This document shows, in pieces, positions 1 to 64,000 of a stretch of DNA of 64,000 bases. Under the pieces are notes generated by a model. That model was given only the letters and a program-made list of their open reading frames with translations. It did not search any database and was not told the DNA's origin. This DNA is from Thiomicrospira sp. WB1. Lineage in GTDB: Bacteria > Pseudomonadota > Gammaproteobacteria > Thiomicrospirales > Thiomicrospiraceae. The translations under genes were made by a program, and so were the position numbers. Position 1 is the stretch's first letter; each line of letters opens with the position of its first letter. The DNA lies in the NCBI RefSeq assembly GCF_001507535.1, contig NZ_LQBN01000001.1, positions 124,001-188,000 on the forward strand, given 5' to 3'.

Positions 1-479
1 GCTTTGGCGGAAATGCTGGCGGCTTCCGCCTGGTCCAATTCGGCTTGTGAAATCAGGTTTTTTTGCTGCATGTCCTGCTTTCGCCGGTAATCCGCCAGCG
101 CATTCTGGCGTTGGGCTTGGGCTTGCAAACGCTGTGCTTGCGCCTGTTCCAGAGCGGTCTGATAGGGCGCGCGTTCAATCTGAAACAGCGTCTGACCCTG
201 GACCACTTTTTCCCCTTCGTCAAACAGGCGGGCCTTTAGAAACCCTTCAATGCGTGCGCGCAGGGCGACGCTCTCGATCGGTTCCACTCGCCCCAGTAAA
301 CGATGCGTCTGGGTGGGCGAAGCGGTTTGAACGGTCATTACCGTGACCGCCGTGGTTTGACCATCGCTCGGTTCGTTCGCGCTGGCCGCGGGCCCGGCGG
401 CCCATGTCAGGGTAAAAAGGACCAGGCCTGGTAAAAAATGGACAAGGCGCATGAGGCGATCGGATAGGTTGCGGCGCAT
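1..479 (-). CDS. RND efflux periplasmic adaptor (HlyD/MexA family), 3' part outside window
   Basis: The minus-strand frame is open from an ATG at 479 to the left edge, giving 159 residues of an unfinished gene. It begins with a basic n-region and a hydrophobic stretch typical of a Sec signal peptide (about residues 1-34, ending near AAGPAAS). Next comes a membrane-fusion-protein beta-barrel/lipoyl start, with IEGFL, VVQGQTLFQIE and an A/Q-rich coiled-coil hairpin (about residues 110-150). Proteins of this family bridge an inner-membrane RND pump and an outer-membrane channel; the pump would lie to the left, outside the window. A copy of the 12-bp palindrome lies in the signal-peptide codons (LPGLV). 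The family assignment is firm and the substrate is unknown. Confidence 0.82.
   Translation of the reverse strand, partial: MRRNLSDRLMRLVHFLPGLVLFTLTWAAGPAASANEPSDGQTTAVTVMTVQTASPTQTHRLLGRVEPIESVALRARIEGFLKARLFDEGEKVVQGQTLFQIERAPYQTALEQAQAQRLQAQAQRQNALADYRRKQDMQQKNLISQAELDQAEAASISAK
421..432. repeat. Dispersed palindrome ACCAGGCCTGGT, copy 1
   Basis: Exact 12-bp copy inside the signal-peptide codons of the RND adaptor. The plus strand continues with an A-tract (TAAAAAATGG). It encodes LPGLV on the minus strand. Confidence 0.9.
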
Positions 480-618
480 GGTCTCTCCCAAGATCAGACA
501 ATCAACCTCATTGTAGGGCAGTTTGCGGGAAGAGACCAGATTCGGATGTGACTTTGTTGTCACAAGGCGGCTTCATGGCTGCGTTTCAGTGCGTTATCTG
601 GTAAAAAGAGTTGCACTG

Positions 619-1035
619 ATGCTTCATACGAGGGTGACGAGGGTGATTGGGAAAGCATTAATCATTTGGCTGGGACTGCTTGGGATCGCGATCCTCAATG
701 GCGCGCTTCGTGAGGGGGTATGGGCACCCATGCTGGGTGAGGTGGCGGCCAATCTGATCAGCGGATTGATGCTTGCGGGGCTGATTTTGGGGGTGGCGTA
801 TTATTCCCTTCCCTGGCTGGCGGTGACAAGTTTTGCGCACTATGGATGGATCGGCGCATTGTGGGGCCTTCTGACCGGGCTGTTTGAAGGGGCGATGATC
901 CATTGGCAGGGTCGGATCGAGGAGGATGCTTGGGCGGCGATGACGTTTGAGCAGGGAAATCTCTGGCCTTTGATCTGGCTGGTGACGTGCCTGGCCCCGG
1001 TGTTGGCGGCTCTAGGACGCAGACGATTCGGATAG
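619..1035 (+). CDS. Small four-helix membrane protein of unknown function
   Basis: This 138-residue protein is read from the ATG at 619; an upstream in-frame start at 523 would add 32 mostly polar residues and is less likely. It shows about four hydrophobic segments (roughly residues 11-28, 40-64, 72-90 and 115-132) with a conserved-looking NGALRE ... GE ... N-ISG pattern between helices 1 and 2. I recall similar short membrane proteins annotated only as hypothetical in proteobacteria. Its 3' end overlaps the convergent recF end by 24 bp. It sits where gyrB usually follows recF. No function can be assigned. Confidence 0.6.
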   Translation: MLHTRVTRVIGKALIIWLGLLGIAILNGALREGVWAPMLGEVAANLISGLMLAGLILGVAYYSLPWLAVTSFAHYGWIGALWGLLTGLFEGAMIHWQGRIEEDAWAAMTFEQGNLWPLIWLVTCLAPVLAALGRRRFG

Positions 1036-2124
1036 GGGGTGCAGTTGACCGTTTTCAATGCACCAGGCCTGATAGTCGGTTTGGTCGCGAGCGGTCTCGG
1101 GGATCAGATTGAGGCTGGTGGTGGTCAGCAGAGATTGAATGCCCAGCTCCTGGAGCAGAGTCAGCAGGGTCTGGCGATGATGCGCATCCAGTTCGGCCGG
1201 AAGGTCGTCGATCAACATGATCACCGTCTGGCCGCTCAGTTTTTCGTAAAGGGCGGCCTGGGCCAGCAGCAACGCGCAGACAAACAGCTTTTGCTGACCG
1301 CGGGATAAGGCCATCTGGGCGTCCATTTTATCAAAGCGAAACCGCATGTCGGCACGATGGGCACCATATTGGGTAAAGCCTTGTTTTCGATCTTTTTCCA
1401 GATGGCTTTGCAGCGCCTGGCCAAAATCGGGTTGGGCCTGAGGCCAACCGGGGCGGAAGCTGACTTGCGGCGGCGCGGACAGTTCCGGCATAAGGGCTTG
1501 GCAATAGGTTTCCAGAAAGGGCGTCAGGGCGTGGATGTAGTCATGTCGCAGACTGTGCAGGCGATCATTGGCCGCCAGCAGTTGTGCGTCCCATAACTGG
1601 ACCTGGTCGGCGGGCAGTTGTTGACGCAGGGCGCGGTTGCGTTGTTTCAGTGCGCGCTGGTAAAGACGCCAGTGTTGCATGAAATCGGTCTGAGCATGAA
1701 AGCAGCCCCAGTCCAGATAATGACGGCGTGCTTTGGGGCCTTCTTCCAGTAGGCGGTGGCTTTCCGGCGTGAGCAACTGAATGGGCAGGGTGGCGGCCAT
1801 TTCGGCCTGCGTGCGAATGGTGTCGCCGTTGATGCGCACTCGCACCTGTCCGTCCTGCTGGCGACTCAGGCCCAGACGGTGGCGCTGGGTGCCCTGTTCG
1901 ACTTCACAGAAAATCACCAGGCCTGGTTGCTGGTGCTGAATCAGTTGGCGCGGTTGGGCCGTACGGAACGAGCGGCCTGACGCCAGGGTCCACAGGGCTT
2001 CGATCACCGCGGTCTTGCCCGCTGCGTTGTCACCGGCGATCACATTGATGCCGGCGCCAAAGCTCAGATGGGCCTGATCGATGTTACGAAAGTGCTGCAG
2101 CTGGAGATTGACCAGTCGTGACAA
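1012..2124 (-). CDS. recF: DNA replication and repair protein RecF
   Basis: RecF is an SMC-like ATPase that loads RecA at single-strand gaps with RecO and RecR. The 370-residue product carries a Walker A motif GDNAAGKT near residue 31 and a Walker B/D-loop stretch LIDDLPAELD near residue 306, and the length matches the family. The start is a TTG at 2124 with a GAGG Shine-Dalgarno 8 bp upstream. No ATG gives a better N-terminus, and MSRLVNLQLQHFRN aligns with the usual RecF start. It follows dnaN by 22 bp in the same operon. Two palindrome copies fall inside it (1062, degenerate, encoding YQAW; 1916, exact, encoding QPGLV). Downstream is not gyrB, which is unusual. Confidence 0.97.
   Translation of the reverse strand: MSRLVNLQLQHFRNIDQAHLSFGAGINVIAGDNAAGKTAVIEALWTLASGRSFRTAQPRQLIQHQQPGLVIFCEVEQGTQRHRLGLSRQQDGQVRVRINGDTIRTQAEMAATLPIQLLTPESHRLLEEGPKARRHYLDWGCFHAQTDFMQHWRLYQRALKQRNRALRQQLPADQVQLWDAQLLAANDRLHSLRHDYIHALTPFLETYCQALMPELSAPPQVSFRPGWPQAQPDFGQALQSHLEKDRKQGFTQYGAHRADMRFRFDKMDAQMALSRGQQKLFVCALLLAQAALYEKLSGQTVIMLIDDLPAELDAHHRQTLLTLLQELGIQSLLTTTSLNLIPETARDQTDYQAWCIENGQLHPLSESSAS
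1062..1073. repeat. Dispersed palindrome, degenerate copy (11/12)
   Basis: ACCAGGCCTGAT within recF, encoding YQAW near the C-terminus. One base differs from the consensus palindrome. Confidence 0.6.
1916..1927. repeat. Dispersed palindrome ACCAGGCCTGGT, copy 2
   Basis: Exact copy in recF, preceded on the plus strand by AAAATC, the same left flank seen at 13030 and 47457. It encodes QPGLV on the minus strand. Confidence 0.9.
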
Positions 2125-2146
2125 GCGTGTGCCTCAGTGGGCCGAA

Positions 2147-3253
2147 CTAAAGACGCATCGGCATGATCACATGCTGACAATGGCAGCCGTCGGTTTCCAT
2201 TTCGATCATGCAACTGCTGTTGGCGTCTTTCATATGCAGGGTCACCTGTTCCTGGTGCATGGCATTGATGACATCCAGCAGATAATTGACGTTGAAACCG
2301 ATTTCCATCTCCGGCCCCTGATAATCAAGGGTCATGTCTTCGTGCGATTCATCCTGCTCCGAGTTCTGGGCGTGCACGGCGATCAAGTTGGCTTTGAGTG
2401 CCAGACGAATGCCTTTAAATTTATCATTGGACAAGATCGCGGCCCGCTGTAACAGGCTGCGCAGCAGTTCACGCTGGGCGGTGGCCAACTGATCGTTGTG
2501 TTGCGGCAGAACGCGTTTGTAATCGGGGAAACGACCATCGACCAGTTTGCAGGTAAAGACCGTGTCTTCCATCTGCACGGTCAGGTAGTTTTTGGCCAGC
2601 GCAAACGCCACCAGGGTTTCGTCGTCGCCAATGAGTTTTTGCAGTTCCATGACCCCTTTACGCGGCAGGATGGCCTGAGTCGCTGTCAGGCCTTCGGTTT
2701 CCAGCTGAGTGGAGCAGGTGGACAGTCGATGTCCGTCGGTGGCGACCACACGCAGCGTCTGATCACTGATGTCGAACAGCATGCCGTTCAGATAGAAACG
2801 AACGTCCTGATGCGCCATGGCAAAAGCGGTGTGGGCGATCAGTTGTTTGAGCTGGTGCTGTTGCAGAGAAAACGACAGTTCGGTCTGGGTCAGATCAATC
2901 GTCGGGAAATCCTCGGCCGGCAGCGTGGAGAGTTTAAAGCGCGAGCGTCCGGCCGAAAGCTGGCAACGGGTTTGTTCGAAGTCAAGGGTGACCAGCACGC
3001 CATCGGGCAGAGAGCGCACAATGCTGATCAGTTTCATCGCCGGCAGTGTGGTCTGGAAATCGCCATCACTGGTTTCGATCTCGGTGGTGGCACGGGTTTC
3101 GATTTCCAGGTCAGACGCGGTGACGGTGAGTGTGTTCTGGGTGATCTGGAACAGAAGGTTGGCCAGCACCGGCATTGTCTGGCGTTTTTCGACCACGCCG
3201 CCGACGGTTTGCAACGCTGAAAGTAAATTTTCGCGGGACAGGGAGAATTTCAT
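2147..3253 (-). CDS. dnaN: DNA polymerase III beta sliding clamp
   Basis: The beta clamp encircles DNA and tethers polymerase III; the family has three similar domains and about 366 residues, and this product has 368. The start is the ATG at 3253 with AAAGG about 10 bp upstream. An in-frame TTG two codons earlier is not needed, because MKFSLSRE matches the family N-terminus. Recognisable signatures include ATDGHRLS in the middle domain and the C-terminal VIMPMRL, which closes the protein as in other clamps. It lies between dnaA and recF, the standard dnaA-dnaN-recF order. Confidence 0.97.
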   Translation of the reverse strand: MKFSLSRENLLSALQTVGGVVEKRQTMPVLANLLFQITQNTLTVTASDLEIETRATTEIETSDGDFQTTLPAMKLISIVRSLPDGVLVTLDFEQTRCQLSAGRSRFKLSTLPAEDFPTIDLTQTELSFSLQQHQLKQLIAHTAFAMAHQDVRFYLNGMLFDISDQTLRVVATDGHRLSTCSTQLETEGLTATQAILPRKGVMELQKLIGDDETLVAFALAKNYLTVQMEDTVFTCKLVDGRFPDYKRVLPQHNDQLATAQRELLRSLLQRAAILSNDKFKGIRLALKANLIAVHAQNSEQDESHEDMTLDYQGPEMEIGFNVNYLLDVINAMHQEQVTLHMKDANSSCMIEMETDGCHCQHVIMPMRL

Positions 3254-3363
3254 GAGCAATACCTTTGTGCAGTTTGGGTCACAATGTTATTCGCCATTAT
3301 GCCAAGAATTCGGAATGGCTTCTACAGACCTTTTGTGAATTTTTAACGACCGCTGATTGACGC

Positions 3364-4824
3364 TTAGTTGGTGATGATTCGGATCAATGTCTGCCAGTCT
3401 TCGCCCAGCTGATGGTCGGTTTCGGTCAATTCTTTGATCTTTTTGATCGCATGCAGAACCGTGGTGTGATCACGTCCGCCGAAGGCATCGCCGATTTCCG
3501 GCAAGCTGTGCTGGGTCAGTTCTTTGGCAATGGCCATCGCCATCTGGCGGGGCCGGGCGATGTTGCGCGTGCGGCGCTTGGATAAAATGTCCGCCACCCG
3601 GATTTTGTAATAGTCGGCCACGGTTTTTTGAATGTTTTCCAGTGTGACCATTTTCTGTTGTAGTGCCAGCAGATCCTTGAGGGCCTCTTTCGCCAGGCTG
3701 ACGGTGATGGCCTGCTGGGTAAACTGGGCAAAGGCGCCCACCCGTTTCAGTGCCCCTTCCAGGTCACGGACATTGCCACGCAAGCGTTTGGCGATGAAAA
3801 ACGCCACATCGTCGGACAGCAGAAAGCCAAATTCGTGGGCTTTTTTCAGCAGAATGGCCACACGCATTTCAAATTCCGGCGGTTCAACCGCCACCGTCAG
3901 GCCCCAGCCGAAACGCGATTTCAAGCGGTCTTCCAGCCCTTCGACTTCTTTGGGAAAACGGTCACTGGTCAAAATGACCTGCTTGTTGCCTTCGAGCAGG
4001 GTGTTAAAGGTATGAAAGAACTCTTCCTGCGATTGTTCTTTGTTGGCAAAAAATTGAATGTCATCGATCAATAAGGCGTCCAAAGAGCGGTAAAAACGTT
4101 TGAATGACTCGATTTTTTTATGGCGCAGGGCATTGACCATGTCCGCCACGAAACGTTCCGAGTGAAGGTACACCACCCGAGCCTGAGGGTTGCGTTTCAT
4201 TAAGAGGTTGCCGATGGCATGCATCAAGTGGGTTTTCCCCAGACCGGAGCCGCCATAAATGAAAAACGGGTTGTAACCGCCACCCGGGTTGTCCGCCACC
4301 TGGTGTGCGGCCGCGGCGGCAAGCTGGTTGGCCTTGCCTTCGACAAAGGTTTCAAACGTAAAGTGTGTGTTGAGATTGTGCTTGATCCCGGACGGTTCCT
4401 GGCTGGCTTCGTCGGGATTGGACCGTTCCTGATAGGTGGCCTGTTGAGAGGAGGTTGCTGAGGTGTCTGAATCAGCCGGTCGGTGTGAAAAATCCGCCAG
4501 AGGGCCGGTTGCCTGCTGGGCATGCGGACGCGTGGGGTCGACCTCCTCAATCCGGTCAATGGCGTAATCGCCAATTTCCAGAGAGACCCTTGGCGTATTG
4601 GCCGGTGCCACCTGTTGCACGGCTTGCTCGATTTGATCGATGAGTTTGTCATTGACCCAGTCATAGATGAACCCTGAGGGCGCAATCAGTCGCAGCGTCT
4701 GGTCGGATTCAATGGCTTCCAGCGGACGTATCCAGGTCAAAAACTGGACATTGCTTAATCCGGATTCCAGATGTTTCAGTGCTTGGGGCCACAAAACCGT
4801 GCTCAAAAGGTCACCTCGGTTCAT
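3364..4824 (-). CDS. dnaA: Chromosomal replication initiator DnaA
   Basis: DnaA binds 9-bp DnaA boxes in oriC, opens the duplex and helps load DnaB. The protein shows domain I ([13 protein letters not shown]), a polar S/T/Q/P-rich linker, and an AAA+ core with Walker [14 protein letters not shown] and Walker [10 protein letters not shown]. It ends with the domain IV DNA-binding signature [16 protein letters not shown] prefer the ATG at 4824 (486 residues) because domain I then begins at once, as in relatives. An ATG at 4884 would add 20 residues (506 in all). Neither start has a clear Shine-Dalgarno. The upstream DnaA boxes suggest autoregulation. Confidence 0.97.
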
Positions 4825-4973
4825 ATCAGTAAGGGGTGGATCAACTTCGCCAGAGGCCGGTCCGATTGCATTTTCTGGGCACATTTTGCATGGCCATTGC
4901 CCGTGACAGGCCTGATGGGTCGCTGGCGAAAAGGAATTATACGACTGAAGCCGGTGTCCGCCTAGAGGGGGGT

Positions 4974-4982
4974 TGTGGATAA
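4974..4982 (-). promoter_or_regulatory. DnaA box 1
   Basis: TGTGGATAA on the plus strand is the exact complement of the TTATCCACA consensus. Confidence 0.8.
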
Positions 4983-4997
4983 GTTGGGGACAAAGTC

Positions 4998-5006
4998 TGT
5001 GGATAA
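4998..5006 (-). promoter_or_regulatory. DnaA box 2
   Basis: Second exact TGTGGATAA, in the same orientation and 24 bp from box 1. Confidence 0.8.
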
Positions 5007-5179
5007 GGTTGGTTAGGTTGGAAGTAACTGTTTGAATTGATGAGGTTCTTTACACAAATTAAAATTCTTTCATAAAAAAAGTTCATGGGGGCCTTTGTCT
5101 GATTTGCGCAGGCGCTTGTAGGACCAGGACCGAGGCCAGGATCAGGTAGCTGATCCGTCAATTCGCTTCGCCGCGGCCA

Positions 5180-5974
5180 TCACAGCCAAAACATTTTGAT
5201 GGCAAGCACAATCAGCAGCAACGCAAACACCCGTTTGAGGGTCTTTACCGGCAGGCGATGTGTCAGCGTGGCCCCGACCGGCGCGGTAAAAAAGCTGGCT
5301 GCCACGATACCCAAAAACGCCGGCCAGTAAATATAACCGGTCGACCCGTCGGGTAAGCCGGTGGTTTGAAAGCCGCTGAACATGAATCCCAAAGTACCCG
5401 CTGCGGCAATGGGCAAGCTCAAAGCGGAGGACGTGGCAATGGCCTGGGGCATGCGCACGTTGTGCCACATCATATAAGGCGTATTCAATGCGCCGCCGCC
5501 AATGCCGACCAGGGACGAGAGGCTGCCAATGACCGTGCCCGCACTGAAGCGACCCACGGCCCCTGGCATGTCACGGTGCGGGTCGGGTTGCAGGTCGAGC
5601 AATAACTTCAAGGCAATGGCGACTTCGATCAGGGCAAACACCTTCGCCAGCAGGGAGGCATTCATAAAATGCGCCAGCCAGCCGCCGAGCAGGCCGCCCA
5701 GGAAAATGCCGGGCGCCAGCGTGCGAAACAGGTCCCAGCGGACCGCTTCGTGCTGTTGATGTTTGCGCACCGATGCGGCAGAGGTGATGAAAATGGTGGC
5801 CAAAGAGGTGCCGATGGCCAGATGAACCACATAAGGGGTGTCGAGGAACCAGACAAAAGCGGAGGTGAGAATCGGCACGATGATTAAACCGCCGCCAATG
5901 CCCAGCAAGCCGGCAAAAAAACCAGCCACCACTCCAGTGAGCACATACACACTTAGCTCAATCAACCACTCCAT
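5180..5974 (-). CDS. TSUP (TauE/SafE) family membrane permease
   Basis: The 264-residue integral membrane protein has about eight hydrophobic segments in two related halves. Each half carries the family's glycine-rich motif (GLLGIGGGLIIVP near residue 22 and GIGGGALNTPYM near residue 155). Members export or import sulfite, sulfonates, sulfoacetate or other organic anions; the substrate cannot be read from sequence. It lies alone between oriC and the MGMT gene, in a position that separates dnaA from rpmH. The start is the ATG at 5974 (MEWLIELS). Confidence 0.85.
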   Translation of the reverse strand: MEWLIELSVYVLTGVVAGFFAGLLGIGGGLIIVPILTSAFVWFLDTPYVVHLAIGTSLATIFITSAASVRKHQQHEAVRWDLFRTLAPGIFLGGLLGGWLAHFMNASLLAKVFALIEVAIALKLLLDLQPDPHRDMPGAVGRFSAGTVIGSLSSLVGIGGGALNTPYMMWHNVRMPQAIATSSALSLPIAAAGTLGFMFSGFQTTGLPDGSTGYIYWPAFLGIVAASFFTAPVGATLTHRLPVKTLKRVFALLLIVLAIKMFWL

Positions 5975-6334
5975 GACACACCTGCTATTTCGTCTGTTCT
6001 GTGCATTGTAACGGACCTTGTTGTTGACTCGAATATTTCACAAATTTGCACCGACCTTGCTTGTTCCTTGATCCCACAAGAAATATTTTCTCAGTCGGTC
6101 GTAATCATAAATACGACGCTTCTTCGAAAATTTCCTTGTGAAACGAAGAACTCGACGCCCGAAGGGGTAAGTCGAGAAACCAAGGCACTGTGCAATCTCA
6201 GCACAAATTCATGAATCGAAGAAACCGAAGGTAAACATTCGGGTTGAAAAAATGATTTCGAGATAACAGGAAAAGACGGGCGTGGAACGCGTTATAATGC
6301 CTGTTTCGGCCTGGGATTGGACAGGAGAAAGCAG
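5975..6334. other. Hairpin-rich intergenic region, possible structured RNA
   Basis: No open frame is convincing in this 360-bp gap. Between 6098 and 6242 lie successive short inverted repeats: 6098-6103/6112-6117 (GTCGTA), 6120-6126/6144-6150 (TTCTTCG), 6151-6156/6171-6176 (CTCGAC, with an inner CCC-GAA-GGG), 6189-6193/6201-6205 (TGTGC) and 6225-6229/6238-6242 (CCGAA). The clustering suggests a structured RNA or multi-hairpin leader, but no known family was recognised and no clear terminator follows. A TATAAT at 6293 probably serves the downstream gene. Confidence 0.35.
6293..6298 (+). promoter_or_regulatory. Likely -10 element of the MGMT-family gene
   Basis: TATAAT lies 37 bp before the ATG at 6335. 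No good -35 hexamer is visible at the right distance. Confidence 0.45.
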
Positions 6335-6634
6335 ATGGACTGGGCACAGCGGGTTTACGCATTGGTTCGCCAAGTGCCGCAAGGCAAGGTGACCACGTAT
6401 AAAGCGTTGGCGGAGGCGCTTGGTTGTCAAGCCTACCAAGCGGTCGGACAGGCTTTGCACCGAAATCCGACGCCGGACACTGTGCCCTGTCACCGCGTGG
6501 TCAAAACGGACGGTGCTTTGGGCGGCTATGCCTGGGGTGTGGCGCAAAAGCGAGCGTTGCTGGCAGCGGAGGGCATCGTGTTCGAGACACCGGATCGGGT
6601 GGATCTCGAACAATGTTTTTACCAGGCCTGGTGA
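6335..6634 (+). CDS. Single-domain MGMT-family DNA alkyltransferase-like protein
   Basis: The 99-residue protein corresponds to the DNA-binding/active-site domain of O6-alkylguanine-DNA alkyltransferases (PF01035). It has GKVTTYKALAEALG, the helix-turn-helix region, and the acceptor-cysteine motif VPCHRVV at about residues 53-59. Because the cysteine is kept, it may be a minimal alkyltransferase. Alkyltransferase-like (ATL) proteins of similar size have Trp there and only flag lesions for excision repair. The start is the ATG at 6335 behind AGGAGA; a TTG at 6317 is in frame but unnecessary. The final codons YQAW and stop lie in a copy of the dispersed palindrome. Confidence 0.85.
   Translation: MDWAQRVYALVRQVPQGKVTTYKALAEALGCQAYQAVGQALHRNPTPDTVPCHRVVKTDGALGGYAWGVAQKRALLAAEGIVFETPDRVDLEQCFYQAW
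6621..6632. repeat. Dispersed palindrome ACCAGGCCTGGT, copy 3
   Basis: Exact copy overlapping the stop codon of the MGMT gene (encodes YQAW then TGA). The A-tract is on the minus strand (GGTAAAAAC). Confidence 0.9.
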
Positions 6635-6696
6635 ACCGAACCGGGCCGTGTAGGCTCACGGGCCGAGCGCCTGCAAAAATCCAATGCGATAAGACC

Positions 6697-6725
6697 TTGT
6701 TTTCGCGTGTCTTATTCCTTATAAT
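6697..6725 (+). promoter_or_regulatory. rpmH promoter
   Basis: TTGTTT (6697-6702) and TATAAT (6720-6725) are separated by exactly 17 bp. This predicts transcription starting near 6732, about 95 bp before rpmH. Confidence 0.7.
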
Positions 6726-6826
6726 GCCGCGTTCTTTACAAAATTCTAGAGAATCGATGTCGATCGCTGTGGCAGCGGACCGATTTTCTGTGCATCCAAC
6801 GGTAGACAGCAACAAGGAATTCAATC

Positions 6827-6961
6827 ATGAAACGTACTTTTCAACCCAGCGTACTCAAGCGTGCTCGCACTCATGGTTTCCGTGCCCGTATGGCGACCAA
6901 GAACGGTCGTAAAATCATCGCTGCACGTCGTGCCAAGGGCCGCAAGCGCCTGACCCCTTAA
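6827..6961 (+). CDS. rpmH: 50S ribosomal protein L34
   Basis: The 44-residue, highly basic protein begins [14 protein letters not shown] and contains [14 protein letters not shown], the standard L34 signature. An AAGGA-type ribosome binding site lies just upstream. It is the first gene of the conserved rpmH-rnpA-yidC group. The usual position next to dnaA is interrupted here by the TSUP and MGMT genes. Confidence 0.98.
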
Positions 6962-7006
6962 GTTTTTCTGGCCGGTTTGACGTCATTGGCTGTTTCAAGC
7001 AATGCC

Positions 7007-7447
7007 ATGCGTACCCGCGCCAATGCCTCCGATGGACCAGCCAGCGCCGCTCGGCCTGAGCCATTGGAGGCATCCTCTCATGCCTTCCCCAAATCCGTTC
7101 GTCTGACCACGCCGGCCGATTACCAGGCGGTCTTTGCCGATGCCTCCAAGTTTGCCAATCGTCACTGGACCTTCATTGTTCGGGTTAATCATCACTCACT
7201 CCCCCGTTTGGGTCTGGCGATATCCAAAAAGCAGTTGCCCAAGGCTGTCTGTCGCAATCGGGTAAAAAGATTGGCCCGAGAAGTATTTCGTCAACAAAAA
7301 TCGAGCCTGAGCGGGTATGATATTGTGGTTTTGGGGCGACGCGGCATGACTGAGCATGATAACGCGACCCTGATCAAAAGTTTTGAACATCTGGTGCGGA
7401 AAATTCGGCGCAGTGGCCTGAAGGACGCTTCCGCATCCGATTCGTGA
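7007..7447 (+). CDS. rnpA: Ribonuclease P protein component
   Basis: RnpA is the protein cofactor of RNase P, which matures tRNA 5' ends. The core runs from about residue 30 (FPKSVRLTTPADYQAVF) through the diagnostic RNR box in KAVCRNRVKRLARE. The reading frame extends about 30 residues upstream of the usual start, with a low-complexity S/A/P segment. I chose the ATG at 7007 (146 residues). A TTG at 6977 would give 156, and a shorter form is possible but has no start codon near the core. No clear ribosome binding site decides this. It lies 45 bp after rpmH. Confidence 0.93.
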   Translation: MRTRANASDGPASAARPEPLEASSHAFPKSVRLTTPADYQAVFADASKFANRHWTFIVRVNHHSLPRLGLAISKKQLPKAVCRNRVKRLAREVFRQQKSSLSGYDIVVLGRRGMTEHDNATLIKSFEHLVRKIRRSGLKDASASDS

Positions 7448-7481
7448 ATCGAATGGACGCAATCAACCAGGAAATTACCGC

Positions 7482-9161
7482 ATGAATATGAGAACGTTTT
7501 GGTGGCTGGCTCTGGCTTTTACCCTGCTTTGGGTCTGGATGGAGTGGGCCAAATTTCAGCACAAGCAGTCACTGCCCACTGCCAGTGATCGGCCCGCGCA
7601 AACCCAGTCAGCCTCGGGAACGAAGGATGTGCCGGACTCGGTCCCGGCCGGGGATGTGCCCACCGCCAATGATCAGGTGACGGATCAGCCCCAGGATGTG
7701 CCCTCTGCGCAGGCCGACATTGCCAAGGCTCAGCGCATTCATGTCAAAACCGATGTGCTGGATTTGACCCTCGATACGCAGGGCGGCGACATTCGTGAAG
7801 TCTTTCTCCAGGAGTATGCCGCGGCCGATGATCGCAGTCAGCCGTTCCAGCTGATGGGCGACAGTGGGCAGATGATGTACATTGCCCAAAACGGTTTGGC
7901 CACCCAGTCCGGTGCCAACCTGCCTGCGCCGACGCACCGTTCGGTTTATCAGGCGCAGCAGACCCGTTATGAACTGCAGGGCGACACGCTGGATGTGCCC
8001 ATGACGTGGCAGCAGGATGGGATCAAAGTCACCAAAACCTACCACTTTACCCGCGGGGAGTATGTGGTCGGCGTCAGTTATCGCATTGAGAACCAGTCTG
8101 AGCAGGAATGGGCCGGAAGCCTGTACTCACAGCTCAAACGCAACAAATACGACCCGGAACACAGTGCGCTGATGTATACCTACACCGGCCCGGCGTTGTA
8201 TGACGGCAATGCGGAAGACAAGTTCGTCAAGCACTCCTTTGATGACCTGGAGACCTCACGGATCGAAGGCAAACAGGTCAACGGCGGTTGGGCGGCCATG
8301 ATCCAGCATTACTTCATTTCAGCGGTGATTCCGGATCAGGAAGCACAGAACCGTTTTTATGCCAAGCCGGTGGGCAATGGTGAATACGCGGCCGGTGTGG
8401 TCGAACCCATGTCCAAGCTGGCACCGGGTGAGAGCGCAACGCTCAAAACCGAACTCTATATGGGACCGATCATTCAGAACCGTCTGGAAGACATCGCACC
8501 CGGCCTGGAGATGACCGTGGATTACGGCATCTTTACCCTGATTTCCGAGCCGATTTTCTGGGTGTTGGACAAGATTCATTCGTTGGTCGGTAACTGGGGC
8601 TGGGCCATCATTATTTTGACCATTCTGATCAAATTGCTGTTCTACAAGCTGTCGGAGACGTCCTATCGTTCCATGGCCAAGCTGAAGAAATTTCAGCCTA
8701 AGCTCAAGCAATTGAAAGAAAACTATGGCGATGACAAAGCGCTGTTCCAGCAGAAGATGATGAAGCTCTACAAGGAAGAGAAGATCAATCCGCTGGGCGG
8801 GTGCCTGCCGATTCTGGTGCAGATGCCGGTGTTCATTGCGCTTTACTGGGTGTTGCTGTATTCCGCGGAAATGCGTCAGGCGCCTTGGATTCTGTGGATC
8901 GATGACCTGTCCACCAAAGACCCTTATTTCATCCTGCCGGTTCTGATGGGGATTTCCATGTGGGTGCAGCAAAAGCTTAACCCGTCGGCGATGATGGATG
9001 AGATGCAGCAGAAAGTGATGAAAGCACTGCCGTTCATCTTTACCGTCTTCTTTATGTTCTTCCCGGCCGGTCTGGTTCTATACTGGCTGGTGAACAACAT
9101 TCTGTCGGTGGCCCAGCAGTGGTACATCACCCGCAAAATCGAAGCCGGTGAAGAAAAATAA
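7482..9161 (+). CDS. yidC: Membrane protein insertase YidC (Oxa1 family)
   Basis: YidC inserts and folds inner-membrane proteins alone or with SecYEG. The 559-residue product has an N-terminal anchor (about residues 4-22) and a large periplasmic beta-sandwich domain with an acidic/proline-rich linker. The C-terminal five-helix insertase core begins near residue 345 and includes MAKLKKFQPKLKQLKE in the cytoplasmic loop and INPLGGCLPILVQMPVF. The start at 7482 has AGGAAA upstream. The small gene yidD, normally between rnpA and yidC, is absent: the gap is only 34 bp. Confidence 0.97.
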   Translation: MNMRTFWWLALAFTLLWVWMEWAKFQHKQSLPTASDRPAQTQSASGTKDVPDSVPAGDVPTANDQVTDQPQDVPSAQADIAKAQRIHVKTDVLDLTLDTQGGDIREVFLQEYAAADDRSQPFQLMGDSGQMMYIAQNGLATQSGANLPAPTHRSVYQAQQTRYELQGDTLDVPMTWQQDGIKVTKTYHFTRGEYVVGVSYRIENQSEQEWAGSLYSQLKRNKYDPEHSALMYTYTGPALYDGNAEDKFVKHSFDDLETSRIEGKQVNGGWAAMIQHYFISAVIPDQEAQNRFYAKPVGNGEYAAGVVEPMSKLAPGESATLKTELYMGPIIQNRLEDIAPGLEMTVDYGIFTLISEPIFWVLDKIHSLVGNWGWAIIILTILIKLLFYKLSETSYRSMAKLKKFQPKLKQLKENYGDDKALFQQKMMKLYKEEKINPLGGCLPILVQMPVFIALYWVLLYSAEMRQAPWILWIDDLSTKDPYFILPVLMGISMWVQQKLNPSAMMDEMQQKVMKALPFIFTVFFMFFPAGLVLYWLVNNILSVAQQWYITRKIEAGEEK

Positions 9162-9171
9162 AGGATCTGTG

Positions 9172-9513
9172 ATGCAGCTGACCTACGAAAAACCTGGAAA
9201 AGACCATCCGATGTTCGGACGGGTTGACTTCATTGTCGCCGATGGCACCACCCCGCTGTGCTACAAAGTCGGCGAGCAGTACCTGCCGCTGGAAACCGGT
9301 GCTCAGCCGGCTGCGCAGACGACATCCGACGCGTCCTCCTCGGCTTCGGTGGCCACCCGTGATCTGTTCGTCTTGTCGTTCAAAATCAATGACGAGGCAG
9401 AAGAAATGACCTTCACCTCGAAAAAGAAGCTGGACAAAGCCCGTACGGCTTTGAGCGAGCGGCCATTTGTCTCGGATCTGGCCGTTAAAACCTATCAAGT
9501 GCTGGCCGAGTAG
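9172..9513 (+). CDS. Small protein of unknown function downstream of yidC
   Basis: I do not recognise this 113-residue soluble protein. It has no signal peptide or membrane segment. A Ser/Ala/Thr-rich linker at about residues 43-58 separates two small regions. The start is the ATG at 9172 with AAGGA 7 bp upstream; a GTG at 9148 would overlap yidC. It lies 10 bp after yidC and before a strong terminator, so it is most likely co-transcribed with rpmH-rnpA-yidC. Confidence 0.65.
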   Translation: MQLTYEKPGKDHPMFGRVDFIVADGTTPLCYKVGEQYLPLETGAQPAAQTTSDASSSASVATRDLFVLSFKINDEAEEMTFTSKKKLDKARTALSERPFVSDLAVKTYQVLAE

Positions 9514-9541
9514 TGGTTGTGCGCCGGCGCCTGTTTTCTCA

Positions 9542-9563
9542 ACGCCCATTACGGGCGTTTTTT
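9542..9563 (+). terminator. Rho-independent terminator of the rpmH-rnpA-yidC operon
   Basis: Stem ACGCCC/GGGCGT with a 5-nt loop is followed by six T residues. Confidence 0.85.
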
Positions 9564-9594
9564 GTCTCTATGATCGCCGTCATGGGCGGTTGTC

Positions 9595-10986
9595 ATGACT
9601 GATCCGTTGTTGTCCGCGCACAGCGAAACCATCGTTGCGCTGGCCACGCCACCGGGTCGGGGCGGCGTTGGGATTGTGCGTGTGTCAGGCCCCAAGAGCC
9701 GGGCCATCGCCGAGGCCATGCTGGGCACCTGTCCGGCCCCACGTTATGCGCATTACGGCCCTTTTTACGGCGAAGACGGGGCAGTGCTGGATGAAGGCAT
9801 TGCCCTGTTTTTCAAGGGGCCGCATTCGTTCACTGGCGAAGACGTGGTCGAATTTCAGGGCCACGGTGGCCCGGTGGTGATGCAGTGGTTGCTCAACCGT
9901 GCCGTGGCGCTGGGCGCGCGACTGGCTGAGCCGGGTGAATTTTCTCAACAGGCGTTTCTCAATGACAAGTTGGATCTGGCTCAGGCCGAAGCCATTGCCG
10001 ATTTGATTGAAGCCAGCTCCGACCAGGCTGCGCGTTCAGCACTGCGTTCGCTTCAGGGGGCCTTCTCCGACGAAATCCATGCCCTGGTGGAAGCGCTGAT
10101 CGCTCTGCGGATTTATGTGGAAGCGGCGATTGACTTTCCCGATGAGGAAATCGACTTTCTCAGCGACGGTAAGGTGGCGGCTGACTTGGACGCGATTGCC
10201 CAGCAGCTCGACAGCGTGCTGGCCCGTTCGCGCCAGGGGGCCATGCTGCGCGACGGTTTGTCTGTGGTGATTCTGGGGCGGCCCAATGCGGGCAAATCCA
10301 GTTTGCTCAATGCCCTGTCAGGCCGCGAATCGGCGATTGTGACCGACATTGCCGGAACCACCCGCGACATTGTGAAAGAAGAAATTGTCATCGATGGATT
10401 GCCCTTGCATGTGCTGGATACCGCCGGTTTGCGCGAGGCCACTGATGCGGTGGAAAAAATCGGCATCGAGCGTGCCTGGGCCGCGCTGGATCAAGCCGAT
10501 CACGTGTTGGTGATGGTGCAGGCGGGGGAGAGCATGGACGAATCTGACCGCCGCATCCTTGACCGCCTGCCGGAGGGTATTCCTGTGACCCTGATTCACA
10601 ATAAAATCGATCTGATTGAAAAAACACCAGGCCTGGTCAAAAATGACGCCGCGGAGCAGGCAAAAAGCGGGGTGGAAACCCAGATTTGGCTGTCGGCCAA
10701 ACACGGCGCCGGGCTGGGCCTGCTGACCCGGCATCTGAAAGAGCGCATGGGATTGGTGCAAACCGGGGAAGGCGTGGTCATGGCCCGCGAACGCCACATT
10801 CAGGCGCTGGAAGTGGCGCAGCAATTCGTGGCGTCGGGAGCGGTGCAGTTGCATGAGTTTGCCGCCGGTGAGCTGCTGGCGGAAGATCTGCGTCAGGCCC
10901 AACAGGCACTGTCGTCGATCACCGGCGAATTCACCTCCGACGATCTGCTGGGTCGGATTTTTTCATCCTTCTGTATCGGGAAATAG
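9595..10986 (+). CDS. mnmE: tRNA uridine-5-carboxymethylaminomethyl modification GTPase MnmE
   Basis: MnmE works with MnmG to modify U34 of certain tRNAs. The 463-residue protein has the tetrahydrofolate-binding N-domain and an inserted G domain (G1 GRPNAGKSS near residue 228, G3 DTAGLR, G4 NKID). It keeps the C-terminal CIGK with the conserved cysteine. The start is the ATG at 9595, 31 bp after the terminator. An exact palindrome plus A-tract (10626) encodes TPGLVKN about residue 344, just after G4, in a loop likely to tolerate insertion. Confidence 0.98.
10626..10637. repeat. Dispersed palindrome ACCAGGCCTGGT, copy 4 (full 17-mer)
   Basis: Exact copy followed by CAAAA on the plus strand, in mnmE, encoding TPGLVK. 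Confidence 0.92.
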
Positions 10987-10988
10987 CA

Positions 10989-11168
10989 ATGTTACGGATC
11001 ATGAATTGGATTGTTGGCTGGTTCGGCTATGAATGGGTGCTTGATTCGCGTCCGCGGCCAGTGGAGGATGAGTCGGACCCGATTTCGGATGAGGGCTGGG
11101 AAGACGTGCACGCCCATTCGCCTCGCTATCGTTTGCAAAAACGGGCACATACGGGAGCAGAGCATTGA
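10989..11168 (+). CDS. Small 59-residue protein, translationally coupled to the CDF gene
   Basis: This short frame starts 3 bp after the mnmE stop and ends with a TGA overlapping the TTG start of the CDF transporter. The N-terminus is hydrophobic and aromatic (WIVGWFGYEWVL, about residues 7-18) and the remainder is acidic and hydrophilic. No family is recognised. The tight packing between two real genes and the stop-start overlap support its being translated. It may act as a membrane-peripheral partner or simply couple translation. Confidence 0.5.
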   Translation: MLRIMNWIVGWFGYEWVLDSRPRPVEDESDPISDEGWEDVHAHSPRYRLQKRAHTGAEH

Positions 11169-12142
11169 AACAGGCCAAACCGTCCGAGTTGAGCGTGCCA
11201 GACCGCCTGAAGCTGGAAAAAACCGGGATCAAACTGGTGATGATCGGGGATGCCCTGATGGCGATTCTCGGGTTTGTGTTCTTTTATGCCACCTATTCCC
11301 ATGCCATTCTGATGGACGCGGTCTATCCGTTCATTGATCTGGTGGCGGCGCTGTTGACCTTGCGGGTGGTGTCGCTGTTTGCCCGCCAGACGCGCCAGCC
11401 GGATTCGAGTCATCACCTCATGGGCTATGCCGTGTTTGAGCCGGTGCTCAACTTCATCAAGGGCATCCTGATTTTGGGGGTGATTCTGGTTGCCTTTTAT
11501 ATGTCGGTTAAGGCTCTGTTTACCGGCGGGCGAATGATCGATGCGCACACGGCGGTGTTTTATTCGGTGTTGGCCTCCCTGATTAATTTCGGTCTGGCCT
11601 GGTATCTGCACCGTTTGAATCGCCACGCTCAGTCATCACTGATTGATGTGGACCTGAAGGGCTGGCTGATTGGGGGCTGGCTGTCGATTGCGGTGGGACT
11701 GTCGTTTGCGCTGGCGATCTGGCTGGAGCAGTTGGGTTGGTACAGTTGGCTGCCCTACACGGATCCGGTGGTGGTGGTGATTCTGATTCTGGTCATTCTG
11801 CCGATGCCATTGAAAATCCTCAAGGATAACGGCTTGCAGATTGTGCGTCGCAGCGGCAACAGTGAGAAAGGGCGCCTGCTGAAGCAGCGCATTGTCAGCG
11901 CACTGAGCGGGCTGGCCGATCAGGCGGGGCAACCGGTGACGCCACAAGACGTGAAAATGCGTTATCTGCAGATGGGGCGCATGGTGTATGTGCAGGCGTA
12001 TGTGTTGCTGCCCGCGCAGACCGACGTGACGCTGAGTCAGCAGGATGCGGCCCGCGCCCGGGTGTATCAGGCGTTGGCCCGGGAATTGGATTATTTTTCA
12101 CTGGATGTGGTGTTTACCCAGCAAAGCGAGTGGCTGGCCTAG
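11165..12142 (+). CDS. Cation diffusion facilitator (CDF) family transporter
   Basis: CDF proteins export divalent metals in exchange for protons. The 325-residue protein has six hydrophobic segments and a cytoplasmic C-terminal domain (from about residue 235). The metal-site acidic pairs appear as DAVYPFID in helix 2 and DVDLKG in helix 5, an unusual variant lacking the common HxxxD form, so the metal is uncertain. The start is a TTG at 11165 with GGAG about 9 bp upstream, overlapping the preceding stop. It precedes the RND pair by 43 bp. Confidence 0.75.
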   Translation: MKQAKPSELSVPDRLKLEKTGIKLVMIGDALMAILGFVFFYATYSHAILMDAVYPFIDLVAALLTLRVVSLFARQTRQPDSSHHLMGYAVFEPVLNFIKGILILGVILVAFYMSVKALFTGGRMIDAHTAVFYSVLASLINFGLAWYLHRLNRHAQSSLIDVDLKGWLIGGWLSIAVGLSFALAIWLEQLGWYSWLPYTDPVVVVILILVILPMPLKILKDNGLQIVRRSGNSEKGRLLKQRIVSALSGLADQAGQPVTPQDVKMRYLQMGRMVYVQAYVLLPAQTDVTLSQQDAARARVYQALARELDYFSLDVVFTQQSEWLA

Positions 12143-12185
12143 CGTTCTTGTCAGATCGGCTCGCGCTCGGAACAAAGGAGTCACA

Positions 12186-13349
12186 ATGGATCATCAACGA
12201 CAGGAAGCAGCGATGAGGCCAATCCGTTGGCGCCCGGTGCATCTGATGGGCTGGCTTTTGGCTGGGTTGATGGGTGGCCTGAGCGGCTGTACGCCTGCGG
12301 ATTCGGATGCGGCCTCACAAGCCGAGCCGCCGCCGGTGGTGCAGGCGTTTGCACTTGAGCGGGCTCCCCTGCCGGGCCGAACCCTGCAGGGCACGATTGA
12401 GCCGCGCTTTGCCAGTGCACTGAGTTTTCGCGTCGGCGGTAAGCTGATCGAGCGCGGGGTGGACGTGGGGGACCGACGTGAGCCGGGGGCGGTGCTGATG
12501 CGGCTTGACCCCACTGACTATCAGCTGACACGGGATACCTTGCAGGCGGACATGCAGGCGACCCGTTCTGAAATCGTCAATGCCCGTGCCGAACTGGCCC
12601 GTCTGCAGCGCCTCTTTCAAAAGAATCTGACTTCGGAGCAATCGCTGGATCAGGCAAAAAATCACCTCAATGTCCTCAACGCCCGCTTGAAAGCGCAACA
12701 GCGCCAGGCGGCTCAAACCCAGCATCAGATTGATTACACTTCTTTACGTGTGCCCGAGGCCTTGGCGGGGCCGGTTGAGATCACGAGTCTTTTGGCGGAA
12801 AAAGGCGAGGTCGTTCGTGCCGGCCAACCGGTGCTGCGTCTGGCCAGTGTGCAGCCCACCGAGGTCAAGGTGGCACTGCCTCGGTCTATGCGAGCCAACC
12901 CCCCCGCGCAACTGGCGCTCTCTTTGGCGTCAGCCTCGTTTTCGCTTTCCCTGAAACGTATGGGCGATCAAGCCGACGCTCAGAGCCGGACCTGGCCCGC
13001 CTGGTATGGTCTGGCCGATCACCAAAATCACCAGGCCTGGTTAAAACAGGCCCATTGGGGCGAGACGGTGACCTTGTCAGAAGCGGACACGCCCAGCGCT
13101 TGGCGCGTGCCCGTGAGTGCGGTGTTGCGACGCGGGTCGGGTGCCACAGTGTGGCGCCTGCTCGCCGATGAGACCGTTGATACCGGGTATCGTTTGGTGG
13201 CGTTACCCGTCACAGTGGTGTCAATCAATCATCAATGGGCCTGGATTGAGACGCCCTCTGATGCTGATCTGATGGCGGGGGATGAGTTGGTGGCGTTCGG
13301 GGCGCATCGACTCCATGCCGGACAAACGGTACGGAGGCTGGCGCCTTGA
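12186..13349 (+). CDS. RND efflux periplasmic adaptor lipoprotein
   Basis: The 387-residue membrane-fusion protein links the RND pump encoded next to an outer-membrane channel. The N-terminus ends in a lipobox (LSGC, Cys about residue 37), and coiled-coil helices occupy roughly residues 120-180. A lipoyl half-motif (GEVVRAGQPVLRL) follows. The start is the ATG at 12186 directly after AAAGGAG; longer upstream frames are spurious. Its stop overlaps the pump's TTG start. An exact palindrome at 13030 encodes HQAWLK at about residue 283. Confidence 0.9.
   Translation: MDHQRQEAAMRPIRWRPVHLMGWLLAGLMGGLSGCTPADSDAASQAEPPPVVQAFALERAPLPGRTLQGTIEPRFASALSFRVGGKLIERGVDVGDRREPGAVLMRLDPTDYQLTRDTLQADMQATRSEIVNARAELARLQRLFQKNLTSEQSLDQAKNHLNVLNARLKAQQRQAAQTQHQIDYTSLRVPEALAGPVEITSLLAEKGEVVRAGQPVLRLASVQPTEVKVALPRSMRANPPAQLALSLASASFSLSLKRMGDQADAQSRTWPAWYGLADHQNHQAWLKQAHWGETVTLSEADTPSAWRVPVSAVLRRGSGATVWRLLADETVDTGYRLVALPVTVVSINHQWAWIETPSDADLMAGDELVAFGAHRLHAGQTVRRLAP
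13030..13041. repeat. Dispersed palindrome ACCAGGCCTGGT, copy 5
   Basis: Exact copy in the RND adaptor, flanked by AAAATC on the left and TAAAA on the right. Encodes HQAWLK. Confidence 0.9.
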
Positions 13350-16300
13350 GTTCCAAGCAGCGTTTCAACCTGTCTGCCTATGCGGTGACACACCCGGCGT
13401 TAAGCCTGTATTTTCTGGTGGTGGTGGCGCTGGCCGGTTTGTGGGCGTTTATGAACATGGGCCGTGCCGAAGACCCCAGTTTTGATGTCAATACCATGGT
13501 GGTCAGTGCCAGCTGGCCCGGTGCCAGCGCCGAGCAGATGCAGGGCCAGGTGGCGGACCCGCTGACCCGCGAATTGATGAAAATCCGTTATATGGACCGG
13601 GTGGAAACCAAAGCCCAGCCCGGTGCCGTCAATCTCCTCATTACCTTTGCCGACCACACGCCCGGCGGGTTGACTCAGGATCTGTATTATCAGGTACGAA
13701 AACGACTGACCGATGTGGCCCCAGCGTTACCGCAGGGCGTGCAGGGGCCGGTGTTTAATGATGATTTTGAGGACGTCTACTTCAGTCTGTATGCGCTGAC
13801 CGCCCCCGGCCTGTCGCAATCGGCGATGCTCGACACCGCCGATCATCTGCAGGTCCAACTCAGTCGGATTCAAGGCGTTAAAAAAGTGGATCTGATCGGT
13901 GAACAGGCCTCGCGACTCTGGGTGGATCTGGATTTAACCGCGCTCAGTCAGCGTCAGCTTAGCCCGGCTCAAATTCGACAGGCCCTGCAGGCCCAGTTTT
14001 CGGTGACCGCCGGCGGTTTCAGTGACACTCAGGGGCCGCGGCTGTATCTGCGTTCGCGTTTAAACGGCCAAGGCACCGAACCCGACGCCCGGGGCCTGGC
14101 GAAACTGCCATTGCAAATCGGTGAACAGAGCCTGCGACTGGGTGACGTGGCCGAGGTGTACGCCGGGGTGCAGGATCCCCCGACCTTTCTGGTGCGCAAC
14201 CAGGGTGAGCGGGCCCTGATGCTGGGCGTGGTCATGCAGGATCAGACCAATGGCCTGACGCTGGAAGAGCGTCTGAAAGCATTTGAAACCACGCTGCATC
14301 AGGATTTGCCGGTGGGGATGCAACTGGACAAAGTGACGAATCAGGCCGATGCGATCAAACGCGCGGTCTCGACGTTTGAACTCAAATTCATGACCGCGCT
14401 GCTGGTGGTGTGGCTGGTGAGCCTGGCCACACTGGGGCTGCGCGCCGGAGTGGTGGTGGCATTGGCGGTGCCGTTGACGTTGGCGCTGACGTTTGTGTTC
14501 ATGGTGGTCGAAGGCTTTAATCTGGATCGGATCACATTGGGTGCGCTGATCATTTCGCTGGGGTTGCTGGTGGACGATGCCATCATTGCGATTGAAATGA
14601 TGCTGGTCAAAATGAAAGAGGGGCTCGACAAAGCCAGAGCCGCGGCGTTTGCCTGGCAGGTGACCGCGGCCCCGATGCTGGTGGGCACCCTAGTGACGGT
14701 GGTGGGGTTTCTGCCCATCGGGCTGGCGCAATCGCGCGTGGGTGATTACGCCGGTGGCATTTTCTGGGTGCTGGGCACCACTTTGATTGCGTCCTGGCTG
14801 GTGGCGGTGTATTTCATCCCCTATCTGGGGGTAAAGCTGCTCAAGGTGACGCCTGCGCATGCCACCGGCTCGGGTGATGACCCTTATCAGACCCGGTTTT
14901 ACCAACGCTTGCGCTCACTGATCAAAGGTTGTGTGCGTCGTCGAAAAACCGTGGTGGCGACCACCATCGGCGTGTTTGGGCTTTCGGTGGTGGGCATGGC
15001 CACCCAGGTGGAAAAACAGTTTTTCCCCAGCTCGGATCGACCGGAGCTGATGGTGGATGTGTATCTGCCCAAAGGCTCGTCGATCCGGGCCACCGATGCG
15101 GTGGTCCGCGAGCTGGAAACGGTGATCAAAGACTACGATGAGGTCGAATCCCTGTCGGCCTATGTGGGGCAGGGCGCGCCGCGCTTCTTTCTGGCTCTGA
15201 ATCCGGAGTTGCCCAATCCGGCGTTTGCCAAGATCATTGCGGTGACGCACGACAAAGAAGCCCGCGTGGCCTTGCGTGACAAGCTGCAGGCTCGGATTGA
15301 TGCCGGCGAATTCAGTGAGGCCAGAGTCCGCGTGCATCCGTTATTGTTTGGTCCGCCGGTGCAGTGGCCTGTGAGTTTTCGTGTGATGGGGCCGGAGCTG
15401 GATCAGTTGCGCCCGGTGGCGCAGCGTTTGCGCACGATTATGGCCGAACAGGCGTTTACCCGTGACCCGCACATCCAGTGGGGCGAACAGGCCCCGGTGC
15501 TTGAGCTGGACTTCAACGCTGATCGTCTGGCGCGTCTGGGATTGACGCAGCAGGCCGTCAAGGCGCAATTGGCGGCGGCTCTGCAGGGGGCGGTGGCGAC
15601 TGAAATCAAACGCGATCGGCGCACGCTGGCGATCAAGGTGCGTGCCGATGAGTCTGCACGCACCGATCCTTCACGCCTGGCGGATTTGCCCATTCGTCTG
15701 CCAGCATCAGACACGGCCGCAACGCCAACGGTGCCGCTGTCGCATTTGGCCGAACTGCGCTGGGCGCATGGACTGCCCTGGATGGAGCGGCGCAATCGCG
15801 AACCGGTGTTGCAGGTCAATGCCCAGATCGTTGCCGGCATGCAGCCGCCGGTGGCCACAGAGACGTTGATGCAGGCGTTTGCGCCGGTCCTCAGTGACCT
15901 GCCTCACAATGTCCGGGTCGAAGTGGCCGGGTCGGTGGAGGAGTCGTCCAAGGCACAAAGCTCGATCCAGGTGATGATGCCGTTGATGCTGCTGGTGATC
16001 TCCTTGTTAATCATGCTGCTGGTCAAGTCGATCAGTACGTTGTTTATGGTGTTGGTCACGGCGCCGCTGGGCCTGATCGGCGCGGTGGCGGCGATGCTGC
16101 TGTTTGATCAGCCGTTTGGCTTTGTCGCCAATCTGGGGCTGATCGGGTTGGGGGGCATTTTGATGCGTAACACCTTGATTTTGACCGGACAGATTGACGA
16201 CAATCGCCGTCAGGGCATGGCGTTGAGCGAAGCCCTGGTGGATGCCACGGTTCGTCGGGCCCGGCCAGTGATTCTGACGGCGCTGGCGGCCATGCTGGCG

Positions 16301-16438
16301 TTTATCCCTTTGACCACGTCCACTTTCTGGGGGCCGATGGCCTATGTCCTGATCGGTGGGATCGGCGTGGGCACCGTGCTGACCCTCGTGTTTTTGCCGG
16401 CGCTGTATGCGCTCTGGTTTCGGGTCAGGGTGGCGTAG
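13346..16438 (+). CDS. RND family efflux pump permease
   Basis: The 1030-residue inner-membrane pump has the AcrB-type layout of twelve helices and two large periplasmic loops. Helix 4 carries the proton-relay pair in GLLVDDAIIAIE (about residues 403-414). A second helix bundle starts near residue 870. The divergent porter domains resemble the RND subgroup often annotated as uncharacterised efflux transporters; the substrate cannot be assigned. The start is TTG at 13346 with GGAGG about 10 bp upstream, overlapping the adaptor stop. No outer-membrane channel gene is adjacent. Confidence 0.93.
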   Translation: MSSKQRFNLSAYAVTHPALSLYFLVVVALAGLWAFMNMGRAEDPSFDVNTMVVSASWPGASAEQMQGQVADPLTRELMKIRYMDRVETKAQPGAVNLLITFADHTPGGLTQDLYYQVRKRLTDVAPALPQGVQGPVFNDDFEDVYFSLYALTAPGLSQSAMLDTADHLQVQLSRIQGVKKVDLIGEQASRLWVDLDLTALSQRQLSPAQIRQALQAQFSVTAGGFSDTQGPRLYLRSRLNGQGTEPDARGLAKLPLQIGEQSLRLGDVAEVYAGVQDPPTFLVRNQGERALMLGVVMQDQTNGLTLEERLKAFETTLHQDLPVGMQLDKVTNQADAIKRAVSTFELKFMTALLVVWLVSLATLGLRAGVVVALAVPLTLALTFVFMVVEGFNLDRITLGALIISLGLLVDDAIIAIEMMLVKMKEGLDKARAAAFAWQVTAAPMLVGTLVTVVGFLPIGLAQSRVGDYAGGIFWVLGTTLIASWLVAVYFIPYLGVKLLKVTPAHATGSGDDPYQTRFYQRLRSLIKGCVRRRKTVVATTIGVFGLSVVGMATQVEKQFFPSSDRPELMVDVYLPKGSSIRATDAVVRELETVIKDYDEVESLSAYVGQGAPRFFLALNPELPNPAFAKIIAVTHDKEARVALRDKLQARIDAGEFSEARVRVHPLLFGPPVQWPVSFRVMGPELDQLRPVAQRLRTIMAEQAFTRDPHIQWGEQAPVLELDFNADRLARLGLTQQAVKAQLAAALQGAVATEIKRDRRTLAIKVRADESARTDPSRLADLPIRLPASDTAATPTVPLSHLAELRWAHGLPWMERRNREPVLQVNAQIVAGMQPPVATETLMQAFAPVLSDLPHNVRVEVAGSVEESSKAQSSIQVMMPLMLLVISLLIMLLVKSISTLFMVLVTAPLGLIGAVAAMLLFDQPFGFVANLGLIGLGGILMRNTLILTGQIDDNRRQGMALSEALVDATVRRARPVILTALAAMLAFIPLTTSTFWGPMAYVLIGGIGVGTVLTLVFLPALYALWFRVRVA

Positions 16439-17050
16439 ATGGGGTATGCGGTGCCAGCGCGGCCCCATGAGGCCGAGATTGAGGTCAAAAAGAGCCGGTT
16501 TCTGGCGTTTGCGCATCCGGTTGAATCACGTGAGCAAGCCATGGCGATTGTGGCCGACTATAAGGCAGCTTACCCGGATGCGCGTCATCATTGCTGGGCC
16601 TATCAGCTGGGTGACCCGGCCTGTCCTTACAATGCGGGCATGGACGACGACGGCGAACCCTCCGGCACGGCGGGCAAGCCGATTTTGAATGTGCTCAGTC
16701 ACAAGGACGTGGGCGATGTGCTGGTGGTGGTGGTGCGTTATTTTGGCGGCGTGAAATTGGGCGCCGGGGGGTTAACTCGCGCCTACGCCCAATCGGCGCA
16801 GGCGGTGATGGAAACCTTGCCGGTGATCGAAAAGATTGCGCGGCTGGCGGTGCAGGTGACCGGAGATTTTGCCTGTGAGCAGTGGCTGCGTCACCAGGCT
16901 GCGCTGTTTGATGCCGAGGTAGCCGCGGTCGATTACGGGCAAAAAGTCTGTGTGACCCTTTACTGGCCCGAAGCCCAGTGGCCTGAATTCCAGGCCATGC
17001 TCGAGGCTCAGGCCAGTATTGAAAGCTGGAAGCGCCCGCAGGAGGCCTAA
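16439..17050 (+). CDS. IMPACT/YigZ family protein
   Basis: The 203-residue protein has the two-part YigZ architecture. The N-terminal domain carries the signatures DDDGEPSGTAGKPIL (about residues 68-82) and VVVRYFGGVKLGAGGLTRAY, followed by a DUF1949-type C-terminal ferredoxin-like domain. YigZ relatives are thought to act around translation or ribosome-associated regulation, but their biochemical role is unsettled. The ATG directly abuts the stop of the RND pump, so it is the last gene of that operon; the association is probably not functional. Confidence 0.9.
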   Translation: MGYAVPARPHEAEIEVKKSRFLAFAHPVESREQAMAIVADYKAAYPDARHHCWAYQLGDPACPYNAGMDDDGEPSGTAGKPILNVLSHKDVGDVLVVVVRYFGGVKLGAGGLTRAYAQSAQAVMETLPVIEKIARLAVQVTGDFACEQWLRHQAALFDAEVAAVDYGQKVCVTLYWPEAQWPEFQAMLEAQASIESWKRPQEA

Positions 17051-17055
17051 AAACC

Positions 17056-17067
17056 ACCAGGCCTGGT
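17056..17067. repeat. Dispersed palindrome ACCAGGCCTGGT, copy 6 (intergenic)
   Basis: Exact copy 5 bp after the IMPACT gene stop, extended to a 14-bp perfect palindrome (CACCAGGCCTGGTG). It lies outside coding sequence. Confidence 0.9.
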
Positions 17068-17118
17068 GTGTTTGAACGAAGACAATTGAATTAGATGATA
17101 AGGATGCAAGGAGCAGGC

Positions 17119-18741
17119 ATGTACAATCAGGCAACGTCCGGTTTTTTCAAAGGCATGAACCCATTACTGACCCTCAGTGCTTTGACACTGGTGGTGCTGT
17201 CGGTGATGGCCGGCAGTGTCTATACCGATGAATCGGCGCTGTTGATTTCGGCGTTGCGTCAGTGGCTCAACCCGCTGCTCGAATGGTATTACGTGGTGCT
17301 GGTGGCGTTTCTGCTGTTTTTTATGGTCTGGCTGGGCATTGGCCGTTTTAAAAATGTGCGCCTCGGGCGTGATTTTGAGAAGCCGGAGTTCACCTTTTTT
17401 TCCTGGGTCAGCATGCTGTTTGCCGCTGGGACCGGGGTGGGCATTCTGTTCTGGTCGGTGGCGCAACCGATTCTGCAGTTTCGGGACAACCCGTTCATCG
17501 ATGTGGCGGCCACGGATGCGGATGCGGCGGTGGTGGCCTTGCGTCTGACGTTTTTTCACTGGGGGATCAATGGCTGGGCGATTTTCTCGTTTGTGGCGCT
17601 GGCGATGGGGTATTTTGCGTTTCGGCATGACCTGCCGCTGACCGTCCGCTCGGTTTTGTATCCGATTTTGAAAGAGCGGGTGCACGGTCGCTGGGGCGAT
17701 CTGGTGGATCTGCTCGCGGTGTTTGCCACCATTTTTGGGATTGCCACCACGCTGGGGCTGGGGGTGCAGCAGATGAACGCCGGGCTGGAATCGGTCTTTG
17801 GTTGGCCCACCACCACCCAGTTGCAGCTGATTGTGATCGGTGTGATCATGACCATTGCCACGGTGTCGATTGTCTCGGGGGTGTCAAAAGGCGTGCGCCT
17901 GCTTTCGGAAATGAACTTCTGGCTCAGCATTGCCGCGGTGGTGTTTATTCTGACGCTGGGTCCGACCCAATACCTGATCGGCCTGACCATTGAAGCCACG
18001 GGGGACTACATCCAAAATCTACTGCGCATGACCTTTCATACCAATGTGACCCATCAGACCGAATGGCAGGCGGACTGGACGGTGTTTTTCTGGGGCTGGT
18101 GGCTGGCCTGGTCGCCGTTTGTGGGCATGTTTATCGCGCGGATTTCGCGCGGGCGCACCTTTCGTGAATTTGTCATGGGGGTGTTGCTGGTGCCGACCTT
18201 GATCACGATTGTCTGGATCGGACTGTTTGGTGGCACCGCCCTGTTTCATGAGCTGTTTGGCGGCGGGGGCGTGGTCGCGGCCGTGGAGAACAATGTGTCC
18301 ACCGCTTTGTATGTCACCATCGACCGGCTGGATCTCGGCCTGCTCGGGACGGTGGTGTCCGGGCTGCTGATTGTCCTGATCGGCACCTTTCTGATTACCT
18401 CGGCCAATGCCGGGACACTGGTGGTCAACACCATCCTCTCAGGCGGGGACAGTAACCCGCCAACTCTACACCGTATCATTTGGGGCATTTTTCTCGGCGG
18501 CTTGACCGCGACCCTGCTGGTGTTGGGCGGGCTGCAGACGCTTCAGTCGGCGGTCATCGCCGCTGCGGTGCCGTTTTCCATCATCGTGGTGATGATGATT
18601 GTGGGGCTGGTCAAGGCACTGGATGAAGAGCGCTACTCGGCTCGTGCCGGTGAGCGCACCACCGCGCCGGCCGAACCTTGGATCGTGGCCGAGACGACGG
18701 ACGACCCGCGTGATGACAGCGCCACAAGTACAACGAATTAA
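17119..18741 (+). CDS. BCCT family betaine/carnitine/choline transporter
   Basis: The 540-residue secondary transporter has about twelve membrane helices and the BCCT signatures GTGVGILFWSVAQP (about residue 105) and WTVFFWGWWLAWSPFVGMF with its aromatic substrate cage. Members import quaternary ammonium compounds, often as osmoprotectants. The start is the ATG at 17119 with AAGGAG 5 bp upstream; an ATG at 17095 lacks one. The cytoplasmic tail is short, as in permeases without an osmosensing C-terminal helix. It is monocistronic or read through into the lactate permease. Confidence 0.93.
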   Translation: MYNQATSGFFKGMNPLLTLSALTLVVLSVMAGSVYTDESALLISALRQWLNPLLEWYYVVLVAFLLFFMVWLGIGRFKNVRLGRDFEKPEFTFFSWVSMLFAAGTGVGILFWSVAQPILQFRDNPFIDVAATDADAAVVALRLTFFHWGINGWAIFSFVALAMGYFAFRHDLPLTVRSVLYPILKERVHGRWGDLVDLLAVFATIFGIATTLGLGVQQMNAGLESVFGWPTTTQLQLIVIGVIMTIATVSIVSGVSKGVRLLSEMNFWLSIAAVVFILTLGPTQYLIGLTIEATGDYIQNLLRMTFHTNVTHQTEWQADWTVFFWGWWLAWSPFVGMFIARISRGRTFREFVMGVLLVPTLITIVWIGLFGGTALFHELFGGGGVVAAVENNVSTALYVTIDRLDLGLLGTVVSGLLIVLIGTFLITSANAGTLVVNTILSGGDSNPPTLHRIIWGIFLGGLTATLLVLGGLQTLQSAVIAAAVPFSIIVVMMIVGLVKALDEERYSARAGERTTAPAEPWIVAETTDDPRDDSATSTTN

Positions 18742-18743
18742 TC

Positions 18744-18778
18744 GATCAGAAGGGTGTCATGCAAGCGTCACTCTGATC
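18744..18778 (+). terminator. Inverted repeat after the BCCT gene, possible terminator
   Basis: Arms GATCAGA (18744-18750) and TCTGATC (18772-18778) with partial inner pairing. There is no T-run, so termination is uncertain. Confidence 0.35.
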
Positions 18779-18841
18779 ACGGCGCGTCAATGCTAAGATA
18801 AAGCGGACGTTTACGGCCCTGAGGAAATACAGGAGGCACGC

Positions 18842-20527
18842 ATGACACTGATGCAAGGATTGACTGCGGCCATGCCGGTGCTGGCGGTGCTCGTGTTTCT
18901 GGTGATGTTGCGCTTGCCGGCCAGCCGCGCCATGCCGTTGAGTCTGCTGCTGGTGGCGGCACTGGCCTGGCAGGTCTGGGGCATGCCGGTCGATTACATT
19001 GCCGCCTCGGTGCTGGAAGGCTGGGTCATCGGCGCGGCGATTCTGATCATTGTCTTTGGCGCGATTGTGTTGCTCAACACGCTCAAAGTCAGCGGGGCCG
19101 TGGACACCATTCGTCAGGGGTTCAGCGGTATTTCGCCCGATCGCCGGGTGCAGACGGTGATTGTGGGCTGGCTGTTTGTCGCCTTTCTGGAAGGGGCCAG
19201 TGGTTTCGGGACCCCGGCCGCCATTGTCGCGCCATTGTTGATGGCGCTCGGGTTTCCGGCGCTGGCGGCGGTGACGCTGGCGCTGATCGCAGACAGCGCG
19301 GCCGTGTCTTATGGCGCCGTGGGCACGCCGGTGATCGTTGGCATCGGTGAAGGGGTCGAGGGCATCACCTACCAACAAATGATGGAGGTCGCCGTCACGG
19401 CCAGTCTGATTGATGTGATGGTGGCGAGTTTCTTGCCGTTGCTGATGGTGATGTTGCTGACGCGCTTTTTCGGCGAAAACAGAAGCTGGCGTGAAGGGCT
19501 GGGCGCGTGGAAATTTGCGTTGCTGGGCGGCTTTTCCTTTACCTTGCCTGCCCTCGGGGTTGCCTGGTTGCTGGGGCCAGAGTTTCCGGCGATTCTGGGC
19601 GGTCTGATCGGGCTGGTCATCACGGTGACCGCCGCCCGCCATCATTTTCTGACGCCAAAAACGGTGTGGGGCTTTGCCTCCGATACCCCACAGACGGCGC
19701 AAAGCCTTCACAAACCCACACCAGGCCTGGTCAAAATTCAAGGGTGTGAGAAAACCCCGGCGCTGTCGTGCCTGGCGGTGGAGCCGGTACGTCACCATTG
19801 CCTGCCTTTGTGGCAGGCTTGGATGCCGTATGTGCTGGTGGCGGCGGTGTTGGTGCTGACGCGTCTGGAGGTCTTGCCGCTCAAAGACTGGCTACAGGGG
19901 GTGGAATGGCAATTTCCTCGCTTGTTGGGCACGGAAATTTCCGCCAGTCTGGCGCCTTTGTATCTGCCCGGCAGCGTGTTTGTGGTGATTGCGTTGCTGA
20001 CCTGGGCGCTGCACCGGGTGCCGGCCCGACAGATCGGTTTGGCCTGGGGACGTTCGTTCAGGGTGCTGGTGCCGACGGTGATCGCATTGGCCGCGTCGGT
20101 GCCGATGGTGCGCATCTTTTTGAATTCGGGCGAGAATGCCGCCGAGCTGGCGAGCATGCCGCTGGCACTGGCGCAGTTGGCGGCGGAGACGTTTGCCGGG
20201 CAATGGCCTTTGGCGGCTCCTTTTGTGGGCGCACTGGGCAGTTTTGTTGCCGGTTCGGCCACCTTTTCCAATATGATGTTCTCCCAGCTTCAGGCCTCGA
20301 CCGCCGAGGCGCTGTCGATGCCCAGTCACTGGATTCTGGCGCTGCAGATGCTTGGGGCCAATGCGGGGAACATGATTTGCGTGGTCAATGTGGTGGCCGC
20401 CGCTTCCGTGGTGAATCTTGCTGGAAAAGAGGGGCAGATTATCCGCTACACCCTGGGGCCGATGCTGTTTTATGCCACCGCCGTCGGCGCGGTGGCCTGG
20501 GGGCTGATGCAATGGTTGCCCGTCTGA
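18842..20527 (+). CDS. lctP: L-lactate permease (LctP family)
   Basis: LctP proteins import lactate or glycolate with protons. The 561-residue protein has about thirteen helices and the family motif [19 protein letters not shown] near residue 115, with a repeat-like counterpart [18 protein letters not shown] near residue 465. The start at 18842 is preceded by AGGAGG. The cytoplasmic loop around residues 280-320 is longer than usual to my eye and contains an exact palindrome plus A-tract encoding TPGLVK. No lactate dehydrogenase gene lies nearby. Confidence 0.93.
19720..19731. repeat. Dispersed palindrome ACCAGGCCTGGT, copy 7 (full 17-mer)
   Basis: Exact copy followed by CAAAA, in a loop region of lctP. 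Encodes TPGLVK. Confidence 0.92.
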
Positions 20528-20534
20528 TTGAGGG

Positions 20535-21068
20535 TCATTCCACCTTCTGAATGGCGGCAGTAAACCCTTTTAGTGAGACATTGATCACCAATGGCTTTTT
20601 CTGGTTGAAGGGGCGAAAGGCGACTTTGGCGGTGTTGCCTGCTTTCATGGCGCCAAGCAAGGCGGCATCGAGTTTGTGAATGCCCAGACAGCCGTCCTGC
20701 AGACAGGTTAAAAAAGGAATCTGATATTCCTTGCCTTCATCGACCTTGAGCAGCAAGCCGCTGGCGACGTTGACCCCGAGAGGCGTGATCAGTTGCAGTC
20801 CCAGATTGCCCTGGGCGTCCTGACTGACGGTCACTTGCAGCATGCGCATGGCGCCCTGTTGTGTTTTGCGCTGCAGCGTCTGTTGCGCCTGGCAACGAGT
20901 CTGTCCGTTTTGCTGCACACAGACTTCCAGCCAGTCGCCATGCTGCTGACTCTGCGGCGGGTTGCCTTGATTTCCAGCGTTTGAAGCTGGCAGTGGGTTT
21001 TGTGACCAGGCAGGATGAACCAACATCAGTCCCAGTGAAAACAGCAGGGGGTGAAGCAATCGAGTCAT
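20535..21068 (-). CDS. Invasion-associated locus B (IalB)-like periplasmic protein
   Basis: The 177-residue protein has a Sec signal peptide (about residues 1-23, cleavage near AWS-Q). The body matches the IalB pattern: W-E-V-C followed by a second cysteine, a central G-rich beta segment, and the paired motif FLTCLQDGCLG near residue 121. The family is widespread in bacteria; its function outside Bartonella is unknown. The start is the ATG at 21068 with GGAG 8 bp upstream. It converges on lctP with a 7-bp gap. Confidence 0.75.
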   Translation of the reverse strand: MTRLLHPLLFSLGLMLVHPAWSQNPLPASNAGNQGNPPQSQQHGDWLEVCVQQNGQTRCQAQQTLQRKTQQGAMRMLQVTVSQDAQGNLGLQLITPLGVNVASGLLLKVDEGKEYQIPFLTCLQDGCLGIHKLDAALLGAMKAGNTAKVAFRPFNQKKPLVINVSLKGFTAAIQKVE

Positions 21069-21128
21069 AACAAGTCTCCGCAAGGTCTCAAAACTTTATT
21101 CTAGCTGATGGCAACCGGGCCTGGCCAA

Positions 21129-21323
21129 TCAGGCCATCAGGTAAACCGTGCCGATGACACCGGTAAAATACAGAATCAGGGTCAGTTGCAGCATGCGTTT
21201 GTTGGCCTGGCGCGAATTGAGCGCTTCAAAGGCCGGCCATTGTCGCAGCACCCAGAACCCACCCCAGAGCAACGCCAGCGCCAGGGCGGTCACGATCATG
21301 CCGCCGATCAGTATGCTTAACAT
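21129..21323 (-). CDS. Small two-helix membrane protein
   Basis: The 64-residue product has two hydrophobic helices (about 3-25 and 45-62) separated by a basic/aromatic loop. A GGAGG ribosome binding site 8 bp before the ATG supports expression. The family is not recognised. It lies divergently to queF and ahead of the IalB-like gene on the same strand. Confidence 0.55.
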   Translation of the reverse strand: MLSILIGGMIVTALALALLWGGFWVLRQWPAFEALNSRQANKRMLQLTLILYFTGVIGTVYLMA

Positions 21324-21342
21324 GGTTAAGGCCTCCGAATGT

Positions 21343-21348
21343 TATAAT
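21343..21348 (+). promoter_or_regulatory. queF extended -10 promoter element
   Basis: TGTTATAAT gives a TGn-TATAAT extended -10, 34 bp before the queF ATG. Confidence 0.5.
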
Positions 21349-21381
21349 GCATCTTTTGTACCCGTGTGAGATGACACCCGT

Positions 21382-22203
21382 ATGACAAGGGCCGAACACA
21401 GTCAGTTGGGTCGCACGACCCGTTATTGTAACCAGTATGACCCGTCTTTGCTGTTTCCGATTCCCCGTTCGGAAAAGCGGGATGAACTCGGCATTCAGGC
21501 CGAGGCATTGCCATTTTCCGGTGTGGATGTCTGGCAGGCGTTTGAGGTGTCCTGGTTGGATGCGCAGGGTAAGCCGCAGGTTCGTCTGGTGCGTTTCGAG
21601 ATTCCGGCGTCGTCGCCCAATCTGATTGAATCCAAGTCGTTCAAACTCTATCTGAATTCGTTCAATGGCACCCGCTTTGAATCGGAGCAGGCCGTCACAT
21701 CGCTGTGGCAGCAGGATTTATCGGACGCCGCCGGTGCTCCGGTGGGGATCAACGTTCAATCGGTGTCCGAACCGCAGACGCTGATTGGCGGACCAGAGGG
21801 CATTTGTCTGGATGACGAATCGGTGACGATCGAGCGTTATCAGGTGACGCCGGATTTGCTCAAGGCCGATGATTCGACTCGGGTGGGTGAGACCCTTTAC
21901 AGCCATCTGTTGAAATCCAACTGTCTGGTGACCGGTCAGCCGGATTGGGGCAGTGTGGTGATCGACTACACGGGCCCCAAAATCGATCGTGCCGCGCTGT
22001 TGAAGTATCTGGTGTCGTTTCGTGAGCACAACGAATTTCATGAGCAGTGCGTGGAACGGGTCTTTACCGATCTCAAGCGCCACTGCCAGCCGGAAAAGCT
22101 GACGGTGTATGCGCGTTACGTGCGCCGCGGCGGGCTCGACATCAACCCTTATCGCTCTGACTGGCAAACCGAGTTTGATTTGCGCCGCTGGGTGCGGCAA
22201 TAA
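21382..22203 (+). CDS. queF: NADPH-dependent 7-cyano-7-deazaguanine reductase QueF
   Basis: QueF reduces preQ0 to preQ1 in queuosine synthesis. At 273 residues it is the long, two-domain type. The substrate-binding and NADPH motif ESKSFKLYLNSFN lies near residue 82. The catalytic cysteine and aspartate sit in SNCLVTGQPDWG at about residues 180-191. The C-terminus carries RRGGLDINPYRS. The start is the ATG at 21382. A hairpin with a T-run follows the gene. Confidence 0.97.
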   Translation: MTRAEHSQLGRTTRYCNQYDPSLLFPIPRSEKRDELGIQAEALPFSGVDVWQAFEVSWLDAQGKPQVRLVRFEIPASSPNLIESKSFKLYLNSFNGTRFESEQAVTSLWQQDLSDAAGAPVGINVQSVSEPQTLIGGPEGICLDDESVTIERYQVTPDLLKADDSTRVGETLYSHLLKSNCLVTGQPDWGSVVIDYTGPKIDRAALLKYLVSFREHNEFHEQCVERVFTDLKRHCQPEKLTVYARYVRRGGLDINPYRSDWQTEFDLRRWVRQ

Positions 22204-22232
22204 GGGCAGTTTCAGTGTTTTCTGATATGCAC

Positions 22233-22250
22233 GAAAACCCTGGGGTTTTT
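22233..22250 (+). terminator. Probable terminator after queF
   Basis: GAAAACCC/GGGTTTTT inverted repeat with a short loop and a terminal T-run. Confidence 0.55.
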
Positions 22251-22288
22251 GTCGTCAAGCCGGATTGACTGCGTTAGAATGGCATTTT

Positions 22289-25231
22289 ATGAGTGAACTG
22301 AATGCTTCGTCCGACCTGTCTTCGCAAGCGGCCTCTGCGGCCGAGGGGCAAAGTGCGCCAGCCGATGCCAACCTGGTGGTGTCGCACTTTATGCACGCCG
22401 GGATTGAAACCTGTGCGCCGGACACCCCAATCAAACAGGTCATACGCTATCTCAGTCGCAAAAACATCGGCTCGATTCTGGTCTCGGACGACGAGGATGT
22501 GGTGGGCATCTGGACCCGCACCGATCTGCTCAAACTCGACATCACCCACCCAGAAATTCTGTCTGAGCCCATTCGCACCGTGATGAATTCGCCGGTGTGT
22601 CGCATTCATCAGGACGAACTGGTGTCCTCGGCCACCTATCTGTTTCACAAAAAGCACATTCATCATCTGCTGGTGGTGGACCATGCCGAATACCCCGTCG
22701 GGGTGGTGTCGGAATCGGATCTGGTGAATGCCAAGTTCAGTGATGGATTTCTGGATGCGATTTCCATTCGTGAATTGCTGAACGGTCATTTGCATTACAT
22801 TGAAGGCGGCGCCGATTTGTGCCGGGTACAAAAAGCCATGGCCAACTGGGATGTGGACGCGCTGGTGGTGGCCGATCAGGGCGACTACGGCATTGTCTCC
22901 ATGCGGGATCTGTTGCGGTGCTTTGCCGAACGCGAGACGTTTGAAGGCGTTTACGCCCGTGACATCGCTTCGTTTCCCCTGCAATCGGTTCTGCATACCC
23001 AGAGTCTGAGTTATGTGCGCCAGTATATGGTATCGCACAATTTTCATCACATTGGGGTGGAAGATGAAAACGGCAATCTCGTCGATCTGATAAGCTTTTC
23101 AGAGTTATTGCATCAGATCGAAGAGAATTTTTATTATCAGACCAGTCGCAGCATCAAAGAAAAAGAGCAGCGTATTCTGGAAGCGGAAACGCTGTATCGT
23201 GACTTGCTGAGCCTGTCCAATGATGGCGTGGTGATTTATCAGGACAACGTGATCACCTTTGCCAATGACGAAGCCTGTCGAATGCTGGACATGGATGAGG
23301 CGGCCCTGATCGGCAAGGATTTTCTGTCCTTGTTGCCACAAAGCGACCGGGCTGAATTTCGAGCCCGGCTGGCGGCGTTTGATCACCACAAACCCGAAGT
23401 GACCGTTGCCTGCCTGTGTACCGCTTCCGGCGCCTCGATCAATGTGGAACTCAACCATAAACCCATTACCTATCATGCCGAACCGGCACACTTGCTCGTG
23501 ATCACGGATTTGACTCTGCAGGAGGAGTCCGAACGTTTCCAGAAGTTGACGCGCTCGGTGTTCGATAACGCCGGGGAGGGAATTCTGGTCACCGACAAAG
23601 ATAACCGTTTTGTTCTGGTCAACCGGACGTTTGAGCAGATCACCGGTTACACGTCGGAGGAAGTGCTGGGACTGGACCCGGTGATTCTCAGTTCCGGCAA
23701 ACAGACGGGCAGCTTTTACGCGCAGATGTGGCAATCGCTTCAGGATACCGACAGTTGGGAAGGGGAAATCTGGAACCGCAAAAAAGACGGCACCATCTAC
23801 CCGGAATGGCTGACCATCAATGCTGTGCGCGACAAAGAGGGTGAGGTCCTGCACTATGTCGGTTTAATGAATGATCTAAGCAAACAGAAAGAGACCGAAG
23901 AAGAAATCAATCGACTGTCTTTCTACGACATTCTGACCGGTTTGCCCAATGTGACGCTGTTCAAGAACCGTCTGAATCAGGTGATGGCAAAAAACCGGCG
24001 CACGCAGGACAAAATGGCGCTGCTGATCATCGACATTGCCCGGTTTAAAATGATCAATGATGCCCTGGGTTATGAGCACGGGGATCGTTTGCTGGTGCAA
24101 ATCGCGCAACGCCTGGAAACCCTGCTCGGCACCGAAGATGCGGTGGCACGAATGGGCGCGGATAATTTTCTGGTGCTGATCGAACCAATTCAGGAAGCTG
24201 ATCAGGCCGCCGCGCTGGCCAAAAAACTGATCAAGGGGTTTGAAACCCCGTTTGAAGTGGACGGCCAGGCGCATGTCATCGACATCAAAATCGGGATCGC
24301 CCTCAATGAAGAAGAGAGTCAAAAGGGCGCCGATTTGATGAAGTCGGCTGATGAAGCATTGTTTGAGGCCAAAAAGCTGCCACACAGTGGTTATGTCTTC
24401 CATTCGTCGGAGCTGACCACAGCGACGTCGGAATTGTTTTTCTACGAAAAAGAATTGCGCCGAGGCATCGAGCAACAGGAGTTGCAGGCCTACTTTCAGC
24501 CGCAAATCTGTCTGCAGACCAATCAGGTCATGGGGGCCGAAGCGCTGGTACGCTGGCTACACCCGGATATGGGGGTGGTCGCGCCCAATAAATTCATCGG
24601 CATCAGTGAATCCACCGGTCTGATCATTCCGCTCGGGCGCCAGATACTGAAACAGGCCTGTGAGCAGTGGCAGGCCTGGTCAAAAATGGGGTTGCGCCTG
24701 TCGCGCATTTCGGTGAATGTGTCCAAAGTGCAGCTGGTGCATCAGGCATTTGTGGATTCGGTGGCGCAAGTGCTGGCCGAGACGGGGATTCCACCCGAAG
24801 TGCTGGAACTGGAAGTGACCGAGAGCTTCCTGCTGCAGAACGAACAGGAAGGGATTCGCGTGCTCAATGAACTTAAACAACTGGGTGTGTTGTTGTCGAT
24901 GGATGACTTTGGCACGGGCTTTTCCTCGTTGAGTTATCTGAAAAAACTGCCGTTGGACCAGCTCAAAATTGACCAGTCGTTTGTACGATCTCTGCCGGAA
25001 AACAATGAAGATCGGGCCATTGTGGACGCCGTGGTCGCGGTGGGCAAAGCCGTGGGCGTTGAAGTGATTGCCGAGGGGGTGGAAACGTCCACGCAGGCGG
25101 ATTACCTGCAGAATCAGGGATGTGATCTGGGGCAGGGCTATGGTTTTGCCCGGCCCATGCCGCCTGCTGAGTTTCCGGACTGGTGGCGCACCTTTGACGC
25201 CCGCAACACCGAAACCAAACCGTCTGCATGA
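22289..25231 (+). CDS. Four-CBS, two-PAS, GGDEF-EAL cyclic-di-GMP signalling protein
   Basis: The 980-residue soluble protein has, in order, two Bateman modules (four CBS repeats, about residues 20-290), two PAS domains (about 300-530), a GGDEF domain (about 540-705) and an EAL domain (about 715-970). The GGDEF site reads GADNF and is probably inactive as a cyclase. The EAL domain keeps EALVRW, DDFGTGFSSLSYL and IAEGVET, so phosphodiesterase activity is likely. The CBS repeats suggest adenine-nucleotide sensing. The start is the ATG at 22289. A near-palindrome with a full A-tract (24669) encodes WQAWSK within EAL. Confidence 0.93.
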   Translation: MSELNASSDLSSQAASAAEGQSAPADANLVVSHFMHAGIETCAPDTPIKQVIRYLSRKNIGSILVSDDEDVVGIWTRTDLLKLDITHPEILSEPIRTVMNSPVCRIHQDELVSSATYLFHKKHIHHLLVVDHAEYPVGVVSESDLVNAKFSDGFLDAISIRELLNGHLHYIEGGADLCRVQKAMANWDVDALVVADQGDYGIVSMRDLLRCFAERETFEGVYARDIASFPLQSVLHTQSLSYVRQYMVSHNFHHIGVEDENGNLVDLISFSELLHQIEENFYYQTSRSIKEKEQRILEAETLYRDLLSLSNDGVVIYQDNVITFANDEACRMLDMDEAALIGKDFLSLLPQSDRAEFRARLAAFDHHKPEVTVACLCTASGASINVELNHKPITYHAEPAHLLVITDLTLQEESERFQKLTRSVFDNAGEGILVTDKDNRFVLVNRTFEQITGYTSEEVLGLDPVILSSGKQTGSFYAQMWQSLQDTDSWEGEIWNRKKDGTIYPEWLTINAVRDKEGEVLHYVGLMNDLSKQKETEEEINRLSFYDILTGLPNVTLFKNRLNQVMAKNRRTQDKMALLIIDIARFKMINDALGYEHGDRLLVQIAQRLETLLGTEDAVARMGADNFLVLIEPIQEADQAAALAKKLIKGFETPFEVDGQAHVIDIKIGIALNEEESQKGADLMKSADEALFEAKKLPHSGYVFHSSELTTATSELFFYEKELRRGIEQQELQAYFQPQICLQTNQVMGAEALVRWLHPDMGVVAPNKFIGISESTGLIIPLGRQILKQACEQWQAWSKMGLRLSRISVNVSKVQLVHQAFVDSVAQVLAETGIPPEVLELEVTESFLLQNEQEGIRVLNELKQLGVLLSMDDFGTGFSSLSYLKKLPLDQLKIDQSFVRSLPENNEDRAIVDAVVAVGKAVGVEVIAEGVETSTQADYLQNQGCDLGQGYGFARPMPPAEFPDWWRTFDARNTETKPSA
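24669..24680. repeat. Dispersed palindrome, degenerate copy (10/12) with CAAAA flank
   Basis: GGCAGGCCTGGT followed by CAAAAATGG inside the EAL domain. Encodes WQAWSK. Confidence 0.7.
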
Positions 25232-25258
25232 CCCTTTTGTCGGCGACTGATCCATGCC

Positions 25259-25684
25259 ATGTCTGAATTTGTGTTTTCAAATGGGCTGCACGTTCACCAA
25301 CAATCGCTTGAATGGCAGGCCATTCGTGCGCAGGGACCGGGTGGGCAACATGTCAACAAAGTGGCCACGGCGGTGCAACTGCGTTTTGATATCCGACGTT
25401 CCGGACTGCCCGAATGGGTTCAGCACCGATTGTTGTCCCAGCGCGATCACCGTCTGACCAAAGACGGGATCTGGGTGATCAAAGCGCAAAGCCAACGAAC
25501 CCAATCGGCCAACCGCCAGCAGGCATTGGATCGATTACAGGCCCTGCTGGCCGAGGCATGGGTCCGTCCCAAAAAGCGTGTGCCCACCCGCCCCAAACGC
25601 AGCGCCAAACGACGCCGACTCGCTAACAAACGCCACCAAAGTCAGAAAAAAGCACAAAGACAACGGGTCCGTGGCGATGAATGA
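25259..25684 (+). CDS. arfB: Alternative ribosome-rescue factor ArfB (peptidyl-tRNA hydrolase)
   Basis: ArfB (YaeJ) enters stalled ribosomes without a codon and hydrolyses peptidyl-tRNA. The 141-residue protein carries the catalytic GGQ in GPGGQHVNK (about residues 26-34). It ends with the very basic tail (KKRVPTRPKRSAKRRR onward) that threads the mRNA channel. The length matches the family. Its stop overlaps the start of the following methyltransferase gene by 8 bp. Confidence 0.96.
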   Translation: MSEFVFSNGLHVHQQSLEWQAIRAQGPGGQHVNKVATAVQLRFDIRRSGLPEWVQHRLLSQRDHRLTKDGIWVIKAQSQRTQSANRQQALDRLQALLAEAWVRPKKRVPTRPKRSAKRRRLANKRHQSQKKAQRQRVRGDE

Positions 25685-26333
25685 CCCGGTGTTGTCAGCG
25701 GTCTGCCCTTTGTGTCAGCATCGTGATCTTTATCCCTTGCGTTGGCGGTCTCAGACATATCTTCGTTGCCGTCACTGCCAGATGGTTCACCTGCCTCGCG
25801 TCCATTGCCTGTCGGAGCGCGAGGAAAAAGCCGAATACGACCGCCACTGCAATGACCCCGACGACCCAGGTTATCGCCGCTTTTTATCGCGCAGTTTGGC
25901 GCAAGTGACAAAACGGGTGATGCCCCCGGCCATGGGGCTGGATTTTGGTTGCGGCCCTGGCCCAGCGTTGGTGAAAATGGCCGAGGAGCAGGGGTATGTC
26001 ATGCAGGCTTACGACAAGTTTTATGCACCCGATGAAACCGTTTGGCAACACGCCTATGATTTTATTACCTGCACCGAGGTGGTGGAGCACCTCGCCCATC
26101 CCTTGCCCATTTTGGATCGGCTGTGGTCGTTGCTTCGGCCCGATGGGCTTTTGGTGATCCAGACCAAGCGCGTGTTGGACGATGCCCGGTTTGTCCAGTG
26201 GCATTACCCGAATGACCCCACGCACATTACCTTTTTCGCCGAAAACAGTTTTCAATGGCTGGCCCAGCGTTGGCAGACGGGTGAGCATTTCCCATGTCAG
26301 GACGTGGCTGTTTTTTGCAAGACCCGTGGGTGA
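25677..26333 (+). CDS. Class I SAM-dependent methyltransferase with N-terminal zinc-ribbon-like motif
   Basis: The 218-residue protein starts with a four-cysteine motif (CPLCQ ... CRHCQ, about residues 10-33) like a zinc ribbon. A Rossmann methyltransferase core follows, with LDFGCGPGPALVK (about residue 85) and TCTEVVEHLAHP. It belongs to the Methyltransf_23-type group; the substrate is unknown. The start is the ATG at 25677, overlapping arfB, so translation is probably coupled. Confidence 0.82.
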   Translation: MNDPVLSAVCPLCQHRDLYPLRWRSQTYLRCRHCQMVHLPRVHCLSEREEKAEYDRHCNDPDDPGYRRFLSRSLAQVTKRVMPPAMGLDFGCGPGPALVKMAEEQGYVMQAYDKFYAPDETVWQHAYDFITCTEVVEHLAHPLPILDRLWSLLRPDGLLVIQTKRVLDDARFVQWHYPNDPTHITFFAENSFQWLAQRWQTGEHFPCQDVAVFCKTRG

Positions 26334-26339
26334 GTGGCG

Positions 26340-26372
26340 ACCTTATCCCAGTCTTATCCTAGTCTTATCCTA
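26340..26372. repeat. Tandem 11-bp repeat at the 3' end of phoX
   Basis: Two exact units GTCTTATCCTA (26351-26361, 26362-26372) and one degenerate unit upstream (ACCTTATCCCA, 26340-26350). The phoX stop codon lies inside the last unit. Confidence 0.75.
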
Positions 26373-28290
26373 GTGGCTGGTTGTCGGTTCGCCAGAGGGC
26401 GACGACGCTGGAGCGCGCCAGCCGGCCATCCGGAAAGGTGGACCCCCCTTTTTCGCCCGGGTGTTGAATGCCGACAAAGAGCGTTTTTTTATCATGGCTC
26501 CAGGTCAGGCCCGTGATTTCACAGCCTTTGGGTCCCACCATAAAACGACGGATGTCACCCGTTTTGGGGTCGGCCACCAGCATCTGGTTGTTGCCCATGC
26601 CGGCAAAATCTCCCTGATTACTGGTTTTGCCATCGGTCTGAATCCAAAGTTGGCCCTGGGTGTCGAACTGCAACCCATCCGGGGCGTTAAAAAGGTTGCC
26701 CGAATGAATGTTGGGCGAGCCTGTGTTTAAGCCCTTCTCGTAGACATCTGGGTTGCCTGCCATCACGAACAGGTTCCAGTGAAATCGATTTGAGCCATGA
26801 TCCTGGTCGGCAGGCAGCCAGCGGATGATTTGGCCGTATTGGTTGGCCGCACGGGGATTGGGTCCGCCGACAGGCTGAGGGTCGCCGCCTTGGTTGGGCT
26901 TTACCCCTCGGTTTTTATTGTTGGTCAAGGCACAGTAAGCTTGAGGCTGATGCGGGTGAACAGCCACCCATTCAGGGCGATCCATGGTGGTCGCATGGAC
27001 GCTTGAGGCCGCCTGTCGGGTATGGATACAAATTTCCGCCTGACTCATTCCGGTTGTCGCGGGGGTCAACGCACGCCATTCACCTGAACCATCTTCATGG
27101 AATTTTGCGGCATACAGTGTGCCGTTGTTCATCAGGTCATCCGTATCCGCACCGGGTTCGTAGGCATTGTCAGAGACATACCGGTACAAGAACTCTCCCC
27201 TTTCATCATCTCCCAAATAGATGACGATCTGGCCGTTTTGGGCCAATGTCACTTCGGCATTTTCGTGTTTGAATCGGCCCAGTGCCGTGCGTTTTTTGGG
27301 CTTTGCATCGGGTTGGGTGGGATCAATCTCGACCACGTAGCCGGATCGATTGGGTTCATTGGGGTTTTTTGCCAGATCAAACCGTTCATCGAAATGTCCC
27401 CAGGCATAGCCTCGATCCTGGTGGGAAAGCCCGTAGCGTTTCAAGGCATCGGGCACGACCCAGTGCGGATCGCTGGCGGAATAAAACCCATTAAAATTTT
27501 CTTCGCAGGTCAGGTAGGTGCCCCAGGGCGTGCGACCACTGCCACAGTTGGCCCAGGTGCCATAAGCTTCAATGCCTTTGGGGTCCTGTTGGGTTTTCAT
27601 TAACGGGTGCCCTCTCGCGGGGCCCGTGATTTCGATGGGGGTGTGTGCGGTGATTTTACGATTAAAGGGTGAATCCACGACCCGTTGCCACCCCTGTTCG
27701 CTCGCTTCAATTTCAACGATGCTGACACCGACCGCTTTTTGCGCCTTGATCACATCGTCTTGATCCATCGGCAGGTGATTGGGGCGATTGCGATAAAAGG
27801 AAGCAAAGTTAATGTATTCATTGTTGATGGCGAGCAGTTGCCTGCCCTGATGAACAAACGATTCCATGCCATCATTATTGTCACCAAACGCAAAGGCCTG
27901 AGAGTGTGCAGACGTTAACCGGTCCGGGTCAAAGCGCTCTCCTTGTGACCACAGCGGGTCGCCCCAGCTTAAAAGCGTTTTCCACTGATAACCGTGGGGA
28001 AGCGTAATGGTGTCCTCCGTATTGGCGGCCACTGGCTCAAATTCAAACGCCTGTCTGGTGTTCGCTTGAGATGGCTTTCCTTCGGGCGCTGACTCGGCCA
28101 GTGCCGAACGAGCAAACAGACCCGTTCCCAGTAACATGGCAGACCCTTTGAAAAAATCTCGTCGCGTGACCGCTTTCGCCATGATGGTTTCAAATTCGAC
28201 TTCGGCGGGAGCGGGACGAATGTACTCGTCGAATTCATCGCAACTCAAGGTGGAAAAAAACTGAGACGGATGGGGCTTATTATTTGACAT
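26365..28290 (-). CDS. phoX: PhoX-family phosphatase (DUF839), Tat-exported
   Basis: PhoX enzymes are monomeric calcium/iron-dependent alkaline phosphatases that release phosphate from phosphoesters in the periplasm. The 641-residue protein has a twin-arginine signal (TRRDFFKGS, about residues 41-49). The body contains CEENFNGFY, VEIDPTQPDAKPKKRTALGRF with KHENAEV, and DRPEWVAVHP, typical of PhoX. I chose the ATG at 28290 because the predicted -10 (GATAAT, 28319-28324) overlaps the upstream starts at 28320/28326. A Pho box lies upstream, so it is probably induced by phosphate starvation. Confidence 0.92.
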   Translation of the reverse strand: MSNNKPHPSQFFSTLSCDEFDEYIRPAPAEVEFETIMAKAVTRRDFFKGSAMLLGTGLFARSALAESAPEGKPSQANTRQAFEFEPVAANTEDTITLPHGYQWKTLLSWGDPLWSQGERFDPDRLTSAHSQAFAFGDNNDGMESFVHQGRQLLAINNEYINFASFYRNRPNHLPMDQDDVIKAQKAVGVSIVEIEASEQGWQRVVDSPFNRKITAHTPIEITGPARGHPLMKTQQDPKGIEAYGTWANCGSGRTPWGTYLTCEENFNGFYSASDPHWVVPDALKRYGLSHQDRGYAWGHFDERFDLAKNPNEPNRSGYVVEIDPTQPDAKPKKRTALGRFKHENAEVTLAQNGQIVIYLGDDERGEFLYRYVSDNAYEPGADTDDLMNNGTLYAAKFHEDGSGEWRALTPATTGMSQAEICIHTRQAASSVHATTMDRPEWVAVHPHQPQAYCALTNNKNRGVKPNQGGDPQPVGGPNPRAANQYGQIIRWLPADQDHGSNRFHWNLFVMAGNPDVYEKGLNTGSPNIHSGNLFNAPDGLQFDTQGQLWIQTDGKTSNQGDFAGMGNNQMLVADPKTGDIRRFMVGPKGCEITGLTWSHDKKTLFVGIQHPGEKGGSTFPDGRLARSSVVALWRTDNQPLG

Positions 28291-28318
28291 GGCAGGCCTG
28301 TTGTGTGTTTTTTTGGGC

Positions 28319-28324
28319 ATTATC
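28319..28324 (-). promoter_or_regulatory. phoX -10 element
   Basis: GATAAT on the minus strand, 21 bp after the two recognisable Pho box repeats. Confidence 0.5.
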
Positions 28325-28345
28325 AAAAAAATCCCTCAGTGGCGC

Positions 28346-28363
28346 ATGACATTTTCATGACAG
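28346..28363 (-). promoter_or_regulatory. Pho box (PhoB binding site) for phoX
   Basis: The minus strand reads CTGTCATGAAAATGTCAT: two 7-bp PhoB half-sites (CTGTCAT, ATGTCAT) spaced by 4 bp, matching the 11-bp-period consensus. It lies about 55 bp upstream of the phoX start. Confidence 0.75.
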
Positions 28364-28516
28364 TGCGTCAGAGACGGTGATCGAGCGCTCGCGGGCTTGG
28401 AAGGTCTTGCGGTTTGCAACTGAGTCATTCACGGGCTTTTTCTGTGAACGCCCATGCCGTCGCCTGAGAGACTGGAGTGAAATAGGAACCCAAACACGTA
28501 GGCCGGCGCTTCGCGC

Positions 28517-28522
28517 TATAAT
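28517..28522 (+). promoter_or_regulatory. -10 element of the membrane diguanylate cyclase gene
   Basis: TATAAT 32 bp before the preferred TTG start at 28554. No clear -35. Confidence 0.45.
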
Positions 28523-28553
28523 GGAAACTGGGTTAAGAATGAATGAGGTGGCT

Positions 28554-29855
28554 TTGAAACGGTCATATAAACCAATGCCCTGGGTTGTGCTGCTGGCAGG
28601 GTTGGTACTGCCCCTTTTGCTGGCGCTGATTGGGTTTCAGTTGTTTGGTCAGCAGGCCTGGCCCAATTTGCCCCTGCACGCTTTACTGGAAGGCGCGGGG
28701 GCGCTGATCAATGTCTCTCTGGGCGTTTATCTGGCCTCTCTGGTCAAGGCGCAGCAGCTGGAAAGACGTTTTTTGTGGCCCGCCTCCGGGTTTCTGGCGA
28801 TGGCGGTCATTGGCGGCTTTCACGGCAGTGTGATGCCGGGAAACACCTTTGTGGGACTGCACAGTGTCGGGGTGCTGGTCGGGGGCTTTTTGTTCAGCAT
28901 CATGGCATGGCCTGCGGCGTTTCATCAGCAGGCCTGGTTAAAACACCTGCCCTGGTTTGGATTTCTGCTGGGCTGGTTGATCAGTGCCAGCCTTTTGCTG
29001 GCAGGGCATCTTTATCCTTCCATGTTGGCGGTGGAGGGGCGCTTCAGTGAGGCTGCCATGTTGATGAACTCGCTGGGTGCACTGGGCTTTTTTATGGCCA
29101 CGGTTTATCTGGCAGGGTGTCGTCAGCGCTCGCCAGCTTATCTGATGATGGCGATTATGACATTGTTGTTTTCGGCGTCGGCGGTTCTGTTTGAATATTC
29201 GGTGCTCTGGGATTCCACCTGGTGGTTGTGGCATATCCTTCGGTTTCTGGCCCTCAGTCTGTTATTGGGGTATTTTCTTGTCTGGTTTCATCGGCTGGCG
29301 GAAAAGACGCGCTTCCAGGCCAGAGAACTGCAATCACTGGCCTATTACGATTCTCTGACAAAGTTACCAAACCGTACGCTGTTTCTGCAGTTTCTGGACA
29401 ATGCGCTGGTCGAAGCCAGACGCGAAGGCCACCGGCTGGCACTGTTGTTTATTGATCTGGATCGTTTCAAACAGGTTAATGATTCATTGGGGCATGATGT
29501 GGGGGATCAGTTGCTTTCGCAGGTCGCACAACGTTTGTCCGCAAGCCTGCGTCAGGCCGACCTGGTGGCTCGGATGGGCGGCGACGAGTTTACCGTGATT
29601 CTGCACGGGCATCAGACGCAAGCCTCGGTTGAAACCGTGGCCCACCACCTTTTGCAGACCATTGTGCCGCCTTACCAGGTGGGTGAGCACGTGATGGACA
29701 TCGGCGCCAGCCTGGGCATCGCTTTTTACCCTGATGACGCGCAAAAATTGACGGATTTGATGCGGATGGCGGACCAGGCAATGTATCGTGCCAAAACGGC
29801 AGGCGGAAATACGTTTTGTTTTTATCAACCTGAAGCCGCGGTGGCCCAAGCATGA
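28554..29855 (+). CDS. Membrane-anchored diguanylate cyclase (GGDEF)
   Basis: The 433-residue protein has an N-terminal sensor of about eight hydrophobic helices (residues 10-245, MASE-like but not assigned to a named class). The GGDEF domain follows, with LAYYDSLTKLPNR, LFIDLDRFKQVNDSLGHDVGD and an intact ARMGGDEF (about residues 337-344), so it should make cyclic-di-GMP. The start is a TTG at 28554 with TGAGG 6 bp upstream; the ATG at 28539 is too close to the predicted transcription start. Its TGA overlaps the metR ATG. Two palindrome-like copies encode QQAWPN and QQAWLK. Confidence 0.85.
   Translation: MKRSYKPMPWVVLLAGLVLPLLLALIGFQLFGQQAWPNLPLHALLEGAGALINVSLGVYLASLVKAQQLERRFLWPASGFLAMAVIGGFHGSVMPGNTFVGLHSVGVLVGGFLFSIMAWPAAFHQQAWLKHLPWFGFLLGWLISASLLLAGHLYPSMLAVEGRFSEAAMLMNSLGALGFFMATVYLAGCRQRSPAYLMMAIMTLLFSASAVLFEYSVLWDSTWWLWHILRFLALSLLLGYFLVWFHRLAEKTRFQARELQSLAYYDSLTKLPNRTLFLQFLDNALVEARREGHRLALLFIDLDRFKQVNDSLGHDVGDQLLSQVAQRLSASLRQADLVARMGGDEFTVILHGHQTQASVETVAHHLLQTIVPPYQVGEHVMDIGASLGIAFYPDDAQKLTDLMRMADQAMYRAKTAGGNTFCFYQPEAAVAQA
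28651..28662. repeat. Dispersed palindrome, degenerate copy (10/12)
   Basis: AGCAGGCCTGGC in the membrane cyclase gene, encoding QQAWP. No A-tract follows, so it may be fortuitous. Confidence 0.4.
28927..28938. repeat. Dispersed palindrome, near-exact copy (11/12)
   Basis: AGCAGGCCTGGT followed by TAAAAC, encoding QQAWLK in a loop of the membrane sensor. Confidence 0.75.
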
Positions 29856-30778
29856 TCGAGCTGCGCCATTTGAAAACCTTGGTGAGTTTGGCCAGAACGC
29901 ACTCGGTCAAACTCAGTGCCGCTGAATTGTCGATGACCCAGTCGGCGCTGTCGCATCAGCTGAAAACGCTGGAAGACCATTTGGGACAGCGCCTGTTTGA
30001 GCGTAAGACCCAGCCATTGGTCTGGACCCGGGCCGGACAGACGCTGTTGCAATTGGCCGAGGAAGTCCTACCGCGTGTGGCCAAAGCGGAACAGACCCTG
30101 GCGGCCTTGCACACAGGTGAAGCCGGACGTTTGTACATCGGGGTGGATTGCCACACGTGTTTTGATTGGCTGTTGCCGCTTTTGAGCGATTATCAGACGC
30201 GCTGGCCCAGTGTGGATCTGGATGTACGTTCGGCCCTGGGCGATGCGCCGATTCAGGCGTTGTTGAATCGTCAGGTGGATTTGTTGATCACCTCGGATCC
30301 GGTCAATTGTTCTGAAAACGCCGGGTCGTCCCGTGCGCTTCGGTTTGTGCCTCTCTTTGAATATGAGCTGGTGGTCTGTTTATCACCGGACCACCCTTTG
30401 GCCGGGCATGACTGGCTGACGCCGCAGGCTCTGGCGCAAACCACGTTGATTACGTATCCGGCCCCGACCTGGAAGCTGGATGTGTTCAGCCGTTTTCTGT
30501 TGCCGGCCAAAGTCCAGCCGTCCTCGGTGCGTTACAGTGAGCTGACGCTGATGATGTTGCAACAGGTCGATGCCGGGCGAGGGGTCTGTGTGTTGCCGCG
30601 CTGGTTGCTGGCAGAACAGACGGCCTTCTCGCATCTGGTTTTGCGACCTTTGTCCGCGACTGGGCTCTGGTCCAAATTGTATGCCGGGGTGGCAGCCGAT
30701 CAGGCTGACCAGCCTTTTGTGATCGATTTCATCGAACGGGCGGCGGATACCATGCAACCGGAAGCGCCTTCACCTTGA
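29852..30778 (+). CDS. metR: LysR-type regulator, MetR-like
   Basis: The 308-residue LysR-type regulator has an N-terminal winged helix-turn-helix (MIELRHLKTLVSLARTHSV with AAELSMTQSALSHQLKTLE) and a C-terminal effector domain. The opening and the effector pattern LLITSDP and LDVFSRFL resemble MetR, which activates methionine-synthesis genes with homocysteine as effector. No met gene is adjacent, so the specific name is inferred. The ATG overlaps the preceding cyclase stop (ATGA). Confidence 0.8.
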   Translation: MIELRHLKTLVSLARTHSVKLSAAELSMTQSALSHQLKTLEDHLGQRLFERKTQPLVWTRAGQTLLQLAEEVLPRVAKAEQTLAALHTGEAGRLYIGVDCHTCFDWLLPLLSDYQTRWPSVDLDVRSALGDAPIQALLNRQVDLLITSDPVNCSENAGSSRALRFVPLFEYELVVCLSPDHPLAGHDWLTPQALAQTTLITYPAPTWKLDVFSRFLLPAKVQPSSVRYSELTLMMLQQVDAGRGVCVLPRWLLAEQTAFSHLVLRPLSATGLWSKLYAGVAADQADQPFVIDFIERAADTMQPEAPSP

Positions 30779-30849
30779 GCCGCTTGCCTTTTTCATAAAC
30801 CTGCTCAAAACGCGTATGATGAAAGGGTTTCATAGCAAAGGAGCTCGCG

Positions 30850-31353
30850 ATGTCCCGTTTGGTTTCACTCTTTCTCTCCCTGGCGTTCTTTTTGGGGACT
30901 GCCTTCACGACGATGGTTCAGGCCGAACCCCAGAACAATGATCGGGCTTTGGCCGGGGTCGATCAGGCGACGGTTCTGTTCGATATTACCCTGTCGGATC
31001 CGGCTATGCTGTCGGCGCAGATGAATGTGATCCGAGAGACGTATCGAGATCTGGAGGCCAATGGTCTGACCCCAAAAATGGTGTTGGCGTTTCATGGCCG
31101 CAATGTGCATTTCCTGACCCGACATCTGGATACGGTACCGCTGGAAGACCTGGCTCAGGTGGAAACGTTTAATGACAACCTGAGTCAACTCATAGCGCTT
31201 GAGGGGGTGCGGGTAGAAGCCTGCGCCATAGCGATCCGTTTGTTTGGCGCGGACCGTGAGGCCATGCGCGAAGGGGTGCAGGTGGTTGGCAATACGTATA
31301 TCTCTAACATGGGTTACGACAAACAGGGGTATACGGTCATTGGGGTGCGTTAG
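30850..31353 (+). CDS. Exported DsrE-like protein
   Basis: The 167-residue protein has a signal peptide (about residues 1-25, cleavage near VQA-E) and a DsrE/DsrF-like alpha/beta domain. The latter has VLFDITLSDP, MVLAFHGRNVHFL and a single family-position cysteine in VEACAIA (about residue 125). Cytoplasmic DsrE proteins relay sulfur as persulfides. Exported forms occur in many sulfur-metabolising bacteria with unknown roles. The start is the ATG at 30850 with AAAGGAG upstream. It is monocistronic. Confidence 0.75.
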   Translation: MSRLVSLFLSLAFFLGTAFTTMVQAEPQNNDRALAGVDQATVLFDITLSDPAMLSAQMNVIRETYRDLEANGLTPKMVLAFHGRNVHFLTRHLDTVPLEDLAQVETFNDNLSQLIALEGVRVEACAIAIRLFGADREAMREGVQVVGNTYISNMGYDKQGYTVIGVR

Positions 31354-31396
31354 TCACGGATAGAACAAAGGTCGGCCCTATCGGTTGAATGCATGG

Positions 31397-31430
31397 TTGT
31401 TAAAATGTGGCAATTTGCATACAATTGTAT
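31397..31430 (+). promoter_or_regulatory. Toxin-antitoxin promoter with palindromic operator
   Basis: TTGTTA (-35, 31397-31402), a 17-bp spacer and TACAAT (-10, 31420-31425). The -10 is embedded in a perfect 12-bp palindrome ATACAATTGTAT (31419-31430), a natural operator for autorepression by the antitoxin. Confidence 0.7.
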
Positions 31431-31458
31431 TTTTATGGTTTGAAGCAGAGGATTTGTC

Positions 31459-31674
31459 ATGAGTGTATCGATTCGCATTGATGATGCGTTTTATCAGGAA
31501 GCGAAGTCTCAGGCCAAAGCCGAACTCAGATCGATTCCAAATCAAGTCGAGTACTGGGCTCGAATTGGAAAGATCGCTTTGGAAAACCCGGAATTATCCA
31601 TTGAAGCCATTCAGGCCCTTTTGGTGGCCAGACACCAGGAGGCTGAGCCCTTTGAATTCAGAGAGGGGGTATGA
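31459..31674 (+). CDS. ParD-like type II antitoxin
   Basis: The 71-residue protein begins MSVSIRIDDAFYQEAK, a ribbon-helix-helix start, and continues with RSIPNQVEYWARIGKIALENPEL, the pattern of ParD-like antitoxins (DUF3423/PF11903). It should bind its own operator and neutralise the toxin encoded next. Its stop overlaps the toxin start (ATGA), the usual coupling in such pairs. GC content around the pair looks lower than in flanking genes, consistent with acquisition by transfer. Confidence 0.85.
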   Translation: MSVSIRIDDAFYQEAKSQAKAELRSIPNQVEYWARIGKIALENPELSIEAIQALLVARHQEAEPFEFREGV

Positions 31675-31955
31675 CGGGCCCGACAAAGGTCCAGGTCTTC
31701 CAGAAACCGGCGTTTAAGCGTGTTTATAAAAAATTGCATCGCAATCAGTTGAAGGCGGTTAATAAAGCGATTCAGATGGTGGTCGAGTCCCCAGAGTTGG
31801 GGGCTGAGAAAAAAGGCGATCTAACAGGCGTTTACGTCTACAAATTTGACTGCGTCAATCAACAGTATTTACTGGCGTATGAATGGGATGAGGATTCTCG
31901 AACGTTGCTTTTGCTGGGTGTTCATGAAAACTTTTATCGTCGACTGAAAGATTGA
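31671..31955 (+). CDS. RelE/ParE superfamily toxin
   Basis: The 94-residue basic protein has the RelE/ParE fold pattern. An N-terminal helix pair (FKRVYKKLHRNQLKAVNKAIQ) is followed by a beta-sheet with GVYVYKF, YLLAYEWDE and TLLLLGVHENFYRRLK. The YEW/HENFYR ending is typical of this toxin class. Whether it is a ribosome-dependent RNase or a gyrase inhibitor cannot be decided from sequence. It overlaps the antitoxin gene by 4 bp and ends 8 bp from the convergent nnrS end. Confidence 0.85.
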   Translation: MTGPTKVQVFQKPAFKRVYKKLHRNQLKAVNKAIQMVVESPELGAEKKGDLTGVYVYKFDCVNQQYLLAYEWDEDSRTLLLLGVHENFYRRLKD

Positions 31956-31963
31956 CGACCGAC

Positions 31964-33160
31964 TTAGCGGAGTTGGTTTGGCGCAGGCAGGTTGGGTCGT
32001 GTCAGAATGGACCAATAGAGTCGGAGCAACCAGGCAAAGGCTAGAATCCACAAGGCGGCGCTGAGCGTCCACCAAATCAAAGTGTGTTGTGGCCAGAGCC
32101 CGGGCAAACCAACACGTACCAGCGCGGCGAAGGCAATGAAAACAAACACGGCGCTTAAAAACCTGGGCGGTTCGAATACATTGCGCTGGGTATGACCCAG
32201 GCTGATGCGGGCGATGATGGCCGTGCACAACAGGCCGATGCCCCCAACCGTCATGCTGTGCAGCGCCAGTGAAGTCAGCGCGGGTTGACAGGGTGTGAAC
32301 GCATAGAGGCCAAGGCCCAGAGTGATGAACGCGTAGGCCAGGTGCAGCGGCCAGAGCAGTGGTTGCGAGATGATCCCTGGATGAAACCAGTGTAAGCCCC
32401 GCTTCAGAAATACGATAAAGGCACTGAGCGCAATCACACTGGTCACCCAGTGGTCAGGCCAGAAGGTGAGGCTGGGCCAGAGGCCCAAAAAGCTGACTAA
32501 GGCACCACGGTCCAGCCCACGCCGTTCGGCAAAAGGCGCTAAATGAAGACTGCGTTCGGTGAAAAACGGCAATAATCGGCGCAGCATGGTCAGATTGATC
32601 GCCAGCACCAGAAAAAGCCCGGCCAGCAGCCAGTCATGTGCGGTCAGTCCCCAGACTTCTTTTGAGGGCGAGCATTCGGCCCAATAAAAGCCGGCTTGGA
32701 CGCCCGCCAGCAAGACAAATTTGCTGGCCAGCCCAGCCTGTGCGGTCAGTTTTTTGCGCCAGATTGGCCAGACAAACAACGCAACCAACCCCAGGTTGAA
32801 CGCCAGGTCAAACCCCACTAACCAAATCAATGGCGCGCCGCTGACCCAGCCAATACGCGCCAGTGCCCACAGCAGAAATACAAATGCCAAAGCCCCGCCG
32901 CTGGCGGTGGTCATGCGCGACCAGTTAAGCACCGCCGTGAGCAGAAATCCAGCGACGGTGGCCAGTGCATAGCCAAAGACCATTTCATGCCCATGGGCCA
33001 GAGCGTTGTTCAAACCATGTTGGGTTTCCCCGTTCATGGCCACAAGCCAGGCGGCCATGGCCAGGATGCTCACCAGCATTGCACCCATAAAAAACGGGCG
33101 AAAAGCCCGTTCCCAAAAGAAATGGCGCGGGCTGATGACAGAAAGCAGACGGTAGGGCAT
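31964..33160 (-). CDS. nnrS: NnrS family heme/copper membrane protein
   Basis: NnrS proteins have twelve helices and protect against nitrosative stress in denitrifiers and others. The 398-residue product keeps the family hallmarks FFMGAML near the start, HGHEMVFGYA (about residue 56) and HSMTVGGIGLL (about residue 283). The start is the ATG at 33160; an in-frame TTG at 33184 adds eight residues. A FNR-like site lies just upstream. It is divergent from the HPP gene. Confidence 0.92.
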   Translation of the reverse strand: MPYRLLSVISPRHFFWERAFRPFFMGAMLVSILAMAAWLVAMNGETQHGLNNALAHGHEMVFGYALATVAGFLLTAVLNWSRMTTASGGALAFVFLLWALARIGWVSGAPLIWLVGFDLAFNLGLVALFVWPIWRKKLTAQAGLASKFVLLAGVQAGFYWAECSPSKEVWGLTAHDWLLAGLFLVLAINLTMLRRLLPFFTERSLHLAPFAERRGLDRGALVSFLGLWPSLTFWPDHWVTSVIALSAFIVFLKRGLHWFHPGIISQPLLWPLHLAYAFITLGLGLYAFTPCQPALTSLALHSMTVGGIGLLCTAIIARISLGHTQRNVFEPPRFLSAVFVFIAFAALVRVGLPGLWPQHTLIWWTLSAALWILAFAWLLRLYWSILTRPNLPAPNQLR

Positions 33161-33170
33161 GGTGAACTCG

Positions 33171-33184
33171 TTGATTTTCCTCAA
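33171..33184 (-). promoter_or_regulatory. FNR/Dnr-like site upstream of nnrS
   Basis: TTGATTTTCCTCAA matches TTGAT-N4-ATCAA at 9 of 10 positions. It is only 10 bp from the nnrS ATG, unusually close for activation, so its role is doubtful. Confidence 0.35.
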
Positions 33185-33328
33185 AAAGGGTATGGTTGCA
33201 ACCTGTTTCAGCTCGGTTACACTTTTTCTCAGATTCTACGGGGATGCCCGGCACTTGTCATGCATTCCCGGTGATTCCATCCAAATCGATTGAACAGAGT
33301 TGGAACCAACCAATCAAAGGGGACGTCT

Positions 33329-34114
33329 ATGACCCAGTCAACGGAGACAGGGAAATTATTACGTCACTGGCAGCAAACCCTGGGACTTTCAGCGCCGCAG
33401 TGGACGGAAGCGCTGATCAGTGTCCTGGGCGTGGCGTTGGCAGTCAGCGTGCTTTCGTGGGGTATGTCAGTCTGGTATCCAAATGACTGGCCCTGGTTGC
33501 TGATCGCATCTTTGGGGGCCAGCAGCATCATCGTGTTTGCTTCGCCACATGCTCCTATGGCTCAGCCGTGGTCCCTGATCATGGGACAGTTATTGTCCGG
33601 TCTCAGCGGATTGGCCAGCTGGCACTGGTTTCAGGATCCTGTCTGGGCCGTTCCCGTGGGAGTAACCGGTGCGATTCTGGCGATGTTGATTTTTCAATGT
33701 CGTCATGCTCCGGGCGGGGCCACAGCGATGTATTTTGCCTCCGGCGCACCAGTGGTACAAAGCTTGGACTGGGCGTTGATTTGGGGGTATTTATTACCAG
33801 GCCTGGTGGTGTTGGCGTTGCTGGGCGTGCTTTATAATGCGCCGTTTCGGTGGCGGCGCTATCCGTTGATTTGGGGGCAAAAAGCCCTTGAGGCGCAAAC
33901 GCGTCCCTGTGACTCGGACAGGCTGTCGGACAGAGATAAAGCGTGGGCTCAACAGGAGTTGACCCATGAAGATCTGGTCTACGCGCAGTCACGCTTGCGG
34001 CATTATTTTGAAATGAATGAAGCCGAGTTTATGGCGTTGTACCGGTTAGCCAGGACGCACCACCGACAAGGCAAAGACAAACCGGTGGGCACAGAAGACA
34101 CTGACCCGGATTGA
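33329..34114 (+). CDS. HPP family membrane protein
   Basis: The 261-residue protein has four to five hydrophobic helices. It carries the HPP-family signature GASSIIVFASPHAPMAQPW (about residue 57) and HAPGGATAMYF, then a hydrophilic tail of about 90 residues. Some HPP proteins have been linked to nitrite transport, which would fit its divergence from nnrS. The start is the ATG at 33329 with AAGGGG upstream. A palindrome copy at 33796 encodes LPGLV. Confidence 0.82.
   Translation: MTQSTETGKLLRHWQQTLGLSAPQWTEALISVLGVALAVSVLSWGMSVWYPNDWPWLLIASLGASSIIVFASPHAPMAQPWSLIMGQLLSGLSGLASWHWFQDPVWAVPVGVTGAILAMLIFQCRHAPGGATAMYFASGAPVVQSLDWALIWGYLLPGLVVLALLGVLYNAPFRWRRYPLIWGQKALEAQTRPCDSDRLSDRDKAWAQQELTHEDLVYAQSRLRHYFEMNEAEFMALYRLARTHHRQGKDKPVGTEDTDPD
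33796..33807. repeat. Dispersed palindrome ACCAGGCCTGGT, copy 8
   Basis: Exact copy in the HPP gene, encoding LPGLVV in a membrane helix. The flanks are A+T-rich only on the left. Confidence 0.9.
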
Positions 34115-34124
34115 AACGGGTCAG
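34101..34124. terminator. Inverted repeat between convergent HPP and ferritin genes
   Basis: Perfect 8-bp arms CTGACCCG/CGGGTCAG with an 8-nt loop that includes the HPP stop codon. It could act as a bidirectional terminator despite lacking a T-run. Confidence 0.5.
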
Positions 34125-34138
34125 TGGTGACAAATGGC

Positions 34139-34639
34139 TTAGTGTTGTACGTTGGCCAGGTAGTTGTCCATGATGTAAAGCGCCTGGCCGGGTTCGCCGT
34201 TGAAGCCGAGGACGTTGGCTTTGTCGAGGATCTTGTCGAATAGGACTTCTTCCTCGTGTTGCTCGGCAATGAACCATTCGATGAAGTTGAAGGTGGTGTA
34301 GTCTTCGGCTTCGAAGGATTGCTTGGCGATGTTTTTGATCATGGCCGTCACTTTCAGCTCGTGGTCATGGGCGGCTTTGATCGCCTCCATCAGATTGTCA
34401 AAGTCAGCCGGTGCTTTGGGGATCTGATCGATGGTGATGGGGACACTGCACTCGGCCATGTAATCAAAAATCTTATCCATGTGAGTGCGCTCTTCCATGC
34501 TGTGTTCACGGAAAAACTTGGCCGCGCCTTCCAACCCCTGGCGTTCGCTCCAGGCGCTCAGTTGCAGGTACACATTGGACGCATAGAATTCAGCATTGAC
34601 CTGATCGTTGAGCAGTTGGGCAATATTTGCTTGAATCAT
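34139..34639 (-). CDS. ftnA: Non-heme ferritin
   Basis: The 166-residue four-helix bundle protein stores iron as a 24-mer. Ferroxidase ligands are visible in NAEFYASNVYL (Glu about 17), EERTHMDKIFDYM (Glu and His about 50-53) and EQHEEEV (about 127-133). The start is the ATG at 34639 directly after AGGAGGT; the much longer upstream frame is spurious. The promoter has good -35 and -10 boxes. It converges on the HPP gene. Confidence 0.96.
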   Translation of the reverse strand: MIQANIAQLLNDQVNAEFYASNVYLQLSAWSERQGLEGAAKFFREHSMEERTHMDKIFDYMAECSVPITIDQIPKAPADFDNLMEAIKAAHDHELKVTAMIKNIAKQSFEAEDYTTFNFIEWFIAEQHEEEVLFDKILDKANVLGFNGEPGQALYIMDNYLANVQH

Positions 34640-34679
34640 GGAACCTCCTGATACAGTTAAGAATACGGCTAACCAGTTC

Positions 34680-34708
34680 AGTATAGAAACCCCCGCGGAC
34701 AGGGTCAA
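34680..34708 (-). promoter_or_regulatory. Ferritin gene promoter
   Basis: On the minus strand, TTGACC (34708-34703) and TATACT (34685-34680) are separated by 17 bp. Confidence 0.7.
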
Positions 34709-34753
34709 GCGGCTGTGATAAGATGCCCTTTTATCGCTTTTCAGGGGCACCGT

Positions 34754-35827
34754 TTGCGCGTATCCGAGCCAGTTTCCACATCCCAATCCCCGTTCCGGTT
34801 CAGTGTTCGCCAATGGCTGGGCATGGCGGCTTTGTTTGTCAGCCTGACTGCTTTGGGGGTGCTGTCGGTGTACTGGCAGGTGGAAGGGGTTCGCTGGCAA
34901 TGGGACAATGCGTTGCTGGCGCCGGGTTTTCTGGTATCGGCATTGTTGTTGTTGATGGTTTATTTTACCGCCGATGGCCTTCGTTTGTGGTGCACCCTCA
35001 AAGCACTGGGTTATCCCATTCGGGCACGTGATATGACTCAGTTGGTGTTTCTCAATATTTTTGTTTCCAACATTACGCCGTTGGCGACCGGTGGCGGGGT
35101 CGCGCAGGTCTGGTTTCTGCGTCGGCATCAGGTCCCCGTCGGCAAAGCTCTGACCGCAACCACCATTCGTACGGTGCTCGCCATTCTGATGATCTTTACC
35201 GCTGCGCCCATTCTGTGGAGCCTGTTGCCGGAACTGGGCGGCTCGGCGCGGAACCTGATTCAAACCGGGCTTTGGCTGACGATTGCGGTGTATGCGCTGG
35301 GCTTTGCGCTGGTGCTGTTGAAAACCGACTGGCTGATCCGGGCGCTGCTGGCACTGTTGGCCGGGTTGTGTCGGGTGCGTTTGTTGTCGAGGGCGCGTTT
35401 TGGGTACTTAAAGCGCCACTGGATTCGTGAAATGCGCCGTTTCAGTCGCGGGTTCCGGCATTATTTTGCCGGGGGCTGGTTGTGGGTCACCGCCTCCATT
35501 GTGAGCACAGCGGTCTTTTTATTGGCGTTGTTTTCGTTTCCCGCGCTGATATTTTGGGCGTTGGGCTATGATCTGTCTTACTGGTTCAGTCTGGCCAAAA
35601 TGGTGGTCACCACCTTTATTATGTATTTTTCACCCACGCCGGGCGGTTCGGGCATTGCCGAGGGGGTGTTCGGGCGGTTTTTCGCCCCGGATCTGCTCAC
35701 TGCACATCTGGTGTTGGCCGTGGTGGTCTGGCGTGCGCTGACCATTTATCTGGGAATGTTGGTGGGACTAGGGGTGACGGTGCATTGGCTGAAAGCGCCC
35801 ATGACTGAGCCCAAGGAGCAAACCTGA
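34754..35827 (+). CDS. Lysylphosphatidylglycerol synthase-type (UPF0104/AglD) transmembrane protein
   Basis: The 357-residue integral membrane protein has about eight helices. It contains the family signatures NITPLATGGGVAQVWFLRRHQVP (about residue 101) and SPTPGGSGIAEG (about residue 298). It resembles the flippase half of LPG synthases and archaeal AglD; such proteins are often next to glycosyltransferases and may move lipids across the membrane. I chose TTG at 34754 behind CAGGGG; GTG at 34715 is alternative. It ends 1 bp before the glycosyltransferase fusion gene, so the two are co-expressed. Confidence 0.85.
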   Translation: MRVSEPVSTSQSPFRFSVRQWLGMAALFVSLTALGVLSVYWQVEGVRWQWDNALLAPGFLVSALLLLMVYFTADGLRLWCTLKALGYPIRARDMTQLVFLNIFVSNITPLATGGGVAQVWFLRRHQVPVGKALTATTIRTVLAILMIFTAAPILWSLLPELGGSARNLIQTGLWLTIAVYALGFALVLLKTDWLIRALLALLAGLCRVRLLSRARFGYLKRHWIREMRRFSRGFRHYFAGGWLWVTASIVSTAVFLLALFSFPALIFWALGYDLSYWFSLAKMVVTTFIMYFSPTPGGSGIAEGVFGRFFAPDLLTAHLVLAVVVWRALTIYLGMLVGLGVTVHWLKAPMTEPKEQT

Positions 35828-35828
35828 G

Positions 35829-38117
35829 ATGCACCGATTGAGCCGAAAACGACTGTTTGTGCTGTTGATTGCAATCATTGCGATTATTTTAGGGTACCGA
35901 CTGTATCTGGTGTTTTTTGAAACCGATTTCCAATCGGTGCATGGGGGCCAGTTGCAGGCGATTGAGGCGCAACTGAAAGATCAGTCGGCCTATCAGTTTG
36001 CCGTGGTGGGCAACATCAATAATTCAGTTGGCCTGTTTGAGCGAAAGATGATCCCTCGGCTCAACGCTGATGTGGCCGCATTTGTGGTCTCGGCGGGTAA
36101 TGCGGTGAGCAGCGGCGGTGAGGACAAATACCGGGCACTGTATCGGTCGCTGGCGCATTTAAACAAACCTTACTTGCTGACGGTGGGACCGCATGAGACC
36201 GAGGCATTGGGCGCGGTGCATTTTTACCGTCATTTCGGGCCTTTCTTTTACACCCTGTCTCAGGGCAATCAGTTTTTTGCGTTTCTGGACGCGACCAGTG
36301 AGGAAACCTATGACTTTCAGTTGCAGTGGCTGGAAAAGCGGCTGAAAAAGACTGAGGCGGCGAATCGCTTTGTGTTTGTCAGTCGCCCCATCTGGGATGT
36401 GGGCGAGGAGCCACCTGTTGATTTCGACGATCAGTATCTGGCGCGTGATCCGGCGTCCAACGCATTCCGCCAGCGTCTGATTGCCTTGTTTGAACGTTAT
36501 GAGGTGGATGCGGTGTTTTCGTCGAATCTGCATTTGTTCGATCAGCGTACTCACAATGGCGTGCGTTACGTCACCACCGGCGGCGCCGGTGGACTGGTGA
36601 TCAATGACGAAACCAGTTATTACCATTACGTCACTGTGTCCGTCCAGGGCGAGCAGATTCACGTCCGGGAGCAACGGCTCGACATCGGTCAACACCCGGT
36701 GATGAAGCATCTGGAGAGCCTGTGGTTTTTTGTGCATTCGTTGTTTTATGTGGGGCACCTGAATTTTCTGCTGATCATGGCGGTGCTGATTATGATTGCG
36801 ATCAAGCTTTACGGTGCCGTGTTTGAAGGCAAAAACTATTACCCCAATTACGACCTGGATCCGAGTCCATTTCTGGATCGCTCATTGCGGGTGAGCATGG
36901 TCACCAACAATTACCTGCCGTTTGTGGGCGGGGTGCCGATTTCGATTGCCCGGCTGGCTCGGGGGCTGGTGCATCAGTCGCATCAGGTCGAGGTGCTCGC
37001 GCCGGACTACGCGACTGAGGCGCAGGCCCGTCAGGATAAGGCACTGCCCGAGGGGTTGTCGGTGGTTCGTCTGCCTGCCTGGTTGAAGACCAGCGCAGAG
37101 CGACCGTTTCGCCTGGCCAATCCGTTTTCAAAACGTCTGAAACACGCACTCAAACGGTTTTCGCCCGACCTGGTGCATGTGCATCACCCCTTCTGGCTGG
37201 GGCGCATGGGGCTTTTTTGGGGGCGACGTCTGGGTGTGCCGGTGGTGTTGACCTATCACACCCGCCTGGAACATTACGCGCATTTCGTGCCTTTGCCCGG
37301 TCCGTTGTTTCGCAATGTGATTGTGCACGGTGCGATTCGCCGTTTTGCCAACCGCTGTGATGCGGTGATTGTGCCCACCGCTTCGGCCGAAGAGTATTTG
37401 CGTTTGATTGGCGTGCGCCGCCCTATTTATGTGCATCCGACCGGCATTGAGTATGACGCGTTTCAAGCAGAGGACAGTGCCGGAGTGGAGGCATTGCGCC
37501 AGCGCTGGGGGCTGGCGGCGGACGAAACCGTTCTGGTCTCGGTGGCTCGCTTGAGCCCGGAGAAGAATTTTGAGTTCATGCTGCAGGCCCTGGCGGCGCT
37601 GAAAAAGCGAACGCAGCAGCGGTTTCGCTGTCTGATTGTGGGAGATGGCCCATCGCGCCCGACCCTTGAGACGCAGATCGACGCGCTCGGGTTAAGTCAG
37701 ACTGTGCAGTTGGTCGGAAAGATTGCGCCCGAAGAAATGCCCGCGCTTTATCAGCTGGGGGATCTGTTTGTGTTTGCTTCGCGTTCGGAAACACAGGGCA
37801 TGGTGATTCTGGAAGCCATGGCCGGTGGTTTGCCGGTGGTGGCGGTGCGTGCCAGTGGCATTGACGATGTGATTGAACAGAATCAGACAGGGATCAAAAC
37901 CCCTGAAAACTACCAGGCCTGGTCAAAAGCAGTGCAAAGTCTCCTGGAAAACCCCAAACGACGCCATGCCATGCGCAAAGCCGCTCAGGCGTTTGCGCGA
38001 GACTTTGACATTGATCCCTACGCACGGCGGGTGCATCGGACCTATGCTGAAGTCCTGGCGCAATATGAACTGACGCATGCATCCGGCGCAACACGGGCGC
38101 GCAGAAAGGACTCGTAA
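35829..38117 (+). CDS. Fusion of degenerate metallophosphoesterase-like domain and GT4 glycosyltransferase
   Basis: The 762-residue protein has an N-terminal anchor (about residues 8-27) and then a calcineurin-fold-like domain (about 50-290). Most metal ligands of the latter are missing: GDxH, GN-H-D, HxP and GHxH positions read VGNINN, VGPHET, SRPIW and SNLHLF. A second helix pair (about 300-325) leads to a GT-B family 4 transferase (about 355-745) with FVGGVPISIARLARGL, SRSETQGMVILEAMAGGLPVV and the E-x7-E pattern. The transferase resembles diacylglycerol glucosyltransferases. The topology implies a periplasmic pseudo-phosphoesterase and a cytoplasmic transferase. A palindrome encodes YQAWSK near residue 695. 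Confidence 0.85.
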   Translation: MHRLSRKRLFVLLIAIIAIILGYRLYLVFFETDFQSVHGGQLQAIEAQLKDQSAYQFAVVGNINNSVGLFERKMIPRLNADVAAFVVSAGNAVSSGGEDKYRALYRSLAHLNKPYLLTVGPHETEALGAVHFYRHFGPFFYTLSQGNQFFAFLDATSEETYDFQLQWLEKRLKKTEAANRFVFVSRPIWDVGEEPPVDFDDQYLARDPASNAFRQRLIALFERYEVDAVFSSNLHLFDQRTHNGVRYVTTGGAGGLVINDETSYYHYVTVSVQGEQIHVREQRLDIGQHPVMKHLESLWFFVHSLFYVGHLNFLLIMAVLIMIAIKLYGAVFEGKNYYPNYDLDPSPFLDRSLRVSMVTNNYLPFVGGVPISIARLARGLVHQSHQVEVLAPDYATEAQARQDKALPEGLSVVRLPAWLKTSAERPFRLANPFSKRLKHALKRFSPDLVHVHHPFWLGRMGLFWGRRLGVPVVLTYHTRLEHYAHFVPLPGPLFRNVIVHGAIRRFANRCDAVIVPTASAEEYLRLIGVRRPIYVHPTGIEYDAFQAEDSAGVEALRQRWGLAADETVLVSVARLSPEKNFEFMLQALAALKKRTQQRFRCLIVGDGPSRPTLETQIDALGLSQTVQLVGKIAPEEMPALYQLGDLFVFASRSETQGMVILEAMAGGLPVVAVRASGIDDVIEQNQTGIKTPENYQAWSKAVQSLLENPKRRHAMRKAAQAFARDFDIDPYARRVHRTYAEVLAQYELTHASGATRARRKDS
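37912..37923. repeat. Dispersed palindrome ACCAGGCCTGGT, copy 9 (full 17-mer)
   Basis: Exact copy followed by CAAAA near the end of the glycosyltransferase domain. Encodes YQAWSK. Confidence 0.92.
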
Positions 38118-38174
38118 ATGCAGAGGGTTTTGAGTAAAGTGAAGGCTTGTTTCTGGAAAACGGACTTTCAATGA
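38118..38174 (+). CDS. 18-residue micro-ORF between glycosyltransferase and cyclase genes
   Basis: An ATG directly following the glycosyltransferase stop, with AAAGGA 8 bp upstream, opens an 18-codon frame (MQRVLSKVKACFWKTDFQ). It ends in TGA overlapping the next gene's ATG (ATGA). It could be a coupling peptide or a membrane-active small peptide; chance is not excluded. Confidence 0.35.
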   Translation: MQRVLSKVKACFWKTDFQ

Positions 38175-39451
38175 TCGTTGCTGACCACCCCTTGTTTGAA
38201 CACCCTTCGATCCGCAGTTTTCTGCAGGCGTTTGAGTACTCGATGATGACCTTTGTGGTCACCGGAACCGAAGACGAGCCGGTGCCCTATCCCTTTTTGT
38301 ATGTCAATCAGCGCTTCAAAGAGCAGACAGGGTACAGTGAGGCCGAACTGAAGGGGCAAAGCCCCAAACTGCTTCAAGGTCCGAAAACCAGCCCGGAAGT
38401 GCTGGCGGAGCTGGATCAGAAGGTTCGGCGTCAGGAAACCTTTATCGGTCAGACCATCAATTATCGCAAAGACGGCTCGGAATACATCGTGCGCTGGAGC
38501 ATCAACCCGATTCTGGACGATCAGCAGGCGGTGGTGGGGTACATTTCCTGTCAGATGGAGGTGAATGAACGGCTGGAAGATCAGGAGCAGGCCTTTTTTC
38601 TGGCCGAAGCCATTAATCAGACCGCGGATGCAGCGTTGATCACGGATCTGAAGGGTCAGATCATGTATGCCAACCATGCCTTTACGCGTTTGACCGGTTA
38701 TTCGCTGGACGAAATCAAGGGCCGTAATACCCGAATGTTCAAGTCCGGTAAAATGCCGGAGTCGTTTTACCGCGATATGTGGGAGGCTCTGCTGAAAAAT
38801 CAGTCGTTCAAAGGCATTTTTCTGAACCGCCACAAAGACGGCCATGCGTTTTTTGAGCAGAAGACGATCACCCCGATTGTGGATGAATACAATCATCCGA
38901 TGTATTTTCTCGCCATTTCCAAGGACTCGTCCGAGGTGATCGAAAAAACCCATCATCTGGAATACAAAGCTTATCACGATGCCCTGACCGGGCTGTTTAA
39001 CCGCTCCAAGTTTGATGAACTGATGGTGGCCAAACTGCGTCACTTCGAAGACGAGGGGCATCAGTTCAGTCTGATTCTGGGGGATCTGGATGATTTTAAA
39101 GTGTTGAATGATTCCTACGGGCATGATGTCGGGGACGAGGTTCTGAAACAGGTGGCAGAGGTGTTTCGCCGCTCCCTGCGTAAAGATGATGTGGTGATTC
39201 GCTGGGGGGGCGAAGAGTTCTGTGTGTTGATTGACTCAGATCTGAGCAGCACTGAGTTTGTGGCACAGTTGTTGAAGGACCGCATTGCTGAGCTCAAACT
39301 GGATGCGTTGCCGGACATTAATCTGACCATGAGTTTTGGGGTGGCGCAGACGCAGGTGGGCGACGACCCGGAAAGTCTCTTCAAGCGGGCAGATCAGGCC
39401 GTTTATGCCGCCAAACAGGCGGGAAAAAATCAGGTTAAGGCGTCGTCTTAG
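38171..39451 (+). CDS. PAS-PAS-GGDEF diguanylate cyclase
   Basis: The 426-residue soluble protein has two PAS domains (about residues 20-135 and 140-260). The first resembles LOV-type PAS but has GQSPKLLQGP without the flavin-binding cysteine. The GGDEF domain follows, with YHDALTGLFNR, LILGDLDDFKVLNDSYGHDVGD and an intact RWGGEEF (about residue 345), so it should make cyclic-di-GMP. The start is the ATG at 38171. Its 3' end overlaps the convergent histidine kinase gene by 17 bp. Confidence 0.93.
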   Translation: MIVADHPLFEHPSIRSFLQAFEYSMMTFVVTGTEDEPVPYPFLYVNQRFKEQTGYSEAELKGQSPKLLQGPKTSPEVLAELDQKVRRQETFIGQTINYRKDGSEYIVRWSINPILDDQQAVVGYISCQMEVNERLEDQEQAFFLAEAINQTADAALITDLKGQIMYANHAFTRLTGYSLDEIKGRNTRMFKSGKMPESFYRDMWEALLKNQSFKGIFLNRHKDGHAFFEQKTITPIVDEYNHPMYFLAISKDSSEVIEKTHHLEYKAYHDALTGLFNRSKFDELMVAKLRHFEDEGHQFSLILGDLDDFKVLNDSYGHDVGDEVLKQVAEVFRRSLRKDDVVIRWGGEEFCVLIDSDLSSTEFVAQLLKDRIAELKLDALPDINLTMSFGVAQTQVGDDPESLFKRADQAVYAAKQAGKNQVKASS

Positions 39452-42400
39452 TCCATTGTGCTTTGCGCTCCGGGTACTGCCTGATCGAGTTCTGCATGCC
39501 CTGAATGTCAAATCCGTCGATCTGTTCGGATAATTCGCGGGCAAAGGTTTCAATGGCCATGACGCGATGGGTTTGCCCCACCTTGCTCAGGGCTTGAGCA
39601 AAGCGTTTCATGTGATCAATGCTCTGGCTGTCCCGGACGCGCAGAAATTTCGGTTCAAGCTGCTCCAGGGCCTGGGCCAGTTCTGCCTGCTTGGCCGGAT
39701 CCAGATCAATGGTCTCCGTCGAAGCCTTTTCATGATCGGGCTGATCGTCCGTTTGGGCGGCGGCAAAAGGCAAGTACTCGGCCAGGGTTTGCATCAGGTC
39801 GCGTCGCATCACAGGCTTGCGCAGCGCATCATCGAAATACTCGCGCTGGGTTTCATCCAGCTGGTTATTGAGCACCGAGGCGGTCAGGGCAATGATGGGC
39901 AGTTCGGGATGCTTCTGTTTGATTTGCTTGGCGGCTTCATAGCCATTCATCACCGGCATGGCGATGTCCATCAGTATGAGGTCAGGATGTGCCGAGGCCA
40001 CCTGATCCACTGCCTCCTGGCCGTTGGCGGCTTCCAACACGGTGATGGGCGTGTGATAGAAGTTTTGCACGATTAAGTCGCGGTTGTTGGCAATGTCATC
40101 CACCACCAGCAGCGTCGCCGGTGCAAAGGCCTCACCGTTTTCAGGGGGCTGATTGCCGCTCGGCGACGGGGGGGCCGGGCCGCTGACGGCGGGAATATCA
40201 ACCTGCGGTAATTCGATGATAAAACGGCTGCCCCGGCCCGGCTCGCTCTCCACGTCGATGTGTCCCCCCATCATGCTGACCAGACGCTGGGTAATGGACA
40301 GTCCCAGTCCGGTGCCGCCATAGGTTTGCGTGTCCTGTCCGCTTTGCTGGGTGAAGACGTCAAAAATCTTTTCTTTCTGATCGGGGGCAATGCCCATGCC
40401 GGTGTCTGTGACCTCGATGCGCAGGGTGACCTGGCTGCTCGTGGGCGCATGGTTAGACATGACTTTGAGCGTAATCGAGCCCTGCTCGGTAAACTTGAGC
40501 GCATTGCCGAGCAGGTTAAACAGAATCTGGCGGATGCGCACTTCATCCAGCAATAAGCTGGTTGGCAATTCGGGCGCCAGAGTGACTTCAAACGCCAATC
40601 CTTTCTTCTCAATGTTGAGGCGAAACATTTCACCAATGTCTTGAAACAACTGGGTCGGGTTGACTGGTTTGCGCTGCAGGGCCATTTTCCCTGCCTCGAT
40701 TTTGGACAGGTCCAAAATGTCATTGATCAGCATTAGCAGGGTGTTGCCGGCATTCTGGATGGTGTGCACAAATCGTTTCAAGCGTGGGGTGGTGACTTGG
40801 GCTTCCAGTAATTCGGTGAAGCCGAGGATGGCGTTCATCGGGGTGCGGATTTCATGACTCATATTGGCGAGAAACTGTGATTTGGCCTGATTCGCGTCCA
40901 TGGCATCTTGTTTGGCCTGGTTGAGCGCCTGCTCCATCTGTACCCGTTCGCTGATGTCGAGCAGGATGGTCAGAATCGCCGGTTGCTGATTGTACTGAAG
41001 GTTCATCATGGACGTCAGCATGTGGCGAGGCGTTGAGTCTTTGGTCTCAAGGGACCTGAATGGCACTTCGACCTGATTGACCTGTCCTTCACGGGCAAGC
41101 TCGGCTTTCAAATTGTCGAATTGGTCCTGTCGTTCGAAAAACCGGGTCAGGTTCATGCGCCGATGGTCTGACGCGTGAAGGTTGTAGTGGGTTTGGGCGT
41201 GGCAGTTGGCGTGGAGAATCGTGCCGTTCTGGTCCGTGACCAGCACCAGCAATGGCATGGCGTCGATCATGTCTTGCAGTTGCGTTTCACTTTGATGCAA
41301 TTGCTCCTGAGCGGCTTTGCGCCGACGGATTTCGCTGGCCATCTTGCGGTTCCAGAACACAATGAGGAGCAGTAGCAGCACAAAACCAAGGGAGAGTTTA
41401 AGTAGGGTCCAGTAATCAAACTGCTGCAGATAATTGACTTGGGTCCACTGGTCATGAATTGCCTGGCGGTGCTGTTGTTTGAGTAAAGGCAATGCCTGGC
41501 TCAGTATACGATACAGCTCGGGGTAAGCCTGATGCACATATAGACCGTGTTGGTAAGACTGGTCGGTTTTGCCCACGATGTTGAGGGTGGTTAGCTGTTG
41601 GCGTTCGATCCAGTAGCTGGCCTGCGCCAAAGGCACCACAGCCGCATCCACCTGATTGGTGGCCAAGGCCTGCAGAGCCGCTTGGGTGGTCGGAAAGCCT
41701 TCAAATGCCAGGGTCGGATAGCGTTTTTTGAAGCGCTGGGTACTGTGCAACGGTTGCATCAATGCAATGCGCTGACCACTGAGGTTTTGCAGATCACTGA
41801 TGAACGCGGACTCATTGTCGGTGACCACCACCAGTGGCGTTTGCAAAAGTGGGGGCAGAGGGCGGTAGGCTGGACTGACGGTGCTGCAGGGTTGTTCGGC
41901 ACTGATCAAAGCGGGAGTGTTAGCGGATGGGTTGACGTCGATCGTCAGATTGAGGGCGTCTTGCAGCAGGGTAATGTATTCGGCGACGATGCCTTGATAC
42001 CCATGAGAAGCCATGGCCTCAACAGGTAAATGATCACGTAAGGTTTTCAGAGACAATAAAGGTGTGTTTTGCAGCCACTCTTTATCCGGCGCGGACAGGG
42101 AGAGTCGGTCTAATAAACTCTGTGCTTCGGCGAACCGATTACGGCCCAGCCATTTTTGCGTCAAAGCCTGCTTTTCCTGGGGGGTCAGGGCTTCAAGCCC
42201 CTGATTCAAAAGCGCCACCAGCTCTGGCGCGTCTTTGCGGACCATAAAGTGCAGAGGCTGGCTGCCTTTGCGACTGGCATCAAACGGTTCAATGCGTTGA
42301 ATGCCCAGTTGTGACAGCTTGAAATTCAGAACCGTGTAGTTGGCAAATAACAGTTCGGCTTTGTTTTCCAGCACTCGGTCAATGGCCTCGTCCAGTGTGG

Positions 42401-43649
42401 CCGTCAGCACCAGTTTGAGGTTGGGGTATTCGGATCTGAGAAAAGGCAAATGCACATAGTCGCGCGGAATCGCCAGCCTCAGGTTTTGACTTTGTTTGAG
42501 GTCATCGATGGCCAGGGAATGGGGTTTGAAAAAATAGGTGAGTGTTCGGTGATAGGGCTGGGTGAAGCGGGCAAATGTTTTTCTTTGCTCTGAGGGCGCA
42601 GCCGAAGAGAGGACATCCACCTGTTTGTCCTTCAGTTTTTGGATGGCCTGGTGCCACGGCATGGACGAAAACTCAAAGCGCAGACCGAGCTTGCGACCCA
42701 GCGTTTGTAGTAGGTCTTTGGAAAAGCCTTCGGGTTGACCGTCTTCATCCAGGTAGTCAAATGGAGCCCAGTCCTGATCGGCGGCGACACGAATCACCGG
42801 ATGTTGCTGGCGCCAGTGTTCCTGTGCCGGGCTCAGTGTTACGGTCTGAGTGCTGCGAGAACGATCAAACCATTTTTGTCGCAGTTGTTGCATTCGCTCT
42901 GTCGGAATGCCGGCCAGTGCTTTTTGCACAATGGAAAACAGTTCGGGAAAATCTTTGTGGATGGCAATCGCCGTTTCCGTGCGTCGTCCCTCAAGCTTGT
43001 TGATGATCCGAAGGTTCGTCAGAAAATGGCGTTCAATTAGGTAACTGGCCACAGCCAGATTGCCGATGTAGGCATCGGCCTGGCCAAACGAGACGGCTTC
43101 GAGTGCTTGCTGGTTGGAATCGGTCAAATGCAATTTCAGATCGGGGTGCGTCTCGACCAGCCATTCGTGCAGGTAAGAGCCGGTGTTGATGGCCACGGTC
43201 TCGGTGGTAAAGTCCTCCAGGGTGTTTACCTGGTTTGGGTTGTCTGCCATGAAAATGGCCAGCGGCATGGATGCGTAGGGGGCGGTAAAGAAAAAATCCG
43301 CTTGGCGCTGTGGGGTTGGCACCACGCTGGAGAGACCATGCAGACGGCCCGATTTGCCTTTTCGGGCTTCGTTCAGGGTGGTTTGCCAGACATCGGGCTT
43401 GACCTGAATGCGCAGCCCGGTCTGTTCGGCAATGAGTGCCAGCAGATCCGCGGCCATGCCTTGGTGTTTGCCTTCGGCATCTTCAAATTCGTATGGGGGC
43501 CAGTTGTGATCGGCGCCCAATGTGATCGTGGGGTGTTGTTTTAACCAGGCCTGTTCCTGATCCGTCAGGTCCAGAGCCTGAGCCGGAATCAGATGGAGCG
43601 CAAGCCAGAGACCTGCCAGAAAAGACGTCCAGCGCATCAGGTGTTTCAC
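39435..43649 (-). CDS. BvgS-like hybrid histidine kinase with three periplasmic SBP domains
   Basis: The 1404-residue sensor has a signal peptide and three tandem family-3 solute-binding domains (about residues 27-265, 275-500 and 515-740; the third is the most divergent). A membrane helix (about 748-768), PAS (795-915), HisKA with phospho-acceptor SHEIRTP (His about 931) and HATPase with GTGLGLSI follow. A receiver domain (LVVDD about 1179, LMDIAMP about 1226) and a C-terminal helical region without a recognisable Hpt histidine complete it. The ATG overlaps the upstream HD-GYP gene stop. A near-exact palindrome at 43544 encodes EQAWLK at the N-terminus of the first SBP domain, a position where this family naturally has QAWL. 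Confidence 0.93.
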   Translation of the reverse strand: MKHLMRWTSFLAGLWLALHLIPAQALDLTDQEQAWLKQHPTITLGADHNWPPYEFEDAEGKHQGMAADLLALIAEQTGLRIQVKPDVWQTTLNEARKGKSGRLHGLSSVVPTPQRQADFFFTAPYASMPLAIFMADNPNQVNTLEDFTTETVAINTGSYLHEWLVETHPDLKLHLTDSNQQALEAVSFGQADAYIGNLAVASYLIERHFLTNLRIINKLEGRRTETAIAIHKDFPELFSIVQKALAGIPTERMQQLRQKWFDRSRSTQTVTLSPAQEHWRQQHPVIRVAADQDWAPFDYLDEDGQPEGFSKDLLQTLGRKLGLRFEFSSMPWHQAIQKLKDKQVDVLSSAAPSEQRKTFARFTQPYHRTLTYFFKPHSLAIDDLKQSQNLRLAIPRDYVHLPFLRSEYPNLKLVLTATLDEAIDRVLENKAELLFANYTVLNFKLSQLGIQRIEPFDASRKGSQPLHFMVRKDAPELVALLNQGLEALTPQEKQALTQKWLGRNRFAEAQSLLDRLSLSAPDKEWLQNTPLLSLKTLRDHLPVEAMASHGYQGIVAEYITLLQDALNLTIDVNPSANTPALISAEQPCSTVSPAYRPLPPLLQTPLVVVTDNESAFISDLQNLSGQRIALMQPLHSTQRFKKRYPTLAFEGFPTTQAALQALATNQVDAAVVPLAQASYWIERQQLTTLNIVGKTDQSYQHGLYVHQAYPELYRILSQALPLLKQQHRQAIHDQWTQVNYLQQFDYWTLLKLSLGFVLLLLLIVFWNRKMASEIRRRKAAQEQLHQSETQLQDMIDAMPLLVLVTDQNGTILHANCHAQTHYNLHASDHRRMNLTRFFERQDQFDNLKAELAREGQVNQVEVPFRSLETKDSTPRHMLTSMMNLQYNQQPAILTILLDISERVQMEQALNQAKQDAMDANQAKSQFLANMSHEIRTPMNAILGFTELLEAQVTTPRLKRFVHTIQNAGNTLLMLINDILDLSKIEAGKMALQRKPVNPTQLFQDIGEMFRLNIEKKGLAFEVTLAPELPTSLLLDEVRIRQILFNLLGNALKFTEQGSITLKVMSNHAPTSSQVTLRIEVTDTGMGIAPDQKEKIFDVFTQQSGQDTQTYGGTGLGLSITQRLVSMMGGHIDVESEPGRGSRFIIELPQVDIPAVSGPAPPSPSGNQPPENGEAFAPATLLVVDDIANNRDLIVQNFYHTPITVLEAANGQEAVDQVASAHPDLILMDIAMPVMNGYEAAKQIKQKHPELPIIALTASVLNNQLDETQREYFDDALRKPVMRRDLMQTLAEYLPFAAAQTDDQPDHEKASTETIDLDPAKQAELAQALEQLEPKFLRVRDSQSIDHMKRFAQALSKVGQTHRVMAIETFARELSEQIDGFDIQGMQNSIRQYPERKAQWTKTTP
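43544..43555. repeat. Dispersed palindrome, near-exact copy (11/12), minus orientation
   Basis: Minus strand AACAGGCCTGGT followed by TAAAA, in the hybrid kinase gene. Encodes EQAWLK. Confidence 0.7.
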
Positions 43650-44737
43650 CCTTCGCGTTCGTAAAGTTCATGCGGACCGGGCGGCTGTTTGTAGCGCTCT
43701 AGAATGGCAGAGAATTCATCCTGATGCTGGTTGAAAATGTCGACCAGTTTGGGTTCAAACTGTCTGCCGCGTTGTTCGTTGATGTAGGTCACCACCTCCT
43801 CCATCGGCCAGGCTGGTTTGTAATGGCGACGGTTGGCCAAGGCATCAAACACATCGGCCAGGGCCACGATGCGGGCATAAGGGTGGATGGTCTCCCCTTT
43901 GAGTTGATTGGGGTAACCCCGCCCATCCCAGCGTTCATGGTGTTGTAGGGCAATGATGGCCGAAGCTTTCATCAAGGATCGATCGGAAAAGCTCATCATT
44001 TCATAGGCCAGTGTGGTGTGGTGTTTGACCGTGGTGAATTCGGCTTCGGTCAGTTTGCCCGGTTTGTTGAGAATCTCGGTCGGGATTTTGATTTTGCCGA
44101 TGTCGTGCATGGGGGCGGCATGAAACAAGGTGTCTTCGTCTTCTTCCGACATGCTCGGGTCGTAGCTGGCCAGCAGGCGGGAAAATTCGGCCACCCGGCG
44201 AATGTGCTGGCCGGTTTCGTCCGAGGTGGTTTCCATGAGTTCGGCCAGCAGAAAGATCATTTCTTTTTGGTTTTCTTCCAGTTCGGTGGCAAACCGTTGT
44301 GTCCGATGGGTCAGGTGTTGTTTGAGGGTTAGGTTGTTCTGTTTGAGCAGCTTTTTGGCGTGTGATAGTTCCAGGTGATTGCGTACGCGGGCGATCAATT
44401 CCTCGCCGTTGAAGGGTTTGGTGACGTAATCCACGGCGCCCAGCTCAAACCCTCTGGAAATGGCATCAATGTCGACCTTGGCGGTCAGAAAGATCACCGG
44501 GATGTCCTGCGTTTGCGGGTCTTGCTTGAGTTGCTCGCAGACCTCAAACCCGCTTAGGCCCGGCATCATGATGTCAAGCAGAATCAAATCAAAAGGGTTG
44601 CTCTGAACCAGTGAGAGCGCTTGCTGGCCATCGGTGGCGAACGAGAAATCGTAGCCTTCTTCTTTGAGCAGGTTCATCACCACTTCAATGTTATCGGTGA
44701 CGTCATCGACGACGAGAATGTGGGTTTGGTAGTCCAT
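43646..44737 (-). CDS. Response regulator with HD-GYP cyclic-di-GMP phosphodiesterase domain
   Basis: The 363-residue regulator has a receiver domain (ILVVDDVTDN, phospho-acceptor Asp in LILLDIMMPG, Lys in VTKPFNGEEL), a coiled-coil linker (about residues 125-165) and an HD-GYP domain. The latter has HDIGKIKIP and HHERWDGRGYP intact, so it should hydrolyse cyclic-di-GMP. The start is the ATG at 44737. The overlap with the hybrid kinase indicates a cognate pair, and the lipoprotein gene 7 bp upstream is in the same operon. Confidence 0.93.
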   Translation of the reverse strand: MDYQTHILVVDDVTDNIEVVMNLLKEEGYDFSFATDGQQALSLVQSNPFDLILLDIMMPGLSGFEVCEQLKQDPQTQDIPVIFLTAKVDIDAISRGFELGAVDYVTKPFNGEELIARVRNHLELSHAKKLLKQNNLTLKQHLTHRTQRFATELEENQKEMIFLLAELMETTSDETGQHIRRVAEFSRLLASYDPSMSEEDEDTLFHAAPMHDIGKIKIPTEILNKPGKLTEAEFTTVKHHTTLAYEMMSFSDRSLMKASAIIALQHHERWDGRGYPNQLKGETIHPYARIVALADVFDALANRRHYKPAWPMEEVVTYINEQRGRQFEPKLVDIFNQHQDEFSAILERYKQPPGPHELYEREG

Positions 44738-44744
44738 AAACAAC

Positions 44745-45341
44745 TCAGTGGTTAGGCGATGAAGCGGAAACAATCTGACCAATCTGGCCGAGAATGCGAT
44801 TGATTTTGGCCCGGTCCGGACGAAGATTGCGTGGGTAGTCAGCCGGGCTGCCATCGCTTAAGGCACCGGCACAGGTCAGGCGCAAAAGAGCTGGATCGGT
44901 TTGTTCCCCTTTCAGGTAAAGGTGAATCAGATCCATGGTGGGCGGTGGGAAATCATCGCCGCCCATTGCAAGTCGAACCTTGCCCAGACTGGCCAGTAGC
45001 AGCGGAGGGTTGAGTTGGGCAACTTCTTCCTGGTCGATGCCAAGACGCGCGATTTTAAAGCGGTCAGGGGCCAGTATGGTAACGCGTTCGCTGAGGTGTT
45101 TTTTTTCCAAACGACAGTGGGGGTCGTAACGTTCAAAATGCTGGCGGGTGGTGAACCGGCCGTACTGGATGAAAGTGCGTGTGGTGCCGGGGGCAAACGA
45201 GATCGGCTGGTTGATGACGAGACGATCTCCTGGCTGAATATCCAGTGAGTGGGCGGCGGACAGGTGCGTACAGCCACCGAGGCTAACCCACAGTCCAAGC
45301 ATGAATCCGCTGGCGATGATGGCGCGCAATGATGCTGGCAC
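44745..45341 (-). CDS. Lipoprotein of unknown function, first gene of the kinase operon
   Basis: The 198-residue protein has a signal sequence ending in a lipobox (SLGGC, Cys about residue 24). A compact beta-rich body follows, with PGDRLVINQPISF, two further cysteines (about residues 77 and 156) that could pair, and a polar C-terminus. I do not recognise the family. Its place ahead of the HD-GYP regulator and the periplasmic-sensing kinase suggests an accessory to sensing or an effector at the envelope. Confidence 0.7.
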   Translation of the reverse strand: MPASLRAIIASGFMLGLWVSLGGCTHLSAAHSLDIQPGDRLVINQPISFAPGTTRTFIQYGRFTTRQHFERYDPHCRLEKKHLSERVTILAPDRFKIARLGIDQEEVAQLNPPLLLASLGKVRLAMGGDDFPPPTMDLIHLYLKGEQTDPALLRLTCAGALSDGSPADYPRNLRPDRAKINRILGQIGQIVSASSPNH

Positions 45342-45372
45342 GGTCCCTCCTCGTGCGACGTAACCACTGTGT

Positions 45373-45394
45373 TATAATATAGTATTTTACTATA
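45373..45394. promoter_or_regulatory. Divergent control region: extended -10 and perfect inverted repeat
   Basis: TGTTATAAT (extended -10, TATAAT at 45373-45378) points toward mnmG. It abuts a perfect 7-bp inverted repeat TATAGTA/TACTATA (45378-45394, 3-bp spacer) that could be an operator for the divergent lipoprotein operon and mnmG. Confidence 0.5.
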
Positions 45395-45485
45395 CGTTAT
45401 TCTACCGTTTTTTGACAGCACCTGAATCTCACAGGTTCCGGCGCTGCACACGCCATTGAACAAAGTCGGGCAGTGAGGGAGATGC

Positions 45486-47390
45486 ATGGATTCAGCCATG
45501 ACCAATTATGATGTGATTGTGGTCGGCGGCGGGCACGCCGGAACCGAGGCCGCGCTGGCTTCGGCGCGCACCGGTGCCAAGACGCTGTTGCTGACCCAGA
45601 ACATTGACACCCTGGGGCAGATGTCCTGCAATCCGGCCATTGGTGGCATTGGCAAAGGTCACCTGGTGAAAGAGATCGATGCGCTGGGCGGTGCCATGGC
45701 TGAGGCCATTGATGAGGCTGGTATTCAGTTTCGCACGCTCAATGCCTCCAAGGGTCCGGCTGTGCGGGCCACCCGCGCTCAGGCCGATCGCAGTCTGTAT
45801 CGTCAGGCCATTCGCACACGCCTTGAGAATCAGGTGAACCTCACGTTGTTTCAGCAGTCCGTGGACGACGTTCTGATCGAAGCGGATGAGGTCATCGGCG
45901 TGGTGACGCAGATGGGGCTGCATTTCCATGCCCGGCAGGTGGTGCTGACCGCAGGCACTTTTTTGGCCGGGCGCATTCACATCGGCTTGCAGAATTATGA
46001 AGGCGGGCGTGCGGGCGATGCCCCGGCCAATCGCCTGGCCAGTCGCATGCGTGAGCTGGGGTTGCCGGTCGGTCGCCTGAAAACCGGGACGCCACCCCGC
46101 ATTGATGCGCGCAGTGTGGATTTTGAAGCCATGCAGCCTCAACCCGGCGATGACCCTTTGCCCGTGTTCTCCTTTATGGGGCGGGCCGAACAACATCCGC
46201 GTCAGATCCCCTGTTACATTACCTACACCAACGAGGCGACGCATGAGGTGATCCGCGGGGCTCTCAATCAGTCCCCGATGTACAGTGATGACGGCGAAAT
46301 TGACAGCGTCGGCCCGCGCTACTGCCCGTCGATTGAAGACAAGGTCATGCGTTTTGCCGAACGCGACCGTCATCAGATTTTTATCGAGCCGGAAGGGTTG
46401 AATTCGACCGAACTCTATCCCAACGGGATTTCCACCAGCTTGCCGTTTGAAGCGCAGGTGGACCTGATTCACACGATTAAAGGAATGGAGAATGCCCGGA
46501 TCATGCGCCCGGGCTATGCGATTGAATACGACTATTTTGATCCGCGCGGGCTCAAGCCGTCGCTGGAATCGCAACACCTGTCCGGCCTGTTTCTCGCCGG
46601 GCAGATCAACGGCACCACCGGCTATGAGGAAGCCGGCGCGCAAGGTCTGCTCGCCGGTTTGAACGCGGCACGACGGTCGCGACAGCAAACCCCGTGGTAT
46701 CCGCGACGAGATGAAGCCTACATCGGCGTGATGGTGGATGATCTGATTACGCTCGGCACCTCTGAGCCCTATCGAATGTTTACCTCGCGCGCCGAGTACC
46801 GTCTGATGTTGCGCGAAGACAATGCCGACCAGCGACTGACGCCAATCGGCCGTGAGCTGGGGTTGGTGTCCGACGAGCGTTGGCTGGCATTTGAGACGAA
46901 GCTGGAGGCGTTGGAATCGGAATTGGCGCGCCTCAAGCAGGCCTGGCTGTACCCGCAGCACCCTGAGGCCAGGGAAGCGGAAGCCCTGATGGGGTTGCCA
47001 TTGAGCAAGGAGCAGACGCTTTTTGACCTGCTCAAGCGCCCCAAGGTCGGGTATCGGGCCTTGGCGCAACTTTCTGCGTTCGGCACGCCGTTGACGGACC
47101 CGCAGGTGGTAGAACAGGTTGAAATTGAAGCCAAATACGCCGGCTATATCAAGCGTCAGCAGGAAGACATCGATAAGATGAAGCGCTCGGATGCCGTGGT
47201 GATTCCGCCGGATTTGGATTTGGATGCGGTTTCGGGACTGTCGAACGAAGTGAAGCAGAAGCTGCGGGAGCATCGACCCGAAACCCTGGGCATGGCCAGC
47301 CGCATTGCCGGGGTGACGCCGGCGGCGATTTCATTGTTGCTGGTCGCGATCAAGAAGTGGCGCCAGTCGTCTGTGAGGCAGGCAAGCTGA
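45486..47390 (+). CDS. mnmG: tRNA uridine 5-carboxymethylaminomethyl modification enzyme MnmG (GidA)
   Basis: MnmG, with MnmE, installs the 5-carboxymethylaminomethyl group on U34 using FAD, NADH and methylene-THF. The 634-residue protein has the N-terminal FAD motif [10 protein letters not shown], the conserved [13 protein letters not shown], and [16 protein letters not shown] near residue 376. A C-terminal helical domain binds MnmE. The start is the ATG at 45486 with GGGAG upstream. It heads mnmG-rsmG-parA-parB, all with overlapping or near-abutting ends. Confidence 0.98.
46936..46947. repeat. Dispersed palindrome, degenerate copy (10/12)
   Basis: AGCAGGCCTGGC in mnmG, encoding KQAWL. No A-tract, possibly fortuitous. 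Confidence 0.35.
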
Positions 47391-48046
47391 TGACTGAGAC
47401 GCAGGCTCAGTCCGCTTTGCAGGCGGCGTTCGCAGAACTGGGGCTGGCTGAAAATCACCAGGCCTGGTCAAAACTGGTTCAGTATTGGCAATTGTTGCAA
47501 AAGTGGAACCAAGCGATTAATCTTACCGCCATTCGGGACCCGCATGAGATGTTGATCAAACACCTGTTTGATAGCTTGAGCGTGGCGCCGGTGATGACTT
47601 GGAATCGCTTGCTGGATGTGGGAACGGGCGCCGGTTTTCCGGGGCTGGTGCTGGCCATTTTGGCGCCGGAAAAATCCGTGGCTCTGATTGACAGCAACAG
47701 CAAAAAAACCCGTTTTTTGATGCAAGCCGTTCATGCGCTGCAACTGACGAATGTTGAGGTGGTGCACGAGCGGGTGGAAGCCCATCGTCCGGCTGTGCCT
47801 TACGATGCGATCGTCTCACGCGCCTTTGCCTCCCTGTCGGATTTTTTGACGTTGACCCGGCATCTGCTCAGTGAAGACGGTTACTGGTGGGCGATGAAAG
47901 CCCAGCAGGCCGAAGCCGAGCTGGCGCAACTGCCGGCCTTTGCGCGGTTGATCCGGTGCCACCCTTTGCAGGTCCCGCAATTGTCAGCGCAACGCCGTGT
48001 GATTCAGCTGGCACCGATCCATTCCAATGAGAAGGAGCAGGCATGA
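47390..48046 (+). CDS. rsmG: 16S rRNA (guanine527-N7)-methyltransferase RsmG (GidB)
   Basis: RsmG methylates G527 of 16S rRNA. The 218-residue protein has KWNQAINLTAIRDPHEM, the SAM motif LLDVGTGAGFPGLVLAI (about residue 72) and SRAFASLSDFL. The ATG overlaps the mnmG stop by one base. An exact palindrome plus A-tract lies at residues 22-27 (HQAWSK), close to the N-terminus where the family varies. Confidence 0.97.
   Translation: MTETQAQSALQAAFAELGLAENHQAWSKLVQYWQLLQKWNQAINLTAIRDPHEMLIKHLFDSLSVAPVMTWNRLLDVGTGAGFPGLVLAILAPEKSVALIDSNSKKTRFLMQAVHALQLTNVEVVHERVEAHRPAVPYDAIVSRAFASLSDFLTLTRHLLSEDGYWWAMKAQQAEAELAQLPAFARLIRCHPLQVPQLSAQRRVIQLAPIHSNEKEQA
47457..47468. repeat. Dispersed palindrome ACCAGGCCTGGT, copy 10 (full 17-mer)
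   Basis: Exact copy in rsmG, preceded by GAAAATC and followed by CAAAA. Encodes HQAWSK. Confidence 0.92.
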
Positions 48047-48810
48047 GCCGAATGTTCGCCATTGCCAACCAGAAAGGCGGTGTCGGCAAAACCACCACCG
48101 CAGTGAATCTGGCCGCTGCGTTCGCGCGACTGGGCAAGCGTGTGTTGCTGATCGATCTGGATCCGCAGGGCAACGCTACCGTGGCCATCGGGGTGGAAAA
48201 GGATGAGTTGGAGGCCTCCGCGTACGATTTGCTGGTGGGTGATGCCAAGGCGCGTTCGGTCATTTTGGCCACCGAGGTCGAAAACCTCGATCTCATCGGT
48301 GCCAACGGAGATTTAACGGCGGCGGAAGTGGCGCTGATCGAAGAGTCCAAAGGCCCGAAGCGCTTGCGCAAAGGATTGAAAAAGATTCGTGATGACTATG
48401 ACGTGATCATCGCGGACTGCCCGCCGACGCTGAACATGCTGACACTGAACGGTCTGGTGGCGGCCGATGGCATTTTGGTACCGGTGCAATGCGAGTACTT
48501 TGCTCTGGAAGGGTTGTCCGCACTGATCGATACCATTGAAGCGGTGCAAAGCGACCTGAACCCCGATTTGTATTTGGATGGATTGTTGCGAACCATGTAC
48601 GATCGGCGCAACAATCTGGCCAATGACGTGTCCAGCGAACTGGTGGCACACTTTGGTATGCAGGTGTTGCAGACCATTGTGCCGCGCAATGTCCGCTTGG
48701 CCGAAGCGCCCAGTCACGGCGAATCGATTCTGGATTACGATGCCGGCTCCAACGGGGCCGTGGCCTATCTGGCGCTGGCCAATGAACTCAAGCGTAAAAC
48801 CCGATTGTAA
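48043..48810 (+). CDS. parA: Chromosome-partitioning ATPase ParA (Soj)
   Basis: ParA drives segregation of origin regions with ParB. The 255-residue protein has the deviant Walker A KGGVGKTT (about residues 11-18), switch motif LLIDLDPQGNAT and Walker B IIADCPP. It is the short chromosomal type without an N-terminal helix-turn-helix. The ATG overlaps the rsmG stop (ATGA), and parB follows 15 bp after the end. Confidence 0.97.
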   Translation: MSRMFAIANQKGGVGKTTTAVNLAAAFARLGKRVLLIDLDPQGNATVAIGVEKDELEASAYDLLVGDAKARSVILATEVENLDLIGANGDLTAAEVALIEESKGPKRLRKGLKKIRDDYDVIIADCPPTLNMLTLNGLVAADGILVPVQCEYFALEGLSALIDTIEAVQSDLNPDLYLDGLLRTMYDRRNNLANDVSSELVAHFGMQVLQTIVPRNVRLAEAPSHGESILDYDAGSNGAVAYLALANELKRKTRL

Positions 48811-48825
48811 ATTTAGGATAAGTCC

Positions 48826-49692
48826 ATGGCGAAGAAACGTACCGGGATGGGAAAACGAGGGGTGAACGCCCTGATTGGTGGGCGTCAGAAGGCGCAGAGC
48901 AGTCTGCATGACTTGCGCATTGATAAGCTCGACATTGATGATCTGATCCCGGGGGCCTATCAGCCGCGTCACCAGTTTGACGCGGACGCAATGCAGGAGC
49001 TGGCCGATTCCATTCGGATTCAGGGCATTGTGCAGCCGATTGTGGTCAAGCCGCTTGAAGACGGTCGCTACGAGATCATCGCTGGTGAGCGCCGTTGGCG
49101 TGCGGCCAAAATGGCCGGTCTGGAAAAAGTGCCCGTCGTGGTACGCCAGGCGGATAATCAGACCACCTTGGCCATGGCATTGATTGAGAACATGCAGCGC
49201 CAGGATCTGAATCCGATTGAAACCGCCTACGGCCTGAAGCGGCTGATGCATGAATTTGAATTAACCCAACAGGCTGTGGCTGACGCGGTCGGGCGTTCGC
49301 GCACTGCGGTCACCAATTTACTGCGTCTGCTGAAGCTGCCGGAGAAAGTGCAGGAACGGTTGCATCATGGTCAGCTCAGTATGGGGCATGCGCGCGCCAT
49401 CATTACCTTGCCGCAGGACGTGCAGTTCACGCTGGCGGAAAAAGCCGTGCAAAAAGGCTGGAGTGTGCGCGAAATGGAGCAGGCCGTGCAAAAACTTCTG
49501 GTACCGGCCAAAAAGGGGCGTAAGGCCGAGCCAGCGGTTTTGAGCGAGCCCTTGCAGAACTACCAGCGCTCCCTGGAACAGAAGGCCGGTACGGCGGTCA
49601 ATATCGCCCAAACCCAAAAAGGCAGTGGGCGCATTGAAATTCGATTCAAGAACGAAAAAGAGTTGGAAGCGCTGTTGCGTCGGCTGACATAG
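48826..49692 (+). CDS. parB: Chromosome-partitioning protein ParB (Spo0J)
   Basis: ParB is a CTP-dependent clamp that loads at parS and spreads. The 288-residue protein has the N-terminal ParA-interacting segment (KRGVNALIGG) and the CTP-binding motifs GERRWRA and ENMQRQDLNP. A helix-turn-helix (TQQAVADAVGRSRTAVTNLLRLLKLP) and a C-terminal dimerisation domain complete it. The start is the ATG at 48826 with AGGA upstream. No canonical parS was seen in this window. Confidence 0.97.
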   Translation: MAKKRTGMGKRGVNALIGGRQKAQSSLHDLRIDKLDIDDLIPGAYQPRHQFDADAMQELADSIRIQGIVQPIVVKPLEDGRYEIIAGERRWRAAKMAGLEKVPVVVRQADNQTTLAMALIENMQRQDLNPIETAYGLKRLMHEFELTQQAVADAVGRSRTAVTNLLRLLKLPEKVQERLHHGQLSMGHARAIITLPQDVQFTLAEKAVQKGWSVREMEQAVQKLLVPAKKGRKAEPAVLSEPLQNYQRSLEQKAGTAVNIAQTQKGSGRIEIRFKNEKELEALLRRLT

Positions 49693-49705
49693 TCGAGTGG
49701 CAAAA

Positions 49706-49723
49706 ATGACCAGGCCTGGTCAT
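49706..49723. repeat. Dispersed palindrome, copy 11, extended to 18 bp (intergenic)
   Basis: ATGACCAGGCCTGGTCAT is a perfect 18-bp palindrome in the parB-atp gap, with the 12-bp core at 49709-49720 and A-rich flanks on both sides. It is the longest perfect version in the window and is non-coding. Confidence 0.92.
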
Positions 49724-49878
49724 AAATATAGTGGTTGATCTTCACAGAAACCAATATCTTGTAGTCTAAAAAATTTAATCGGGCCATGACTGGATTTTGT
49801 GGCATAAAACCGATATGATTCCGTGCGTTTAGGCTGGACCGAAATGGTCAGCGCCCGACAATCCGAACGTTTTATTGG

Positions 49879-50192
49879 ATGCCCATGCACGAGAACGATC
49901 ACAACGCCCAGAACGATTCGGAAAAAAAGAACAAGCCCGCTTTGAATTTTTTATTGATGGGCGCCGGTTCCATGTTTACCAGCATGGTGATTGCCGGATT
50001 TATTGTCGGATACATCCTGGACGAGTTGTTTGACACGCTCCCGGTTTTTTTGATGCTCTGCGGGTTGCTGGGGTTCATCGGCGGCATCTTGAAAGTGAAC
50101 AAGCTGCTGGGGAAAATGTCGCTGCTTGATCCACAGAAGCCGGCCGATGCAGTCAATCAGGCGCGAAACAACCCGGAAAACGAGACAAAGCA

Positions 50193-50196
<4 letters not shown>
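49879..50196 (+). CDS. atpZ: AtpZ/AtpI-type small membrane subunit
   Basis: The 105-residue protein has a charged N-terminus (about residues 1-20), two hydrophobic helices (about 24-46 and 54-72) and a hydrophilic tail. This is the pattern of the AtpZ/AtpI group (PF09527) encoded ahead of F-type ATP synthases and implicated in assembly or Mg2+ supply. The start is the ATG at 49879 (or 49885). Its stop overlaps the next ATG. Confidence 0.8.
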
Positions 50197-51400
<1,204 letters not shown>

Positions 51401-51549
51401 TCCACGCCGATCCGGTAGCAAACTGAAGAATGCGGGGTGTCTTGCATCCCGAAAGGTTTAAGCGCACCTTGCCTGGGTTTCATCTCGACTGAGACGAACG
51501 GGGTAAAAAGCTTTTTTAACTTTAACTGTAACTTTAAGGAGTAAACTAA

Positions 51550-51834
<285 letters not shown>

Positions 51835-51888
51835 ACCCAGCTGAATCAAACGGCTAATCATTAATCAACGAATGGCGAGGTAACCACT

Positions 51889-52359
51889 GTGAGTATTAAC
51901 GCAACGCTTCTCATCCAGATCATTGCATTTGTGCTGTTGATTTGGTTTGTGAACAAGGTGCTGTGGGGGCCGCTGTCGAAGCTAATGGAAGACCGTCAGA
52001 AGAAAATTGCTGACGGCCTTTCAGCGGCTGAGAAAGGGAAGCATGAATTGGAACTGGCCGAAAAACGTGCCAAAGAAGTTCTGAAAGATGCGAAGTCTCA
52101 AGCACAGACGGTGCTCAGCCAAGCGGAAAAGCGCGGCTCTGAAATTGTCGAGGATGCCAAAATCAAGGCAGCCGAGGAAGCAGAGCGCATTAAAGCGTCC
52201 GCACAGGCCGAGATCGAACAGGAAGTCAGCCGAGCCAGAGAAGAACTTCGTAAAGAAGTCTCGGCTCTGGTCGTGGACGGCGCAGAGAAGATTTTGAAAA
52301 AAGAAGTCAATGCGGCGACCCACAATGACATGCTTGAATCCCTAGTCAAATCAATCTAA
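51889..52359 (+). CDS. atpF: F1F0 ATP synthase subunit b
   Basis: The 156-residue protein has an N-terminal helix (about residues 4-24) and a long charged coiled coil forming the peripheral stalk. The start is a GTG at 51889 with GCGAGG about 9 bp upstream, giving [10 protein letters not shown] as in other b subunits. Confidence 0.96.
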
Positions 52360-52371
52360 GGGACAGCTATC

Positions 52372-52908
52372 ATGGCAGAACTTATTACTATTGCTCGACC
52401 TTACGCCGAAGCCGCTTTTGCGGCGGCCAAGGAAGACAATTCAGTCGCAGACTGGTCTGGTCAGCTCGAAAAGCTGGCCATGATTGCTCAAGACGAAAGC
52501 CTTTTGGCATTTGAAAAATCGTCCGAAGCAACGACCGATAAAGTGTTAGACGTGATTGTCGGTGCAATGGGCTCTGATTTGATGAACCCAGTGCACAACA
52601 TGCTGAAAATTATGGCAGAAAACAAGCGACTATCGGCCCTGGCCGACGTCGCTGATCTGTTTCAGCAGCTGCAGGCAGAAGATGAGAAACGCATCCGTGC
52701 GACCGTGATCTCTGCCCAGGCGACAACGGCTGAGCAACAATCAAAATTAAGTGCTGCGCTCAATGCGAAATTTGATGCGGACGTTGAAATCACCTACGAA
52801 GAAGACCCTTCTTTGCTGGCAGGTATCAAAATCAAGGTCGGTGACTGGGTCGTAGATGGCTCCGCACAATCGCAGTTAAACAAACTCGGCGCAGCAATCG
52901 CCCAATAA
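52372..52908 (+). CDS. atpH: F1F0 ATP synthase subunit delta
   Basis: The 178-residue delta subunit joins F1 to the b stalk. It starts ITIARPYAEAAFAAAKE and contains the C-terminal GIKIKVGDWVVDGSAQSQL motif. It lies between atpF and atpA at standard spacing. Confidence 0.97.
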   Translation: MAELITIARPYAEAAFAAAKEDNSVADWSGQLEKLAMIAQDESLLAFEKSSEATTDKVLDVIVGAMGSDLMNPVHNMLKIMAENKRLSALADVADLFQQLQAEDEKRIRATVISAQATTAEQQSKLSAALNAKFDADVEITYEEDPSLLAGIKIKVGDWVVDGSAQSQLNKLGAAIAQ

Positions 52909-52923
52909 TGGAGAGGAACAAAC

Positions 52924-54465
52924 ATGCAATTGAATGCCTCTGAGATCAGCAACCTTATCAAAGACCGAATCAAAGGGTTTGATAGTGCTGCAGAGTCTGG
53001 CAGTGAAGGCACGGTCGTCAGTATTGCCGACGGCATCGCGTTGCTTCACGGCGTGTCAGACGTAATGTATGGTGAGATGGTTCAGTTCGATGAAAACACC
53101 TTTGGTATGGCCCTGAACCTGGAGCGTGACTCCGTGGGTGTCGTGGTCCTGGGTGAATACGAACACATCTCAGAAGGTGACAAAGTCACCTGTACCGGTC
53201 GAATCCTGGAAGTACCGGTTGGTCCTGAACTGAATGGTCGCATCGTCGATGGCCTGGGTCGTCCGATTGATGGCAAAGGCGCGGTGGACACCAAAGTGAC
53301 TTCCCCCATCGAGCGCATTGCGCCTGGCGTTATCGAGCGTCAAGCGGTGGATCAGCCAATGAAAACCGGTATCAAATCAATCGATTCCATGATTCCTGTG
53401 GGCCGTGGTCAGCGTGAGCTGATCATCGGTGACCGTCAGACGGGTAAAACAGCCATCGCTATTGACGCAATCATTTCCCAGAAAAACACGGGTGTGAAGT
53501 GTATCTATGTGGCCATGGGCCAAAAAGCGTCCACGGTGAACAACGTGGCTCGCAAACTGGAAGAGTACGGCGCCATGGACAACACGGTCATCGTTGCAGC
53601 GAATGCCTCTGATCCGGCTGCTCTGCAGTATATGGCTGCTTACGCCGGTTGTGCGATGGGTGAATACTATCGTGACCGTGGTGAAGACGCGCTGATTATT
53701 TATGATGATCTGACCAAGCAGGCTCAGGCCTATCGTCAAATTTCATTGTTGCTGCGTCGTCCACCAGGGCGTGAAGCTTTCCCAGGTGACATCTTCTATC
53801 TGCATTCTCGTCTGCTGGAACGTGCGGCGCGTGTGAACGCGGACTATGTTGAAGAGTTCACCAACGGTGAAGTGAAAGGCAAAACCGGTTCTTTGACGGC
53901 ACTGCCAATCATCGAAACCCAGGCGGGTGATGTTTCCGCGTTCGTACCCACCAACGTGATTTCGATCACTGACGGTCAGATCTTCCTGGAAACCGGCCTG
54001 TTTACCCAAGGGATCCGTCCTGCTGTGAACGCGGGTCTGTCCGTATCACGTGTGGGTGGTTCCGCTCAAACCAAAGCGATCAAGAAAATGGGCGGTGGTA
54101 TTCGTCTTGACTTGGCTCAGTATCGTGAGCTGGCGGCATTTGCTCAGTTCGCTTCGGACCTGGATCCAGCAACCAAAGCTCAGTTGGAACGTGGTAAGCG
54201 TGTCACCGAGCTGATGAAGCAACCTCAGTATTCACCTTTGTCAACGGCTGAAATGGCTGTGTCCCTGTATGCCGCAAACGAAGGTTACCTGGACGACATC
54301 GAAGTTGAGAAGGTACTGGACTTCGAATCCGCTTTGCATGCTTACTTGAATTCTGAATACAAAGCGCTGGCAGATAAGATCAATGAAAAAGGCGACTGGA
54401 ATGATGAAATCATTTCTGAAGTCAAAGCAATGGTCGATGCCTTTAAAGCGAACGGCGTATTTTAA
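52924..54465 (+). CDS. atpA: F1F0 ATP synthase subunit alpha
   Basis: The 513-residue alpha subunit binds nucleotide non-catalytically. The P-loop is [10 protein letters not shown] (about residue 169), and [27 protein letters not shown] matches the family signature in parts. Codon choice here and in the other atp genes is more uniform than in neighbouring genes, as expected for strong expression. Confidence 0.98.
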
Positions 54466-54479
54466 AGAAGAGGTGAGCC

Positions 54480-55349
54480 ATGGCAGGCGGTAGTAAAGAG
54501 ATTAAAGCTAAGATTAGCTCCGTAACAAATACGAAGAAAATCACCAAAGCCATGGAAATGGTGGCGGCTTCCAAAATGCGCAAAGCTCAACAGCGCATGG
54601 AAGCGACCCGTCCCTATGTCGAAAAAGTGAAGCGAGTGATTAACCACGTCTCAGCCGCGCACCCTGAATATAAGCATCCTTATACTCAGACGCGCGATTC
54701 TGTTAAACGTGTCGCGTTGATCATGGTCTCTTCTGATCGTGGCTTGTGTGGTGGTTTGAACTCAAACTTATTCCGCAAAGCATTGCCTATGCTGAAAGCT
54801 TGGCAGGAACAAAATGTTGAAGTGGAGCTGGCCCTCATCGGGAACAAAGCGCAAGCTTTTTTCCGCAGCTATGGGGGCAATGTGGTGGCGTCTGTGACCG
54901 ATTTGGGTGACGCGCCTCACATTGAGGACTTGGTTGGAACCATTAAGGTGGTTCTGGATAAATTCGAAGCCGGTGATGTGGACGAAGTCCATTTGGCCTC
55001 GAATGAGTTCATCAATACCATGACTCAGCAGCCTACTATCAAACAACTTGTTCCGCTTGAATCTGATTCTGAAGAATCTACAGATGAAACACACTGGGAT
55101 TATCTTTATGAACCAGACGCGAAGACAGCGCTTGATCTGTTGATGCGCCGCTACGTCGAAAGCACTGTTTACGGTGCCGTGGTTGAAAACGCTGCCTGTG
55201 AACAGGGCGCGCGTATGATTGCCATGAAGAATGCGACGGACAATGCAGGCGAAATGATCAACGATCTCAAACTGTCTTACAACAAAGCTCGTCAGGCAGC
55301 AATCACGGCTGAATTGTCGGAGATTGTGGCTGGTTCATCGGCTGTTTAA
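54480..55349 (+). CDS. atpG: F1F0 ATP synthase subunit gamma
   Basis: The 289-residue gamma subunit is the rotating shaft. It has the N-terminal coiled-coil [33 protein letters not shown] (about residue 83) and the C-terminal [13 protein letters not shown] helix that enters the hexamer. Confidence 0.98.
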
Positions 55350-55357
55350 GTTTGTAG

Positions 55358-56761
<1,404 letters not shown>

Positions 56762-56767
56762 TGAATC

Positions 56768-57202
56768 ATGGCAGTCTCAATGCAAGTCGATATTGTCAGT
56801 GCTGAAGGGTCAATGTTCTCTGGTAAAGCGGACAGGGTCTTTGCACAGGCTGCCGATGGTGAAGTCGGTATCCTGCCCAAGCACACACAGTTGCTGTCCA
56901 ACCTGAAACCCGGACAGGTTCGTGTGGTCAGTGGGGATGAAGAAGACAGCTTCTTTATCAACAGCGGGGTTCTCGAAGTTCAACCGGACGTCGTGACCAT
57001 TCTGGCTGACACGGCCATCCGAGCGGAAGATTTGGACGAGTCTCAGGCGCTTGAAGCCAAGCGTCGCGCTGAAGAAGCAATGGATCAGGCCAAATCGGAT
57101 ACGGACATTGCCCGTGCTCAGGTTGAACTGGCCGAGGCCGTTGCCCAGATTCAGACGATTACCAAATTGCGTGATCGTTTGCAGAAGACGGGCATGTCTT
57201 AA
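56768..57202 (+). CDS. atpC: F1F0 ATP synthase subunit epsilon
   Basis: The 144-residue epsilon subunit has a beta-barrel start (VDIVSAEGSMFSG, GEVGILPKHTQLLSNLKPG) and a C-terminal helical hairpin (about residues 90-140) that can inhibit hydrolysis. It is the last gene of the operon, followed by a strong terminator. Confidence 0.97.
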   Translation: MAVSMQVDIVSAEGSMFSGKADRVFAQAADGEVGILPKHTQLLSNLKPGQVRVVSGDEEDSFFINSGVLEVQPDVVTILADTAIRAEDLDESQALEAKRRAEEAMDQAKSDTDIARAQVELAEAVAQIQTITKLRDRLQKTGMS

Positions 57203-57224
57203 GTCAGTCGACGCTTCCATAAGA

Positions 57225-57250
57225 AAAGCACCTTCGGGTGCTTTTTTTTT
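57225..57250 (+). terminator. Terminator of the atp operon
   Basis: AAAGCACC-TTCG-GGTGCTTT hairpin with a stable UUCG-type tetraloop, followed by a T-run. Confidence 0.92.
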
Positions 57251-57289
57251 GTCTGTCGCGTGCTCAGCGCAGGCGGTCTTCACATGCTT

Positions 57290-57295
57290 TATAAT
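57290..57295 (+). promoter_or_regulatory. -10 element of glmU
   Basis: TATAAT 55 bp before the glmU ATG, in an A+T-rich stretch after the atp terminator. Confidence 0.5.
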
Positions 57296-57350
57296 CTGTT
57301 TATTATTTTTACTTTTTATTTTGAAAGGCGTTTGATTCAGGAAGGATGCT

Positions 57351-58733
57351 ATGGCATTAAAAGTCATTATTTTAGCCGCTGGCAAGGGGACGCGCATGCG
57401 CTCGCGGCTGCCCAAGGTGCTGCAATCGCTGGCGGGTCGACCGTTGCTGGCGCATGTGGTGGATCGGGCGCACGCGATCCATGCCGACGAAATCGTGACG
57501 GTGATTGGCCATGGTAGCGATCAGGTCCGTCAGACATTTGAAACCGCGGGGGTGAGATTCTGTGAGCAATCAGAGCAGCTCGGTACCGGTCACGCGGTCC
57601 AACAAGCGGTGGATCACCTGGATGATGCCGATACAGTGCTGGTGCTTTACGGAGATGTCCCTTTGACGGCGCCCGAAACGCTTAAGGATTTGATTTCACT
57701 GGTCGGTTCGGCCCATCCTTTGGCCTTGCTCAGCATGACCCTGGAAGAACCCGATGGTTACGGTCGCATTGTCCGCAATGCGCATCATCAGGTGGAAGCC
57801 ATTGTTGAGCAAAAAGATGCATCGACAGAGCAACTGGCGATTCGGGAAATCAATACCGGTATGTTGGCCGCCAGAGGCGCAGAACTTAAAAAATGGCTAG
57901 GGGCACTGGATGCGGACAATGCACAGGGCGAATATTATTTGACCGACATTGTGAGCATGGCCGTGGCCGATGGGTTTGAGATCGCAACCACCGAACCGGA
58001 GCGTTTAAGTGAGGTGTTGGGCGTGAATAATAAGTCCCAACTGCAAACATTGGAGCGGCTTTATCAGCGTGAGCAGGCCGAGCGTTTGATGGCACAAGGT
58101 GTGACGTTGTCGGACGCGTCACGCCTGGACATCCGGGGCCAACTTGAGGTGGGGCAGGATGTGTCACTGGATGCCAATGTCGTCATCGAAGGCGCGGTTC
58201 ATTTGGGTGATGAGGTGGTGGTGGAGCCCCATTGTGTGCTCAAAGATTGCCGGATTGAAGCGGGCACGCGCATTGCCGCATTCAGTCATATCGAGGGCGC
58301 CAGCGTGGGGCCGGACTGTACGGTTGGCCCTTATGCGCGATTGCGTCCCGGAACAGTGTTGCAACAGGGCGCAAAGATCGGCAATTTTGTGGAAACCAAA
58401 AACGCCCGGATTGGTGATGGGTCCAAGATCAATCATCTGTCTTATATCGGCGACACGACGATGGGCGCTCATGTGAACATCGGTGCGGGCACCATTACCT
58501 GTAATTACGATGGGGTGAACAAGCATCGCACCGACATCGGTGATGAGGTGTTTGTGGGCTCAGCGACACAGCTGGTGGCGCCGGTCAAAGTGGGGTCAGG
58601 GGCGACCATCGGTGCGGGATCGACCATTACCAAAGATGTACCGGGTGACACCCTGACGCTTTCGCGTAGCCGACAGACCAGTCTGAAAAGCTGGCAAGGT
58701 CCACAAAAGAAGGACATTGATCCGCAAACCTAA
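57351..58733 (+). CDS. glmU: Bifunctional GlmU (glucosamine-1-P acetyltransferase / UDP-GlcNAc pyrophosphorylase)
   Basis: GlmU makes UDP-GlcNAc for peptidoglycan and LPS. The 460-residue protein has the uridyltransferase motif LAAGKGTRMRSRLPKVL at the N-terminus. A left-handed beta-helix with hexapeptide repeats starts near residue 250, with VETKNARIGDGSKINHLSYIGD and the acetyl-CoA region at its end. It is next to atp, as in E. coli, with its own terminator-promoter break. The TAA overlaps a palindrome copy. Confidence 0.98.
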   Translation: MALKVIILAAGKGTRMRSRLPKVLQSLAGRPLLAHVVDRAHAIHADEIVTVIGHGSDQVRQTFETAGVRFCEQSEQLGTGHAVQQAVDHLDDADTVLVLYGDVPLTAPETLKDLISLVGSAHPLALLSMTLEEPDGYGRIVRNAHHQVEAIVEQKDASTEQLAIREINTGMLAARGAELKKWLGALDADNAQGEYYLTDIVSMAVADGFEIATTEPERLSEVLGVNNKSQLQTLERLYQREQAERLMAQGVTLSDASRLDIRGQLEVGQDVSLDANVVIEGAVHLGDEVVVEPHCVLKDCRIEAGTRIAAFSHIEGASVGPDCTVGPYARLRPGTVLQQGAKIGNFVETKNARIGDGSKINHLSYIGDTTMGAHVNIGAGTITCNYDGVNKHRTDIGDEVFVGSATQLVAPVKVGSGATIGAGSTITKDVPGDTLTLSRSRQTSLKSWQGPQKKDIDPQT

Positions 58734-58744
58734 CCAGGCCTGGT
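58733..58744. repeat. Dispersed palindrome ACCAGGCCTGGT, copy 12 (full 17-mer, intergenic)
   Basis: Exact copy followed by CAAAA. Its first base is the last base of the glmU stop codon. It is otherwise intergenic, so coding constraint does not explain it. Confidence 0.93.
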
Positions 58745-58779
58745 CAAAACCGACCCACCTGGGACCACAAGGAGCACAT

Positions 58780-59052
58780 ATGTTGTATCACACCTTGGAT
58801 GCCAAGCAAGCCGAACCGTTTGAAAAGGCGATGGATCAGGCTGGCTGGACGCTGGTGGTCAAAGACGGCGGCCAGTCCAATTTTATTGGCTGGGCTTATA
58901 TTATCCACTGGCAGAAAGCCGCTGAGGATCAGCCCCCGGCGGAAGTTAAATTGAATTTTGAAGACAACATGGGCGAGCAGACAGCCTGGTTGGAAATGAC
59001 TCCGTCAGCAAAAGCCGACGTGATGGCGATTGTGGATGGTCTGACGCAATGA
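58780..59052 (+). CDS. Small protein of unknown function upstream of ubiA
   Basis: The 90-residue soluble protein is not recognised. It has an alpha/beta look with WTLVVKDGG and an acidic middle. The start is the ATG at 58780 with AAGGAG 5 bp upstream. Its stop overlaps the ubiA ATG (ATGA), so the two are translationally coupled. Confidence 0.65.
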   Translation: MLYHTLDAKQAEPFEKAMDQAGWTLVVKDGGQSNFIGWAYIIHWQKAAEDQPPAEVKLNFEDNMGEQTAWLEMTPSAKADVMAIVDGLTQ

Positions 59053-59900
59053 TGATGTCGTGGCGCGATGCAGTGGATTTAACGCGTCTGAACCGCCCGG
59101 TCGGGATTTATCTGGTATTGTGGCCGACACTTTGGGGGTTGTGGCTGGCGGCAGAAGGGGTGCCGCCGATTTGGGTGCTGATCGTTTTTGTACTGGGGAC
59201 GGTGCTGATGCGCTCGGCCGGTTGTGTGATCAATGATTATGCCGATCGACATTTTGATGGTCATGTGGCACGCACCTGTGATCGGCCGCTGGCGACCGGT
59301 CGGGTGAGCGAAAAACAGGCGTTGGGGCTGTTTGTTTTGCTCGGAGTACTGGCGTTTGCCTTGGTATTGACCTTGAACGGTCTGACCATTGCCTTGTCGT
59401 TGGTGGGGCTTGGCCTGTCCGCGCTTTATCCGTTTATGAAGCGCCACACTCACTGGCCGCAATTGTTTCTGGGGGCAGCCTTTGCCTGGGCAATTCCGAT
59501 GTCATTTTCCGCCGTTCAGGCTCAGGTACCGGTTGTGGCCTGGTGGGTGTACGCCACCACTCTGGTATGGGCACTGATCTATGACACCGCTTATGCCATT
59601 TACGACAAACCGGATGATCTGAAAGTCGGCATCAAATCCACGGCGGTTTTATTTGGGGATTACGTGCGCCCGGCGATTTTTATGTTTCAGTTGCTGATGC
59701 TGGCCGGGTTGGTCGCAATCGGATGGGTGTTTGAGCTGGGTTGGGCTTACGCCATATCGGTCGTCATCGCCGCCGGCCTGATGGGGTATCATCAAATCCT
59801 GTTGGGCAAAGGGCAAGCCTCTTCGGCGTTTCAGGCGTTTTTGCACAACCATTGGATCGGTGCGGTGATTTGGCTTGGGTTGGTGGTGGCGTATCTGTAG
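59049..59900 (+). CDS. ubiA: 4-hydroxybenzoate octaprenyltransferase
   Basis: UbiA prenylates 4-hydroxybenzoate in ubiquinone synthesis. The 283-residue membrane protein has about nine helices and the two aspartate-rich motifs NDYADRHFD (about residue 62) and YDKPDDLKVG (about residue 183) that bind prenyl diphosphate through Mg2+. The start is the ATG at 59049; ATG 59055 is possible. ubiC lies 1.6 kb further on. Confidence 0.96.
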   Translation: MMMSWRDAVDLTRLNRPVGIYLVLWPTLWGLWLAAEGVPPIWVLIVFVLGTVLMRSAGCVINDYADRHFDGHVARTCDRPLATGRVSEKQALGLFVLLGVLAFALVLTLNGLTIALSLVGLGLSALYPFMKRHTHWPQLFLGAAFAWAIPMSFSAVQAQVPVVAWWVYATTLVWALIYDTAYAIYDKPDDLKVGIKSTAVLFGDYVRPAIFMFQLLMLAGLVAIGWVFELGWAYAISVVIAAGLMGYHQILLGKGQASSAFQAFLHNHWIGAVIWLGLVVAYL

Positions 59901-59930
59901 CCGGCGCTTGTCCGGATCGAGCTTCCATGC

Positions 59931-60446
59931 TCAGTGATAAAGAGACGGATCCGTGGCGTGAAGATCCTGTGACCAGTCACTCTTTTCAATGGCTTTTTCC
60001 AATAAATGCAGAAGCACTTGCACGACTTTGGGGTCATAGCCCAGTTCCAGTCCGGCTCCTTTTTCCGGCTCCAGAGCAATTTTCGGCTGGTCGCTGTCCA
60101 GCCCGCGGAAAGTAATTTTGCTCAGAAGGATTGGGTCCGGGCCAATCAGGTCTTTTGCTTCTTGCGGGGCCTCATAAGCCTGCTCAAAGGCTTCTTCCGG
60201 CAGGTCCCCGGCGTTTTCACCTGCGTCGTCGGTGCTGTTCGCGGCCCATTGTTTCATTTGCTGAGGGGAAAGAATGGGCTCGCCCGTTTGCGGATGTTCG
60301 CCGTGCAGTGCGGGCAACAATAAGGCCAGAAAGCGCCGGGTAATCCAGGCACTGGCCTCAAAGCCGGACTGTGTATGCAATTTAAGCAGAATCCGATCCT
60401 CAATCGCGTTATATTGAGCCTGAAGCTGTTGAATGTGGTCGGACAT
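59931..60446 (-). CDS. Protein of unknown function, 171 residues
   Basis: The protein is soluble, acidic and helical: an N-terminal segment (SDHIQQLQAQYNAIEDRILLKLHT), an ASAWITRRFLALLLPAL helix, an acidic linker, and a C-terminal helix VVQVLLHLLEKAIEKS. No family is recognised. The ATG at 60446 (or 60455) directly abuts the divergent GTG start of the next gene. Bicistronic order suggests an independent transcript. Confidence 0.6.
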   Translation of the reverse strand: MSDHIQQLQAQYNAIEDRILLKLHTQSGFEASAWITRRFLALLLPALHGEHPQTGEPILSPQQMKQWAANSTDDAGENAGDLPEEAFEQAYEAPQEAKDLIGPDPILLSKITFRGLDSDQPKIALEPEKGAGLELGYDPKVVQVLLHLLEKAIEKSDWSQDLHATDPSLYH

Positions 60447-61502
60447 GTGAAGCATCGCTTAATCAAACAAAACGCCATTATACTGACTTTGGGGTGTCTT
60501 TGGGGGCTGCCGGGGATCTGTGACGACGCCTTGAAAAGCCAGGAGCCTTCTTCGCGAGAGGCCGAGGTGTCGGAGGCGATCATTCAGCCGGATACCCAGA
60601 CGCCCATGGACACCGTGCATGCATGGATCGGCTCGTCGGTGGACGGTGTCGGACGAACCTTGGATGGTTTCTTTGGTGCGGCCGATGAATTTGAACAGGC
60701 AGGCGGCAGTCGATTGGATGTGACCCTGCCTTTTTCTTATCAGTCAACGGATGGTCTGAGTTCCGCGGTGGATCTGGATGCCCGGATCGCCTTGCCGCGT
60801 ACAGAGCAACGCTGGCATCTATGGCTGAAGTCGGCCCGAGACCCCTTTTCCGAACAAGCTGGAAACAATGCGAATGCCGGATCATCATCCGACTCGGCAA
60901 GGGTTCAGGTTGCCCAACCCACCGAAGAGCGCCAGAGTTCGCTAGGCCTTCAGACCTTTTTTGAGTCCAATGAAAATCTGATCTCCCTAATCGATGTGGG
61001 GATCGGAATGGATGAGGATTACCTGCCCTCACTCAGTGCGCAGATTGAATCTCAGTATGTCTGGGATCTGGGGGTGTGGGAGGCGCGCACCCGACCGGCC
61101 GTTTTCTGGTCGGGCCAGGACGGTGCCGGCGCCCGGCTGACGCAACTGGTGTCTTATTACTGGACTGAGCAGCGCTTTGTCCGTTCGGAAACCGGGATGG
61201 AAGCCTGGCGGGATGACGGGGGGCGTGACGTTTCACACGCCTGGACACTTTACGATCAGGTCAGTTCCACTCAGGGGTTTTCGTATCGATTCTCCGCACA
61301 GTGGGACAATCGCCAGGATGGCTGGGGGCTGCGCGCTTACGGGCCCGATGTCCGTTGGCGTCAGAGGGTCTATCGCGATTGGCTGTTTTTGGAAACCGGT
61401 GTGTTTGCCCGCCCGCATCCAGGCGAGTCCTGGCAGGCGGCAGAAAAAGGTATTCTCATTGAGTTGGAGGCTCGTTTTTACGCGCCGGAATCGAGGCCGT
61501 GA
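60447..61502 (+). CDS. Exported beta-rich protein of unknown function, possible outer-membrane protein
   Basis: The 351-residue product starts with a GTG at 60447, giving a basic n-region and a hydrophobic stretch (about residues 8-24) typical of a signal peptide. The rest alternates polar and hydrophobic residues with many Trp/Tyr, and contains repeated strands such as LDVTLPFSY, ARTRPAVFWSG and YRFSAQWDN. This suggests a small beta-barrel. No known family is recognised; a longer upstream frame exists but would place the signal internally. Confidence 0.55.
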   Translation: MKHRLIKQNAIILTLGCLWGLPGICDDALKSQEPSSREAEVSEAIIQPDTQTPMDTVHAWIGSSVDGVGRTLDGFFGAADEFEQAGGSRLDVTLPFSYQSTDGLSSAVDLDARIALPRTEQRWHLWLKSARDPFSEQAGNNANAGSSSDSARVQVAQPTEERQSSLGLQTFFESNENLISLIDVGIGMDEDYLPSLSAQIESQYVWDLGVWEARTRPAVFWSGQDGAGARLTQLVSYYWTEQRFVRSETGMEAWRDDGGRDVSHAWTLYDQVSSTQGFSYRFSAQWDNRQDGWGLRAYGPDVRWRQRVYRDWLFLETGVFARPHPGESWQAAEKGILIELEARFYAPESRP

Positions 61503-61503
61503 G

Positions 61504-62031
61504 TCACAGGCGCGCCGCAAGGGTGTCGGTCAGCACTTCGGTTAACAGCAAGGGCGTACCTGCATTGGAAAATAAGGACTGACGTGCAAAAGCGTTGGAG
61601 TGAACCCGTGCCAATTGAAAATCGGAACGGATCAGATTCGGGGTGTTGAACAGCACCTCACCCAGGGGTTGGTTGCCCAGTTGTTTCAGTGAATACCAGG
61701 GATTGCCGGGCCCTAAGTCGGGAATGACTGTGCGAGCATAAACCCAGGTTTGACCGTGGCAGTGCAACCGCACGGTGCGCACCCAGCAACGACGCATCGG
61801 AGCCCGTTGCAGTGCCCTTGCTTCCTGTCGGGTCGGACGTTGTTCCCCTTCGTCCATCACGGCCACGCTCAGGTTTGGACAAAGGCGACGCAAATTCTGC
61901 GTCAGTGAGCCGCGGTCGATCAGCCAGGGGCGCAGGGAATCAGGCGGGGCGACTCGCTGGATCAGACGCTCGGGTTGCCAGCTTGCCTGTGCCAGCGTCT
62001 GACGCAGGGATTGTACGGTCAAGTCAGGCAT
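61504..62031 (-). CDS. ubiC: Chorismate lyase (chorismate-pyruvate lyase)
   Basis: UbiC makes 4-hydroxybenzoate, the substrate of UbiA. The 175-residue protein has WVYARTVIP (active-site Arg, about residue 98), LGNQPLGEVLF and a C-terminal LLLTEVL with the conserved Glu. The start is the ATG at 62031, overlapping the recG stop by 8 bp; a GTG at 62052 is possible. It converges on the unknown exported protein gene by 1 bp. Confidence 0.85.
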   Translation of the reverse strand: MPDLTVQSLRQTLAQASWQPERLIQRVAPPDSLRPWLIDRGSLTQNLRRLCPNLSVAVMDEGEQRPTRQEARALQRAPMRRCWVRTVRLHCHGQTWVYARTVIPDLGPGNPWYSLKQLGNQPLGEVLFNTPNLIRSDFQLARVHSNAFARQSLFSNAGTPLLLTEVLTDTLAARL

Positions 62032-64000
62032 GCTGGTATCCCATTTTTTCACCCAGCCAGCGTTGGTGTAAACAGTCTGCTTCGTCAGGCATTTGGTTGA
62101 GGAGTGTCATGGCTGCTTCGCGGGCCTGATTTAACCAGGCCTGGTCCCGTTCCAGGTCGGCAATGCGAAACTGCAGGCCGCCGGTTTGTCGGGTGCCGAG
62201 AATCTCGCCCGGACCTCGCAGTTTTAAGTCCTCTTCGGCGATCACAAAGCCATCATTGGTTTCGCGCATGATGTTGAGGCGAGCCTTACCGGTCTCTGAC
62301 AGGGGCGGTTTGTATAAAAGCACACAGTGGCTTTTTTTGGCGCCTCGTCCCACCCGTCCGCGTAGTTGATGCAATTGCGCCAGTCCCAGTCGTTCCGCAT
62401 TCTCGATGATCATCAGGCTCGCATTGGGTACATTGACGCCGACTTCAATGACGGTGGTGGCCACCAGCAGGTCCAGTTGATGGGCTTGAAATGCCGCCAT
62501 GACCTGCGCCTTTTCTTCGCCTTTCATACGGCCATGAATCAGTCCCAGACGTAAATCTGGCCAGTGCTGTTGAAACTGTTCGGCGGTGACTTCGGCGGCC
62601 TGTGCGTCCAATTGATCGGATTCTTCGATCAGAGGGCAGACCCAGTAAGCCTGAACGCCCTGCTCACACTGAGTGACCAGGTGCGCCATGACGTCTTCGC
62701 GTTTGCTTTGATTGAGCACCGCTGTGTCCACGGGCTGGCGTCCGGGAGGCAACTGGTCAATGACGGATAAGTCCAGGTCGCCGTAGGCACTCATCGCCAG
62801 TGTACGTGGGATGGGCGTGGCGGTCATGATCAATTGATGCGGATGCGTTTCGCCGTCCAGCCCTTTGTCATGCAAGGCCAGACGCTGATGCACCCCAAAC
62901 CGATGCTGTTCGTCAATGATGACCAGTCCCAGCCGGTCAAACCTCACTTCCTTCTGGAAAAGGGCATGGGTGCCGACCACAATTTTGGCATCACCCTGTT
63001 CGATCCGCGCCAATTGATGACGTTTTTCAGCCGATTTCAACCGGCCATTGAGCCATGCCAGTTCCAATTTCAGCGGTTCCAGCCATTCAGCAAAGTGGTT
63101 GCGGTGCTGCTCGGCGAGGATCTCAGTTGGGGCCATGACCGCCACCTGAAACCCGGCCTCGGCGGCTTGAATGGCGGCCATGGCAGCGACGATGGTTTTG
63201 CCGGAGCCGACATCCCCCTGAACCAGTCGTTGCATTGGGTGCGGACGTTTCAGATCTTCGGCAATGGCGGCCCAGACGCGTTGTTGCGCCCCGGTCAGCT
63301 CGAATGGAAGCGAGGCGAGCAGCTGATTCACTCGCTGACTGGCACCGATTGGCGGGGCAAAACGGGTTTGCTCCTGCTGACGTAACCATTGCATACTGAG
63401 CTGATGGGTCAGGAGTTCTTCAAAAATCAAACGCGCTTGAGCCGGGTGAGTGAAGGCTTTCAGGGCGGCCAGGTCGTCATGTGGTTGCGGCTGATGCAAA
63501 GTGGTCAGCGCCTGGTTGATGGGGGGGAGCTGCCATTGGCTGAGCAAGCTCTTTGGCAGCCCTTCGTCTAACGGGTATTGCTGCAGCAGCGCCATGGCCT
63601 GCTTGATCAGTTTGAGCAGCGTTGCCTGTCCCAGCCCTTCGGTGGAAGGGTAAACCGGGGTCAGTGTGGTTTCCAGCGGTGGCCGGTTGTCTGGCGCAAA
63701 AAGTCGGTAGGCAGGGTGGACCATTTCCAGCCCTTTGGGGCCGCCTCGGACTTCCCCAAAGGCGCGGATGTGGCTGCCACGTTTGAATTGCTGAGCCTGT
63801 CGAAAGCCAAAATGAAAAAAACGCAGCGTCAGACGCCCGCCGTCGGCGCCGATCACGCTGACCAGAAGACTGCTGTTGCGGCTTTGGGTCAGGTGCTGGG
63901 AGACGATTTCGCCTTCAATCTGGGTTTCCTGGCCCGGCACTAATTCACAGACCGGCTGGAGTCTTGTTTTGTCCTGGTAGCGTAAAGGCAGATGAAACAG
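62024..64000 (-). CDS. recG: ATP-dependent DNA helicase RecG, 5' part outside window
   Basis: RecG reverses stalled forks and branch-migrates Holliday junctions. The frame is open to the right edge, so the N-terminus lies outside. The residues at the edge (LFHLPLRYQDKTRL) match the start of the RecG wedge-domain region. Visible motifs include Walker A GDVGSGKT, DEQH in IIDEQHRFGVHQRL, the RecG TATPIPRTL, and motif VI QLRGRVGRG. An exact palindrome at 62134 encodes DQAWLN near the C-terminus. The overlap with ubiC gives a recG-ubiC pair. Confidence 0.97.
   Translation of the reverse strand: MFHLPLRYQDKTRLQPVCELVPGQETQIEGEIVSQHLTQSRNSSLLVSVIGADGGRLTLRFFHFGFRQAQQFKRGSHIRAFGEVRGGPKGLEMVHPAYRLFAPDNRPPLETTLTPVYPSTEGLGQATLLKLIKQAMALLQQYPLDEGLPKSLLSQWQLPPINQALTTLHQPQPHDDLAALKAFTHPAQARLIFEELLTHQLSMQWLRQQEQTRFAPPIGASQRVNQLLASLPFELTGAQQRVWAAIAEDLKRPHPMQRLVQGDVGSGKTIVAAMAAIQAAEAGFQVAVMAPTEILAEQHRNHFAEWLEPLKLELAWLNGRLKSAEKRHQLARIEQGDAKIVVGTHALFQKEVRFDRLGLVIIDEQHRFGVHQRLALHDKGLDGETHPHQLIMTATPIPRTLAMSAYGDLDLSVIDQLPPGRQPVDTAVLNQSKREDVMAHLVTQCEQGVQAYWVCPLIEESDQLDAQAAEVTAEQFQQHWPDLRLGLIHGRMKGEEKAQVMAAFQAHQLDLLVATTVIEVGVNVPNASLMIIENAERLGLAQLHQLRGRVGRGAKKSHCVLLYKPPLSETGKARLNIMRETNDGFVIAEEDLKLRGPGEILGTRQTGGLQFRIADLERDQAWLNQAREAAMTLLNQMPDEADCLHQRWLGEKMGYQHA
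62134..62145. repeat. Dispersed palindrome ACCAGGCCTGGT, copy 13
   Basis: Exact copy in recG; the minus strand continues TAAAT. Encodes DQAWLN. Confidence 0.9.

Follow-up and report, generated by a model that had tools for sequence, protein, structure and literature searches.

The described systems closest to the element reported here are the DNA uptake sequences (DUS) of the Neisseriaceae, which are bound by the receptor ComP, and the uptake signal sequences (USS) of the Pasteurellaceae, which have the inner core GCGG and for which ComN/PpdA is the proposed receptor. In the introduction of PMC12616744, the DUS inner core is given as CTG, and the known DUS and USS are non-palindromic, which counts against reading a palindrome as an uptake signal. 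A precedent of another kind is HIP1 of cyanobacteria, an over-represented palindrome for which some species substitute different words, these alternate HIPs being described in the abstract of PMC4390886. The element analyzed here recurs in a 64-kb window (the whole stretch of DNA under analysis) from the 2.28-Mb genome of a bacterium congeneric with Hydrogenovibrio halophilus. Its local form, CCAGGCCTGG, is palindromic.

A palindromic 12-mer is over-represented in the window and across the genome

An initial annotation of the window reported 13 exact copies of a palindromic 12-mer, and all of these are present at the coordinates it gave. It also counted about six altered copies; such sites are real, but they number nine, of which three carry one change and six carry two. 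Each of the five reported 17-mers, wherein the 12-mer is followed by CAAAA, is exact. The claim that several other copies carry TAAAA was overstated, since this sequence accompanies two sites, the exact copy at 13030 and the variant at 28927. The exact and one-change sites are as follows (no strand is assigned), where in-place comparisons use H. halophilus (G005) as the reference.

421..432, exact 12-mer, in no called ORF; AAAAAA to its right
1062..1073, one-change copy ACCAGGCCTGAT
1916..1927, exact 12-mer, in ORF 1012-2124(-), read as recF-like; AAAATC on the left
6621..6632, exact 12-mer, TTTTT on the left; in a called ORF of 162 aa, possibly spurious
10626..10637, exact 12-mer with CAAAA, in ORF 9595-10986(+), mnmE-like by reading
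13030..13041, exact 12-mer, AAAATC on the left and TAAAA on the right; in ORF 12045-13349(+)
17056..17067, exact 12-mer, between ORFs; H. halophilus has the terminator-like AAAAACC-core-GGTTTTT there
19720..19731, exact 12-mer with CAAAA, in ORF 18842-20527(+); kept in place in H. halophilus
28927..28938, one-change copy AGCAGGCCTGGT; exact at the same place in H. halophilus
33796..33807, exact 12-mer, in ORF 33290-34114(+); kept in place in H. halophilus
37912..37923, exact 12-mer with CAAAA, in ORF 35829-38117(+); kept in place in H. halophilus
43544..43555, one-change copy ACCAGGCCTGTT
47457..47468, exact 12-mer, AAAATC on the left and CAAAA on the right; in rsmG-like ORF 47357-48046(+)
49709..49720, exact 12-mer, between ORFs; kept in place in H. 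halophilus
58733..58744, exact 12-mer with CAAAA, at the 3′ end of glmU-like ORF 57351-58733(+)
62134..62145, exact 12-mer, in recG-like ORF 62024-63940(-); kept in place in H. halophilus

The window holds 22 sites with at most two mismatches where 2.77 are expected, a number reached in none of 100 shuffled sequences. Neither a Markov nor a codon-aware background, the two comparisons proposed in the initial annotation, comes near the observed frequency. In 464 kb of the same genome, the 12-mer has the top z-score among all 12-mers (158 copies on both strands versus 0.379 under an order-4 Markov model), and within called ORFs it occurs 66 times, compared with a mean of 4.2 and a maximum of 8 in 30 synonymous-codon shuffles. 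Moreover, the copies are not confined to the window, as the genome as a whole contains 400 exact 12-mers and none of the reversed control. Hundreds to thousands of copies far above background are likewise found for uptake sequences of the DUS and USS type.

A/T runs are part of a two-fold symmetric element

In this genome the element is formed by the palindromic core ACCAGGCCTGGT and an A/T run bordering it on one or both sides. Such a run is present at 111 of 112 sites, compared with 38% of random positions, and runs on both sides are found at 79 of the 112 versus 5% of random positions. The A-tract originally noted beside the core is thus a true component of the element, but it is not fixed to one side, because it can be located on either side of the core and in either polarity.

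Sites are enriched outside ORFs, with 46 of 112 falling in the 10% of the DNA that is non-ORF. A dispersed hairpin, serving mainly as a transcription terminator or as a REP-like repeat, would be in keeping with the AAAACC/GGTTTT flanks at 9 of the 112 sites and with the 13 of 112 at which the palindrome extends by at least five bases on each side. However, the remaining 66 sites are inside called ORFs, such that the copies are not mostly outside genes as REP-type repeats are, and the polar forms of the motif described below are imperfect palindromes. We therefore regard a hairpin function as highly improbable.

Dialects of the motif occur within one bacterial family

Comparison across related genomes, another check proposed at the outset, revealed that one of four dialects is enriched in 35 of 62 family genomes: CCAGGCCTGG in 27, CCAGGTTGGG in 2, CCAGGCTGGG in 1, and RCAGGCCTGTT in 5. 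The 10-mer core is present in 106 to 856 copies in 27 of the 62 genomes. CCAGGTTGGG occurs 400 times in genome G001 and 364 times in G010 but at most 7 times in each of the other 60, and CCAGGCTGGG occurs 326 times in G004 but at most 11 times in each of the other 61. RCAGGCCTGTT has 180 to 409 matches in five genomes of group g3. The first three dialects are mutually exclusive, whereas RCAGGCCTGTT weakly overlaps the CCAGGCCTGG dialect and is not cleanly separate from it. None of the four was found in the other 27 of the 62 family genomes, and a search of the order retrieved no genomes beyond the same 62 of one family. The motif is a feature of a single bacterial family.

By inspection, all four dialects share CAGG, so an inner core is retained between dialects of related species, as it is in DUS and USS. 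CCAGGTTGGG and CCAGGCTGGG are polar, with the joint form AAAATCTRCCAGGYTGGG, and their three carriers constitute one clade of the genus. In these genomes the words are strict 18-mers that include a strict A-tract and are not perfect palindromes.

These data bear on an origin like that of HIP1, through methylation-directed repair, or as a methylase or restriction target (Dcm-like CCWGG, GGCC, or AGGCCT, the last being the core suspected in the initial annotation). The core is palindromic, and one-change copies are altered mostly at the outer two positions (25/34), a bias resembling that reported for HIP1 in the abstract of PMC4390886, where the existence of alternate HIPs also speaks for this explanation. 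Yet outside the motif CCAGG, GGCC, and AGGCCT have observed-to-expected ratios of 0.38 to 1.11 in six motif-bearing genomes, and the fact that no inner word is enriched alone argues against such an origin and disfavors the AGGCCT target. In addition, inspection identified no methylase word common to all dialects (CCAGGTTGGG lacks GGCC and RCAGGCCTGTT lacks CCWGG), and CCAGGTTGGG and CCAGGCTGGG are non-palindromic with a strict A-tract. The element is like HIP1 in being an over-represented palindrome with mainly outer changes and with substitute words in other species, and it differs in that inner words are not enriched alone, two dialects are polar, and A/T runs form part of the element. An origin of this type appears quite improbable.

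Aligned sites often carry the local dialect

The corresponding sites of different species were compared in the syntenic origin region, an approach that replaced a BLAST comparison of scattered stretches in which few sites aligned. Among six sites of G004 in this region, the other dialect was present at 4 of 4 that aligned to G001 and at 4 of 5 that aligned to G010. Of the 12 other genomes in the comparison, 8 have their local dialect at the rsmG-like site (47457), and 7 have dialect sites at the place corresponding to the glmU-end site (58733). Although these counts are small and come from a single region, the fact that aligned sites of different species often carry their own dialect suggests that the words have been switched in place.

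The polar words occupy both strands (166/198 in G010 and 195/205 in G001), with a mildly unequal distribution in G004 (142 to 184, p 0.023). Near-equal strand use is also characteristic of DUS and USS, and it is a meaningless measure for the palindrome itself. A polar signal acting in recombination or in the translocation of chromosomes, similar to Chi or KOPS, would likewise be present in hundreds of copies and be polar, as the motif is in three genomes. However, no replichore strand skew of the KOPS or Chi type was seen in the first 1.0 Mb of G010 and G004 or among our own genome's one-sided sites near the dnaA-like region (27 to 18). By hand count, that first 1.0 Mb holds 64 of the 166 forward copies of G010 and 64 of the 142 of G004, against 67 and 58 for an even distribution; mnmG lies near 2.45 Mb and 2.28 Mb, respectively. 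There is very little chance, in our estimation, that the motif is such a signal.

DUS and USS are characteristically rare in recently acquired DNA. An 83-kb low-GC island, the single such stretch examined, contains no copies where 14.6 are expected. In separate observations on viral contigs, the palindromic pattern was matched in 7 and the polar 18-mer in 5, with one match each; a 39-kb viral contig has one interior copy of the polar 18-mer, which may weigh against the uptake reading.

The main rival to an uptake signal is a site for a cytoplasmic DNA-binding protein involved in nucleoid structure, chromosome organization, or segregation, with the dialects reflecting co-evolution of protein and site. 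The two-fold symmetry of the core and its flanking A/T runs would suit a dimeric binder, and the stretches sampled from contigs C1 to C4 contain copies, including beside the dnaA-like region. However, the binding sites of such a protein should also be of use in acquired DNA, and the island has none. Furthermore, all four dialects are missing from 27 of the 62 family genomes, and the polar dialects are strict 18-mers. On this evidence we judge a chromosome-organizing role to be unlikely.

Competence genes and receptor candidates

ComEC is encoded in 56 of 62 family genomes, comprising 34 of the 35 enriched genomes and 22 of the 27 in which no dialect was found. T2SSE-family ATPases number three to five per genome in all 10 genomes tested, and the motif-less genome G018 has these ATPases as well as the same kind of pilins. 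Competence machinery is therefore present, as judged by searches for ComEC and T2SSE-family ATPases, but it is hardly discriminating: motif and machinery scarcely co-vary, because ComEC, ATPases, and pilins also occur in motif-less relatives.

GspH/FimT (PF12019) was considered as a receptor and rejected, as the three genomes among the 62 that contain it (G012, G018, and G061) are all poor in the motif. In G018, the PF12019 match lies among four N_methyl pilin matches near the highest-scoring, GspE-like ATPase, a setting that points to a pseudopilin of type II secretion and is uninformative on uptake. Pilin clusters are located at C1:838-846 kb in our own genome and at C8:194-198 kb in G001. 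A Cys-rich pilin that contains an LPCPDT-GDG-like stretch is present in the pilin clusters of 9 of 10 genomes and is absent from the G072 stretches, which hold part of the pilins of that genome. Its structure model has a mean pLDDT of 49.9 and is unusable. The receptor was not identified with the PF12019 profile in 62 genomes or from the pilin clusters of ten genomes.

The motif as a putative uptake signal

Uptake sequences were raised in the initial annotation alongside a nucleoid or segregation protein site and a methylase target, and the uptake option is favored by the dialects, the in-place switching, and the one motif-free island. We consider it probable, on the basis of sequence comparisons, that the motif is an uptake signal sequence for natural transformation in the family to which Hydrogenovibrio belongs, which would be the third such family after the Neisseriaceae and Pasteurellaceae. 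The lack of palindromes in uptake sequences, raised as an objection at the outset, holds for the known DUS and USS, but the objection is softened by the polar version in sister species.

By this mechanism, DNA bearing the local dialect would be bound at the cell surface by a receptor that is probably a minor pilin of the type IV class, and the bound DNA would enter via the pilus machinery and ComEC and then recombine. Biased uptake (molecular drive) could spread the motif and keep it at permissive sites of the core genome, and in one clade of the genus the symmetric element may have turned polar. Somewhat more tentatively, we lean toward the view that this is an independently evolved third family of uptake sequences, in chemolithoautotrophic Gammaproteobacteria. 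A two-fold symmetric site would be read by a dimeric or two-armed receptor in most species, and a polar 18-mer would have arisen in one Hydrogenovibrio clade via in-place replacement of hundreds of sites.

The 12-mer was not found in a search of largely open-access literature, which leaves its absence from print unproven. The same search returned no occurrence of “uptake sequence” with Thiomicrorhabdus or Piscirickettsiaceae, and the matches for Hydrogenovibrio with “natural transformation” were unrelated by title. Thiomicrospira does not appear in PMC3497702.

The sulfur oxidizers considered here are free-living. If the uptake reading is true, this third case would separate the uptake trait from life inside animal hosts. 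Four dialects, a switch between polar and palindromic forms, and motif-less relatives constitute a natural series within one family, with which one could test how uptake words change over hundreds of sites, as well as what protein recognizes these words.

Comparison with known systems

Like the DUS of the Neisseriaceae, the element is present in at least hundreds of copies, is family-specific, keeps an inner core across dialects, is occasionally placed in terminators, and is missing from an island. It differs from DUS in sequence and in having a palindromic core flanked by A/T runs. With the USS of the Pasteurellaceae it shares a short core with nearby A/T-rich tracts, gammaproteobacterial hosts, and the existence of dialects. 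In contrast to USS, wherein the A/T-rich tracts are only downstream, the runs here are found on either side, and the core, which is of another sequence, is palindromic in most enriched species.

The palindrome is overrepresented across the genome

All 13 exact copies of the 12-bp palindrome that the initial annotation had claimed for the window are at their listed places, and its claim of additional near copies is borne out by 22 sites with two or fewer changes (exact copies included) versus 2.77 in shuffles. The copies are not confined to the window, which corresponds to C1:124001–188000: the whole genome of Thiomicrospira sp. WB1 (2,279,450 bases, six contigs) holds 400 exact 12-mers and 0 copies of the reversed word, which served as a control. 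The suspected enrichment also holds against stricter backgrounds. When 12-mers occurring at least six times in a 464-kb sample of the genome (the window and 20 further stretches) were ranked with an order-4 Markov model, the motif had the highest z (158 on both strands versus 0.379 expected). Likewise, 66 copies lie inside ORFs, compared to a mean of 4.2 and a maximum of 8 in 30 synonymous-codon shuffles of 503 called ORFs (579 kb). Exact copies predominate over near variants, wherein 640 kb contain 112 exact, 34 one-change (7 expected), 55 two-change (73 expected), and 347 three-change copies (473 expected). Two other words are also repeated in the 464-kb sample, namely CTTAGGTTCCGG (7 on both strands, 0.009 expected) and GGTTCTGGTTCT (15, 0.058 expected).

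In a comparison of this genome with 36 relatives (37 genomes in total), enrichment of the exact 12-mer is limited to part of the genome's own family, and each of 15 genomes from other families has 0 to 1 copies. In a single contig scan with a 23-base version, from which records close to the window's own genome may be missing, matches were confined to four stretches of Hydrogenovibrio halophilus DSM 15072 and one stretch of a Piscirickettsiaceae MAG. Hydrogenovibrio is assigned to Piscirickettsiaceae, Thiotrichales in the NCBI taxonomy, and the family is named Thiomicrospiraceae in GTDB.

Sites are flanked by A/T runs and occur inside and outside ORFs

A/T runs are present on at least one side of 111 of the 112 sites and on both sides of 79, versus 38% and 5% of random positions. 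In a set of 79 sites oriented with the A-rich side to the right, the runs fall at about −6 to −2 and +14 to +17 of the core. The flanks are polar at 37 sites, mirror-symmetric at 42, one-sided at 32, and absent at 1, which is close to our own calculation for two independent sides (~39 polar, 42 symmetric). By a greedy ORF caller, 66 sites are inside ORFs and 46 outside, with ORFs making up 90% of the DNA. AAAACC/GGTTTT flanks (9/112) and palindromes longer by at least 5 bases (13/112) suggest that a minority of sites could serve as parts of terminators. Separately, recF-, dnaN-, and dnaA-like ORFs, as read from the sequence, stand in tandem at window positions 1012 to 4884, and therefore a replication origin is probably nearby.

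Related genomes carry distinct dialects of the motif

Among 62 family genomes (designated by G numbers), the core CCAGGCCTGG reaches at least 106 copies in 27, distributed over groups g1 (7/11), g6 (9/9), g4 (1/1), and g3 (10/32). Two polar words are more restricted: CCAGGTTGGG occurs 400 times in G001 and 364 times in G010 (at most 7 in other family genomes), and CCAGGCTGGG occurs 326 times in G004 (at most 11 in others). Both are strict in form, AAAATCT followed by G/A and the word, with the A run conserved at 91 to 100% per position (27 sites in G001, 22 in G010, 30 in G004). RCAGGCCTGTT gives 180 to 409 matches in G021, G044, G054, G062, and G066, where both strands are summed and the fully palindromic AACAGGCCTGTT is thus counted twice. 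This dialect is not cleanly separate from that of CCAGGCCTGG, because these five genomes also carry 15 to 44 CCAGGCCTGG and several CCAGGCCTGG genomes carry 13 to 71 RCAGGCCTGTT matches.

None of the four dialects is enriched in the remaining 27 genomes, which may hold words yet to be found. No comparable word was seen in stretches of 20 to 117 kb each from G012, G018, G045, G047, G049, and G051; G011 and G020 were sampled at 10 kb each, and G007 was hardly readable.

In a tree of 13 genomes built from MnmG and four ATP-synthase proteins (named by reading), G004 and the pair G001 and G010 form one clade (support 100) among palindrome-bearing genomes, and several deeper nodes are weak (35–63). 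This nesting suggests that the palindrome is probably older than the polar words. GGCC and GATC are scarce in stretches of the polar clade (observed/expected 0.38–0.57 and 0.53–0.58), perhaps reflecting restriction avoidance. Several 12-mers reach 26 to 28 copies in G004 C1:1–60000 (L054–L056), which is probably a clustered repeat array. 

Viral contigs also carry these words. Contig 2788499856 (L222, range 1119–5403) has six CCAGGCCTGG in 1.6 kb, five of them spaced 210 to 285 bases, and the 39-kb contig 637000325 (L229, range 19196–21344), whose number we take to belong to a Thiomicrospira genome, has one interior polar 18-mer.

Dialects are exchanged in place

The genomes compared are syntenic across the mnmG-rsmG-par-atp-glmU region (gene names by reading). 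At the rsmG-like site (window 47457), the local dialect is present in 8 of 12 other genomes: G005, G009, G002, G008, and G013, and, as the polar word, G001, G010, and G004. G072 has a near variant, and in G018, G021, and G041 the place is without such a site. At the glmU-like gene end (window 58733), where sites were matched by spacing (~11.2 kb from the rsmG-like site) and sequence, a dialect site is found in 7 of 12 (G009, G002, G001, G010, G004, G008, and G013); G005 has an unaligned copy ~90 bases off the expected place.

Pairwise comparisons, in which "same place" means within 12 bases, yield counts that are small, overlap between pairs, and cover the BLAST-alignable sites of one region. 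From the window to G005, 7/7 aligned sites are kept (13 sites, 6 unaligned), and in reverse 7/11 (17 sites). Sites of G004 are dialect-occupied at 4/4 aligned places in G001 and 4/5 in G010 (6 sites), as are those of G008 at 2/2 in both G010 and G004 (4 sites). The background identity of equal-length words for these pairs is 9 to 14%.

Dialects swapped in place at many sites would require a drifting reader that then pulls all sites along, and the proposed steps of such a mechanism are an uptake preference, a receptor, and a drive. A cytoplasmic binding protein could produce the same drift-and-follow effect, but the many motif-less relatives speak somewhat against it, as does a copy-free stretch of the Thiomicrospira sp. 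WB1 genome. This stretch, C1:209,050–292,353 (83 kb; L032–L036), has 0 copies versus 14.6 expected; if copies were placed at random, the chance of so long a gap anywhere would be ~2e-4. Its GC content is 44 to 50% in 10-kb windows versus mostly 51 to 60% elsewhere in C1:124–534 kb, and by reading it contains a type II secretion cluster and export and polysaccharide genes. The GspE-like ATPase encoded there has like-scoring counterparts in G008, G013, G018, G021, and G072 and none in G005, G001, G010, and G004. The stretch is probably an acquired island. Low GC by itself does not exclude copies, given that C1:314–334 kb has 48 to 49% GC yet 3 copies.

Candidate components for uptake

ComEC is encoded in 56/62 family genomes, by our tally 34/35 of those enriched in a dialect and 22/27 of the others. 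T2SSE-family ATPases that resemble PilB/PilT in score and length, as well as prepilins, are present in 10/10 genomes tested, with the polar genomes G001, G010, and G004 having only three prepilins each (E 0.05), in one cluster. Among them are long prepilins that carry a Cys-rich LPCPDT-GDG-like domain (pilin clusters, L178–L187). These are candidate receptors by position only, and are also found in the motif-less G018. For ten cluster proteins from G000 and G001, the only Pfam matches are to the N-terminal motif or, weakly, to a pseudopilin family.

Comparison with known repeated words

Under a model of the type proposed for the cyanobacterial palindrome HIP1 (PMC4390886), inner methylase words would be predicted to be enriched; they are not enriched in the six motif-bearing genomes tested here. 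Judged from genome sequences, the motif appears to work like the uptake sequences of Neisseriaceae (DUS) and Pasteurellaceae (USS), the only two families known to have such sequences according to PMC12616744. Uptake words show a reading-frame preference, according to PMC2346458, and such a preference is also seen here, where 45 of 66 intra-ORF sites share the frame xAC CAG GCC TGG Txx. Unlike the present motif, DUS and USS are without a palindromic core and two-sided A/T runs.
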